A stretch of 64,000 nucleotides of DNA from Echinarachnius parma (taxonomy: Eukaryota > Echinodermata > Echinoidea > Clypeasteroida > Echinarachniidae): NCBI GenBank assembly GCA_037951105.1, contig JBAMJV010001846.1, forward strand, positions 62,001-126,000, written 5' to 3'. Made by a program: the position numbers and the translations under genes. The notes under the pieces were generated by a model that was not told the DNA's origin, did no database searches, and saw only the letters and a program-made list of their open reading frames with translations. Each line of letters begins with the position of its first letter. The first letter of the stretch is position 1. Shown here in pieces: positions 1-64,000 of the stretch.

Positions 1-783
1 CTCACCTCATTATTTACATATTCCTAGTTGTAAAATCATACCTTGCTTTCTTTGTTGATTTTCTCTTTTCACTTCTCGATTATTCTTTGTTTCTTCCCCT
101 TTTTCCTTTATCGTGTTGTTTAAATAATTTCATCCCCTCCCTTTACTGTTCTTTTTCCTCCCTTTGCTCATTTCTTGGTATATATTTCTTCTCTTTGGGT
201 TGTTGTCATTCAATAGTCTTTTGTGATGATAGCGAACCCTTTTTCTTTGATAGAGCCATGAGCACTCCCTTTATCTAGTTTGGGAGTGAAATATTGGTTT
301 GGAAATTGTCTCTACAATTGGGGGGAAAATAAAGTTATATTTTCGGGACTACTTTTCAAGCTTGCCTGATTTGAAATAGCTTTCAGAATTGTATTATCTG
401 TGATACATTTTAGGGGGCTGTTTTATGGTTTTTGAAGGGCACTTTTTTTTGTGCATTTTGGGGGCTAAATCGCTCTCAGGTCTGAGCAATATTGCTCAAC
501 GAGGTTCTTACAACTACATTGTGTGTTATTCCTGCGTTTGGTGGCAAATTGGATGAGTACATTTTTTGATTGCACTGAAACTTCTTTTATGGTTAGGGCG
601 GTGTACATGTTTGTTCTCTTCCGTGTTTGTTGACTTGCAAGTGTGAATCGTCATTGATTGAATTTGGTTCCCAATATTAGATTCTGAAACTGAAGATACT
701 GTATCTTGCTTGAATATTACATGTAAATGTACTACCTTTGCAGTTTGTGTGATGTAAATTGTACTGCACATGCATGTCCTTTG
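1..783. other. AT-rich non-coding DNA, nothing recognised
   Basis: No convincing coding exon, RNA gene or repeat element is visible. Short open frames here have random-looking composition and no splice or initiation context. Confidence 0.4.
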
Positions 784-875
784 AACCCATTCAGGACCGA
801 CTAATTTCGCTTTAACATGTATCCTCCATAGACCGCAGCCGGAGTATTTTCGGGACTCAGTTCTGAATGGGTTAA
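784..875. mobile_element. Short TTAACCC-ended MITE, copy 1
   Basis: This ~92 bp element begins AACCCATTCAGGACCGA and ends with the near inverse complement, TTCTGAATGGGTTAA. Related copies with the same ends and a shared core (CATAGACCGCAGCC, then GTATTTT-GGGAC) lie at 6,146-6,238 and 60,118-60,210. TTAA next to CCC/GGG termini is the usual appearance of piggyBac-type insertions, so a piggyBac-mobilised MITE is the inference. No transposase is present. Confidence 0.55.
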
Positions 876-1047
876 TATAAATTGTGTCTTTACATCTGGG
901 ACAAAATGAGAGAGGAATGAAAGTGGATGATATAGAGCGTTAGATGCATGACAGTAATCCTTTAACAAGATGAACTTGCATCCATTGGAGATAACTTCAA
1001 AACCGAGGGAAGGAGAGGATTAAAGATCTAAATTAAATTGTTACTAT

Positions 1048-1263
1048 GGGCTTGTGTTCACATGTCATTGTATTTTCATTTGAGATTTACATGTGTGAAC
1101 TGAACTCACTCCCAGCCTGCATACTCCTTTTACATTGATCATAAAGTAGGGCTTGTGTTCACATGTCATTGTATTTTCATTTGAGATTTACATGTTTCTT
1201 AAAATAAACCAAGTGTGAACTCACTCCCAGCCTGCATACCGTTTTTGCATTGATCATACAGCA
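1048..1263. repeat. Tandem duplication, ~101/115 bp units
   Basis: Two consecutive units both start GGGCTTGTGTTCACATG (at 1,048 and 1,149) and both end near TTGATCATA-AG. The second carries a ~14 bp insertion. The high similarity suggests a fairly recent local duplication. Confidence 0.75.
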
Positions 1264-1551
1264 GGGCTCTACACTAAACTGGTTATGCTTGTGGCCCAGA
1301 TGGGCTAGTAGAATAATTCCTCTCAATTTGTGGTGGCCCAAAACAACCCAAACTACATTTCATTGGTAAGCTGTCTCCTACTCCTATTCATTGTAATCTT
1401 ATATCCTTTATTGAGGTTAGATCGTCATGATAAAATAATGTTTTCCAATTCATATGAAATCTAGTTGCCTGATCAGGCCACTAAACTCAACTTTTGTGAC
1501 CTTTTACTTGCCCAACATCAATGTTTCGGGGCAAGTGCTAGTGTCAAGTGT
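1264..1551. mobile_element. GGGCTC-ended interspersed element, copy 1
   Basis: The element begins GGGCTCTACACTA and ends with GGGGCAAGTGCTAGTGTC, an approximate inverse complement. Internally it has 'lock' sequences such as TTGCCTGATCAGGC and TTTTACTTGCCC. The same blocks recur near 8,740-9,140, 14,640-14,864, 57,287-57,762 and 63,351-63,740, so this is an interspersed family of ~230-480 bp. The transposon class cannot be assigned; target-site duplications are not clear. Confidence 0.5.
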
Positions 1552-1735
1552 CACATACAGGTTGTTCCTCTCCGATTCTATTCAATCGCCTGATTAAACG
1601 CCCTACTATTTGCACTGATGACATTGAATAGCGTTACGGTCATGGAACAGCAAACAGCATTCATTTGCATCAATTAGTTTTTCAGCATTGAGCAGGTTTG
1701 ATTTATTGCCTTTCTCTCTCCATTTTCCTTTTCAG

Positions 1736-2180
1736 GTTAATGGGACATCGATCACTGCCGATTTTCAATTGTTGCGCCGTGCCGCGTGTCATCGCGATAA
1801 TCCCATCCTCGTAAAGATCTATTCGTGAACAAAACCGACAACTGTAGTCCAAAGTCAAGGACCTTACCTTTATGTATCCAGGGATTCATTCGCTATTTTT
1901 TTTTCCTCGCACAAATGAAATGATGATCTGTTGGAAGTTGTGATACTTTTTGGGGCATTCATCGAGGTGGTGGCGATACGAGCCATCATTTCGTTCGGAG
2001 CTGTGTGGTCATACAGTATTGAGGATCAGCCGGAATGGTACGGACTTGAAACGTGTAGCGTCGATAACCGGAACAATTTTCACTTCACCTTTTCTGATGA
2101 CAAGCGAGGCCAAATTTATGTGGACTTAACCTGGCGATTGCAAGCAGAAAATTGTGAAGTTAAAGCGCCTGTTTCTTGAG
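1736..2180 (+). other. Possible internal or 5' exon, product unknown
   Basis: A long pyrimidine tract ending TTTTCCTTTTCAG at 1,735 is a strong splice acceptor, and GAG|GTGAGTAAG at 2,178-2,189 is a near-consensus donor. Together they define a 445 bp candidate exon. One reading frame (from 1,736) is broken only by TGA at 1,826 and 1,916. It then runs open to a TGA at 2,177 and gives a protein-like peptide (…EDQPEWYGLETC…DDKRGQIYVDLTW…). No in-frame ATG begins this stretch, and the frame closes just before the donor, so the exon could be non-coding, a decayed copy, or part of a 5' UTR. I do not recognise a family. Coding use is uncertain; the splice signals are the firmer evidence. Confidence 0.3.
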
Positions 2181-2857
2181 GTGAGTAAGAATATTTTGCA
2201 CTTGATTCTTTGTGTAAGTCGTCTGTGTTTGCGCTTGATTGTAGTGAGTGTTTGTACTCGTGCGTCGCGATTCGCACGCTCCATTTAGGGGGATGAAAAA
2301 ACAAAATAACGACAAACTGGAGTGTTTGTTTCTCCTATTGACTCTTATTAGCACTTCTCCTCGAGTTGATAATATCTTAAAGTAGATGCTTTGTTGAAGG
2401 AAATATTTTCAGAGGTCAACTATTTGAAGTGAAGATTTCTCAGCACGCTTGGAAATTGGAACAATATCAAGACAAACTCTTTGTCTGTCCTGTTATTAAC
2501 ACGTCTCTTGGTAAGTTTGATATTCAAAGTGGAAACTTTATCGACACAAATATTCCTTGAGTTAGGTCAACTTTTTGAAGAGAAGATTTCCCCTCAAATG
2601 TTTATGCAGCAGTATCTAGCAAACAGAGATAATTTCTTTTTGAGTATTTACTAAGCCAACACTGCATGGAATTATTTGATGCAACTCTTTCATAGAGAAC
2701 ATATACATTTGTATCTTGTGCCTTTTCCTTAGATTTCTGCTTTTTATGAAAAATCTTGACCTTGACTTTGTCCTTTTTGCTCCAGGATATGATATTACAT
2801 CTAGGTTAAATAACTGACAATGATTGTAAAATGTGAGCAGTGTTTTTGGAATTCTAA
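2181..2857. other. Non-coding AT-rich DNA
   Basis: If the exon upstream is real, this is intron sequence beginning at the GTGAGT donor. No other feature is seen. Confidence 0.3.
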
Positions 2858-3155
2858 ACAAGTGGACCGATAAAATGAATTGATTTATCTGCATTCATTG
2901 AATAAACATACTTATTTCCCTCACTGGATTGTCATTGTTACTTAGTAAATCCTTCCATTAATTACTTAACGGGAAATGAACTAAGACAATGTTAAATTTG
3001 AATGTAAAATCTTACCTGTATTTTAGAAATTCAAAAGAAGTGAAGAGATAAATCCATTGATTTATCTGCATACATAAACTAATCATATTACTTACTTCAC
3101 TGGATCGTCATTGCTACTTGGCAAATCTCTCAATTACTTAGTGGAAAATGAAGGA
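2858..3155. repeat. Diverged tandem duplication, ~177 bp
   Basis: Two units share TTGATTTATCTGCAT (2,879 and 3,057), CACTGGAT-GTCATTG and AATTACTTA-GGAAAATGAA in the same order, with scattered substitutions and small indels. Confidence 0.6.
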
Positions 3156-4619
3156 TAGTTATATCTTGATTATGGGACTGCCCAGTTGTATTTTGACAAA
3201 ATGTATGAATGCTGATGGAAATAGATATGTGTGCAGTAATTCTGATTCCCATTATGAAATCTTTCCAGTACAACCATCCTGCTATGATGTATATTAATTA
3301 CATACAGTGTGCAGGACTTGAGGCAAAGTTAACACGACATAGCAGAATACTTCCTCTATATTCATGTTTCAAATTGTAAAAAATTAGAAAAAGTATCTAC
3401 TTTATTACCTGCAGATATATTTTCCTTTTTTGGTTGAAACATTGCTATTTTACATGTATACGCACAAGTATGTACGCAGACAAAACCCAAGACTGACAAA
3501 CAAACATTATACAAATATGTGCACAGCAAGATGTATGTGTAGTTGTGTACCCGAATAAATATTACCCTAATTCTTCAGGCATCGATGATCGTGATAAGCA
3601 TAATGTGTCTTATATAAATTATGTCTTCTGTGTATTAAAGTAGTGTTTGTAAATGTATGTTATCACCTGAACGACTGGAGCGTGTGTCTATTTGGCTTGT
3701 GTTTGGTTAGAACTAGCTGCTTCATTGAATCATCAATGCTCAGATCTGTCAATGCTACAATTACCTAGATTATAAATAATAATAATAATAAATTACAAAA
3801 AGCACTTAATAAGTACATTATTATTACCCTTGATCATCAGGTACAGGTCAAACCCATCTCAACTCCATGGGGAACAATGAATGTGGTCATAACACTGTCA
3901 AAGATCCAAGTTCATGTGCTAAGTTTTGTTAAAAAATATATTTTATAATATTATACGCTAGTTTTGGAAAATTTTCACCATACAAATGATGCCTTTCATA
4001 TTTATTCCCACATAACATATCAAGGAATCTTTAAATAATTTTGTCTTCTCTGAAATTAAATCAAATTATAGCATTATAATTTTTTTTTAAACATTTATAA
4101 CATAAGATAAGAACATAAGATCAATTTTTTGTTAAAAGCTTTAAAAAAAAAAAAGTCTGCCTTTAACAATCCTGTTTGTAATACATGTAGTGTGTGGGAC
4201 ATCGACTCAACAGAATCAAATACATCAAAGAATGTTTGCCTTTATATCATCATAACAAGTAAAAGCGTTGTCAACTCATAAGCCCATTATTGAATTTGAG
4301 TGTATTGCCCTAATAAGTGAATGAATGCATACACACAAAATAGAGATGAAATCGAGCATCTGAATTTCAAGTATACAATGTATACAAAATTATTTTTTGT
4401 AGGGAAACAGTTAAACGAAACAGAATTTAAATGAAAATCCGATTTCAGGTTTACATCCTTCCCGCATTTCCCGGCTTTGATCACGAGAGCGTGCCATGAA
4501 AGTGATTACAGTCCTGTAAGCAACGTTTCCTTACAGGATTACAGTACAACTAAGACAAGATTTAGTATAATGCAGATCTGTCAACGATTCGTTGAGCAAA
4601 ACAGAGGATTAGCATCTAT
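3156..4619. other. AT-rich non-coding DNA with a short (AAT)n tract
   Basis: The only distinct item is an AAT-repeat microsatellite at about 3,772-3,791. No gene or element is supported. Confidence 0.4.
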
Positions 4620-4842
4620 GGCCCATATTCACAGAGGAGGTTTGTACAAACCATGGTTCAAACCGAGGTTTACATCTATGGAATGCCAATTGTAAAGTGA
4701 TGGAGAGAGAATGTAAATTCCTTACTTGTTAACAATGTTGATGGTACACATTCTCTCTCCATCAGTTTACAATTGGCATTCCATAGATGTAAACCTTGGT
4801 TTTAACCATGGTTTGTACAAACCTCCTTTGTGAATAAGGGCC
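4620..4842. mobile_element. Foldback MITE with ~95 bp terminal inverted repeats
   Basis: The arms 4,620-4,714 and 4,748-4,842 are inverse complements over about 95 bp with a few mismatches, leaving a 33 bp loop. The termini read GGCCCATATTCACAGAGGAGG and CCTCC-TTGTGAATAAGGGCC. TAT flanks both sides, compatible with a short target duplication. There is no coding capacity. Class unassigned; a non-autonomous DNA transposon is the simplest reading. Confidence 0.75.
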
Positions 4843-5069
4843 TATATGTTGCTAGGATGCCCCTCCATCCCACCCAGCTTCTGAGAGTGTATGAGAGTTT
4901 ATTTCCAATGCTTGCTGGGTTGGCCGGTAGCTCTTTAGAATTTGTGTTTGTTTGTTTGTAAAACTGGCATACAATTGTTGTAAACAGAATGGACATGAAC
5001 ACTCATTGCAGTACAATATTTTTTTCTTCCTAGAACAATAGCATTAAGATAACTAATATAATTCACACA

Positions 5070-5410
5070 GATGTCCAGTGATTTGAAGCCAAACCCAAAT
5101 GCAAACAAAAAAGGCTGACTTTACAGTACACCTATTTGCATTTCATGTGCAATGACTTGAAACCAAGGAAAATGCAAACAACAAAAAAGGGCTGCCTATT
5201 TACAATACATTATTTCCTTTTTTTTGTTTGGCGGATGGCAGGTGTTTCAAAGTTCATCTAATTGACTTGTTAACATTTATAAGAGATGACCTAAATAACA
5301 AGAAATGTATGCATACAAATTTCATACTCGTGTGCAATGATTGGAAATAAATAGGACAAGCCTATTTATTTACAATACGTTATTTCCTATCTTTATTTGG
5401 CACATGTCAG
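5070..5410. repeat. Degenerate local repeat, about three copies
   Basis: The blocks 'tgcaatgattgaaa', 'GCCTATTTACAATAC' and 'TTATTTCCT' recur in order near 5,070, 5,146 and 5,330, with irregular spacing. This is an old, eroded tandem duplication. Confidence 0.45.
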
Positions 5411-6145
5411 CTCATTTAAATTTGGACTTGTCAGCATGGATTAGTTATGGCTTGTGATTTTATTGTCACATATATATGTACGTGTCATAAATGGTACCTA
5501 ATCAGCTGGAACAAATATATTCTGATTAAAGCAGACCTTTTTTAACAGGTTAAGAGGCGTTTACATGCTTGCAAATAAAAATAAATAAGCATTTTTAATA
5601 GTTACATAGCATTACTTTTATATTATTTGTTTATTTGAAATTCATGGATCTTTGATATGATTGGCCTCAGACAAAATCAAAATATCTTTACTTTATCTCA
5701 TACATTATTAGAATGTTTAGTTCCAGTTATGGTTTGTTAGAAATCATTTTTCTGCTGATACTCTGAAAGCAAAACAAATCTATCCAGCCAATTGCTGCCA
5801 ATTCCCCCTTATAAACTGTTTACAATATCAATTTAGTCTAAGCTCTTTCAGATATAAGGGCACTATTAAAAACAAAACAAAAACAAAGAGACCTTGATTT
5901 TGAAAGGAGAAAAATATTTGTATCCACGAATGTGCATCAGCACTCAATTTGTCTGTCTGAAGTTCTAAGCATCTAACAATTCAAGAAATGTTCCAATGGC
6001 ACCATCATATCCTTCTAACTACAGCTTGTAATGCCCTCCTCCATTGGAACTACTAATATCTTGATCTTGTGAAGACGGGAGGACAAATCAAAGAGCAAAA
6101 AAGACAACTTCATATGTTTTTTTTTTTCTTTTTTGAAAAAAACAT
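5411..6145. other. AT-rich non-coding DNA
   Basis: I see no gene, RNA or structured repeat here. Confidence 0.35.
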
Positions 6146-6238
6146 TTAACCCACTGGGTACGATTAAATTTTGGTGCAACATACATTCGTTGTAAACCGC
6201 AACCCAAGTATTTTCAGGATCGGTCCTGAATGGGTTGA
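6146..6238. mobile_element. Short TTAACCC-ended MITE, copy 2
   Basis: Starts TTAACCCACTGGG and ends GGTCCTGAATGGGTTGA. It shares the TTGTAAACCGCAACCCAAGTATTTTCAGGA core with the copy at 784-875. Confidence 0.55.
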
Positions 6239-8739
6239 AACATTGAAAAAGCCATCCAGTAACGTCACCATAAACATCCTAGATGAGCTCTTACCCGCCC
6301 AGAGCAAATCCTGGGACACTCATTGGTGATCGGTACTCAATTTGGCTGTCGATCTGGCCGAGTGTTTACAACCTTCAAAAAGCCATCCAGGGATATCAAC
6401 AAAATCTTCTTTGAACACAAGGTTGTAACGACCCTTTCAGTTTGGACTACAAATGTCTTGAAAGTGATAAAGAAAAACACATGATGGACCTTGTGGCGAT
6501 CCACCTTTTGTCTGGCTAAAGGAGCATTTCATGAATTGAAGACGATTTGATTTTGTTTTATCTTGAAGAGAATCTTGATCTTGAAGAACATTTTTATTGC
6601 ACTGTTATTGGTACTCGTGAAACATTGGGAATTGGGATAAAAACACAACATTTTGTTAGAAAAATACAAGTGTGTTTCGTTTGTGGAGGAACATATAAAG
6701 CATCCATGAACATCAGCAAAAATCTATCTACCAATTTAAGCTCCCCTAGCCCTAGTTGATTTGATCTTGAACATTTCTTGATAACATCTCCAAGAAACTT
6801 GTTCGCTGCACGTAGTCGTCGTAGGCTATAAAAAAAATCCGCAGAGAGGATTGAAAGCGCTACAAAGCAACGAGATTTGAATTGAGCAGAAAATGGTTCA
6901 AGGCGTATTACCTTGAGTGTACAGAGAGCGACACAAATCAATTCAACATTGATCTTTTTATGTTCCCCAAATAATCTTTCATAGTCTGCTTATAAATTTT
7001 CTCTCCTTTTACAGTCTTTTTTTTTGAGGTGTCTTATTTGTATTCCTTAACAGGACTTAAGTTTTTTCCCTCATTTCTAGGTACCCAGGGTAGAATAGAT
7101 GTTTGTACATTAAGCGCTTGTCTGCTACGACCATACATCAATTTCAAATTCAATCTCCACAAAGCATACTTGATTTCTCTCTATTTATAAGCACCTAGCC
7201 CTTTGGCCTACAAGAAGGTAGTGTGCCCTGTATTTTATATGTCTATGATGCAAACTACAATACCAAGTAGGCATTTAACCCTTTGGCTTTTGAGAAAGCT
7301 TGTACGGCTTGTATTATATATACAAAGTCTGCAAAGTGCAATGCCTAGTGGGCAAGAGTGGGTTAAAGATAATGATGTTGAGTGTTGACTCATTTCAAAT
7401 TATTAATCTGACACTAAAAATATAGAAACATTTTTAGCTGAAAAGTTATTTCAAAATGGTTATAATTTGCTCACCATATTACTGAAATGTGTGATTTGTT
7501 GTCAAAATTTAATGTAACGAGGCGATTTTGAATGGGAAATAAAGTTTTTGAAGATTGAGACATTTTAAAAGTTGTAGATCCAGTTCAACTGACAAGTTAT
7601 TTAAAAATAATGGTAATTCTCTCACGCTAAATAAAATGTATGATTCAGTGTTGATTTCTAATGATAAGGAAGGTTTGGATCCATACAATTTTATAAAGAT
7701 TATCATTAAGATATTTTAAACATTTTAAATGTTATGGATCTATTTCAACAGTACTTACTAGATATTTTTGCCTGTGGTAAGAATCTGTTAAACTAATATT
7801 ACAGTATGGATAAGGGGCCTCTTTGTGAACAGTTATGAAGCTACCTGAATACTGAATGTAATAAATCATCTTGATTCTTCCCAAGTTATTGTTGCGCTGA
7901 GTTTTTGAAGGCAATTCAACAGCGACTTTTGGCAATTAATCAATGCAGTCGCACATTCATTGACGCCTTTTCATGATGCCATATTTAAAGTTCTTTAGCA
8001 TTGTCTGAGGTTATCTAAAGGGTGAAAGATACTAAATGTGAAATACCGGAGGCATGAAAGGGGTAATTAAGATTAAAATCTCATCTTTTTGACGGAAGAA
8101 AGCGTTAAAGTAACACGCCAAGTTCAACGGCTTGTTGTAAATGCTAATATTTATCTTTGCACGTTGTATGTTCTTTGTGGGTTTTATTGCCGATTATGAG
8201 ATTACATAAAATTGTAACAGCAAATAGTTACATACAGTATGTTACACAAAGTTGGGTCATTAATGTCACATTCATTCTGTATTTGCTTTGTCCTTTTGTG
8301 TCCCGGACGGGCAGTTCAGACAAAAGATTAAATAGATATCTTAAAAATTGCTAGGTTTCTCATTACAATCTCTGGATCTGTTAGTGTTTCATATTTGTTA
8401 TTTTATTTGATTAATGAGTTATTTCTTTTGAAAATTAAAATGCAATTAACTGGCACAATGTGGCGTAAATCTCAAAACAGCTTGGAGATAAAAAGTATTT
8501 TTATATTTTAAATCTCATGGTGAGCTTTTCTGATTTTCGGTTTCATTGCTTCACAGCTTTAATGTCTGAATTTTTTCTTTTTTCTTTAGATTTCATACAT
8601 TTCTTCAAAGTCAAAATGTTTTTATGATTTTATGCTACAATAATAGCAATAAGTAAGGCAAAGAGTGGGTGTTTTTCATGATGAAATATATAAAGGCCTT
8701 TGAAATTCGGTTCCACCTTTATATTTAGTAGTTCACAGT
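6239..8739. other. Non-coding DNA with a ~78 bp duplication at 7,190-7,345
   Basis: The phrase CCTTTGGC-T-AGAA and the following TTGTATT-TATAT recur at about 7,198 and 7,279, a small tandem duplication. A minus-strand open frame at 6,594-6,941 (115 codons) lacks splice context and recognisable motifs, so I leave it uncalled. Nothing else is visible. Confidence 0.35.
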
Positions 8740-9140
8740 GTTACCAAATCTGGCAAGTAGTGTTTGTTACTTATCAAACCTGACTAACGTACTAAAATAC
8801 TGAAACGCACTCCTCACTCACTTTTTGGCTAGTTGCCTGGTTGTGAATGTAGAATAACTTTCTCTGAATTTTTGATGGGTGATTTTCAGTTTGAAAATCT
8901 ACATTACTTATCGGACCACTAACATAATTTCACTTAGATAATGAATTTTTTTTTTTAGATGAATGTATGGTCATCAAGCCTCACTTTTTAGAACAAATGT
9001 CTTTATTGTTTCAAATATATTCTTATGGGGTAATGTATAAAATCAGAAATTAGTTCTAAAGAGTAAGACTTGACGAAAATACATCCTTCTCAAAAAGTGG
9101 CCAAAGTTGCCCCGGGCGGTTTACGGTAGTGTAGAGCCCT
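8740..9140. mobile_element. GGGCTC-ended interspersed element, copy 2 (inverted, eroded)
   Basis: The end GCCCCGGGCGG…AGTGTAGAGCCC is the inverse complement of the start of the copy at 1,264. Internal phrases (CTCACTCACTTTTTGGCTAGTTGCC) match copy 3 at 14,640. The left boundary is uncertain. Confidence 0.4.
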
Positions 9141-9176
9141 GCATTTGCTTGTAGATGGGAAATATGCCATGTACAG

Positions 9177-9647
9177 CGTGTTCACACACAAACATTTTCA
9201 TCCCTTAATCATGACTAAAGAATCATGACTAAAGAATCATGATTAAACCAAACGTTCACACACACCAAGCCGTAATTCCACAACAACTGGCTTCCAGGTG
9301 GCTTCCAGGTGCATCGAACACCAGGTCTCCCTAGGGCCCCCCTAGGGCCCCCCTAGGGCCCTGTGTGCGCGAACGTTCACGTTAAGCCACGCCCAGTTAG
9401 TTACGAGTCGTATAGCGAACCATGATTAAGCGAGAAATCCTTGTTCACACACAAAATGAGCGTGATTCTATAGTCAGCTCTCGTATGAAACGACGATAAA
9501 ACCTGCGTTTCGTTAGTCATCACTAACGATACGTCGTTTCGTTAGTAAGCGTTCAGACACACGAATTTTTAATGAGAAGCTGATTCTATAGTCAGCTGCT
9601 GATTCTTTAGTCATGATTAAGGGCTGAAAATTTTGTGTGTGAACACG
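9177..9647. mobile_element. MITE with ~50 bp terminal inverted repeats
   Basis: The left end CGTGTTCACACACAAA…CCCTTAATCATGACTAAAG (from 9,177) and the right end CTTTAGTCATGATTAAGGG…TTTGTGTGTGAACACG (to 9,647) are inverse complements over ~50 bp. The interior has further paired and tandem motifs: GACTAAAGAATCAT twice, GGCTTCCAGGT twice, CCCTAGGGCC three times and CGTTTCGTTAGT twice. There is no open frame of note, so it is non-autonomous. The superfamily is not recognised. Confidence 0.8.
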
Positions 9648-9848
9648 GGGATTGAAGGGAAATTATCACCAGAGCTCTTTCTGACAGTTTTAGGACTTAA
9701 TTACCGACCAGAAAACAAAAGTTATTGAGTAAAATTTTAACACGTAAGAGAGACAAAAGATAACATATCTTCAGGTCATCCTATGTAAGAGGAGAACAGA
9801 TAATGATCTAGGGCAACGTACGTTTTACGCATTTCATGAAAAATTCTG

Positions 9849-10811
9849 TGATTCAACCAGTATTGTATTCAACGTTTGGAGAAAGGGAGGGGTAACGTTG
9901 ATGAGAAACATCATCGCAAGTTTGACTCTTTTTCTGTGTCCGCAATTAATGAACAAAAAAAGAGAAAACATCTTCAGGTTCCTCGTAAATTGAGATACTT
10001 CTTGACTTCCATCTGTTTGCTAGAAACCTTTGACTAAATATGTTTAAACATTGCATGCAACTCAGTGATTCAACCAATATCGTCTTCAACATTTGGAGAG
10101 AGGGAGGGGTGAAGTTGATGAGAAACTTCATCGCAAGTTTGACACTTTTCTGTGTCGGCTACTGATAAAAATAAAGAAGAAATTGAGATAACATCATCAG
10201 GTTCCTCTTAAATTGAGATACTTCTTGACTTCCCTCTGCCTGCAAGAAACCTTTGACTAAATATGTTTAAACATTGCATGCGAAACTCAGTGATTCAACC
10301 AATATCGTCTTCAATAAAATGGATAAAGGATGGGATGAAGTTGATGAGAAAATGTCATTGCAAGTTTGATTCCTTTCTGTGTCAGCCACTGATACATTTA
10401 CACATTTTATGCAAAACTCAGTGATTCAACCAGTATCGTCTCCAACATTTTGAGAAAGGATGGGAGGAAGTTGATGAGAAAATGTCATCTCAAGTTTGAC
10501 ATTTATCTGTGTCAGCAACTGATTAGAAAGAAAGAAATTGAGATAACATCTTTAGGTTCCACGGAAATTGAGATGTTTTTTCTTTTCTTTCAAGAATGTG
10601 TGCCCAAAATATCTGACGATGTACATTTGGAATGTGAAACTCTGTGATTCAATACTAATATTGTTGTCAGCATTTGGAGAAGGGAAGGCATACAGTTGAT
10701 TTAAAACATAATCACAAGTTTGACAGATTTCTGTGAATGCTATAGATTCAGAATAGATAAAGTATTTATGGGTTCTATGTAATTGAACAACTTTTTCTAA
10801 ACATTTCTTAG
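9849..10811. repeat. Diverged tandem array, ~220 bp unit, about five copies
   Basis: The anchor TGATTCAACCA-TAT-GTCTTCAAC recurs at about 9,851, 10,066, 10,292, 10,421 and (weakly) 10,646. Each is followed by GTTGATGAGAAA, GCAAGTTTGA and AAATTGAGATACTTCTTGA. The third unit is internally deleted (~130 bp) and the last is the most diverged. Confidence 0.75.
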
Positions 10812-11175
10812 GTTACGGCTGGTTTGACAGCTGAGATTGGGCACTGATAAAACAAAATGAAACTCTGTGGTAAGATTGGTGTGGCAAGATTGGTAGAGCG
10901 TGCATGCCTTCCAATGATGAGGTTATTATCATTACCATCTCACAGCTGAGATGGGCGCTGATTAAAACATAATGAAACTCAGTGGTAATCAATAGAATGC
11001 CATTACCATCTCAGGCAGGTGGAACAGACGCTGTGGGGGGTTGGTTACCTTACACAACAGGAGACTTTCAACATTTTACCTTCATGGCCCATTTAGGCAA
11101 GTAAAATCAAAGCATTTCAATTGGTAACACATGTATAATGATTCAGTTTGAAATAGTCTGTTTGAGGATGTTAGT
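10812..11175. other. Non-coding DNA with a small eroded duplication
   Basis: CAGCTGAGAT-GGGC-CTGAT-AAA followed by ATGAAACTC-GTGGTAA occurs at about 10,830 and 10,942. Nothing else is supported. Confidence 0.4.
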
Positions 11176-11545
11176 GGGTTGGCAAAATTAACAGTGACAT
11201 CAAAACTAGTTCAAAATGGAGCACAAAATATTAAGCCTGAATACCAAGGACGATGGGGGTGGGGAATTTTTGTAAGTGACACCTACACTAATTCAGCCAG
11301 TATCTGCTTGTCGATCACACAAGGTAAAACGGTTCAATTTATTCTGTTTAAGGGAGATCATGGGTTGCCAAAGTTTAGAGTGACATCAAAACTAGTTCAC
11401 ATTAAGCAGAAATATTGAGCCTGGATGACGGACTGGGGGTGGGGGATCATGAAAGCGACACCGATTCTAATTTTTACAGCTGTGCTGAGACTGTCGGGCC
11501 GCTGATTAAAAGAAAACGACTGTGCTTGGTGGGGCGGCGGATGCG
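11176..11545. repeat. Tandem duplication, ~186 bp
   Basis: GGGTTG-CAAA…GTGACATCAAAACTAGTTCA begins at 11,176 and again at 11,362. The downstream order is conserved (ATTAAGCCTG-AT, GGGGGTGGGG, GCGACACC). Confidence 0.65.
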
Positions 11546-12094
11546 CTCTGATTGGTAGGTCAACTGTCAGTACCCATCACATTCCAGGGTCCATGCAGTT
11601 GAGTTTTACCTGTGGGGTGTTTGACAAAGACTCAGTGGAAAGCTTTATGGAAAATCTTTATGGAAAGCCATTAGTTTCTTTGTTAAACTACTTCTTTAAA
11701 CAGAGCCTACAATTTTGATAAAAATCATGAACATTTTCTTTTATCAAAGAGATTTCAAGTTATTGATGAGAAATTTTGTGGAATTCAAAATATTCCCATT
11801 TGGGCTCTTGATTCAAATGGCTTTCCATAATTTTTAAGTCCAACTTAGTGTTAAGTTCATCTTGGGATCTTTGTGAAACACCCCCTCAGCCATTCCGTGT
11901 AACTAGGCACCCGGGGCTCAAAATTTTAAGTTCAACCAATCAAAACAAAAATTCATGTCTGGCTAGGTATATGTTCAAAGGGTTTAAATCTGAATTTTCA
12001 CCTCCTTTCACCTTCTAACAACCGAGTTACATCTCCCAGAACAGAGATCAAATTTGCTACAAAAATTAGACTTATTTTGTACTTTTTTTAATCA

Positions 12095-12808
12095 CACTAT
12101 ATAAAGCATGTTCCATTATCTGTAGATACATGATTTTTTGTATTTACTATTATTTTACATCCATTTTACCATATCAAGTTGGTTTTTACATTTTTATGCG
12201 ACCAGCTTGACAATATTTTAGATTGAAAACACCCTCGAAAAGTGTCACGCGAGTCACAAAAATATGACCATATTTTAGATTGCTAAAAAAGTAGTAGATT
12301 GTATGAACTGCAGTTGATAAATAGTAAGGAGCTTAGGGTCCCCAATCATACCAGCAAGGAAGATTTCCATACGTAAACCCCTTCATTATGAAAAACACCA
12401 GAACAATAATGTCACGCGAGTCACGCTAAGGTTTCTTAGGGTTGTCACACGAGTCACACTATTTAAAGCATGTTCTTTTATCTGCAGATACATCATTTTT
12501 TGTATCAAGTCTTATTTTACACCCATTTTACCATATCAAGTTGGTTTTTACATTTATATGTTGCCAGCTTGACAATATTTCAGATTGGAAAACACCTTCA
12601 AAATGTTTCACGCGAGTCACAAAAATATGTCCATATTTTGAATTGCTTCAAAAGTAGTAGATTGTATGAATTGTAATTAATAACTTTTGAGGATCTTAGG
12701 GTCCTCAATCATACCAGCAAAGAAGATTTCCATATGTAAACCCCTTCATTATGAAAAATGCCAGAACAAAGTCATGCTAAGATTTGTAGGGTTGTCACGC
12801 GAGTCACA
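12095..12808. repeat. Tandem duplication, ~360 bp, containing GTCACGCGAGTCAC boxes
   Basis: Unit 1 (12,095-12,455) and unit 2 (12,456-12,808) both start CACTAT-TAAAGCATGTTC and share long blocks (CATTTTACCATATCAAGTTGG, GTAGTAGATTGTATGAA, ATCATACCAGCAA-GAAGATTTCC). Divergence is roughly 10-15%. Both carry copies of the box described at 12,244-14,364. Confidence 0.8.
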
Positions 12809-13504
12809 TTTTACGAGTTTGTGAAAATAAGAGAATTTGTTTGAAAAAAATGAACTCTGCCGTTAAAATAATTTATGTAAATTATTCTAATTATCACATT
12901 GAAGGTAAATGTTATTATTTGATAAATAAAGAGATACAATACATACAATAAGTAATCTATACTTTATCTGGAATGTCAACTTCTGTTGGGCTAAGCTGAT
13001 TTAACTCTAAAGTGATGTAATTTGCTCAAAGAAAACAAAACAGTTGATAATTGTTTTATTATTACACAGACAGGCCAGTTTTTCAATTCAATAAAACATG
13101 TATTTGTTTCCGTCTTGGGTTTGTCAGTCATAGCGCTCAATATTGTTATGATATTACTATCCTAACGTGTATTATGCAGCTCTCAAAATGTGTATTTGCC
13201 ATTCAATATCAGACGATATAACCCTTCCATGGAGCTGATATTCAATCCAGCGTGGAAGTGCACAAATTCATACGCGCGTTTATTAATGACGTATGAATGG
13301 CTCTGCGCGTGCGTAATTGTGACGTGTGAATACATAAATCGCTGCGCACCTACGTATAGTACGCGCAAATGGCCCTTCGTGGGTTGAAAATGTTTAATCA
13401 GTAATTTGAGATTCAATACATTGGTCTTCTTCACTGAACAAGACGGAGTAACATGTATGTTTTTGTTTATTTATGTTTTGCTCTGGATAGTATGTATAAT
13501 GATA
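12809..13504. other. Non-coding DNA with a CpG-richer island at ~13,240-13,385
   Basis: A stretch with ACGCGCG, TGCGCGTGCG and ACGCGC stands out from the AT-rich surroundings. Short open frames overlap it on both strands without exon signals. No gene is called. Confidence 0.3.
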
Positions 13505-13561
13505 ATAATATTGACTGGCTTGTTCTTTCGTGATATACCACTCAAGGCCAGTCAATATTAT
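13505..13561. repeat. Perfect 15 bp inverted repeat (hairpin)
   Basis: ATAATATTGACTGGC (13,505-13,519) and GCCAGTCAATATTAT (13,547-13,561) are exact inverse complements around a 27 bp loop. This may be a small foldback element or a chance cruciform. Confidence 0.6.
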
Positions 13562-14537
13562 GTAAATATCAGACATCGCAATGATAAATAAGACAGAAAA
13601 GGATTATATATGAACATTATTTGTAAGAAGAATTAGAGACTCTTAGTGCATCAAAGGGACTTTCAAGTTTCAAGAAGAACTTATGGACACAAATCCAAAA
13701 ATTCAAGTAAACCTAAGGGAAAGTTTTACTTTGATTTTAAAGTAGTTAAAAGAAAGACTAATTTCCAGAACTATTAATTTAATGGGGGAAAAAAGAAGAA
13801 AAGTTCCAAGAGCTCGCATCGGAGCTTGGATTAAATAATTTGTTCATTTTAAAGATGTATGTGATGTAACTGACCATAAATGATATGTTATGTTAACAAT
13901 TTGGCTCATTTTACTTTATAAAATCATGATAATTGGTTCAACTTTTAGTCCGAAATGACACTTGTCACGCAAGTCACAATCATGTGTCACGCGAGTCACA
14001 TTTTCAAATGGCGATTGACATGAAACAAAAAGTCAAGGGATAATAGAATTTAGTCTTATTATTGCCTAATGTCTCAAAATGAACTCCAGAAAATTTGGTG
14101 TAAATGGGACAAGTACTTTCATACGAAAATCCAGTCAAGTACAGTAAGGTCAGAAACCTTCAATAGTATGGCGTCACGCGAGTCACAACAGAAAAAACAA
14201 CATATCTCCAACAAGAATGACTTAAAATCAACGATTTCTTTTTGACAATGTGTATGGTCAATACATTGATTGAAATATGTAAAAATAACAGATCTGCAAA
14301 TTAAAGTTTTGAAGTACTTCACCTTAACAAGGGTGGAATTTTGTATAAATGTCACGCGAGTCACAATGGAATGGCTGCCCTGGAGTTTTTATTGACGTTT
14401 TTTGAAGCTTGAAAGTGCTAAGTTAAAGTCTTGATGTATATCAAGTTATCCTTGTATATTTCATGGGTTGGTAGTGAATGGTATATGATCATATTTGACT
14501 TCAATGATCTTTTTGTCACATGAGATGTCAGAAAATT

Positions 14538-14571
14538 AATCCCCCCCCCCCCCCCCCCCCCACACACACAC
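14538..14571. repeat. Poly-C tract followed by short CA repeat
   Basis: A run of more than 20 C followed by ACACACACAC. Confidence 0.9.
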
Positions 14572-14639
14572 CTACAAATAAATAGAAGCTTAGTAGGACT
14601 AAGAATTAAAGTGCCTGTTTAATTCACTAAACTCAAATG

Positions 14640-14864
14640 GATAAGCAATTAGCCTCCTCACTAACTTTTTCTCTACTGGCAAGTAAAATCATAACTTAAA
14701 ATCATAACAAATTTTACTTGCCCAAACCGAAAATATTTTTGCCCGCTTCTAGACCAATTTAGTTGCCTTATCGGGCAACCAAACTAGGTCATTTATGAAA
14801 ATGTCCTTGTCTGACATCAATTTTTACTTGCCCCGGGCAATAGGGCAAGTTCTAGTGTCGAGCC
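14640..14864. mobile_element. GGGCTC-ended interspersed element, copy 3
   Basis: Contains TTTTACTTGCCC, GTTGCCTTATCGGGCAAC and the terminal GGGCAAGTTCTAGTGTCGAGCC, all shared with the other copies. Confidence 0.5.
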
Positions 14865-15459
14865 TTGAGATAAGTATATGAAAACTGAATTATTATCAGG
14901 CTTTGTTATGAAAGTTATGAAAAGCGTAAGCCGTAACACAGAGACATCTGACTAAACTTAGTGTACACAAATATGACAAAAGTGTGCACTTTCTTGAGAA
15001 ACAAAAAGAGTACTGGAAAGGGTATTTGATTTAGTATAGTGTATTAAACACCTAATTAGGAAATTCTCTGTTAAAAAAATTGATTTAAAACTCTAGCTGG
15101 GTCAAACATAAATGCAGATTAAAATGTCATTTAGACCAGTGTATCTGACATCTTTGAATGTGTTCACATCTTATGTAGATAGTAATGATGAAACTGTGGA
15201 AAAAACAAATTTCTATTATACTGTTTTTAAAAAAACACATTAAAACAGACTGGTATTTGAACAAATATTTGTATAAAACCCAGTGGAATTTTACCAGAGG
15301 ATTTTTTTCTTTTCCTGAAGTAACTCATATTTTATTTATGAAAATTCTTGGCAATGATTTTATATCTAAAGAAGATACGACTTGGAGATTAAATTATTTG
15401 GAAGGAACAGCTGATCATAATACACTTTGCAAAGTGATGATGTCCTACATGTACAGTCA
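14865..15459. other. AT-rich non-coding DNA
   Basis: An open frame on the plus strand from 15,185 runs into the MITE at 15,460. Its composition is lysine/isoleucine-rich and consistent with AT-rich noise. Confidence 0.35.
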
Positions 15460-15640
15460 TACAAGGTCTGTCTACAAAGACCACCCATGGGAAACAGAAA
15501 TGGTGGTCTTTATTAAGCAGGTAGTGCTATAAAATAGACATGTTCATTTACATGTAAACTGCATTTAAGGAGCTGAAATTAGTGGTCTCTATACCCAGGT
15601 GGTCTTAATATACAGGTGGTCACTAGAGCAGGTTTGACTG
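15460..15640. mobile_element. TA-flanked MITE ending CAGGTTTGACTGTA
   Basis: The left end (AAGGTCTGTCTACAAAGACCACC) and right end (GGTGGTCACTAGAGCAGGTTTGACTGTA) are imperfect inverse complements. Related fragments occur at 62,130-62,160 and 63,237-63,322 (CACAGGTTTAACTGTAA). TACAGT termini with TA flanks suggest a Tc1/mariner-like target preference, by inference. Confidence 0.5.
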
Positions 15641-15719
15641 TATAGTACCTAATAAAAGCTGGGCACAATTGTTATGGACTAAATACAGTTGAAAGCACCT
15701 AATAAGTCCCATGGACCAT

Positions 15720-17090
15720 TCTTTGAATTTCAGGATAGAAATTGATTTGATGTAAAGGAATTATAATCTAATTTACAATCATATTTATCAGAATGTCCTT
15801 TTGCCATTTTTATTTGACACCCATGACAATTTATTACACTTTTGAGTGGCAGTTGTTTCATATCTAAAGGAGACAGTTCTCGTATGCTGTGTGCACAGGG
15901 GCAGCTGGTGATACACAGAGCAGGTTATGATGACCTGTATCTTTATTCTAGAATTAAGTCACACAATGTTTTTATGAGGATATTTTCACTTCATCTTGCG
16001 CACCATGTCTATGGGAAAATCACCTTTTCCCATCTTTTTCCCACCATTATTGTGGAATAAACATGGTTGAAAGCCTTTAGACATGTTATGGAATTTCAGG
16101 ACAGAAATTAATCTGGTGTAAGGGAATTCAATTTTAATTTTGACTTACTCAAAGTGTCATTTTGCCCTTCTATTTGACATCCATGACATTTGATTACACT
16201 TTTGAGTGTCAGTTATTTCATCTCTAAAGGGGAAGACTGTTTGCACAGGGGCATCTGATTATACACAGAGCAAAGTTATGATGACCTGTATCTATATTCC
16301 GATATGAAGTCACACACTGTTTTTATGAGGATATTTTCACTTCATTTTGCGCACCGTTTCTATGGGAAATTTATCATTTTATTTCCATCTTTTTCCCACC
16401 ATTTTTGTGGAATAAACAATGTTGACAGCACAAATATACATTAGCCTTTTAGACATTTTATGGAATTCCAGGACAAGAAATTAATCTGATGAAAGGATGT
16501 TCAATTTTAATTTTACCTCATTCATAGTGTCATTTGCCCTTCTATTTGACATCCATGACGTTTTATGACTCTTTTGAGTGGCAGTTGTTTCATATCCAAA
16601 GGAGAAAGTTATTGCATTCTGTTTGCACAGGGGCAGCTGGTGATACACAGAGCAAAGTTATGATGGCCTGTATCTATATGCCAAAATGAAGTCGCACACT
16701 TAATTTTAATACCGTTTCTATGGGATAATCATCACTATATTTTCATCATTTTCCACCATTTTTGTGGAATAAATTTGAAAAAGCACAAACATATACCAGT
16801 CTTGTAGACATTTTTATCAAATTGCAGGATGGAAATTGATTCATCTGAGTAAAGGAATTCAATTCTTATTTTCAATTATCCTGTCATGTAGGCCCTTTTT
16901 ATTTGACACCCATGACGTTTTATGACTCTTGAGTGGCAGTTGTTTCATATCTAAAGGAGACAGTTATTGCATTCTATGTGCACAGGGGCAGCTGGTGATA
17001 CACAGAGCAAAGATATGATGACCGGTATCTATATTCCAAAATAAAGTTGTATACCGTCTTCATGAGGAAAAAGTCACTTAATTTCATTCT
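15720..17090. repeat. Tandem array, ~360 bp unit, about four copies
   Basis: The anchor CTTTTGAGTGGCAGTTGTTTCAT is at 15,839, 16,199, 16,571 and 16,927 (periods 360, 372, 356). Each unit carries GCACAGGGGCAGCTGGTGAT, ACACAGAGCA, GGATATTTTCACTT and TGTGGAATAAA. The short open frame at 15,842-16,060 lies inside a repeat and is not treated as a gene. Confidence 0.85.
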
Positions 17091-17699
17091 ATAGAAAAGA
17101 ATTATCTTGTAGATTGTACATAGACAGGAGCAGCTGATTCAACATTTAAATATGTGTGAACAAATATGACTGACTATTGAGCACTATGAATAAATGGATA
17201 GTGGCACTTTGACAGGAATGGTAGAAGTATGTGGCAGGATACTGAAGCTCTGCAGGAAAAAAATATGCTGGAATGTGAAATAGGAAAAAGTTGTTATTTT
17301 TATTTATATATCTAAGATTTTTATCTACGAAAATAACTTAGAATAGGCTTGGTTAAAAGGAAGTAATGAGAACATAGATAAACTTAACTGTTTCATTTAT
17401 CATCCCCTCTCCCCCTGTGTTGTCCCCCATCATCATTGGATGTCGCTTCCAATTCAAATCCTTAAGGTAAAGGGGGCACAGGTGGTCATGTCACCTCTCC
17501 CGATTCCTTAAGAGACGTTCATTCTGTCGGGTCCTTTTTACAATTTCTTAACCTGTTCTCTTCTTGATCTCACATTCTCCATAAAGTTAATGCAGTGCCC
17601 ACCAGAATCATACAAGCAATGGGTCAACTGTCTTGAGGGTGAAGTTCGTTGAGCCCTTGATGAAGAGTAAAATGGAGATCTAAGTTGCTGAGCTATCTG
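17091..17699. other. Non-coding DNA
   Basis: No recognised feature. Confidence 0.3.
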
Positions 17700-18620
17700 A
17701 GACCTCTTCATAAAGCCCCACGCTTCAAGTAAATCGGACAGATAAAATACCTGGTTATGGACCCCCTCTTTACCATGAAGAATAAGACGGAGGAGACCCT
17801 ACTGCTGAGTGGTCCTATCTCTTTACCTCCGAACTGTTCAGAAAACCAAAAACCTGTTTGAACACCCAGCTCATCCATCACTTTTACATGAGGACCGAAA
17901 TGCTTGGCTATCCAAGTTGCTCCCCTCTCTACCCCCTCACAGTTAGAAGTGGACTGTATGACTAAGTAATCCGGTATAGCTGATCTTTTCTGATGGCTTT
18001 CTATCAACGCAATAAAAAAATCCTACTCTATATCCCCAACATCTCATTCCCACCTCTCCGTAACCCCTCACAGTTAGAAGTGGACTGAATGACTAAGTAA
18101 TCCAGTATAGCTGACTTTCTCTGATGGCTTCCTACCAATCCACTAGCAAAATCCTACCCCCTTTTAATCCCTCACGCCGATCAAGAGGAGAGCATACAAC
18201 CATTTACCCCTCTCCATAACCTCTCACAGTTGAAAGTGGATAGAATGACTAAGTAATCCAGCATAGCTGATTTCCTTTGATGGCTTCCTACCAATCCACT
18301 AGCAAAATCCTACCCCATTTTAATCCCTCACGCCGATCAAGAGGAAAGCATTCAACCATTTACCCCTCTCCATATCCCCTCACAGTTACAAGTGGACAGA
18401 AGTAATCCACTATAGCTGATGTTCTCTGATGGCTTTCTATCAAATTAACAAAATCCTACCCCCTCTTAAATCCCCACATCGATCAAGAGGAGGGTACACA
18501 GTCACCTGTTACCCTCCTCTAGACCCCTTACACTTTACATTTGAAAGTGGACCAAATTGCCAAGCAATCTACCGTTGGTGTTTTTCACGGATCGTTTTTC
18601 ATCCGTCCACTCGCAGATTC
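17700..18620. repeat. Tandem array, ~130-157 bp unit, about five copies
   Basis: The anchor CCTCACAGTT-AAGTGGAC recurs at about 17,935, 18,066, 18,220, 18,377 and (weakly) 18,526. Intervals between units carry TGACTAAGTAATCCAGTATAG, TGATGGCTT and ACGCCGATCAAGAGGA. An antisense open frame at 17,708-18,007 (99 codons) has fairly protein-like composition, but it lies within the array and has no known motif, so I leave it as repeat. Confidence 0.75.
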
Positions 18621-19588
18621 CTGCGCTCAAGTGGGCTTTCCCGTCTTCTAACAGTCAGGTTCACTTCAAACTGAATATTTAGCTGTAATTTGAGTAGCAA
18701 AAGGTCTGTAAATCTCCCCATAAAAACCATGTTAGGTCTCAGCTTTTAACACCCTATCACCACTCAATGTATAATATCGTCGGATGAGAGTTCGAAATGC
18801 GTAAATGTCTATTTTGGCTAAAAGGAGTTAGCTGCATACCATCTTGTAGGTCAGAGTCTTCTTTAACTTTAAGTGATGTGAAATTTTCTGATAAAATGAT
18901 TATTTCTAATTTTGGGAATATTCAAACAAAATTAAAACACAGCTATATTGGGTTTCTAGAAGGCTCCAAAACGTTAAACATGCTTGTCTCTGAAATGACA
19001 AAAGTGACTTTAGTGCCCTTTACTTTCTTAAACAAGATGCTAATTGCCATATAAAACCGACTGGCCTCTTCCAGAACTGCATATCTTAGCCTGGTTAAAC
19101 CGTGCCATCTGTCACTTGTCGGATATCGGGTTGCTTACACAGAAAGAGGCACATGGGACTGAGGGGTAAATTTTTCTCTCTGGTTATGAATGTACAGTCT
19201 TGATCGCGATATTCTTTCCATAACCCGTTAGGCCAGTAACGCGTTAATTCATCATATTTTCACGTTATTTTATACCATAACTCGTTATACCCGTTATGCC
19301 TTACACTGCAGAAAACTCCATAATCTCCCTTCTCCGTTCCCGATTGTGTAATGGCGCCATCTCACGTGCAGTACATGTACAGTGTCCCAATCATATGCAA
19401 TGCATGCACGCATGCATGCAGTGCATGCAGTGCATTCAGCGGGCAGTGCATGTGTGCTATAAGTGCGCGATAATGCAGCGTCTCCAGATTATATCTGATT
19501 ATTTCCCTTTTTATTTCTCATTCTTTCACCTCCGATCTTTTGGACCGTTTCTCAGTTTATTATGGATTATATTTTGCTTTGATTAGAT
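18621..19588. other. Non-coding DNA with a GCATGC-rich microsatellite at 19,390-19,440
   Basis: Clustered GCATGCA and TGCAGTGCAT motifs alternate purine and pyrimidine. The sequence becomes CpG-richer from ~19,620. No gene is called here. Confidence 0.35.
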
Positions 19589-20576
19589 ATGTCAACATCG
19601 TGTGATGGTAAGCTATGAGTGATTTTGAAGTGAACTGTCGCCGACGGCGACGCGACGTCGGCTGGTTTGTTGTGTCCGAGTGAACCGGTGCACTATGAAT
19701 GCCCACGGCGCGGGGCAGGGTACGGCGTGATCGTTATAGCACTTTCCGTATCAGCTGCACTATTATGTTTTTGTGTGAATTCGAATGAGCGCTGAGTTTG
19801 AGCTCGTGTCTCGAGACTGATTTAGATGCAAATAAGATATTTTTACGTCTGAATTCCTTAGCCCAGTATAATGTTCCTGGCCTCCTGCTAGTGCTAGCCT
19901 AGGTTGTGAAGTTAAGATTTGTTCTCCATGTTACTGTTAGACTGTTGTAAATAAATTTAATGAATGACTGAAAACATTTTTTTTTTAACTTTATAGTATT
20001 AGTATACCAACAATCGAGTTTTAAAATTACTCCTTCTAAAGTTCTAGGTAGTACTAGTTTCTGATTTCTGTATTTGTGTGATTGGAAATGTGTCTGAGGC
20101 GTGTTGTGATGGCTGGCTGACGTCCAGTGACAGCGTTGTTGTTGCTATGCCGGTACCGATATGCCTGATCAATTGAATTGGCGTTGCCGTTGGTGTTTGC
20201 AGATAATGGTGATGTTGATGATAGTGAATTTGAGGCTTTTCGTCCTAGGGCCTGAGATTGGTGTGATGAATGATGGAGTGGTGAGTGGACAAGAAATCGT
20301 TGTACGATTCCTGTGGTGTTTGGTGAGAGGAGTTGCGAGACGAAGACGATTTGTCTTGGGTGTCGCCGTGTGTGAAGAGGGGTACATCTATCATGGGGAT
20401 GAAGGTGATGGTGAGGTGCATGTGCACGATAATGGTGATGGTGATAATGATGTCCTCTACGATGACGATGATGAGCTGAAGAATTTTATTCCTTGTCAGC
20501 AGTTTTCTCTGTAAAGATTGAATCAAGTTGATATTTTGTTATTGAATTTGTAAGTTGTAAAATGTCTTTGAATAAA
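19589..20576 (+). pseudogene. Possible two-exon small gene or transposase remnant
   Basis: An ATG at 19,589 opens a six-codon start interrupted by a good donor (GATG|GTAAGC at 19,608). TGTTTGCAG| at 20,202 would continue in frame into an acidic stretch (…NGDVDDSEFEAF…) that ends at a TGA about 50 nt later. Further down, another frame gives an Asp-rich tail ending at 20,514, followed by AATAAA at 20,570. The GC-rich sequence 19,630-19,730 (GTCGCC-GAC-GGCGAC hairpin) could be a promoter. The acidic start resembles the N-termini of many transposases, but no catalytic motif is visible. Treat this as a weak gene-remnant hypothesis; the splice pair and the poly(A) signal are the only direct evidence. 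Confidence 0.15.
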
Positions 20577-20580
20577 GTTA

Positions 20581-21085
20581 AAGACAGCTTACATTGCTTG
20601 TTTTCTTCCTTTACCTCTTTCACTTTACTCTCCAACTATTTTTCATCTTTTTCTCATTCCCCTATGATGAAAACAGAAACCCACAATCTTAATGAAAAGG
20701 AAGAAACATTACAATCATAACAACATCAATAAATTATACAGAAAATTAGTGCGGTCATCTCACTTCTTTGAATTTTTCACCCAACCTTACCCATGGCAGT
20801 GTAAATTAACAAAATACTTATTTGAAATATGAAACAAAAACAAACAAAATTATTGTTTAAACAAATTATTTTGGTTTGATAGATTCATTACTTGCCATAC
20901 AAATTTCTTAAATTACTCATCCCATAAATGACAGACCAATCCCCAAAACCTAAAATGAATATTGAACAAACAATGATACTACCTAGGCTTTCCTTGCCTT
21001 TTCTAGAAGAAATTAAAGTAAGACTGGATAGTGAAAACAAAAATATACAATTGCTCATTGTAAAAAGTTATACACCCCACCCCCA
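20581..21085. other. AT-rich non-coding DNA
   Basis: Nothing recognised. Confidence 0.3.
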
Positions 21086-21290
21086 AAAGGCATGGGAAGT
21101 CGGTGAATTCTTCCAAACTGGATGCATTCACTGACCACACTTACACTCTTGTTTGGTCGAAAAATCTATTACCCCCCCTCTCCCCCCCCCCCCCCCCCCC
21201 AAAAAAACAAAAAAAAAATGGATGGGAAGTCTTCCAACTAGATGAATTAACTGACAACCCTTGCACTCTTTGCACTATTATAATAAGTCC
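21086..21290. repeat. Tandem duplication (~130 bp) containing a poly-C/poly-A tract
   Basis: ATGGGAAGTC-TTCCAACT-GATG-ATT-ACTGAC and CTTGCACTCTT recur at about 21,091 and 21,222. Between them is a run of ~18 C at 21,183-21,200 and then A-rich sequence. Confidence 0.55.
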
Positions 21291-22488
21291 AAAGGCATGG
21301 GTGATCATTAATTGGCCGATCTCGATCGATGTGGACTATGACTACGAGAATGGCACAATACACATTCATCTACATACATTCCTGTACATCAAACCCAGTC
21401 CCGGGGGGGGGGGGGGGGGGGTGGGGGGCGGGATCCCGGATTCCTCATCGTGTGTGAAGAATTAGAAAATTAGCTAGGCTTGCGTGTAGAAAAAAATCAA
21501 CACACGCGAGCTAGTCTTGGCTTTCAGCACGCTTTCACGAGATAACCATGGCAACCATTCATACTTTTCAGTTGCCGACACTTTTTAATAAATTTCAGTT
21601 AAGAGTCATGTTTCATATTTAAGATTATAAACAATTCCTAATAATTTACGCAATGTCCCTCAGAAAAAATAATCAAAAACAATAATGGATATCATATTTC
21701 TTTTGTACGATTCATTTCTGGCAAAAGGTTTGTAAATAGAGACCAACTCTGACCCTGATTGGTTAATATCGGGGGCAAAGTTCGGGGGATTATTTAGGGT
21801 CGATCTTCATCACACGCAGTTTTGTTTCCCATGATGTTTTGAGACACGCGCACATTGAACACGTACATATTTTTCAACATGGTCCCTAATTATATTCACG
21901 CAGTGCACTGTTGCACGAAGAAAAATGACGCTCATTGCTCAAAACAAATAATGGTGTTCTGACCAACCGTACATTGCAGATTTTTTGTTATCGGCGTGTG
22001 GTGGTCTGTTGCAATGTTTGTACTAACACGACCCTCGCGCAAGACTAACATGATCTATTCTACTGTATAATACGCTTTTTTGTTTTTTTAACTAGAAGAA
22101 TAATAATGGACTCTGATAATGCAGCTGGCTATTAATTTATTACAAATGTGATGTTTAATCAAAACTGCCATCCCATGAAAATCACCTAACTTCCCCTTGC
22201 ATGTACGCACATTATCACCCATATTATAACAAACAAAACCTTCCAAAAGGGAACTAGAAAGGTTTGGCAAATTGGTCTTTGTTTTTGTAAACCATAATTA
22301 TTATATCATAGTCAAGCAAATGCTGGTCCAAAGTTCCTTTAGCATCGAGAACATGGGGATATCATATGTCAACATACATCCGATATCCATGTGCTAACGC
22401 TATTACGCGGCGCGCGCGGCACAGATATCGTCAGATCTGATCTGCGCTGCAAGCGCGAAGGTGCTATATACAACATGTACACAGACGT
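21291..22488. other. Non-coding DNA with a G-run at ~21,402-21,427
   Basis: A CCCGGG-type junction followed by a long G homopolymer is the only obvious item. A CpG cluster GCGGCGCGCGCGGC at ~22,408 precedes a microsatellite. Confidence 0.35.
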
Positions 22489-22515
22489 AACACACACACA
22501 CACACACACACACAT

Positions 22516-22549
<34 letters not shown>

Positions 22550-22552
22550 TAT
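22489..22552. repeat. (CA)n/(TA)n microsatellite
   Basis: About 45 nt of CA dinucleotides with one TA interruption, running into a TATATATA tract. Confidence 0.95.
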
Positions 22553-22782
22553 ATTACACGCAGCTGTAATGTACACTAGCTAGTACGCAAGGGTACTCCT
22601 ACTTCCATGGTACTACGATCCATGCTTTCCATTTCTACTCGATGATCATTCTAGCTCTCCCTCTTAGCTCCCCCTCTCTCTATATAATACGGCCCTCTCT
22701 CATGTTATACGTACTTTGATCTTGACCGCCGGGCCGCGCACGACGCGTGGGAAAGAAAGTGGAACGGGAAGTAAAAAAAACA

Positions 22783-23200
22783 CGGCCCGGGCGCGCATTT
22801 TTTTTTTACACCACTGTCTAGCCATTGTCGCTCAAAACGCGCTGGTAAGCCAAGACTACCCTACGCGCTCTAGATGTATGCATCTAGCGCCTGCGATAGA
22901 ATTTCTATGCATCAAACGCCTAGCCATTTTCTCAAAAAAATCGTTTTACACACCATGGTGACCGTGAGGGCATTATATCTACGCCTAGATGAATATTCCT
23001 GGTCTCATCGTCGTGGTCGTAGTCGGCATCGAGATCAGCCACTAATTTATGGTCACCCTCGCTTTTTGACTTCTCTTCGCTAGATCGATATCGAGTCTTT
23101 ACAGCAGGCTGTAGTCTTGGCTTACCAGCGCGTTTTAGGCCCGTTTTGGACGAAAATGGCTAGACAGTGGTGTAAAAAAAAAATGCGCGGCCCGCGCATG
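22783..23200. mobile_element. Foldback element with ~75-90 bp inverted ends
   Basis: The left arm (22,783-22,860: CGGCCCGGGCGCGCAT, T-run, ACACCACTGTCTAGCCATT, GCGCTGGTAAGCCAAGACTAC) is matched in inverse by the right arm (23,111-23,200: GTAGTCTTGGCTTACCAGCGC … AATGGCTAGACAGTGGTGT, A-run, ATGCGCGGCCCGCGC). A ~15 bp insertion separates blocks of the right arm. The interior holds a smaller GGTGACCGTGAGGG/CACCCTCGC inverted pair. Non-autonomous; class unknown. Confidence 0.7.
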
Positions 23201-23261
23201 CATGCATGCAGCGCAGGGGAAGTGTATGTTTATTTGATATGAGCCAGCGCCAAATAGCGCC

Positions 23262-23659
23262 TTAAAGGGACTTAGTAACATTGTCCAAATCCTCAAAATA
23301 AAATTGTAATTCTAGCGGTTCCCTTAAATACCTTGTTGTATTCGTATTTACAATAAATTCATGGGACAGGTTTTGGTTTTTCAAATTTCCCTTTCGTTAC
23401 AAAGAAATGTACGATCAAAGTATTCAGATAAGAAAAACTCCGGGCGAGTGTTTCATCCCTGTACAAAGTGAATGCAGTGAGTTAGTGAATATCACCCAAT
23501 ATCACTTTGCTTTTTCGCTCATTACTTGGCCATGCAATGTCCATTTGACTTGAAATTTTCACACAATACCCTGTGGAGATATGAGATAACAACACTATAC
23601 ATTGCATCAACCATTCATCACTTTTTGCACATGTCAACAAAGTTACTAGATCCCTGTAA
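23262..23659 (+). mobile_element. TTAA-flanked MITE, left copy
   Basis: Begins TTAAAGGGACTTAGTAACATTGT and ends with the inverse, AACAAAGTTACTAGATCCCTGTAA. A second copy, inverted, lies at 56,466-56,854 with the same interior (AGAAAAACTCCGGG-GAGT, TTGCATGGCCAAGTAATGAGC in reverse). TTAA on both sides suggests piggyBac-type insertion. Confidence 0.7.
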
Positions 23660-23810
23660 TTAGACCTCTTTCATGGATATTGGGGGAATATTTGTCGTTT
23701 GAGGGATTTTATAGCTCCAAAGACCACATATTTTGTGTTTGTAGTTGGCTCTTCAGACCCCCTTTTCAGAGTTCCGTGCGGCACTCTATCGATAGCAAAG
23801 TTACTAATAT

Positions 23811-24000
23811 ACATTAGAATGTTCTATGAAACGGGGCCATGGTACATCTAATGTAAACCAAATTAAAACAAAAGAACAAAGATTTTGTCATCTCTTATAA
23901 TCAAAATTCCTTGAATCATGCAATAACATAAACAAATAAATACGTAACAAGACAAAACGAACAAAAGCGAACAAACAACATGCAAAGCACTATGACGCGA
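23811..24000. repeat. Diverged inverted copy of the outer part of the palindrome arm
   Basis: ACATTAGAATGTTCTATGAAACGGGG, AAATTAAAACAAAAGA, TTCCTTGAATCATGCAATAAC and CAAGACAAAACGAA occur here in the same orientation as the right arm at 50,840-51,055. They are therefore inverted relative to 25,112-25,325 in the left arm. Similarity is roughly 80%, far below the similarity of the two arms. Confidence 0.7.
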
Positions 24001-24503
24001 TCTGATATATATTATTATACAATCCTATTAATTCCACTTCTAACAGAACTAATTTCGATTTGTTTTTCGTCCGCTAGACGAATAGCATAAGCATGTACGA
24101 TCACTCATGAAACTATGGCTTTCGGCTATTATTATCGTTTACATGTGAACAGACATTTCTCTGATTTTGCGAAGATTTAGAGGACGTACGAATTCTTGAA
24201 GTCGATCGTACATAATATTTATGTTTGGAAAGAAAACGGGAAATTTTGATAAAAATCGCTGCAATATGAGAAAGAAAATGTTTCAAAACAAATTAGGCAA
24301 CCATAAGGGGAATAATTATTGACAAAATCAAATGTAATAAGGGACGAATAAAGTGTCAAAACATGCAGAAGGAAAGCAATTAGAGAGATCCATCTACATT
24401 ATCTGTCTATCTTTCTATCCATCCATCCATCTATTTTGTTAACGGGGGGGGGGGGGGGGGTGGGGGTTAGAAGAGGGTGCTGAATACCGATCAATAAATG
24501 AAG
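24001..24503. other. Non-coding DNA ending in a G-homopolymer
   Basis: ATCC-repeat microsatellite at ~24,410-24,432, then ~18 G at 24,445-24,462. The palindrome arm starts at 24,504. Confidence 0.4.
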
Positions 24504-24509
24504 CAAAAC

Positions 24510-25058
24510 AATGAACGTATTCTGGCTAATTAAAGAACAACTAATAATGAAAAAATGCTAATTACGCTTAAGTTTAGCGGGCGAAAAAAAAAAATGACTA
24601 GTCATAATGAAAAGCGCTTCTCGAAGCGCTCCCGTATACGCGTTTTATCCCATTCGAGGTACGCATTTAAAAATGATCGACATTAATTCCGTAAGAAGCA
24701 ACATGAACAAAAACATTTAACAATATAACAATGATCGTAATTAAAAGTAAGTCGTTTTATGTAATGCGCCTAACTATATGCGCTCCCAATTTTTAACGGG
24801 AAAAAAACGCGTATAACGGGAAAAAGGCGTGTATATACGCGTTTCCCCGTTCGAGGTACGCATTTAAAAATGAGCGAAATTAGTTCCGTATAAGGAAGCA
24901 ACATCGGTAAGAATTTTCACAACAAAACAATGAACGTATTCTGGCTAATTAAAAAACAAATAATAATGAAAAAATGCTAATTACGCTTAAGTCTAGCGGG
25001 CGAAAACAAAATGACTAGTCATAATGAAAAGCGCTTCTCGAAGCGCTCCCGTATACGC
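24510..25058. repeat. CpG-rich satellite modules, left edge
   Basis: Two consecutive modules carry TCTAGCGGGCGAAAA, AGCGCTTCTCGAAGCGCT, GTATACGCG and GTTCGAGGTACGCATTTAAAAATGA. They are mirrored at 51,110-51,662 and belong to the same family as the array at 51,163-55,420. Confidence 0.85.
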
Positions 25059-25081
25059 CCCCCCCCCCCCCCCCCCCCCCC
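25059..25081. repeat. Poly-C tract at module edge
   Basis: A run of ~23 C directly after GTATACG. It is mirrored as a G-run at 51,089-51,110 in the right arm with a slightly different length. Confidence 0.9.
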
Positions 25082-26480
25082 TACATACCAGACTCATTTT
25101 GCTGACGCAGACGTTCGGACCGCATCATTGCCTTGCATGTTTTTCATTTGTTTGTTTATTTTTTTCGTTTTGTCTTGGTACGTTTTTATTTGTTTACGTT
25201 GTTGCATGATTCACGGAACTTTATTTTTAACAGGTGACATAAACAAACATCTTTTGTTTTAATTTGCTTTACATTTAAATAACCCTTACCCCGTTTCATG
25301 AAACATTCTATGTGAGTTACTTTCATATCAATAGTAACTACCAGGAAATTCTCGAATTTGATTCGATGAAACCAGTACTGTCATGGAAGTTACTAGCAGA
25401 GATATTATTATATTCCTGTTTTATGGACTACCGTATTTTTTTCTATAAACTAATTTCTTATTTGCTACTTTTTGTGAAATTGAGGGTCAATTCATATATT
25501 CAGTCTTATAATTTTCAGTTGTGTTTATATTAATTTCGTCTTTGGTTCCGTTTTTGATACCGTTGATTTACCATTGGGGCCATGATATGTTCATTTGTGT
25601 AACAGTAAAGGCCCACTGGACACAACAGTGGTGTCATTGTTGTCTGGTAATGCATATTCTGAGTCATGGAAGAGGTCATCGTTATATTTCATGAGCAGCG
25701 CAAATATTCATTACCGGACATGGTTGTGGCTGTATTAGTCTCAATAAGCACAACTAGGTACATTACTGATGCAAGCCAAACGACACAAATTCCTATGTTT
25801 TATGATCGTTCTTACTAATCAACACGTTACTACTTAAACTAACATCTTTCGAATTTTGCTGCGTTGTTACTTTATACAACCATGCCCATGTTTGAGCTGA
25901 GCTGTCGTTCGACATGTCATTCACACGTACATGTAAGTTTTTTTGAATTTATATATCGGTTTTGCATGTATTCGTTAACTTTCTTACTCGTTAATCGAAT
26001 TTTAATTTGACTATACTGTCTGTTGGTACTGCATTATTCCTTTATTTTTGTTTCGTTTAGAATTGACATTGTTATTGTTAACATTTCCGTTCTTGTTATA
26101 GATTGTTCGAATCACATCTCCCATGACTAATTAGTGTTAATCTAGATCATTTATTCATGAAAATTGTTCGACATACTTGCTATTTGTGTTGATAGATTCT
26201 CTTTTGACAGAAGGAATGATCGATCATTTTACAATGTTGGTTTGAAATGTATATTTTCTGCTTGCTTTGCATATAATTGATATATGTTTATGGTTCAAAT
26301 GATGGTACACGATTACTTACGAAACTTTATAAGGAATAATCTGGATATTGTTTCATTACAAAATGTAGTGGCGTTATATTTTGAGACACCCCGTAATGTT
26401 TTGCGGCTGAGAATGCAAATTTATTTTACCTATTATCATTTTTTATGCAGAATTAACTCTAATTGCATGGAGGACGACTC
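25082..26480. other. Arm sequence without a recognised element
   Basis: AT-rich. Short open frames at 25,312-25,533 and 26,284-26,562 have noise-like composition; the latter is antisense to the end of the decayed gene described next. The mirror is 49,687-51,085. Confidence 0.4.
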
Positions 26481-27492
26481 TCATCGTTTCTTCTTTCGTA
26501 TCTTCCAGGCATCAGCGAAGTTCCACACCTTGTCATGGCGAACGGAGCGTGTAGATTGCTGACTGCTAAATCCACTACCGGATACAATCACTGACAATAT
26601 ATTTGCGTCCAAGGTGAAGACTTGAGCCCAGTCTCAGGATTTATCATCTCCTTCTGCAGCCAAATCTAGCCCGGGCAGCGCGGCCAAAACTTGCCGGGAT
26701 GGTGCTGCGAAATCAACCCCTACTGGTGCCGAACAAGAAGCTCTACGTATACCCAGCCGATCAACTGTCCACTGAATGACGAATGAACTAAATTTGAACG
26801 AATTGGAATATGGATATAATTATCATGGTAAAAATGATACTTTGGTTTTCCGGCTCAATTTTGAGATTGTGCCAACCAAATTGACAATAGGAGTAAACGA
26901 ATTCACGCGATTTGCGATCACCGTGTCGAAGCAGCATTCAAGTTCTTCAATATATCGTTTATATTGTTCAAAATCACATTTTCATCTATCATGATTATGG
27001 TAATTCAAAATTGTATGTAGTTGCTGCTGGCGCTTGTGCACATTCACGAATTTGAGTGCCCATTAAATAACTCTTGTGTCGATTCACAAAGGCGTATACT
27101 TGAGAAACATGCAAGAATTCGTGCGCATCTTTCTGGAATTTGAAAAAACGATACAAACGATCACGCGCCAATGCGTGATTTTCAATGACTTTTAATAAAT
27201 TCGGTTGATAAGAAAGTGTCAAATTGAGCTGGAAAATCAATATTATATTTATTTTTAATTCAATCTAAAATTGATATACAACTAACGAATGGGCTTTTTG
27301 TGATAGTCAAATCTATTACCGAGATGAGCTCACAATGATTTTTGTATTAATAATATTTGCATACATTACAGAAGCGGTCTTTTAGTGTAGTTGCATCTTT
27401 TTGATGTGCACACGGAACACACGTCACGCTCGGCTTCCTATGTTGAATACGATTTTGGGGGTCAAACGCAACCTTCGTTTATATTTATTCAA
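26481..27492 (-). pseudogene. Decayed gene of unknown family (left-arm copy)
   Basis: On the minus strand several protein-like reading blocks follow each other with frame breaks. (1) ~27,382-27,477 has a Cys pair (TCVPC) closely followed in another frame by a second Cys pair (FCNVC), zinc-finger-like. (2) 26,995-27,240 is 75-80 codons (…VIENHALARDRLYRFFKF…) after a TTTTCCAG acceptor-like site. (3) 26,826-26,981 is 52 codons (…RYIEELECCFDTVIANRVN…). (4) After two stops, a block in the same frame as (3) (…WTVDRLGIRRASC…) is interrupted by a single TGA and ends KIRKKKR-stop at 26,481. The composition is clearly more protein-like than the antisense frames. I do not recognise the family. The mirror copy is 48,675-49,686 (+). 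Confidence 0.35.
26806..26840. repeat. 35 bp perfect direct repeat, copy 1
   Basis: The sequence starting GAATATGGATATAATTATCA is repeated exactly at 27,645-27,679. The first copy lies between blocks 3 and 4 of the decayed gene. The arrangement could mark an intron or insertion boundary. Confidence 0.8.
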
Positions 27493-28123
27493 TAACCTAG
27501 TCTAAAGTGTAATGAATGTTATTTTGCTATTAGTTGTATTTTTATATTTCTAATTTAATTGATCAATCAATAATATGTGCAGCATTTATGTTGTTTTATA
27601 TCAAGATTAAACCTAATCATTTTTTTTAACTATAGAGAATAGTTGAATATGGATATAATTATCATGGTAAAAATGATACGTTGGTATATAAACTGAAGTA
27701 TCTTAATATTTTTTATATGATTTATTTTTAAAGTCACTATATTTTTAAAGTATTGAACTAAATCACAGAAACAGTACTAGCTATTAGGTATATTTTAGAA
27801 CAACCTGTAATCAGAGCAAGCACGATGGTAGCTGTGATGCAACACATTGTGGTCTATATTCGCCCAGACCACTGGAATGTGGCACACACAACATAACCCA
27901 GCAGGAGGTCAACCACTGACCTCCTGCATCGACCATAGCTGAGCAATGTCAGCTGTTCAGTAAATTACATCTTTACATGTATATACTGTATAATTGTCTG
28001 TAGGGAGAGATCCACTTTTGCACGCCAAAATTTAAAAGCGAGGCTATTGTCTTATATGAAAGGAAATGTCATTTAATAATAAAATGACCACTTAAGATGT
28101 TACCTTATTTTATTCTTTGTTGA
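27493..28123. other. Arm sequence; includes 35 bp direct repeat copy 2 and an 11 bp-stem hairpin
   Basis: 27,645-27,679 repeats 26,806-26,840. GCAGGAGGTCA-accac-TGACCTCCTGC at 27,901-27,927 is a perfect 11 bp stem with a 5 nt loop; its mirror is 48,241-48,267. No gene is seen. Confidence 0.6.
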
Positions 28124-28490
28124 CAGTGTTTCTCAACCTTTTTTTAACCCTATGCCCACTTTAGCTCTTTCGAATTTCATCGAGGCGCATCTTACAAAAA
28201 CATATTAGGAAACAAATTACAATAAACCAGATAATAGAAAACTGTGTGGTATAATGTCAGTTGCAATGCCAAAAAATTGTTTACATATCTTTAATGGGTC
28301 ACTTGTGTTTGCTTGTGGGAAATAAGGTCAAATCGTGGTAACATGTAACATAATATGAAAATTTGAGCTATGGTCAATTAGAATGAGAGACGTCTCATTT
28401 TGGGGTTTTTTCGCGGCCCATTTTCGCGGCCCACCTGAAAGAGGTCCGCAGCCCACCAGTGGGCCGCGCACCGCTGGTTGAGAAACACTG
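28124..28490. mobile_element. hAT-like MITE (left-arm copy)
   Basis: The termini CAGTGTTTCTCAACC and GGTTGAGAAACACTG are exact 15 bp inverse complements. CAGTG-TTCTCAACC ends are characteristic of hAT-family non-autonomous elements. The 8 bp flanks do not match, so no target duplication is visible. There is no transposase frame. Confidence 0.75.
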
Positions 28491-29215
28491 TATTAAAGCA
28501 AACATAATTGTTTTAGATGAAATTGCTAATAAGGATCTATTCTCTGTCCAAATAATGAGTATCTGTTTTGCATTGGACTTTCATATGTGCCGCTATAAAG
28601 AATTGATAAGTTTCTTTTTGAGCTCGATGTATTACAAATGGTTGGGTTTATGCATATTTACGTTTTATGATCAGATTTCGATCGAATAAAGTACACACAA
28701 AAAAACTACCCCTCACGTAAAATGTGTATATGTTTATTAACCGAACACAAACGGTAACTTCCCGGCCCATAATTTCATAACCGATTATTGTTTCAATACG
28801 TCATCTTGGCACAATATTGGCACAGTTGTTAGGTTAAATGTGCGAAAATCAGAGATTTTCATTACTTTCTGGTATAATGAGCACAAATTGACAAAATGGC
28901 CCAATTCAGAAGCCACAAGGTATTATACGTGCCTGTACATTGTTGTGAATCCGTATGTGGCGGAATACATTGATCATGGCTTATTGATATTTCATTCATT
29001 TTGATTTTGTGATGGCACATGTTTTATAATGCATTAGTTGCAATTGTAAAACAGTGTATTTTTTAAAAATTTCCAACTATTCATAATTTGTAATGATGAT
29101 AGTTTTTTGCGCTTTTGAAATATGACTATTTCTTCTGTAACGTGTGCTCACTAAACCATGGATTAATGGTTACCTCTTACGTTAACACATCGTTTTCCTA
29201 ATGCTATGGTCACAA
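28491..29215. other. Arm sequence without a recognised element
   Basis: AT-rich; no gene supported. The mirror is 46,950-47,677. Confidence 0.35.
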
Positions 29216-29583
29216 CCCCTAAAAGTAGCCTGCTCGGCGGCCGGGCGGCGAGTTTTTTAGCCAAAATCGCTCGGTCACCCAGCGGCTGCCACCCAGGCAC
29301 CGCTGGTTTTTAGGCATCGCTCGGTCGCCGCTGAAGTTTTAGCGCGGAGTTAAAATTTGGGCGGCGCCTGCTCACTTTTCACTCGCCGCCCATAATACTC
29401 TCGGTGGCCGAGCGGTCGCCGCCCGGGCACCGACCTAATCGAGCGGTCACCGTCGGGCGATTTAAATAAAAAAATATGTCAAATAAGCCATCGGCTGACG
29501 GATGGTCGCCGTCCGGTCACCGCTGGGAGATCAGTCGGTCACCGGGCGGCGACCGCTCGGCAGCCGATGACCCATTTGACCTA
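29216..29583. repeat. GC-rich block of CGGCGACCG-type inverted motifs
   Basis: About 365 bp dense in the motif GGCGACCGCTCGG and its inverse (CTCGGTCGCCG, GCGGTCACCG). Its last 103 bp (29,478-29,580) are bounded by GTCAAATAAGCCATCGGCTG and the near inverse CAGCCGATGACCCATTTGAC. GC content contrasts sharply with the AT-rich flanks. Probably a non-autonomous foldback element; not recognised. Confidence 0.6.
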
Positions 29584-30120
29584 TACAGGGTGCCCCCCCC
29601 CCCCCCAAAAAAAAAACGGAACGGGGCACCTCCCAAATAAAATAACACACGTTTTATGTCCATCGGATAGAGTGTCTTTTCAAATGAACAACGATACCAA
29701 GAACAGTCAATTTGGTCATGTAGTTTTTGTTTTAGGACCCTGTGAGTGACACCATGTCAGGTTACTTTTTTTTGACATTTGTTATTAAGCCACCGCGTGA
29801 TGAATTGCACGAACCGCCTCTCATATCGTTGAGCATCGCGCACTATTGTTAGTGTGCACTCAGCCGTGTGCCGAGAGAATGGGCCTGCTCGCTGAATGGT
29901 ATTACGGGCAAGGCGTGCAGTTAAACTGGCATTGACTATGTCGAAATCGACACCTGACATGGTCTCACTCACGGCGTCCTTTAACAAAAACTACCTGACC
30001 AAAATTATTGTTCTTGGTATTGTTTTTCATTGGAAAGGACACCCTATCTGATGAACATAAACATTATGGTATCATATTTTGGGAAGTGCCCCGTTCCGTT
30101 CTTTTTTGGGCCACCCTGTA
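29584..30120. mobile_element. Mariner-like MITE with TA flanks (left-arm copy)
   Basis: TA|CAGGGTG … CACCCTG|TA termini with long imperfect inverted ends. GGAACGGGGCAC, ACCAAGAACA, GTAGTTTTTGTT and CATGTCAGGT occur on both sides. CAGGGTG ends and TA duplication fit Tc1/mariner elements. A 76-codon minus-strand frame (29,757-29,987) fills the centre but shows no DDE/D motif. The left terminus is interrupted by a C/A homopolymer. Confidence 0.7.
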
Positions 30121-30929
30121 TTTTACCTAAATCGAGCATTGTTTGGAAAATAGGCGCTCCACAAAAAAGTGTGTGTATGTGTGCGCGCCTGTCTTTGTGT
30201 GTGTGAGTGTGTGTCTGTGTGTGCGTGTGTGCGTGTGTGTGTCTGTGTGACTTTCAGATGCAAAGGTATCTAGAAAATGTGTTAAACATGCATACTTGTT
30301 TTGTAAGTTGATTCATATTCTGTTCGCATACACACACGAACACACACACATACACACTCACACATCCATAATGCGAGTCTATGTTTAATCATATGTTTAC
30401 TCTTTCATGTACCAACGCAATATATGTGCTTTAAAAATTAATGTAAAAACGGCCCAAGTCCTTAATTCTAAAAACAAGTTTGGGCTAAAAAAGTTTCCTA
30501 TCTACGTCACTAAAATATGACACCGTACTTAAGTGATAGGTGAGTTTTGTTGCAATGATTTATTGTTCGATAATGAAAAACTAAGTGAAAATTTTGTTAA
30601 TAACACAATATTTGAATGACCGAATAAACTTCATTTTATCAAACTTTTATCAGAAACAACTGAAATATCCATAATCATAATCATTTGCAGTACATGTGGA
30701 TTATGTTTAAAAAACTTATTAATGTAATTTTGAACCAGCCTTTAACAAAAATGCTTCCTCTTCTTCAAAAAGTAACAAAATGGGTATTTAAAGGTATAGT
30801 CGAGTTTTTGGTAAAGAGAGTAAACTTTTTGTAAAAATGAATTATGGTAACCAAAGCCTGCACCACTTAAATACAAATGAACAGTGAAACTATACTTATC
30901 CTTAAAAGGAATTTAAATTCACAAACGAC
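30121..30929. other. Arm sequence with GT/CA microsatellites
   Basis: GT-rich microsatellite at ~30,167-30,248 and CA-rich at ~30,329-30,362. The remainder is AT-rich with no gene. The mirror is 45,235-46,044. Confidence 0.6.
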
Positions 30930-31760
30930 TGAGTAAAGAGCCTGTAAACATTCAAACAGAAGTGTTAATGATAAAGATGGCGCTCTGTTTTAACGCGTTA
31001 ATAAACTGAATAAGTTAAGTATTTAACTCGAAAATACGCGTTTAACGAGATTGTACGCTCGGAGAGCCGGGTAGGAGTATATAATATGGAGAGATGGCCT
31101 TGCTGTTAACAGGTAAGCGTACCCGTACATGTCATGGAAATGTGACGACACTGCAACATACATGTATGATACCCAAATAGATTTATTTAATAAGATTATG
31201 TACATGTATGTTTACAGGCTGTTCATAGTTATATGTATTGCACTGAATGATAGAGGGAAAATGATTAACTGTTAATCCCGGTCTGTACCACTGACCTCCA
31301 CTCGGTGGTCTGTACGAACGCCCGGCCCAGAATCCACCACTTCTCAATTGCTCCATTGCTGCCCATCGTCGCTCCTTACACCGGTTACGACCATCTGTCA
31401 GGCTACATGACGAAATTTAGCCCGAGTAATGTTCTCGTGTGCTCTTTTCGTGAGCCTCTGCTCACCGTTCATGTTCTTGCCTGTGTTTCTTTTTAATAAT
31501 TATTGTTTTAGCCTTAGCCCACACTCTCAAAGATTGGGGGGAATATAGAGTTGTGGCATGGTACTATTATCTTTCTTTTATTGCGTTGTCATTAGCTGAT
31601 GATAGAGTACCCAACCCACTCTAGATACCAATAGGAGATTATATAGGTCAGGGTGGTGTGGTGACACTGCAACATGTGGTCTTTATGTATAGTATTTTAT
31701 ACTGTTATGACATGGCGTTGGGGGTATAGGCACGGAATATAACACCCCGAGGGATTTTAA
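30930..31760 (+). mobile_element. Degenerate LTR-retroelement remnant (left-arm copy)
   Basis: 30,985-31,240 is a diverged inverse copy of the 495 bp satellite monomer (TTAACGCGTTAATAAACTGAATAAG, AATACGCGTTTAACGAGATTG, GACACTGCAACAT). 31,400-31,620 matches, in order, the 3' end of the pol at 39,700-39,990 read on its own strand: CTGTCAGGCTACA, GTGCTCTTT, GTTCATGTTC, TTTAGCCTT, CTCTCAAAGA-TGGGG and TCTTTCTTTTATTGCG. A second GACACTGCAACAT lies at ~31,664. The layout suggests two LTR-like ends around an internally deleted body. A TATA-like TATATAATATGG (31,078) and a donor-like AGGTAAGC (31,110) are present. Confidence 0.5.
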
Positions 31761-32200
31761 ATGCTATCGAGGGAAGAGTTTAATAAATAAGTATCTTCTT
31801 CACGAAATAGCATTTGAAATCCCGAGAGTGGGAATATTCCGTCCTGTACCCGACAACAAATGTAATAACGGTTTATCGTATGACTGACAAAATCGTTTGC
31901 AACTCACTCATAAACATAATATGTACAGAAGCTACAATCATCACACACATGCTGCAGAATTCATGTGCCGAACAGTCGATCGGCGTACTTGTTGAAGTAA
32001 GGTATTGAAACGTCATTACGCGCGTAACTCGCCGTGATTAGCGCGTTCACGCTCGAAATATAATGTTTCGCGCTTAATAGTGCCATGGTATAATTTATTA
32101 TACTGATTATAACACCCCATCTGCCTGTACTATATTTACTAAGTCATGTGATAAACATGTATAGTCAAGATAAGGTTATAAGAAGATGTATGTTAACAAA
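31761..32200. other. Arm sequence, LTR-adjacent, unclassified
   Basis: Contains ACGCGCGTAA, GCGCGTTCACGCTCGAAA and other CpG motifs, but no module or gene. The mirror is 43,964-44,403. Confidence 0.35.
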
Positions 32201-33686
32201 CTGTTCATAACGCGAATAACGCGAATATAATGGAAATATACGCGTCATACGCGATGGCATGTCTCAGAGAAAAAACTATGGGAGAGTTCGACTTGTTGCT
32301 ATGGAAGCGCATTGATACATAGGCGCATTTCATTGTCACGACTTGTTTATTATTTTTAAATGCGTACCTCGAACGCGTAAAAACGCGTATACATGTACAT
32401 AATTATACGCATTATTTTTTTGTTAATTATTATGTATGTCATGTAATTTCCATCATTTTTAATGCGTACCTTGAACGCGTAAAAACGTGTATACATATAC
32501 GCATTATTCTCTTTCTTTTATTGCGTTGTCATTAGCTGATGATAGCTACTATGTTCGCAGACGTATAGATTATAAGAGGCCAATGTGCGCAGAGGTTATA
32601 GGTACGCATTTCAAAATTAGTTCCGTAAGGAAGCAAAATTGGTAAGAATATTTCACAATCAAACAATGTTCGTAGTTCCGCGTATTTGATAAGTCTAGCG
32701 CCTAGCGGGCGAAAACAAATAAGTAGTCACAAAATAAAGAGCGCTTATCAAAGCGCTCTCGTATACGCGTTTTCCGTTCGAGGTATATTATACGATTTAA
32801 AAAATGATCGAAATCAATTCCGTAAGGAAGCGAATTAAATAAAAAACATTTCACAAAACAATGATCGAATTAACGCCTTTTAAATAAATTTGGCGTACGA
32901 AACTGTTCATAACGCGAATAACGCGAATATAATGGAAATATACGCGTCATACGCGATGGCATAATATCTCAGAGAGAAAACTATGGGAGAGTTCGACTTG
33001 TTGCTATGGAAGCGCATTGAAACATAGGCGCATTTCATTGTCACGACTTGTTTATTATTTTTAAATGCGTACCTCGAACGCGTAAAAACGCGTATACATA
33101 ATTATACGCATTATTTTTTTTTCATTATTATGTATGTCATGTAATTTCCATCATTTTTAAATGCGTACCTTGAACGCGTAAAAACGTGTATACATATACG
33201 CATTATGGTACTATTCTCTTTCTTTTATTGCGTTATCATTAGCTGATGATAGCTACGATGTTGGCAGACGTAGATTATAAGAGGCCAAGGTGCGCAGAGG
33301 TTATAGGTACGCATTTCAAAATTAGTTCCGTAAGGAAGCAAAATCGGTAAGAACATTTCACAATCAAACAATGTTCGTAGTTCCGCGTATTTGATAAGTC
33401 TAGCGCCAAGCGGGCGAAAACAAATAAGTAGTCACAAAATAAAGAGCGCTTATCAAAGCGCTCTCGTATACGCGTTTTCCGTTCGAGGTATATTATACGA
33501 TTTAAAAAATGATCGAAATCAATTCCGTAAGGAAGCGATTTAAATAAAAACATTTCACAAAACAATGATCGAATTAACGCCTTTTAAATAAATTTGTCGT
33601 ACGAAACTGTTCATAACGCGAATAACGCGAATATAATGGAAATATACGCGTCATACGCGATGGCATAATATCTCAGAGAGAAAACT
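32201..33686. repeat. Two tandem 702-704 bp satellite/LTR composite units plus a partial third
   Basis: CTGTTCATAACGCGAATAACG starts at 32,201, 32,903 and 33,607. Each unit contains module blocks (GCGGGCGAAAACAAATAAGTAG, AGCGCTTATCAAAGCGCT, GTTCGAGGTA) plus a TTCTCTTTCTTTTATTGCGTT-TCATTAGCTGATGATAG block that is also found after pol. The third copy stops after ~80 bp at a junction with pol (33,686/33,687). The right arm has only one full copy. Confidence 0.85.
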
Positions 33687-34190
33687 TTCCCCACCATCGG
33701 TGAGACAGCCGGGCCTGGCAGCTCCAGCGTCGCGTCCTCTGTCACCTCCTCGACCCAACGCCGGCAGCCTGCATCACACCCGCATGCCAGTGCCCCAGAC
33801 GCCAGGTGCCACCGCCCCCTCCCACGGCCCCCCCCCCCCCCCCCCCCCCCATTTCCAGCCACCGAGGAGAACCGGGAGAAGCTGGAGGCATGGCTGCTGA
33901 AACATTACAACTCAAGCACTTTCAATGTGTGCGAGCACCAACTGCTCCCTATGATGGATGGCCCCCCCTGCGACTCATGGTAGACCCTACTGCTCTGCCC
34001 ATTGCCTATCACACCCCCATCCCTGTCCCTGTCCACTGGCAGGACGATGTCAAGGCAGGCCTCGACCGTGATGTCCGCCTCGGCGTCATTGAGCCCGTCC
34101 CCGTCGGCACGCCTGTCACATGGTGCCACAAGATGGTGATCTGCCCCAAGAAGTCAGGACAGCCCAGACGGACAGTCGACCTCCAGTCAA
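33687..34190 (+). pseudogene. pol: 5' fragment of Ty3/gypsy-like pol, truncated by the arm end
   Basis: This is the same sequence as the first ~165 codons of the pol at 40,790-43,168, in the opposite direction. It covers the proline-rich leader and the start of the reverse transcriptase fingers region (…KMVICPKKSGQPRRTVDLQS). It then breaks off at 34,190 into unrelated AC-rich sequence. The C-homopolymer at 33,828-33,850 is 23 nt here against 22 nt in the other copy, which by itself shifts the frame. It cannot encode a polymerase. Confidence 0.85.
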
Positions 34191-34640
34191 CAACAACAAT
34201 AAAACAATAAAATACATAAGAATGAAAACAATTTGGATAAATCCAGGAATACTAATTTGCATATTTATGCAAATTAGTGATATATTTTATCACCATAAAA
34301 AACATGGATATGATGAATGACATCATTTGAAAGTATTTTTACAGAAAACCTGAAGAAATCCTGTCATTTCTTTTGATTTTAGATGAAAATCCCAATTTTT
34401 CCCAAAATCGTCAAAAATTTGCATATTCAAAATTTTAATTAATTATAAAAAAAAAATAATGGTCCAATTTTTTTTATTTTCAAATTCTTATTCTACACTA
34501 CTTGTTTTACGTGTGTGCCAAATTTCGAGTCGATCGGTCCATTCATTGCCGAGATTTGAGGGGGGGGGGGCCTAAAAGGCCCCCCCCCCCCCCCCCCCCG
34601 TGGACTCAAGTGACGAAAATAACCCAGTGGGATTAGGGTT
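34191..34640. other. AT-rich spacer sequence with an octamer palindrome and G/C homopolymers
   Basis: Begins CAACAACAAT at the arm junction. 34,251-34,278 is a 13 bp-arm inverted repeat holding ATTTGCAT and ATGCAAAT. 34,560-34,600 is a G-run, a short spacer, then a C-run. The phrase AAATTTCGAGTCGATCGG and its surroundings look like part of an interspersed repeat, not identified. Confidence 0.5.
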
Positions 34641-34985
34641 AAGGAGCTTTTGCATTGTTTTAATTAAAACTGTGCAATCTGAGCGATGTTGTCGGTCAAT
34701 TACAAAAGATGTTACAATAAAGATTTCTGTTACATTATTTTAAACAACGTTATACGTGTTACCTGTTATTTACTTGTATCCAAAAGTAAACCTCATAAAT
34801 GCCCGCTGTAAAAGCTGACGCATATTTCCGTTTTTTAACCAGGAAAGCAGCGTTCTATTTCAATGAAACTTTTACACATTCGGACATATTTTTCAAATGA
34901 TTTTGCTACAAGATTGAAGTCTCAAATGTCAACTTGGGCAATATCTGACACTTTACATGACGAAAAACAAATTAGTAATTATTTT
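34641..34985. other. AT-rich spacer sequence, unclassified
   Basis: No repeat module or gene visible before the satellite modules start. Confidence 0.3.
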
Positions 34986-36042
34986 GTTATCGCCCGCTAT
35001 ATACATGTAGACTTATTAAAAAACGTAATAACGATCATTATCGTATTGTTAATTGTTCTTTACCGATTTCGCTTCCGTAACAGAAATGAGTTCGATCATT
35101 TTTGAAGGCGTATACCTCGAACGGGAAGACGCATATACTTCGTGAGGCGCTTTTCATTGACTACTTATTTGTTTTTCGCCCGCTAGTCTTCTTATAAAAA
35201 CGTAATTACGACCATTGTTTAATTATTAAATATTTTATTTATTTCGCTGTATACCTTACGGAATCAATTTCGATCATTTTAAAATGCGTACCCCTAGCGG
35301 GAAAAACGCGTAATTACACGTCTTTTTCCCGTTAGAGGAGCGAAAAACTGGAGCGCGTAATTACAACGCTTTTCATTGTGACGACTTAATTGTTTTTTTT
35401 GTCCGCTAGACTTATTAATTAAGCGTAAATACGATCATTGTTTTGTTCAATGTTTTATTCATTTCGTTTTAAGCCCGCCGCACACTTCACGATCTGAGTC
35501 CGATCCGATGAATAACCCAGTATCTGAACTAAAGCCATGCGCGCGTATTACATGCATGTATTATTGTTCAGATACAATAATCGTTCATCGGGTCGGGTCG
35601 GATTGTAGTGTGCGGTCGGCTTTACGGAATAAATTTCGATCATTTTTTAAATGCGTATACCTCGAACGGGATAAAACACTATACGGGAGCGCTTCGGGAA
35701 GCGCTTTTTATTATGACGAGTCATTTGTTGTGGCCAGCTATATATTAAAAAAGCGTAATAACGATCATTATTTTATTGTTAATATTGTTCTTTACCGATT
35801 TCGCTTCCGTAACGGAATTGAGTTCGATCATAAGGCGTACCTCAAACGCGATGAAACGCGTATACTTCGAGAAGCGCTTTTCATTATGACTACTTAAATT
35901 ATTTGTATTTCGCCCGCTAGCGTAATTCGTAATTACGCTTTTACATGTATAAGAAGTCTTGCGGGCGAAAAACAAATAGGTAGTCATAATGAAAGGCTCT
36001 CCCGTCATACGCGTTTTACCCCGTTCGAGGTACGCATTTAAA
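34986..36042. repeat. CpG-rich satellite modules in mixed orientation
   Basis: Modules read mostly in the 'CGCCCGCTAG' direction (35,000-35,930). The last one, from 35,960, is in the opposite 'GCGGGCGAAAA' direction, so this spacer contains an orientation switch. An unrelated ~150 bp block (35,470-35,625) with CCGATCCGATGA / TCATCGGGTCGGGTCGGA inverted ends sits within a module. Confidence 0.75.
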
Positions 36043-39000
36043 AAACTCCTCCCTCTCCAAGCGTACAATCTCGTTAAAACGCGTATTTTCGAGTTAAATG
36101 CTTTTCTTATTCAGTTTATTAACGCGTTAAAACCTTTTTTTTTTAGTGCGCCCTCTTGCGGTTTATCGGCTCTTTGTGACTGAATATTACAGGCCTTTTG
36201 CTTAGTTGTTTGTAATTATGTATCCTTTTCTAGCATGATGTAATTATAAATCTATTAGTTTGTAATGGAATGGTGTATAGGTTTTGATATAAACAGCGTT
36301 TCAGTTTGACCATATCCCCTTTTACCGGAACTCAACTATACATTCTACTCTCTCCGTATACGTTTATCATTTCGCCTCTATCATTGCAATACATATAACT
36401 ATGAACAGCCTGCAAACATACATCGTCTTAATAAATAGGTCTATTTGGGTATCATAATATGTTGCAGTGCCATCACATCTCCCTGACATATCATACGGGT
36501 ACGCTTACCTCTTAGCAGCAAGGCGATCTCTCCCATATTATACTCCTCCCTCTCCAAGCGTACAATCTCGTTAAAACGCGTATTTTCGAGTTAAATGCTT
36601 TTCTTATTCAGTTTATTAACGCGTTAAAACCTTTTTTTTTTAGTGCGCCCTCTTGCGGTTTATCGGCTCTTTGTGACTGAATATTACAGGCCTTTTGCTT
36701 AGTTGTTTGTAATTATGTATCCTTTTCTAGCATGATGTAATTACAAATCTATTAGTTTGTAATGGAATGGTGTATAGGTTTTGATATAAACAGCGTTTCA
36801 GTTTGACCATATCCCCTTTTACCGGAACTCAACTATACATTCTACTCTCTCCCTATACGTTTATCATTTCGCCTCTATCATTGCAATACATATAACTATG
36901 AACAGCCTGTAAACATACATCGTCTTAATAAATAGGTCTCTTTGGGTATCATAATATGTTGCAGTGCCATCACATCTCCCTGACATATCATACGGGTACG
37001 CTTACCTCTTAGCAGCAAGGCGATCTCTCCCATATTATACTCCTCCCTCTCCAAGCGTACAATCTCGTTAAACGCGTATTTTCGAGTTAAATACTTTTCT
37101 TATTCAGTTTATTAACGCGTTAAAACCTTTTTTTTAGTGCGCCCTCTTGCGGTTTATCGGCTCTTTGTGACTGAATATTACAAGCCTTTTGCTTAGTTGT
37201 TTGTAATTATGTATCCTTTTCTAGCATGATGTAATTATAAATCTATTAGTTTGTAATGGAATGGTGTATAGGTTTTGATATAAACAGCGTTTCAGTTTGA
37301 CCATATCCCCTTTTACCGGAACTCAACTATACATTCTACTCTCTCCCTATACGTTTATCATTTCGCCTCTATCATTGCAATACATATAACTATGAACAGC
37401 CTGTAAACATACATCGTCTTAATAAATAGGTCTATTTGGGTATCATAATATGTTGCAGTGCCATCACATCTCCCTGACATATCATACGGGTACGCTTACC
37501 TCTTAGCAGCAAGGCGATCTCTCCCATATTATACTCCTCCCTCTCCAAGCGTACAATCTCGTTAAACGCGTATTTTCGAGTTAAATACTTTTCTTATTCA
37601 GTTTATTAACGCGTTAAAACCTTTTTTTTAGTGCGCCCTCTTGCGGTTTATCGGCTCTTTGTGACTGAATATTACAAGCCTTTTGCTTAGTTGTTTGTAA
37701 TTATGTATCCTTTTCTAGCATGATGTAATTATAAATCTATTAGTTTGTAATGGAATGGTGTATAGGTTTTGATATAAACAGCGTTTCAGTTTGACCATAT
37801 CCCCTTTTACCGGAACTCAACTATACATTCTACTCTCTCCGTATACGTTTATCATTTCGCCTCTATCATTGCAATACATATAACTATGAACAGCCTGTAA
37901 ACATACATCGTCTTAATAAATAGGTCTATTTGGGTATCATAATATGTTGCAGTGTCATCACATCTCCCTGACATATCATACGGGTACGCTTACCTCTTAG
38001 CAGCAAGGCGATCTCTCCCATATTATACTCCTCCCTCTCCAAGCGTACAATCTCGTTAAAACGCGTATTTTCGAGTTAAATGCTTTTCTTATTCAGTTTA
38101 TTAACGCGTTAAAACCTTTTTTTTTTAGTGCGCCCTCTTGCGGTTTATCGGCTCTTTGTGACTGAATATTACAGGCCTTTTGCTTAGTTGTTTGTAATTA
38201 TGTATCCTTTTCTAGCATGATGTAATTACAAATCTATTAGTTTGTAATGGAATGGTGTATAGGTTTTGATATAAACAGCGTTTCAGTTTGACCATATCCC
38301 CTTTTACCGGAACTCAACTATACATTCTACTCTCTCCCTATACGTTTATCATTTCGCCTCTATCATTGCAATACATATAACTATGAACAGCCTGTAAACA
38401 TACATCGTCTTAATAAATAGGTCTATTTGGGTATCATAATATGTTGCAGTGCCATCACATCTCCCTGACATATCATACGGGTACGCTTACCTCTTAGCAG
38501 CAAGGCGATCTCTCCCATATTATACTCCTCCCTCTCCAAGCGTACAATCTCGTTAAACGCGTATTTTCGAGTTAAATACTTTTCTTATTCAGTTTATTAA
38601 CGCGTTAAAACCTTTTTTTTAGTGCGCCCTCTTGCGGTTTATCGGCTCTTTGTGACTGAATATTACAAGCCTTTTGCTTAGTTGTTTGTAATTATGTATC
38701 CTTTTCTAGCATGATGTAATTATAAATCTATTAGTTTGTAATGGAATGGTGTATAGGTTTTGATATAAACAGCGTTTCAGTTTGACCATATCCCCTTTTA
38801 CCGGAACTCAACTATACATTCTACTCTCTCCCTATACGTTTATCATTTCGCCTCTATCATTGCAATACATATAACTATGAACAGCCTGTAAACATACATC
38901 GTCTTAATAAATAGGTCTATTTGGGTATCATAATATGTTGCAGTGCCATCACATCTCCCTGACATATCATACGGGTACGCTTACCTCTTAGAAGCAAGGC

Positions 39001-39600
39001 GATCTCTCCCATATTATACTCCTCCCTCTCCAAGCGTACAATCTCGTTAAACGCGTATTTTCGAGTTAAATACTTTTCTTATTCAGTTTATTAACGCGTT
39101 AAAACCTTTTTTTTAGTGCGCCCTCTTGCGGTTTATCGGCTCTTTGTGACTGAATATTACAAGCCTTTTGCTTAGTTGTTTGTAATTATGTATCCTTTTC
39201 TAGCATGATGTAATTATAAATCTATTAGTTTGTAATGGAATGGTGTATAGGTTTTGATATAAACAGCGTTTCAGTTTGACCATATCCCCTTTTACCGGAA
39301 CTCAACTATACATTCTACTCTCTCCGTATACGTTTATCATTTCGCCTCTATCATTGCAATACATATAACTATGAACAGCCTGTAAACATACATCGTCTTA
39401 ATAAATAGGTCTATTTGGGTATCATAATATGTTGCAGTGTCATCACATCTCCCTGACATATCATACGGGTACGCTTACCTCTTAGCAGCAAGGCGATCTC
39501 TCCCATATTATACTCCTCCCTCTCCAAGCGTACAATCTCGTTAAAACGCGTATTTTCGAGTTAAATGCTTTTCTTATTCAGTTTATTAACGCGTTTAAAC
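36043..39600. repeat. ~495 bp tandem satellite with three-monomer higher-order repeat
   Basis: Monomers start (TACTCCTCCCTCTCC) at 36,043, 36,541, 37,038, 37,532, 38,026, 38,523, 39,017 and 39,511 (last partial); lengths 498, 497, 494, 494, 497, 494, 494. Shared variants show that monomers 2-3-4 repeat as 5-6-7: GTTAAAACGCG with AAATGC and TTACAGGCC in 2 and 5 versus GTTAAACGCG, AAATAC and TTACAAGCC in 3, 4, 6 and 7; CTCTCCGTATACG with GTGTCATC only in 4 and 7. This is a 1,485 bp higher-order repeat. Each monomer contains the perfect palindrome TTAACGCGTTAA and AATAAA on both strands. Confidence 0.95.
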
Positions 39601-39924
39601 CTTTTCTTCTTTTTCCCGTGCGAAGTACGCATTTGAACAAAATAGTGATCGAAATTATATGTTAGGTTGTAATGGAATGTACATAAGTCTGGAACTCTTT
39701 AGCTATCACAAGCTAATGATAACGTCTACATGTATAAAAGAAAGAGAAAGAAAGAACACTATATCATAATACTATATGCCCCCCCCCCCCCCCAGTCTTT
39801 GAAAGTGTAAGGAGCAAAGGCTAAAGCAATAACTATAAAAGAAAAACGCGGGCGTGAACATGAACAGCGAAAGTCAGAACGGAAGAAGCAGAGGTTCACG
39901 TCAAAGAGCACGCAGGTACTGCAA
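39601..39924 (-). mobile_element. 3' untranslated/LTR-like region of the pol element
   Basis: Read on the minus strand after the pol stop: TTCATGTTCACGCCCGCG, a G-homopolymer (39,780-39,794 as C), TCTTTCTTTCTCTTTC, TATCATTAGCTTGTGATAG, then GATCACTATTTTG and AATGCGTACTTCGCACGGG. The last blocks belong to the CpG-rich module family, and the sequence then enters the 495 bp satellite at its TTAACGCGTT. No clean LTR boundary or polypurine tract can be fixed. Confidence 0.5.
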
Positions 39925-40797
39925 CTAGGGCGAAAGTTCATCCTGTAGCCTGACAGGCGCTCGTGACCGGCGGGAGGAGCGGCGAGGGGCAGGGGTGCAG
40001 TCCAGTAGCGTTGGTTCCAAGGCCTGGGCTGGGCGTTCCTGCAGACCGGGAGCATTGTGTGACAGGAGGCCCCGGAGAGCACGTGGGGCGGAGCCCAGGA
40101 GGGACGAGCGAGGTGGTGGCCGCATGGGGGCCACGGCGGGAGAGGCAGGCGGGGTAGGAGCCACGGAGAAGCCATCTGGGGCCCGAGGGCAGTCGTCGCA
40201 GGGTGGCTGTGATACCGCAGGAAGCGGTGCAGGCGGCGCAGCCAAAGTGACTTGTGGGAACTGGGAGCCGGCCCGAGCAAGGGGGGTTGGCTGCATGTGT
40301 CGGTCGGCAGCGGGCGGCCTTGGCGGTGGAGGGGATGGGCCTGGTGCCATCAGAAGGGGCGCACGGGGAACGACGGGCAAGTACTTCCGCAAGAACCGCC
40401 TGTTGCGTAGGGTGACCCGACCAGATCCATCTATCCTCACAACGTACTGGTCGAACTGCCGCACTTCCACCACAACGCCAGTCTTGTCCCACTTGGTAGG
40501 GTGCGGGCCGGTCTGGTTCTGGACGCGGACGCAGTCGCTGACAACCAATGGCGGAAAGGGATGAGTGTGCTCCGAGAGGCGTTCTGCAGCACGCATGTGT
40601 CGGTTGCGAAGCGCCTCCTCACGGGACGTGAGCGTCTCCCGCCACGTGCTGTGCGGGTGATATTTACCCGGGTGGATTGGTACGAAGTCGCGGATCGGGC
40701 GTCCGAAGACACACATAGCGGGCGAGAGGCGTGTGTCGTGGTCGGGCGTATTACGGTACTGGAGCACGGCACGCTGGAAATCATCAGTGTTAAGTGT
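39925..40797 (-). pseudogene. pol: C-terminal part of Ty3/gypsy-like integrase, out of frame with pol
   Basis: An open frame continues the integrase after a deletion. It begins around TLNTDDFQRAVLQYRNTP (typical of the region after the catalytic core of Ty3/gypsy integrases). It carries a C-terminal SH3/GPY-like segment (GVVVEVRQFDQYVVRIDG … LRNRRFLRKYLP) and ends with a ~140-residue Pro/Ala/Arg-rich tail at 39,925. Open-frame extension upstream to 40,869 is out-of-register sequence antisense to nothing real. It is shifted relative to the frame of the upstream block, and the linking core segment is missing, so it is a dead fragment, not a separate gene. Confidence 0.85.
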
Positions 40798-43168
40798 GCC
40801 TGCAGTGGAAGAAAGTGCGTGTGGCCCCTGCAGTGAACTCTGGGCCACCATCCGTCGACAGCTCAGCACTGATCCCGTACGTCACAAAGATGCGGCGTAA
40901 TGCAGCAACAAGGCCGCTGGCGCCGTTGGCCGCCTGTTCGACGATCGGCCAGTTGCTGTACCTATCCACTACCACGAGATAGTGACATCCCCGGTAGGTG
41001 AAGTAGTCAGCGGCGATGCAGTGGAAAGGGTAATCGGGCTGGATGGGAGGCGTGGGTGGCGCGCCTGGCTGGGATGGTGCCATGCGGTTACACGGGGAGC
41101 AGCGTGCTCGTACATCAGCGATGGCAGGGGTCATGCCAGGCCAGAAGAAGGAGGACTGGGCTCGTGAACACATCATGGTGACGCTCTGGTGGGCCGAGTG
41201 CAGGGCCTCAAGGACTCTGGTACGGAGGGATGGGGGGATGATGACACGGTCATTGTAGAGGCATACACCATCGAACTCGGACAGGTTCGCACGGAACTGG
41301 TGGTATGGCCGGAGGTCACGGGGGAGGTCACTAGTGAGTGCGGGGAAGCCCCCTTGTATCATCTCAACCAGTCTGCACATAGAGGGATCACTGGAGGTAG
41401 CGAGGCAGACATCGTCCCAGGTGACCGACCTGATCACCGCAGGGGGAGTGCAGACTTGGACGGGGTCCGGGCTGCTAGCTCGGATGGCAGGGAGGAAGTC
41501 GTGCGTGTTGCAGAGCACGGGTGCAATATCATCAGGGAGCAGTAGGGGTGCACCCGTGCCGACAGGGTGGCGGGACACGCCATCAGCAGCTGCGTGGCGC
41601 ACACCAGGTACATGGATGATGCGGAAGCGGTACCGCAGTGACTTCTCCTTGAGGTTGCGGAGGCGAGGGTTAGGGATGTCCTCGAGTGAGCGGTCACCAA
41701 ACACTTTCAGGAGGGGCTTGTGGTCCACCGCGACGATGTGGTCAGAGCAGCCAAGAACAAAATGGCGAGCCTTGTCGAGTGCGTCGATAACAGCAAGGGC
41801 CTCCCCTTCAACCGGGGCGTAGCGGGACTCGGCACCGGAGGTGAAGCGGCTCCCAACCAGGGTCACCCTCCAACCGGTCTTACAGCAGAAGGGTTTGGAG
41901 GAGGGGCAGGTGCAGTGTTTCTGGAGCAGCCAGAATCCCAGACCATCCTTGCTCCAATCAGTAGCTAGGCAGGTCGGTTTGTTCTTGTCAAATATCTCCA
42001 CCCCGGTGTGGATCTCGTTGACGATGTGGGCCTTGGAGTCCTCAAACAGGCGGTCCAGCTCGTCAGTCCATGAGAAGGGGGTGCCAGGCTTGAGGAGTTG
42101 GCGGAAGGGCAACATGCGGTCGGTCATGGCGAAGGCGTATGAGACCTGGTTGATGAGCCCAAAGCAGCTGCGCACATCTGTGATGTTGCGAGGCGTGGGG
42201 AAGTTCTGGATCGCCTCAAGGTACTCGGGGCAGGGGCGGACCGAGGTCGGGGTGATTTCAAAGCCAGCAAATTTTACAGTCTGCCGAGCAAATGCGAACT
42301 TTGTGGGGTTCAGGATGATGCCATGTTTGCCGCAAGTGTCAAGCCACTCAACTGCCTGGTGGAAGGCCTCTTCGATGGAGTCTGACCATATCAGGGTGTC
42401 ATCCACGCACTTCGTCTTCTTCGGGATGTCAGACACAATCTCATCAAAGCGGCGGCTGTAGCCATCACCGGAGGCGATGTACCCCTGTGGAGCGACACAA
42501 TAGCGGTAGCGGCCCCAAGGTGTGATGAAAGTCGTGAGGTGGCGGTCCTCGGCTAGGGCGATGCTGTGGTAGCCGTTCCATGCATCGAACACAGTCTTGC
42601 AAGTCTGCGGAGGAACTGCACGCGCTTGATGAAACGGCGACTGTGTGTGGTGGGTCTCACGGACGGCATGGCGGTTGATTGACTGGAGGTCGACTGTCCG
42701 TCTGGGCTGTCCTGACTTCTTGGGGCAGATCACCATCTTGTGGCACCATGTGACAGGCGTGCCGACGGGGACGGGCTCAATGACGCCGAGGCGGACATCA
42801 CGGTCGAGGCCTGCCTTGACATCGTCCTGCCAGTGGACAGGGACAGGGATGGGGGTGTGATAGGCAATGGGCCGAGCAGTAGGGTCTACCATGAGTCGCA
42901 GGGGGGGCCATCCATCATAGGGAGCAGTTGGTGCTCGCACACATTGAAAGTGCTTGAGTTGTAATGTTTCAGCAGCCATGCCTCCAGCTTCTCCCGGTTC
43001 TCCTCGGTGGCTGGAAATGGGGGGGGGGGGGGGGGGGGGGCCGTGGGAGGGGGCGGTGGCACCTGGCGTCTGGGGCACTGGCATGCGGGTGTGATGCAGG
43101 CTGCCGGCGTTGGGTCGAGGAGGTGACAGAGGACGCGACGCTGGAGCTGCCAGGCCCGGCTGTCTCAC
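40790..43168 (-). pseudogene. pol: Ty3/gypsy-like pol: reverse transcriptase, RNase H, truncated integrase
   Basis: 792 codons. Residues 1-63 are a Pro-rich leader (polyproline from a 22 nt C-run). RT spans ~110-345, with D195 (VFDAWNGYH) and the active-site CVDD at 254-257, a variant of YVDD. RNase H spans ~395-535, with D404 (ATDWSKDG), E456 (VEGEALAV), D482 (VDHKPL) and D529 (AAADGVSR). The integrase zinc-binding pair is H657/H660 and C690/C693; core D721 (AADYF) and D773 (STDGGPEF) follow. The frame ends at 792, before the third catalytic acid expected ~35 residues after D773. Order RT-RNH-IN is the Ty3/gypsy type. Gag and protease are missing: the sequence joins satellite directly at 43,182. 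RT and RNase H look intact, integrase is defective, so the copy is non-autonomous at best. Confidence 0.9.
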
Positions 43169-43181
43169 CGATGGTGGGGAA

Positions 43182-43963
43182 AGTTTTCTCTCTGAGATAT
43201 TATGCCATCGCGTATGACGCGTATATTTCCATTATATTCGCGTTATTCGCGTTATGAACAGTTTCGTACGCCAAATTTATTTAAAAGGCGTTAATTCGAT
43301 CATTGTTTTGTGAAATGTTTTTTATTTAATTCGCTTCCTTACGGAATTGATTTCGATCATTTTTTAAATCGTATAATATACCTCGAACGGAAAACGCGTA
43401 TACGAGAGCGCTTTGATAAGCGCTCTTTATTTTGTGACTACTTATTTGTTTTCGCCCGCTAGGCGCTAGACTTATCAAATACGCGGAACTACGAACATTG
43501 TTTGATTGTGAAATATTCTTACCAATTTTGCTTCCTTACGGAACTAATTTTGAAATGCGTACCTATAACCTCTGCGCACATTGGCCTCTTATAATCTATA
43601 CGTCTGCGAACATAGTAGCTATCATCAGCTAATGACAACGCAATAAAAGAAAGAGAATAATGCGTATATGTATACACGTTTTTACGCGTTCAAGGTACGC
43701 ATTAAAAATGATGGAAATTACATGACATACATAATAATTAACAAAAAAATAATGCGTATAATTATGTACATGTATACGCGTTTTTACGCGTTCGAGGTAC
43801 GCATTTAAAAATAATAAACAAGTCGTGACAATGAAATGCGCCTATGTATCAATGCGCTTCCATAGCAACAAGTCGAACTCTCCCATAGTTTTTTCTCTGA
43901 GACATGCCATCGCGTATGACGCGTATATTTCCATTATATTCGCGTTATTCGCGTTATGAACAG
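43182..43963. repeat. Single 702 bp satellite/LTR composite unit plus partial copy (right arm)
   Basis: Mirror of 32,201-33,686. CGTTATTCGCGTTATGAACAG ends at 43,261 and again at 43,963. Confidence 0.85.
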
Positions 43964-44403
43964 TTTGTTAACATACATCTTCTTATAACCTTATCTTGAC
44001 TATACATGTTTATCACATGACTTAGTAAATATAGTACAGGCAGATGGGGTGTTATAATCAGTATAATAAATTATACCATGGCACTATTAAGCGCGAAACA
44101 TTATATTTCGAGCGTGAACGCGCTAATCACGGCGAGTTACGCGCGTAATGACGTTTCAATACCTTACTTCAACAAGTACGCCGATCGACTGTTCGGCACA
44201 TGAATTCTGCAGCATGTGTGTGATGATTGTAGCTTCTGTACATATTATGTTTATGAGTGAGTTGCAAACGATTTTGTCAGTCATACGATAAACCGTTATT
44301 ACATTTGTTGTCGGGTACAGGACGGAATATTCCCACTCTCGGGATTTCAAATGCTATTTCGTGAAGAAGATACTTATTTATTAAACTCTTCCCTCGATAG
44401 CAT
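43964..44403. other. Mirror of 31,761-32,200
   Basis: Same unclassified CpG-containing sequence, inverted. Confidence 0.5.
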
Positions 44404-45234
44404 TTAAAATCCCTCGGGGTGTTATATTCCGTGCCTATACCCCCAACGCCATGTCATAACAGTATAAAATACTATACATAAAGACCACATGTTGCAGTGT
44501 CACCACACCACCCTGACCTATATAATCTCCTATTGGTATCTAGAGTGGGTTGGGTACTCTATCATCAGCTAATGACAACGCAATAAAAGAAAGATAATAG
44601 TACCATGCCACAACTCTATATTCCCCCCAATCTTTGAGAGTGTGGGCTAAGGCTAAAACAATAATTATTAAAAAGAAACACAGGCAAGAACATGAACGGT
44701 GAGCAGAGGCTCACGAAAAGAGCACACGAGAACATTACTCGGGCTAAATTTCGTCATGTAGCCTGACAGATGGTCGTAACCGGTGTAAGGAGCGACGATG
44801 GGCAGCAATGGAGCAATTGAGAAGTGGTGGATTCTGGGCCGGGCGTTCGTACAGACCACCGAGTGGAGGTCAGTGGTACAGACCGGGATTAACAGTTAAT
44901 CATTTTCCCTCTATCATTCAGTGCAATACATATAACTATGAACAGCCTGTAAACATACATGTACATAATCTTATTAAATAAATCTATTTGGGTATCATAC
45001 ATGTATGTTGCAGTGTCGTCACATTTCCATGACATGTACGGGTACGCTTACCTGTTAACAGCAAGGCCATCTCTCCATATTATATACTCCTACCCGGCTC
45101 TCCGAGCGTACAATCTCGTTAAACGCGTATTTTCGAGTTAAATACTTAACTTATTCAGTTTATTAACGCGTTAAAACAGAGCGCCATCTTTATCATTAAC
45201 ACTTCTGTTTGAATGTTTACAGGCTCTTTACTCA
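44404..45234 (-). mobile_element. Degenerate LTR-retroelement remnant (right-arm copy)
   Basis: Inverse copy of 30,930-31,760. The pol 3'-end similarity lies at ~44,540-44,765 and the satellite-monomer similarity at ~44,925-45,180. Confidence 0.5.
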
Positions 45235-46044
45235 GTCGTTTGTGAATTTAAATTCCTTTTAAGGATAAGTATAGTTTCACTGTTCATTTGTATTTAAGTG
45301 GTGCAGGCTTTGGTTACCATAATTCATTTTTACAAAAAGTTTACTCTCTTTACCAAAAACTCGACTATACCTTTAAATACCCATTTTGTTACTTTTTGAA
45401 GAAGAGGAAGCATTTTTGTTAAAGGCTGGTTCAAAATTACATTAATAAGTTTTTTAAACATAATCCACATGTACTGCAAATGATTATGATTATGGATATT
45501 TCAGTTGTTTCTGATAAAAGTTTGATAAAATGAAGTTTATTCGGTCATTAAAATATTGTGTTATTAACAAAATTTTCACTTAGTTTTTCATTATCGAACA
45601 ATAAATCATTGCAACAAAACTCACCTATCACTTAAGTACGGTGTCATATTTTAGTGACGTAGATAGGAAACTTTTTTAGCCCAAACTTGTTTTTAGAATT
45701 AAGGACTTGGGCCGTTTTTACAAATTAATTTTTAAAGCACATATATTGCGTTGGTACATGAAAGAGTAAACATATGATTAAACATAGACTCGCATTATGG
45801 ATGTGTGAGTGTGTATGTGTGTGTGTTCGTGTGTGTATGCGAACAGAATATGAATCAACTTACAAAACAAGTATGCATGTTTAACACATTTTCTAGATAC
45901 CTTTGCATCTGAAAGTCACACAGACACACACACGCACACACGCACACACAGACACACACTCACACACACAAAGACAGGCGCGCACACATACACACACTTT
46001 TTTGTGGAGCGCCTATTTCCAAACAATGCTCGATTTAGGTAAAA
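45235..46044. other. Mirror of 30,121-30,929 with CA/GT microsatellites
   Basis: CA-rich at ~45,916-45,997 and GT-rich at ~45,802-45,836. One 2 bp indel near 45,722 and one substitution near 45,550 distinguish it from the left arm. Confidence 0.6.
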
Positions 46045-46584
46045 TACAGGGTGGCCCAAAAAAGAACGGAACGGGGCACTTCCCAAAATATGATACCATA
46101 ATGTTTATGTTCATCAGATAGGGTGTCCTTTCCAATGAAAAACAATACCAAGAACAATAATTTTGGTCAGGTAGTTTTTGTTAAAGGACGCCGTGAGTGA
46201 GACCATGTCAGGTGTCGATTTCGACATAGTCAATGCCAGTTTAACTGCACGCCTTGCCCGTAATACCATTCAGCGAGCAGGCCCATTCTCTCGGCACACG
46301 GCTGAGTGCACACTAACAATAGTGCGCGATGCTCAACGATATGAGAGGCGGTTCGTGCAATTCATCACGCGGTGGCTTAATAACAAATGTCAAAAAAAAG
46401 TAACCTGACATGGTGTCACTCACAGGGTCCTAAAACAAAAACTACATGACCAAATTGACTGTTCTTGGTATCGTTGTTCATTTGAAAAGACACTCTATCC
46501 GATGGACATAAAACGTGTGTTATTTTATTTGGGAGGTGCCCCGTTCCGTTTTTTTTTTTGGGGGGGGGGGGGAGCCACCCTGTA
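46045..46584. mobile_element. Mariner-like MITE with TA flanks (right-arm copy)
   Basis: TA|CAGGGTGGCCCAAAAAAG at the start and CCACCCTG|TA at the end. Here the G-run near the second terminus is 12-13 nt with TTTTTTTTT beside it. A 76-codon plus-strand frame at 46,178-46,408 matches the left-arm frame exactly, but no transposase motif is seen. Confidence 0.7.
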
Positions 46585-46949
46585 TAGGTCAAATGGGTCA
46601 TCGGCTGCCGAGCGGTCGCCGCCCGGTGACCGACTGATCTCCCAGCGGTGACCGGACGGCGACCGCTCGTCAGCCGATGGCTTATTTGACATATTTTTTT
46701 ATTTAAATCGCCCGACGGTGACCGCTCGATTAGGTCGGTGCCCGGGCGGCGACCGCTCGGCCACCGAGAGTATTATGGGCGGCGAGTGAAAAGTGAGCAG
46801 GCGCCGCCCAAATTTTAACTCCGCGCTAAAACTTCAGCGGCGACCGAGCGATGCCTAAAAACCAGCGGTGCCTGGGTGGCAGCCGCTGGGTGACCGAGCG
46901 ATTTTGGCTAAAAAACTCGCCGCCCGGCCGCCGAGCAGGCTACTTTTAG
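46585..46949. repeat. GC-rich inverted-motif block (right-arm copy)
   Basis: Mirror of 29,216-29,583, with the same GGCGACCGCTCGG motifs. Confidence 0.6.
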
Positions 46950-47677
46950 GGGTTGTGACCATAGCATTAGGAAAACGATGTGTTAAAGTAAGAGGTAACC
47001 ATTAATCCATGGTTTAGTGAGCACACGTTACAGAAGAAATAGTCATATTTCAAAAGCGCAAAAAACTATCATCATTACAAATTATGAATAGTTGGAAATT
47101 TTTAAAAAATACACTGTTTTACAATTGCAACTAATGCATTATAAAACATGTGCCATCACAAAATCAAAATGAATGAAATATCAATAAGCCATGATCAATG
47201 TATTCCGCCACATACGGATTCACAACAATGTACAGGCACGTATAATACCTTGTGGCTTCTGAATTGGGCCATTTTGTCAATTTGTGCTCATTATACCAGA
47301 AAGTAATGAAAATCTCTGATTTTCGCACATTTAACCTAACAACTGTGCCAATATTGTGCCAAGATGACGTATTGAAACAATAATCGGTTATGAAATTATA
47401 GGCCGGGAAGTTACCGTTTGTGTTCGGTTAATAAACATATACACATTTTACGTGAGGGGTAGTTTTTTTGTGTGTACTTTATTCGATCGAAATCTGATCA
47501 TAAAACGTAAATATGCATAAACCCAACCATTTGTAATACATCGAGCTCAAAAAGAAACTTATCAATTCTTTATAGCGGCACATATGAAAGTCCAATGCAA
47601 AACAGATACTCATTATTTGGACAGAGAATAGATCCTTATTAGCAATTTCATCTAAAACAATTATGTTTGCTTTAATA
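46950..47677. other. Mirror of 28,491-29,215, no recognised element
   Basis: A single substitution near 47,400 (TATAGGCCGGG) separates it from the left arm. Confidence 0.4.
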
Positions 47678-48044
47678 CAGTGTTTCTCAACCAGCGGTGC
47701 GCGGCCCACTGGTGGGCTGCGGACCTCTTTCAGGTGGGCCGCGAAAATGGGCCGCGAAAAACCCCCAAAATGAGACGTCTCTCATTCTAATTGACCATAG
47801 CTCAAATTTTCATATTATGTTACATGTTACCACGATTTGACCTTATTTCCCACAAGCAAACACAAGTGACCCATTAAAGATATGTAAACAATTTTTTGGC
47901 ATTGCAACTGACATTATACCACACAGTTTTCTATTATCTGGTTTATTGTAATTTGTTTCCTAATATGTTTTTGTAAGATGCGCCTCGATGAAATTCGAAA
48001 GAGCTAAAGTGGGCATAGGGTTAAAAAAAGGTTGAGAAACACTG
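47678..48044. mobile_element. hAT-like MITE (right-arm copy)
   Basis: CAGTGTTTCTCAACC … GGTTGAGAAACACTG, inverse copy of 28,124-28,490. Confidence 0.75.
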
Positions 48045-48674
48045 TCAACAAAGAATAAAATAAGGTAACATCTTAAGTGGTCATTTTATTATTAAATGAC
48101 ATTTCCTTTCATATAAGACAATAGCCTCGCTTTTAAATTTTGGCGTGCAAAAGTGGATCTCTCCCTACAGACAATTATACAGTATATACATGTAAAGATG
48201 TAATTTACTGAACAGCTGACATTGCTCAGCTATGGTCGATGCAGGAGGTCAGTGGTTGACCTCCTGCTGGGTTATGTTGTGTGTGCCACATTCCAGTGGT
48301 CTGGGCGAATATAGACCACAATGTGTTGCATCACAGCTACCATCGTGCTTGCTCTGATTACAGGTTGTTCTAAAATATACCTAATAGCTAGTACTGTTTC
48401 TGTGATTTAGTTCAATACTTTAAAAATATAGTGACTTTAAAAATAAATCATATAAAAAATATTAAGATACTGCAGTTTATATACCAACGTATCATTTTTA
48501 CCATGATAATTATATCCATATTCAACTATTCTCTATAGTTAAAAAAAATGATTAGGTTTAATCTTGATATAAAACAACATAAATGCTGCACATATTATTG
48601 ATTGATCAATTAAATTAGAAATATAAACATACAACTAATAGCAAAATAACATTCATTACACTTTAGACTAGGTT
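48045..48674. other. Mirror of 27,493-28,123
   Basis: Contains the GCAGGAGGTCA hairpin at 48,241-48,267 and one copy of the 35 bp direct repeat at ~48,488-48,522. Confidence 0.6.
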
Positions 48675-49686
48675 ATTGAATAAATATAAACGAAGGTTGC
48701 GTTTGACCCCCAAAATCGTATTCAACATAGGAAGCCGAGCGTGACGTGTGTTCCGTGTGCACATCAAAAAGATGCACTACACTAAAAGACCGCTTCTGTA
48801 ATGTATGCAAATATTATTAATACAAAAATCATTGTGAGCTCATCTCGGTAATAGATTTGACTATCACAAAAAGCCCATTCGTTAGTTGTATATCAATTTT
48901 AGATTGAATTAAAAATAAATATAATATTGATTTTCCAGCTCAATTTGACACTTTCTTATCAACCGAATTTATTAAAAGTCATTGAAAATCACGCATTGGC
49001 GCGTGATCGTTTGTATCGTTTTTTCAAATTCCAGAAAGATGCGCACGAATTCTTGCATGTTTCTCAAGTATACGCCTTTGTGAATCGACACAAGAGTTAT
49101 TTAATGGGCACTCAAATTCGTGAATGTGCACAAGTGCCAGCAGCAACTACATACAATTTTGAATTACCATAATCATGATAGATGAAAATGTGATTTTGAA
49201 CAATATAAACGATATATTGAAGAACTTGAATGCTGCTTCGACACGGTGATCGCAAATCGCGTGAATTCGTTTACTCCTATTGTCAATTTGGTTGGCACAA
49301 TCTCAAAATTGAGCCGGAAAACCAAAGTATCATTTTTACCATGATAATTATATCCATATTCCAATTCGTTCAAATTTAGTTCATTCGTCATTCAGTGGAC
49401 AGTTGATCGGCTGGGTATACGTAGAGCTTCTTGTTCGGCACCAGTAGGGGTTGATTTCGCAGCACCATCCCGGCAAGTTTTGGCCGCGCTGCCCGGGCTA
49501 GATTTGGCTGCAGAAGGAGATGATAAATCCTGAGACTGGGCTCAAGTCTTCACCTTGGACGCAAATATATTGTCAGTGATTGTATCCGGTAGTGGATTTA
49601 GCAGTCAGCAATCTACACGCTCCGTTCGCCATGACAAGGTGTGGAACTTCGCTGATGCCTGGAAGATACGAAAGAAGAAACGATGA
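48675..49686 (+). pseudogene. Decayed gene of unknown family (right-arm copy)
   Basis: This gives the clearest view of the reading blocks: 48,690-48,782 (…RKPSVTCVPCAHQKD…), 48,773-48,817 in another frame (…KDRFCNVCKYY), 48,927-49,169 after TTTTCCAG, 49,186-49,341 (…EELECCFDTVIANRVNSF…) and 49,348-49,683 in the same frame as the previous block, with TGA TAA before it and one internal TGA at 49,477. One substitution (Ala to Val near 49,134) distinguishes it from the left copy. The two Cys pairs suggest a small zinc-binding segment. Family not recognised; an old coding sequence caught in the duplicated segment is the inference. Confidence 0.35.
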
Positions 49687-51088
49687 GAGTCGTCCTCCAT
49701 GCAATTAGAGTTAATTCTGCATAAAAAATGATAATAGGTAAAATAAATTTGCATTCTCAGCCGCAAAACATTACGGGGTGTCTCAAAATATAACGCCACT
49801 ACATTTTGTAATGAAACAATATCCAGATTATTCCTTATAAAGTTTCGTAAGTAATCGTGTACCATCATTTGAACCATAAACATATATCAATTATATGCAA
49901 AGCAAGCAGAAAATATACATTTCAAACCAACATTGTAAAATGATCGATCATTCCTTCTGTCAAAAGAGAATCTATCAACACAAATAGCAAGTATGTCGAA
50001 CAATTTTCATGAATAAATGATCTAGATTAACACTAATTAGTCATGGGAGATGTGATTCGAACAATCTATAACAAGAACGGAAATGTTAACAATAACAATG
50101 TCAATTCTAAACGAAACAAAAATAAAGGAATAATGCAGTACCAACAGACAGTATAGTCAAATGAAAATTCGATTAACGAGTAAGAAAGTTAACGAATACA
50201 TGCAAAACCGATATATAAATTCAAAAAAACTTACATGTACGTGTGAATGACATGTCGAACGACAGCTCAGCTCAAACATGGGCATGGTTGTATAAAGTAA
50301 CAACGCAGCAAAATTCGAAAGATGTTAGTTTAAGTAGTAACGTGTTGATTAGTAAGAACGATCATAAAACATAGGAATTTGTGTCGTTTGGCTTGCATCA
50401 GTAATGTACCTAGTTGTGCTTATTGAGACTAATACAGCCACAACCATGTCCGGTAATGAATATTTGCGCTGCTCATGAAATATAACGATGACCTCTTCCA
50501 TGACTCAGAATATGCATTACCAGACAACAATGACACCACTGTTGTGTCCAGTGGGCCTTTACTGTTACACAAATGAACATATCATGGCCCCAATGGTAAA
50601 TCAACGGTATCAAAAACGGAATCAAAGACGAAATTAATATAAACACAACTGAAAATTATAAGACTGAATATATGAATTGACCCTCAATTTCACAAAAAAT
50701 AGCAAATAAGAAATTAGTTTATAGAAAAAAATACGGTAGTCCATAAAACAGGAATATAATAATATCTCTGCTAGTAACTACCATGACAGTACTGGTTTCA
50801 TCGAATCAAATTCGAGAATTTCCTGGTAGTTACTATTGATATGAAAGTAACTCACATAGAATGTTTCATGAAACGGGGTAAGGGTTATTTAAATGTAAAG
50901 CAAATTAAAACAAAAGATGTTTGTTTATGTCACCTGTTAAAAATAAAGTTCCGTGAATCATGCAACAACGTAAACAAATAAAAACGTACCAAGACAAAAC
51001 GAAAAAAATAAACAAACAAATGAAAAACATGCAAGGCAATGATGCGGTCCGAACGTCTGCGTCAGCAAAATGAGTCTGGTATGTAGGC
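49687..51088. other. Mirror of 25,082-26,480
   Basis: No recognised element. 50,840-51,055 also matches 23,811-24,000 in direct orientation at lower similarity. Confidence 0.4.
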
Positions 51089-51110
51089 GGGGGGGGGGGG
51101 GGGGGGGGGG

Positions 51111-51580
51111 GCGTATACGGGAGCGCTTCGAGAAGCGCTTTTCATTATGACTAGTCATTTTGTTTTCGCCCGCTAGACTTAAGCGTAATTAGCATTTTTT
51201 CATTATTATTTGTTTTTTAATTAGCCAGAATACGTTCATTGTTTTGTTGTGAAAATTCTTACCGATGTTGCTTCCTTATACGGAACTAATTTCGCTCATT
51301 TTTAAATGCGTACCTCGAACGGGGAAACGCGTATATACACGCCTTTTTCCCGTTATACGCGTTTTTTCCCGTTAAAAATTGGGAGCGCATATAGTTAGGC
51401 GCATTACATAAAACGACTTACTTTTAATTACGATCATTGTTATATTGTTAAATGTTTTTGTTCATGTTGCTTCTTACGGAATTAATGTCGATCATTTTTA
51501 AATGCGTACCTCGAATGGGATAAAACGCGTATACGGGAGCGCTTCGAGAAGCGCTTTTCATTATGACTAGTCATTTTTTT
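51111..51580. repeat. Full-length satellite unit(s), ~416 bp, inner flank of array
   Basis: From TTCGCCCGCT at 51,165 to the next at 51,581. The unit has two related halves: one with the near-palindrome AGCGCTTCGAGAAGCGCT, one with GGGAGCGCATATAGTTAGGCGC in its place. Both carry AATGCGTACCTCGAACGGG-type blocks. Confidence 0.85.
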
Positions 51581-53131
51581 TTCGCCCGCTAGACTTAAGC
51601 GTAATTAGCATTTTTTCATTATTAGTTGTTCTTTAATTAGCCAGAATACGTTCATTGTTTTGTTGTGAAAATTCTTACCGATGTTGCTTCCTTATACGGA
51701 ACTAATTTCGCTCATTTTTAAATGCGTACCTCGAACGGGGAAACGCGTATATACACGCCTTTTTCCCGTTATACGCGTTTTTTCCCGTTAAAAATTGGGA
51801 GCGCATAAAGTTAGGCGCATTACATAACAACGACTTACTTTTAATTACGATCATTGTTATATTGTTAAATGTTTTTGTTCATGTTGCTTTTTCGCCCGCT
51901 AGACTTAAGCGTAATTAGCATTTTTTCATTATTAGTTGTTCTTTAATTAGCCAGAATACGTTCATTGTTTTGTTGTGAAAATTCTTACCGATGTTGCTTC
52001 CTTATACGGAACTAATTTCGCTCATTTTTAAATGCGTACCTCGAACGGGGAAACGCGTATATACACGCCTTTTTCCCGTTATACGCGTTTTTTTCCCGTT
52101 AAAAATTGGGAGCGCATATAGTTAGGCGCATTACATACCAACGACTTACTTTTAATTACGATCATTGTTATATTGTTAAATGTTTTTGTTCATGTTGCTT
52201 TTTCGCCCGCTAGACTTAAGCGTAATTAGCATTTTTTCATTATTAGTTGTTCTTTAATTAGCCAGAATACGTTCATTGTTTTGTTGTGAAAATTCTTACC
52301 GATGTTGCTTCCTTATACGGAACTAATTTCGCTCATTTTTAAATGCGTACCTCGAACGGGGAAACGCGTATATACACGCCTTTTTCCCGTTATACGCGTT
52401 TTTTCCCGTTAAAAATTGGGAGCGCATATAGTTAGGCGCATTACATAACAACGACTTACTTTTAATTACGATCATTGTTATATTGTTAAATGTTTTTGTT
52501 CATGTTGCTTTTTCGCCCGCTAGACTTAAGCGTAATTAGCATTTTTTCATTATTAGTTGTTCTTTAATTAGCCAGAATACGTTCATTGTTTTGTTGTGAA
52601 AATTCTTACCGATGTTGCTTCCTTATACGGAACTAATTTCGCTCATTTTTAAATGCGTACCTCGAACGGGGAAACGCGTATATACACGCCTTTTTCCCGT
52701 TATACGCGTTTTTTCCCGTTAAAAATTGGGAGCGCATATAGTTAGGCGCATTACATAACAACGACTTACTTTTAATTACGATCATTGTTATATTGTTAAA
52801 TGTTTTTGTTCATGTTGCTTTTTCGCCCGCTAGACTTAAGCGTAATTAGCATTTTTTCATTATTAGTTGTTCTTTAATTAGCCAGAATACGTTCATTGTT
52901 TTGTTGTGAAAATTCTTACCGATGTTGCTTCCTTATACGGAACTAATTTCGCTCATTTTTAAATGCGTACCTCGAACGGGGAAACGCGTATATACACGCC
53001 TTTTTCCCGTTATACGCGTTTTTTCCCGTTAAAAATTGGGAGCGCATATAGTTAGGCGCATTACATAACAACGACTTACTTTTAATTACGATCATTGTTA
53101 TATTGTTAAATGTTTTTGTTCATGTTGCTTT
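51581..53131. repeat. Homogenised tandem array, five 310 bp units
   Basis: TTCGCCCGCTAGACTTAAGCG starts at 51,581, 51,891, 52,202, 52,512, 52,822 and 53,132 (periods 310, 311, 310, 310, 310). Units are almost identical. Compared with the 416 bp unit they lack a ~106 bp block (ACGGAATTAATGTCG through the AGCGCTTC hairpin), joined at GTTGCTT|TTTCGCCC. Confidence 0.95.
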
Positions 53132-54945
53132 TTCGCCCGCTAGACTTAAGCGTAATTAGCATTTTTTCATTATTAGTTGTTCTTTAATTAGCCAGAATAC
53201 GTTCATTGTTTTGTTGTGAAAATTCTTACCGATGTTGCTTCCTTATACGGAACTAATTTCGCTCATTTTTAAATGCGTACCTCGAACGGGGAAACGCGTA
53301 TATACACGCCTTTTTCCCGTTATACGCATTTTTTCCCGTTAAAAATTGGGAGCGCATATAGTTAGGCGCATTACATAACAACGACTTACTTTTAATTACG
53401 ATCATTGTTATATTGTTAAATGTTTTTGTTCATGTTGCTTCTTACGGAATTAATGTCGATCATTTTTAAATGCGTACCTCGAATGGGATAAAACGCGTAT
53501 ACGGGAGCGCTTCGAGAAGCGCTTTTCATTATGATTATTCTTTTTTTTTTCGCCCGCTAGACTTAAGCATAATTAGCATTTTTCATTATTAGTTGTTCTT
53601 TAATTAGCCAGAATACGTTCATTGTTTTGTTGTGAAAATTCTTACCGATGTTGCTTCCTTATACGAAACTAATTTCGATCATTTTTAAATGCGTACCTCG
53701 AACGGGGAAACGCGTATATACACGCCTTTTTCCCGTTATACGCGTTATTTCCCGTTAAAAATTGGGAGCGCATATGGTTAGGCGCATTTCATTGTAACGA
53801 CTTACAGTACTTGTAATTACGTTATTTTTTTGTTTATGTTTTTATTAATTTCGCTTCCTGACGGAATTAATGTCGATCATTTTAAATGCGTACCTCCCAA
53901 CGGGATAAAACGCGTATAACAATTAATAATAAAAAAGTATGTTAATTACGCAAAGTCTAGCGAAAACAAATGACTCGTCATAATGAAAAGCGCTTCTCGA
54001 AGCGCTCCCGTACGTATACGCGTTTTATCCCGTTCGAGGTAGCATTTAAAAATGATCGACATAAATTCAGTCAGGAAGCGAAATTAATAAAAACATTCAA
54101 CAATAAAACAATTAACGCAATCACAAGTAAGTCGTTACAATGAAATGCGCCTATCTATATGCGCTCCCGTTTTTGTTAATCATGTTTAAATACGTACCTC
54201 TAACGGGAAAAAACGCGTATAACGGGAAATACGCGCATCCTGTATATGCGCGTTTTTCCCGTTCGAGGTACGCATTTAAGAATGATCGATATCAATTCCG
54301 TCAGGAAGCGAAATGAATAAAAAAAACATTTAACAATAAAAAAATGAACGGAATTACAAGTAAGTCGTTACGATGAAATGCGCCTGTCTATATGCGCTTC
54401 CGTTTTTTTTTTTATCATGTTTAAATGCGTACCTCTAACGGGAAAAAACGCGTATAACGGGATAAAGGCATATATATACGCGTTTCCACGTTCGAGGTAC
54501 GCATTCAAAAATGATGGAAATTAGTTCCGTATAAGGGAGCAACATCGGTAAGAATTTCACAAGCAAACAATGATCGTAATTACGCTTTTTTAATAAGTCT
54601 AGCGGGCGGAAAAAGAAATAAAGTAGTCATAATAAAAAGCGCTTATCAAAGCGCTCCCGTATAGCGGGCGGAAAAGAAATAAAGTAGTCATAATAAGCGC
54701 TTATCAAAGCGCTCCCGTATATACGCGTTTTCCTGTTCGAGGTAGGAATTTAAAAATAGTCGGCGTTAATTCCGTAAGGAAGCAAAATATATAAAAACAT
54801 TTAACAATAAAACAACGATGGTACTATTTTTTTAATAAGCAAAATATATAAAAACATTTAACAATAAAACAACGATCGTTTAGCGGGCGAAAAACAAATA
54901 AGTCGTCAGAAAGAAAAGCGCCTTTCTATGCGATCCCGTTTTTTT
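53132..54945. repeat. Full-length and rearranged satellite modules, outer flank
   Basis: A 407 bp full unit (53,132-53,538) is followed by modules that change orientation near 53,900 (GCGGGCGAAAA direction afterwards). Local duplications occur, such as AGCGGGCGGAAAAGAAATAAAG twice at 54,600-54,690 and AAAATATATAAAAACATTTAACAA twice at 54,785-54,870. Confidence 0.8.
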
Positions 54946-55420
54946 TAAAATCTTAGTTTTGAAAGTAAGCGAAATCGGTAAGATTATTTCACAATAAAAC
55001 ATTGATCGCAGGTATTAAGCATATTTGATTTGTCTAGAAGACGAAAAACAAATCGGAATGAGTTCCGTTATGAAGTAAAGTCGGTAAGAAAATCATACAA
55101 TAAACACAAGTATCGTAGTTACGTTTATCTGAAAAGTCTAGTAGACGAAAATAAATAGAAATTAGTTCCATTTTCAAGTGAAAACCGGAAGAAAACTTGT
55201 CTATCAAACAATCATTGTGATTTCGCTGATTTGATCAGTTCTAGCGGACGAAAAATGAATTGAAACTACTGCTCCGTAATCAAGTGAAATGGGCAGGAAA
55301 ATTTGTTGGTAATACTATTATCGTAATTGTGCTAGTTCTATCAATTCTAGCGGACGAAAAAATAATACAAAAATAAGTTATGTAATGAAGTGAAATCGAT
55401 AAGAACATTTTTTTGTTTAA
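54946..55420. repeat. Degenerate ~105 bp satellite repeats at array edge
   Basis: TCTAG-AGACGAAAA/TCTAGCGGACGAAAA occurs at about 55,032, 55,135, 55,240 and 55,345, each followed by TTCCGT-like and GTGAAAT-GG-A-GAAAA blocks. Only one half of the module is represented and the sequence is much more diverged than the core. Confidence 0.7.
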
Positions 55421-55670
55421 GACGCAACATCTTTTTTTAATTACCACTTCATATTCGCTCATTTCCAGCTTTTGGAACGCATCATACCATTGGCGCATGC
55501 ACACGCAGTGCACTGCAGAGGCGCCTTAAAAATAGGTCGCCGTAGATGGCGCTATGAAATAAAATGCGCCTTGCAATGCGCTCCCGCAAGACGCGTATAT
55601 ACGCGTTATTTTCCCCGTGCGTTATACGCGTTTTTACGCGTATGGAAAGAATAACGCGATCATGACTGTA
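55421..55670. other. Array border with ACGCGT-rich tail
   Basis: CGCGTATATACGCG and ACGCGTTTTTACGCG motifs at 55,590-55,640 end abruptly at ordinary AT-rich host DNA. Confidence 0.5.
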
Positions 55671-56022
55671 TGTACATGTACACGTATAAATGGGTCATCT
55701 TATATTGCACTTAATCTTCATTTGCAAACAGTGACTGTAGATCAACGTTTTATTTATTTGCCTTTGGCTGGTAGAAGAGTTTGTTTACTGTATTGAATGA
55801 TCTTTTGTGAATATTTACATTAATGCATTACACATGGACATACTTTTGCTTTATCTTAAATATTTGTTTAGCAATTTGTATTTCTATGGCATGTAAGCAA
55901 GTGTAGCCATTTGGTGATACACACTTCCTCCCATAAACATATTTGTAACTTCTTGATTTAATCAATTTTACAACATAATTTGTAATTTGTAAAAACTTAT
56001 TTCAACGGATAGTTTCCTAGTC
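55671..56022 (-). other. Probable 3' UTR of the minus-strand terminal exon
   Basis: Follows the stop codon at 56,023. On the minus strand two overlapping AATAAA signals lie at 55,749-55,758 (AAATAAATAAAA), a suitable cleavage signal ~265 nt after the stop. Confidence 0.45.
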
Positions 56023-56265
56023 TTATTCTATAAATGAGAGATGAATGATCATGAATTGCTTCTTAAAGTTTGGGCATTTTGAACATAAATGTTTGAGGCT
56101 TAACCACTTTTGCCAATGCCAGCCATTGCAGACAATTTGATTCTGGTATACAACATGAATTGTCCAGTGATCCCTGCCGACCAGATTATGTTTGAGCTTG
56201 TAAGCACTATATCTTTGCCATGGATCTTCATTAAACCCAAATCTCCCCTTTGAGTTTGGATATGT
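56023..56265 (-). CDS. Putative 3'-terminal coding exon, protein unknown
   Basis: On the minus strand the frame opens exactly after a splice acceptor (ATAATATATTTGCAG|ACATAT). It encodes 80 residues rich in aromatic and Cys/His residues (for example GRFGFNEDPWQRYSAY, GRDHWTIHVVYQ, NGWHWQKW, LCSKCPNF) and stops at TAA 56,023-56,025. Composition is unlike AT-rich noise, the exon start is on a codon boundary, and tandem AATAAA signals follow at a normal 3' UTR distance. No ATG precedes it within the exon, so upstream exons should lie at higher coordinates; I could not identify them, and they may lie beyond 64,000. I do not recognise the family. Could also be a recently dead exon. Confidence 0.5.
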   Translation of the reverse strand, partial: TYPNSKGRFGFNEDPWQRYSAYKLKHNLVGRDHWTIHVVYQNQIVCNGWHWQKWLSLKHLCSKCPNFKKQFMIIHLSFIE

Positions 56266-56465
56266 CTGCAAATATATTATAATTATTTTATAAATAATTT
56301 CTTTATGTGTATGCTGAATTGAGAAAAAGCTATGATGTAATTGAAAATGAAAAAGTTCACGAGATATACATGTATAGAAGGGAATGTACTTTTCAACTTG
56401 ACAGGAGGGGGAAATTCCTCTAGAGCCATATCAAATTTTATCTTCCCAATTGTCTGTCATTTTTC

Positions 56466-56854
56466 TTAAAGGGATCTAGTAGCTTTGTTGACATACGTGC
56501 AAAAAGTGATGAAGGGTTGATGCAAGGTATATTGTTGTTATCTCATATGTCCACAGGGTATTGTGTGAAAATTTCAAGTCAAATGGACATTGCATGGCCA
56601 AGTAATGAGCGAAAATGCAAAGTGATATACACTAACTCACTGCACTCACTTTGTACACGGTAAGAAAAACTCCGGGAGAGTTTTTCTTATCTGAATACTT
56701 CAATCGTACATATCTTTGTAACGAAAGGGAAATTTGAAAAACCAAAACCGGTCCCATGATTTTATTGTTAATACGAATACAACAAGGTATGATGGAACCG
56801 CTAGAATTAAAATTTTATTTTGAGGATTTGGACAATGTTACTAAGTCCCTTTAA
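56466..56854 (-). mobile_element. TTAA-flanked MITE, right copy (inverted)
   Basis: TTAAAGGGATCTAGTAGCTTTGTTG … AATGTTACTAAGTCCCTTTAA, inverse of 23,262-23,659. The TTAA duplication is intact on both sides. Confidence 0.75.
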
Positions 56855-57286
56855 TAGTAGCGAGAAGAGAGAAGCACACATTATATATACATCAATTTCC
56901 CTCAAGAATTGACATTTGAAGGAGAATATATTGTCTCTAATGAAAATATGAAATTGTCTTGCTGTCTGAATTAATTAGATGAAATTTCCATTGTTTGGTG
57001 CTTCTGTATTTAATTTACCTGTATTTTATCAATGGACATATTATTCATGTACTGCTTTTGAATTACAGTTTTCCCAATCATGCCTGTTGATAGGAATGTC
57101 AAAGTTAACCTGTTCCCTACTACATTCTTCCACCCCCATAGAGGTAATACAAAAACCATCAGGTTCCTGAAGGCAAAGGATTAATGGATGCTTAAATAGG
57201 AAGAAAATTGCAACTGATAAAATTGTATTTTATTTCATAAAATCTATAATGTGTCTTAGGAGGACTTTGTGAATAAGGTTCAATGA
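56855..57286. other. AT-rich non-coding DNA
   Basis: A short plus-strand frame at 56,979-57,170 has no exon signals. Nothing else seen. Confidence 0.3.
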
Positions 57287-57762
57287 TAACACTGGCCTTG
57301 CTGCCGTTGGCTGTGGGCCATTAACAAATTTTCATTGAGCCAGCAAAAATATATGAAAGTCATTATTCGGTTGCCCGATCAGGCAACTACGTATCCGACA
57401 ATTACAGATTAAGGAAATCTTATATTATTTCACGTCAAGCATCATCCGTATTAAAACCATTTTTTATCACTTGAGGCAGAGTGAGATGTACTTGGATCCC
57501 AGATTACCTGGGGCAAGAACCAATTGATGTTGGGTAATTAAACAATTTAAAATGGTCTAGTTTGGATGCCTGATCACCCGAGTACAAGAAGAAAAAAAAC
57601 TTGTATATCTCATTCTCAATTATAAGCAAGCAGGATATTATATTTTGCATTATTTTGGAGTAAGTAAACAATTTGTTTGGCCGAGTAAAGTGTGCAAATT
57701 CATGATTTAACTTGCTCAGACAGGCCAGTAAGAGACAAAATTTAGTGTGGAGGCTCGTTGTA
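57287..57762. mobile_element. GGGCTC-family interspersed element, copy 4 (eroded)
   Basis: Shares GGTTGCCCGATCAGGCAACTA, AAATTTAGTGTGGAGGCTCG and related blocks with the copy at 63,351-63,740. Confidence 0.4.
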
Positions 57763-59686
57763 TAAGGCTGAGCATTCCTGATCAACGCTGCAGTGCGCAC
57801 ATCATATTACAGTCCCTGTTATTGCAGCTCATCTATGTTTAATTGTAACGCCATTATGTGATTTGTATGTCATTAGTTACCGCACTTCTCTATAAAACGT
57901 GCCTCCGTTGCGCAGCACACAATATTCTTGTTCTCTTTGGAGCGAGAGCGTAATTATGTTGATCAAATCAACAGCATATTAGAGGTAATTTACCCCGTCT
58001 CCGCAGTTGCATGTTCGCAAATTAGTGTAGCGATGTATTTTCAATTACAGAATTTGCCTAGGGGTCGCATACATTATTGGGGGATATACATTAAACACCA
58101 GAGGCAGCGTGATAATTAGAAATTATGAGCAATTTTCTCAATCGGCACTATTAATGTAATTATTGGGGAAATTTGTGCAGTACTTGTTTGTTTAATCTGG
58201 AATTGAAATCAAATTAATAAATATAATATGCATTCTGGTTTTACAAACTGTACTGACTTCCGAAATTCAAGGTTTTCCCATACATACCGTTGTACATGTA
58301 TACATACAATATGCACCATTCCATGGTGTTGAATGCCTAATTATGAATTATGTAATTAATATATTTAACAGCTGTTTCTTATAACTTCTTATATACTGAA
58401 TTAAATTATGTATCGTAATATAAATTTGTAGACTTATTGAAACAATATCAACGCATTTATGTAATATAAACCAGAGTATTTTCAGAAACAGTCCACAGCG
58501 GGTTAATGTCAAATGTAATTGAGTTTAAGAAATATTGAGCCTGTAGACAGTTTTATATTGGGTTACATGTAATTAAATTTCATTGAAGGAAATTGTCAGT
58601 GTCTAGAAGATCAATAACTGTATTTTAAAAGCATATTTCAATTAGATAATACTAATAGACAGAATGTGATATATTTGACTCATCCATACAACATAATTAC
58701 AGTATATAGAAATATAAATTGCAATATTTGGTATTCTATCAATATTGACACAGCTTCCCAATTTGTTATTTAGAGTGTAGACGGATGAAACACATGAAAT
58801 TGACCATGAATTGCTGCAAAATTGTTTTAATTGTTTGCTGAAAAGTTCTTTTCACACTGAGTTAATGACAGAATCATATTACACATGTTCTAGTATTGAG
58901 CCCATAACAGCTTTATTGATTGATGTACAACTAGGAATATTTTTGTATTTGTATTTTTTATCAGAATCAGATTGTGATTTAATTTTGTGTTTAAGAAGAT
59001 GCAATGAAGGACAAAAATATATATGATATCAATTTGTTTAAGTTTCTAAATATAATAATTTTTTATTTTTGTGATACATAGAATCTTTCGAATAGATAAA
59101 CTTCACTTTGCATAAATAATAATGTGTGATATATAGAATCTTTCAAATAGATAAACTTCAATTTTCATCTATTTGATGAATTTTAAAGAAAAAAACAACT
59201 AGGTGTGAACCTTGTATTGCAATGGCCAAAGGTGTGAAAGCAGAATTTGATTACCTATTCCAAGTCAGTGTATTCTACAAGATGAAAATTTGTCAACAAA
59301 AAGTCTGCAAATTTCTCAATATTGGCATTTTGATATATATATTTGTATTTCATTCAATTCCCTTTCTTTGGGGGATGAAAAAGGTCAAGGTTTGATTCCT
59401 TAGAATTTGACATGTGTGAAAATGGTCATTATGTGAATGAAGATATTATCATCAATAATGAAGCTGGAATATTCAATCGTTATGAATATGAAAATACTAT
59501 TTTGATATGAGGACAAAATTATTGTGAAAATGAGTCTAACACACTCACAAAAAAAATGCACTTCATAAAAATATGATTTAGATACAACTACTACTACAAA
59601 CTTGTATACAATTGAGTTGCCATATTCTTTTGTCCCTCTGACCTTTTCGCCCTATAAAGGCACAATGGAACGAGCCAAGAAGCCTA
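57763..59686. other. AT-rich non-coding DNA
   Basis: 58,467-58,507 holds a fragment of the TTAACCC MITE (AGTATTTTCAGAAACAGTCC…GGGTTAA). ATAGAATCTTTC-AATAGATAAACTTCA is duplicated at 59,081 and 59,134. No gene is supported. Confidence 0.4.
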
Positions 59687-59739
59687 GTTGCTTCGCGATG
59701 CGAGTTTGTTAATACAACGCTGTCGCAGCGTGAAGCAAC
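59687..59739. repeat. Two-stem hairpin, RNA-like fold
   Basis: GTTGCTTC (59,687-59,694) pairs with GAAGCAAC (59,732-59,739), enclosing CGCTG-tcg-CAGCG (59,718-59,730). The surrounding 59,640-59,810 is CpG-richer than its context. No promoter or known RNA family is recognised. Confidence 0.4.
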
Positions 59740-59807
59740 ACCTTGGTGCAATAGATCGGTGCGAGCGCATCGCCTTGAACAAGTAGACCGCGTTACAAGG
59801 TAACGGG

Positions 59808-60055
59808 ACGCCGACGGTGTGATATCGATGTGCGGGGAATATCCAGCATATATTGTCGTCTGATGGGACGGTATTATATTGATGCATAGGTTCTCCCAAG
59901 TCTGTTACGATGTATAGGGGGTGGTGTTATATTGATGTACGGAGGTTCCGTCAACGTGTTTCTAAAAAAAAATGATGGTATTATATCGATGTGTGTCGCT
60001 TGTTGAGCATGTAACCATATGTGACGGGACGGTGTCATATTGATGCGCAACCTTT
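59808..60055. repeat. 54 bp minisatellite, five diverged copies
   Basis: The motif GGT-T-ATAT-GATG starts at 59,816, 59,870, 59,923, 59,977 and 60,032 (steps 54, 53, 54, 55), usually preceded by GGGAC. The ~15 bp core is conserved while the ~38 bp linkers are not. Confidence 0.75.
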
Positions 60056-60117
60056 ATTGATTCACGTAATCGAACAAGAGGCTGGCTCGTACATTGCTTG
60101 ATCCGTTGATGCACTTA

Positions 60118-60210
60118 TTAACCCATGGAAGACAATTTGATTGTTGTATAACATACATTCTCCATAGACCCCAGCCAGTGTATTTTTGGGACCAGTCTTG
60201 AATGTGTTAA
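60118..60210. mobile_element. Short TTAACCC-ended MITE, copy 3
   Basis: TTAACCCATGG … CATAGACCCCAGCCAGTGTATTTTTGGGACCAGTC…TGTGTTAA, homologous to 784-875. Confidence 0.55.
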
Positions 60211-62120
60211 TAGTAGGCCTGTTGTGATCCATTCTATTTTCCATTATATCAAGAAATGAACTTTAAATTGGTCTTTTTTTCTTTGTATGTGAGTAGTATT
60301 ACTTTGTAAGAAAAAAGAGTGCAGAATTAAATATTTTAGTAATTAATTAATTAATTTTTTTTTTTTTTTTTGGGGGGGGGGGGGGGGGGGTTAGTTTGAC
60401 ATTTTAGACCGGCAAGTTCATTCAAATTTGCACTTCGGCCAACTCTAAGCATTTGCTCATGAACAAGGAACAGAAAAGTTCATCATATTTTTTTCCATTA
60501 AAAAACAGCCGGCTCGAAAATATGGAAAATTTTCCCCAAGATTGATTATTACCCCTCCAGCATGCACAAACACAAAAGTACACAAATTTGTCTGGATGCA
60601 TTTCAGTTTTCCCCCTTTTTTACGTCACAAAATTCTTTCATCCATGCTTGTCACATCCCTTGCGACTCATTTTTCCAATGCACCTCCACATCCAAGCAAC
60701 TACTTACATTTTGTTTTCATTTTTCGATACAAAAACAACACTGGTTAAATAAATGTAGCACAAAGAAAGAAATTTCATCCTTTTGAGTTATGTGATTGGA
60801 TATATAGCAAAACCTGGCACTTGTTGATAATTCATGTTTGGAAGAAATGGCTATTCTAAGTTCACATAATGTATGTATTGAAAAGACATATGTTTGTAAA
60901 ATTGAAACAATCATATCTCTGCCAGTTCTTGTCCAATGGTTTTGAAGAAGGCATCAAATGAAAGCTTTTGTTCAGGCCTTTCTCATGGCTTTTAGTGCAG
61001 GGTTTTAGTGCTGAGCTATCGAATCTAGTAGATCCTTCTTCTGGGCAGACATATGACAGATACGTTACTATTGCAGGGTGCAGGGTTTTGCTATATCCAG
61101 TCACATATGATTCATAATTTGAAGACTTTGTAACGACAAACCAAATGACCGCACAAGAAAATGACTAGGAGAGTAAGGAGGAATTTATGCATAATAATTC
61201 AGGCTGCATTAGCATGGTCGAGTACCTTGTATAGTGTAAAGACGGTTTCATTCATAGACGGTATAGGAGCTATCGATCCATAATTTCCAAGCTTTTTTTC
61301 CTTTCAAGTAATGACTTTTTGAATGGCTGAACCTTATATCAACCAGAAAGATTGGGAAGTGTATTAAATAGGAAATCAGTTATTCTGCATGGCAAACATG
61401 AAAATGTATCCATGGTTAGATATTGATCCATAACTCAAAGTGATGTCATAATAATGTATTACTGACTGAATGACCATAGTCCACAATACAAAATCTGACA
61501 ATAAGACGGACTTTATTTGAATTGGGTTGTTTGACTCTTCATACACTCTTCAACCTATGAGCGCACTAACTAACAAGACCAAGGAATGTGATTTGAATTA
61601 TATACAATCATTCATCACACACATGTGAACACACACCACATATAGTGGTGTAGCCTCAAGGGGGGAGGGGGGGGGGGGGGGGAGGGAGCGGGGGTGTCAT
61701 GTGCCCCCATTAATTAGACAAAAACAATAAAAAAAACATAAGGGGAAAATCCTTTATAAAATAAAGAAATACCTAGAGTGTGTCTCCCCCACAATAATTA
61801 ATGTGTTCCACCCCGCCCCCCCCCCCCCCCCCCTCGAATCAGTCAGAACACATTATACACCACACTAACATCATATGCACGGCTAGTGCAAAGCATATAT
61901 TCTCCCTGCTCGGCGCTATTGATCAATATTTTCTGAGAGATTTTACATCCGACCTACCTACCAACTGGCAGGATTGTGATTTGAATTAGATGCTGTCGTT
62001 CCACTCAGCCATCATGAATGGTTAGTGCAAAGAATACTTCTGCTGTTGGTTGTATTGATCGGCAGTTTCAAAGGTGTTTATGAAATGTGTGACCGACTAA
62101 ACGACCGGCGACCAACTGAC
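60211..62120. other. AT-rich non-coding DNA with G/C homopolymers
   Basis: T-run then ~19 G at 60,358-60,390, a G-rich tract at 61,661-61,693 and a C-run at 61,816-61,832. An antisense pair of short frames near 60,720-61,100 lacks exon signals. Confidence 0.4.
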
Positions 62121-62129
62121 TACACAGAT

Positions 62130-62160
62130 GGAACCTGTCTATAGAGGTCACCTGTCGACA
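62130..62160. mobile_element. Fragment of the CAGGTTTGACTGTA MITE family
   Basis: GGAACCTGTCTATAGAGGTCACCTGTC matches the inverse of the end at 15,600-15,640 and the copy at 63,237. Confidence 0.4.
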
Positions 62161-63236
62161 GTGATGCCGGGTGAACTTGAGTGAAGCATAGCTGTGTCTG
62201 CTTTGTTGGAAATTTTCTTAATAATTAATGCCCTTCGAATATAGAATATTGACATTCAATTTCAAACGCTAGGGGTGCAAATATACAAACATGTGTGCAC
62301 ATACAAAAGTGCATCTGAAAGCTGGCATGCATTTTGATACAAATAGGAAAAACATGTATTATGCATTCCTCGTACTTGAGCCCACAATTATGATTGTCTT
62401 GTTGCATGTAGCATGGTAATTCTCTTTGCCCAAGTTACCAGACAGAATACATTTCAAGGTGCTATTTTTGTCCCGCTTTTTCCTGCGAATGCATAAAGCA
62501 GATTGGTTTACCACTGAGTGTGCCCACTGCCCAGCCATGGTGGTTTCTTTGTTGCTTACTTCATCTCCATTCTCAAGTTCATGAAGCTAGGCGAGAAGGG
62601 GGTCAAAGTTCAATGACACTTTGGGGGTTTCCCCCTAGTACCCTACATGTGACCTCCCTGGACAAAAACAGTAGTAAAACACACATGCACACACACAAGC
62701 ATACACATACACACACACACACACATACACAAACACACTCTCAAATACTTGGAACATGTACCACACACATACAAATAACTATTCATTAATTTTGTATGCG
62801 GTATACACTAACTAGTCTTCCAATACAAGTACATTATGATAATTTTATTTCCTGGCCAACGGACGGAAGGAAAACATGCTGTTTTTGTCTCATGTTCTTT
62901 CCCTTACAAATGCAAAATGCAGATTTGTTATTATCGCTATTTATAAGTATACTGTCTTATGGTGGTTCTTTGTTCGGTTTATATATCAAGCCTGCAAGTT
63001 CAACTTCTAAATAAATGGGGGTCAAGGTATATTGAACCTTTGGGTATTCCCCCTCTTAGCTTTTGGGCAAGAGTGTACAATACATTTTAACCCTAAGAGT
63101 GCCATGGTCAAAGTTCATTGACCCTTGTTCTAGACATGTGACCTCCTTGCATTAAAACGGACCTAAGTCACATAATGAATTGTTGAGGTTCATATGTATT
63201 TATGATCATTAGTGGTCCCTTGAGGAGTAAAACCAT
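62161..63236. other. Non-coding DNA with a CA microsatellite
   Basis: CA-rich tract at ~62,678-62,738. A plus-strand frame through it (62,520-62,789) is a repeat artefact. CCCCCT-GTACC / CCCCTCTTAGC phrases near 62,630 and 63,048 suggest a diverged duplication of ~420 bp. Confidence 0.4.
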
Positions 63237-63322
63237 GGAACCTATCTAAAGACACCGCCTGTCTACAGTGACCACTTTTCGTGTTTCCATCAGGTGGTCG
63301 CTATACACAGGTTTAACTGTAA
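63237..63322. mobile_element. CAGGTTTGACTGTA-family MITE
   Basis: GAACCTATCTAAAGACACC … GGTGGTCGCTATACACAGGTTTAACTGTAA, with inverse-complementary ends. Confidence 0.5.
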
Positions 63323-63350
63323 TAACCTTATCAGGGGGTGGGGTTAATAA

Positions 63351-63740
63351 GGGCTCGCCACTAGCACTTGCCATCTTGCCCAGGGCAAGTAGAAATTGCT
63401 GTCGGGCAAGTACAATTTCATAAATTGTCCAGTTTGCTTGCCCGATCGGGCAACTAAATAATTGTTCAGCTATGTGTTAATCTCAAGATGCATATCATCT
63501 TTTTGGTATATTATGATTTATTTCTCTAATTATTGTATATAATATATTAAGGTTTCTTTATACTTCGTGAGTTCATTAATGTTATTTCCATGTTTGTAAA
63601 ATATTGTTGCAAATGACACTGCAATTCAGCTTGTAGCTGTGTGAATGTGACATTTTGTTGAATAAAATACCATTATTATTATTATCTTGAAGTAAGAATG
63701 GGCCATTCAGGCAAGTACAAAAAATTTGTGTGGAGGCTTG
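63351..63740. mobile_element. GGGCTC-ended interspersed element, copy 5
   Basis: Begins GGGCTCGCCACTAGCACTTGCC and ends near TTGTGTGGAGGCTTGGG. Contains GCCCAGGGCAAGT, GTCGGGCAAGTAC and TTGCCCGATCGGGCAAC, the last a perfect inner palindrome. Confidence 0.55.
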
Positions 63741-64000
63741 GGTTAGTGGTATGAACAAATATGACTGCTTTTTCATCACTCTGTAGCAGACTATACAGAT
63801 AAATAGTTGAATATACTAACATTCATAAGTATGGATGATTTCATGAGCGACAACTTGGTTCGGCCACCCATACTTCTATTTTATTCTGTAAACCCAAAGG
63901 AACGAAGCTATGTGGACCAAAGGAACATGGCTCACAGTCCTGCATTAACCCCTTGACCACGGGAACCCAGTGGGTTGTGTACAAAGTCTATGGGGATTTC

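Follow-up and report, generated by a model that had tools for sequence, protein, structure and literature searches.

The window, that is the whole stretch of 64,000 bases analysed, most likely harbors a spaced inverted segmental duplication of recent origin, which is embedded in repeat-rich DNA and for which the right arm would have served as donor. The reading draws on the near-identity of the two arms, the truncation of the left arm on either side, the unbroken course of the right copy, and the presence of one tandem unit fewer on the right. The window is free of N and has a G+C content of 38% according to base counts, and only 17 open reading frames (ORFs) of at least 100 amino acids are found in it. 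The DNA is probably eukaryotic, as suggested by this small number of ORFs together with the lack of tRNA predictions, the Ty3-type pol, and the many tandem repeats. The features of relevance are as follows.

24504..34190, plus strand: left arm, taken as the derived inverted copy; 9,687 bp, the match to the donor stopping sharply at both edges
24503..24506, no strand: left-arm outer junction; CAA opens the arm and likewise the sequence at 34191
32198..32982, plus strand: tandem unit c1 of the left arm, identical to the single right-arm unit 43182-43966
32900..33686, plus strand: tandem unit c2, left arm only, source of the 704-bp length difference
33700..34190, plus strand: left-arm copy of the pol ORF, comprising its first ~490 bp and truncated inside codon 164
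34188..34200, no strand: left-arm inner junction (34190/34191), situated in a CAA run; the arm ends with CAA
34191..42678, no strand: spacer of 8,488 bp with AT-rich DNA, a 494-bp tandem array, and the remainder of a Ty3-type pol
36045..39605, no strand: 494-bp tandem array in the spacer, 7.2 copies
39925..40869, minus strand: ORF overlapping and then following the pol ORF in another frame, no Pfam match
40790..43168, minus strand: Ty3-type pol ORF of 792 amino acids with reverse transcriptase, RNase H, and integrase zinc-binding domain, from Pfam and structure match
42679..51662, minus strand: right arm, taken as the donor copy; 8,984 bp, the pol ORF continuing past the inner edge and the 310-bp array past the outer edge
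51578..53440, no strand: 310-bp tandem array crossing the outer edge of the right arm, 6.0 copies

Upon BLASTN comparison of the window with its own reverse strand, positions 24504-32982 match 51662-43182 over 8,486 columns at 99.67% identity, and positions 32900-34190 match 43966-42679 over 1,301 columns at 97.16% identity. Global alignment of the arms yields 8,960 matches, 17 substitutions (8 of them transitions), and nine indels, one of which spans 704 bp, while the other eight comprise 1-3 bp each; five of these eight lie within or border on homopolymer runs of at least seven. The substitution divergence of the arms is 0.19% (17 in 8,977 aligned positions; 95% confidence interval 0.11-0.30%). 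This similarity is far beyond chance, and two inverted copies of high identity and more than 1 kb, as would be expected for a spaced inverted segmental duplication, are present. The longest substitution-free stretch between the arms extends over 2,678 bp; with three neighboring substitutions counted as one event, the probability of such a stretch under even scatter of 15 events is 0.077, and the test thus gives no significant indication of gene conversion between the arms.

Both the BLASTN comparison and the global alignment bear out the large inverted repeat noted in a preliminary description of this DNA, and the arm identity estimated there at more than 99% amounts to 99.8% by substitutions over 8,977 positions. 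The mirrored coordinate sum of 76,164-76,168 given for the entire arms holds out to approximately 32,982, but not further in, where it is ~76,869 (e.g., 33996+42873); an extra tandem copy of 704 bp in the left arm shifts the sum from ~76,166 to this value in the inner 1.2 kb. Scattered substitutions, a 2-bp indel, and homopolymer differences were mentioned there; the 704-bp block had been missed, and the small indels of 1-3 bp are now found to number eight. Termed a "giant palindrome" in that description, the structure has an 8,488-bp spacer that is not mirrored, so that it is a spaced inverted repeat and not a continuous palindrome. The spacer as a whole has no second copy within the window.

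The length difference resides in c1 and c2, which are overlapping tandem units of ~0.7 kb, 95.6% alike, while the right arm has one such unit. At all 35 columns in which the three units differ (13 substitutions and 7 indels as counted from the column list), the right unit agrees with c1. Between c1 and c2, 13 differences are found in ~775 ungapped columns; this divergence of 1.7% is about nine times that of the arms, and c2 is, therefore, most simply regarded as older than the arm split. Two units would most simply represent the older state, with c2 probably predating the duplication and being absent from the right arm. It would have been lost from there later on through recombination between the two tandem units; alternatively, the allele now seen on the right may be a donor allele that is devoid of c2. 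c2 might also have been brought into the left arm from elsewhere.

Donor and copy can be distinguished by their edges. The inner edge of the right arm at 42679 falls within codon 164 of the 792-amino acid pol ORF, and reverse transcriptase similarity crosses this position, codon 164 being located inside both the RVT_1 domain (residues 149-305) and the Ty3 match (residues 143-534). In the left copy, pol ends at 34190 and is followed by AT-rich DNA. The right outer edge at 51662 is located inside the 310-bp tandem array, which continues to 53440, while the match on the left ends at 24504. Since the right arm is continuous through both edges and the left arm is cut at both, the former would be the donor and the latter the derived inverted copy. 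The sequences flanking the left arm are ...AAATGAAG on the outer and CAACAACAATAAAAC... on the inner side. If these flanks are modelled as once contiguous, the outer junction displays a 3-bp microhomology, CAA, and the inner junction 0 bp; at the latter, the CAA at the arm end lies beside the CAA run, which leaves as many as 3 bp ambiguous. Microhomology of at least 3 bp arises by chance in 6.3% of 100,000 random pairs, and given this rate and the 0 bp at the inner junction, support for a particular mechanism is weak. The junctions fit template switching or end joining and prove neither. According to the scenario proposed, the segment 42679-51662, or an allele of it, would have been copied and placed in inverted orientation ~8.5 kb away between 24503 and 34191, perhaps by replicative template switching or inverted templated insertion at the CAA run. 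Arm-like sequence is also found in the left flank, where 23815-23978 is 80.6% like 25148-25310, and in the spacer, where 35622-35726 is 89.6% like 24592-24694, both inverted; these stretches are not collinear with the duplication and are taken as dispersed repeats.

In its layout, the duplication looks like the fold-back-type inverted duplications of humans. For the human cases, all 21 of the sequenced junctions are reported to have a spacer that is not duplicated and measures 766-70,466 bp; they comprise 3 with LINE/SINE homology, 13 with inverted microhomology of 2-8 bp, and 5 with insertions (PMC3907307). Inverted copies and a spacer without a second copy, here within the window, are common to both systems, and the 8,488 bp found here are within the human range (PMC3907307). 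Unlike the human cases described there, no telomere, translocation, or terminal deletion is visible, and the copy is ~9 kb long, with its outer end within the contig. A fold-back event would be expected to show at least 2 bp of inverted microhomology, or longer homology, at the spacer-inversion junction and an outer end at a telomere or translocation (PMC3907307); under the empty-site model, 0 bp are found here at the inner junction, apart from the ambiguous CAA. With the near-identical inverted repeats of Caenorhabditis, the present pair shares arms in the kilobase range (one of 2,207 bp in Caenorhabditis) and an identity of more than 99% (PMC1803023). The Caenorhabditis cases described there carry genes, have their arms only 126 and 414 bp apart, and are also present in related species (PMC1803023), whereas here the spacer is long and no gene was found in the arms except for the pol piece.

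The strongest competitor, although itself rather unlikely, is an assembly artefact, with the left arm being the copy of the right-arm locus from the other haplotype, or from a chimeric read, that was wrongly placed in inverted orientation. Alleles would also be compatible with 0.19% of substitutions and with small indels, five out of eight at homopolymers; the arms moreover differ in tandem-unit number, and such differences are common between alleles. Two false joins would be required, however, namely at 24503/24504 and at 34190/34191, where a simple head-to-head join gives only one, and a window devoid of N contains no marked gap. The need for two false joins renders a haplotype-joining artefact less likely by reasoning, not by data. 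From the two readings offered in the preliminary description, a recent inverted duplication is upheld by the near-identical arms, of which only the left one is cut at both ends, while the head-to-head haplotypes are disfavored by this reasoning. The statement made there that one molecule had not simply been read twice agrees with the unmirrored 8.5-kb spacer, the 17 substitutions, and the 704-bp difference. A missed hairpin adapter or a fold-back read yields arms without an unmirrored spacer of 8.5 kb and would not produce the 704-bp difference either.

It is improbable that the arms are the remnant of a longer spacer-poor palindrome of the fold-back, breakage-fusion, or ODIRA type, whose center and outer end were rearranged later. 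In a published model for local inverted copy-number variants, the starting point is an inverted triplication whose palindromic junctions are unstable, and secondary rearrangement of these palindromes lengthens the spacer (PMC10766186). In the present case, the spacer directly continues the pol of the right arm, so that the right inner edge shows no rearrangement, and no third arm copy is found in the window beyond short satellite-like matches.

The pol ORF scores above the Pfam cut-off for RVT_1, RT_RNaseH, RT_RNaseH_2, and Integrase_H2C2, while the integrase core model rve remains below it. Its best match among solved structures is Ty3-G Gag-Pol (E 5.6e-33). The ORF at 39925-40869 probably represents the C-terminal part of pol after a frameshift. 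Reverse transcriptase, RNase H, and integrase zinc-binding domains are features shared with the pol of Ty3-type LTR retrotransposons, from which the sequence differs in that gag and protease had no Pfam match in the two pol ORFs or in the left arm (six-frame, E 0.01) and that no LTR-sized direct repeat was detected between 39300-40100 and 42900-44500, the top match covering 35 columns. The arrangement of an intact Ty3-type retrotransposon, with gag, protease, reverse transcriptase, RNase H, and integrase flanked by two LTRs, is thus not present. Judged from its sequence, pol is incomplete and is a passenger located where arm and spacer adjoin. Besides the pol piece, no genes were found in the arms.

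A mobile element inserted twice, in opposite orientations and with element ends coinciding with arm ends, would account for near-identical copies that carry repeat-derived sequence; such an origin is nevertheless highly improbable. One arm end interrupts reverse transcriptase-coding sequence, the other falls within a satellite unit, and the right copy is continuous with its surroundings on both sides, which argues against a bounded insertion. CAA is present at both ends in the donor as well and, hence, does not indicate a target-site duplication, and the left arm yielded no match to any Pfam family and, consequently, none to a transposase model. Neither a bounded element nor a target-site duplication, as they would typify a transposon with long inverted ends, is thus seen.

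Hardly any weight is given to a functional inverted pair that would be maintained, e.g., by providing hairpin RNA from which small RNAs directed against the Ty3-type element are made: 490 bp of pol are indeed present in both arms in opposite orientation, and siRNA-making hairpin-RNA loci are described for Drosophila simulans (PMC10317233), but the spacer is 8.5 kb long, the pol piece accounts for little of the arm, and recent age alone would account for the identity. A putative young hairpin-RNA locus, in which a transcribed pair would give rise to small RNAs silencing the Ty3-type element or the carried satellites, is equally far-fetched.

The DNA in which the duplication resides is rich in other repeats. 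A related satellite family is, as judged from sequence similarity, spread through the region; a 28-letter pattern of this family occurs 9 times in the window when as many as 3 mismatches are tolerated. A GCGCTTC-GAAGCGC hairpin motif and other stretches are common to arrays or single copies at 24504-25058, 35014-35920, and 51111-54823. The 494-bp spacer array (36045-39605) is ~85% like a single arm stretch at 30987-31269, in inverted orientation. Among the 27 rows of the tandem-repeat listing of the window, 4 are dinucleotide runs; more short tandem duplications are located in the left flank at 9824-10574, 12092-12769, 15725-17084, and 17933-18492. Outside the arms, 23262-23659 and 56466-56854 form an inverted repeat of ~400 bp, 90% alike and with TTAAAGGGA-type inverted ends, which resembles a small DNA transposon of the non-autonomous kind present in two copies; with a coordinate sum of 80,116, this pair is not part of the duplication. 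Within the arm, a unit of ~500 bp at 29593-30107 has inverted ends of ~155 bp (83% alike) with ACAGGGTG-type tips, and we take it to resemble a mariner-like miniature element. The AT-rich DNA further contains 16 runs of at least nine C or G, 15 of which are 13-24 long (a count made without shuffle control), at 14541, 21182, 21403, 24444, 25058, 29593, 33828, 34560, 34580, 39779, 43019, 46560, 51089, 60372, 61667, and 61816. The run at 43019 is inside the pol ORF and that at 33828 inside its left copy, while those at 25058 and 29593 adjoin repeat borders.

Six-frame Pfam scans covered the left arm, 1-24503, and 54000-63990; for 34191-42678, Pfam comparison was confined to the two pol ORFs. In the left arm, the six-frame scans returned no family at E 0.01 and missed even the 490-bp pol piece, which contains little of the reverse transcriptase domain. 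In 1-24503 and 54000-63990 (E 0.05), two weak matches below the curated cut-offs, CTV_P13 (E 0.031) and Ribosomal_S27e (E 0.0049), were the only ones obtained. ARAGORN predicted no tRNA in the window, and no Rfam family reached its gathering score there; a sigma-70 type scan has no bearing on DNA of such kind. The pattern search for related loci gave no match in viral contigs or phages and 7 pattern matches in genome contigs, none of which was confirmed as a relative, and the 28-letter satellite pattern had no exact match in viral or genome contigs. As the collections searched consist of viruses and prokaryotes, these misses say little about eukaryotic DNA.

Summarizing, neither a real duplication nor an artefact would alter the general view, the duplication being a fairly ordinary one. 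If artificial, the structure would be a warning for the assembly of repeat-rich genomes; if real, it would be a young duplication in which the breakpoints can be read and donor and copy are clearly told apart, and would thus provide one data point on how such inverted structures are formed.
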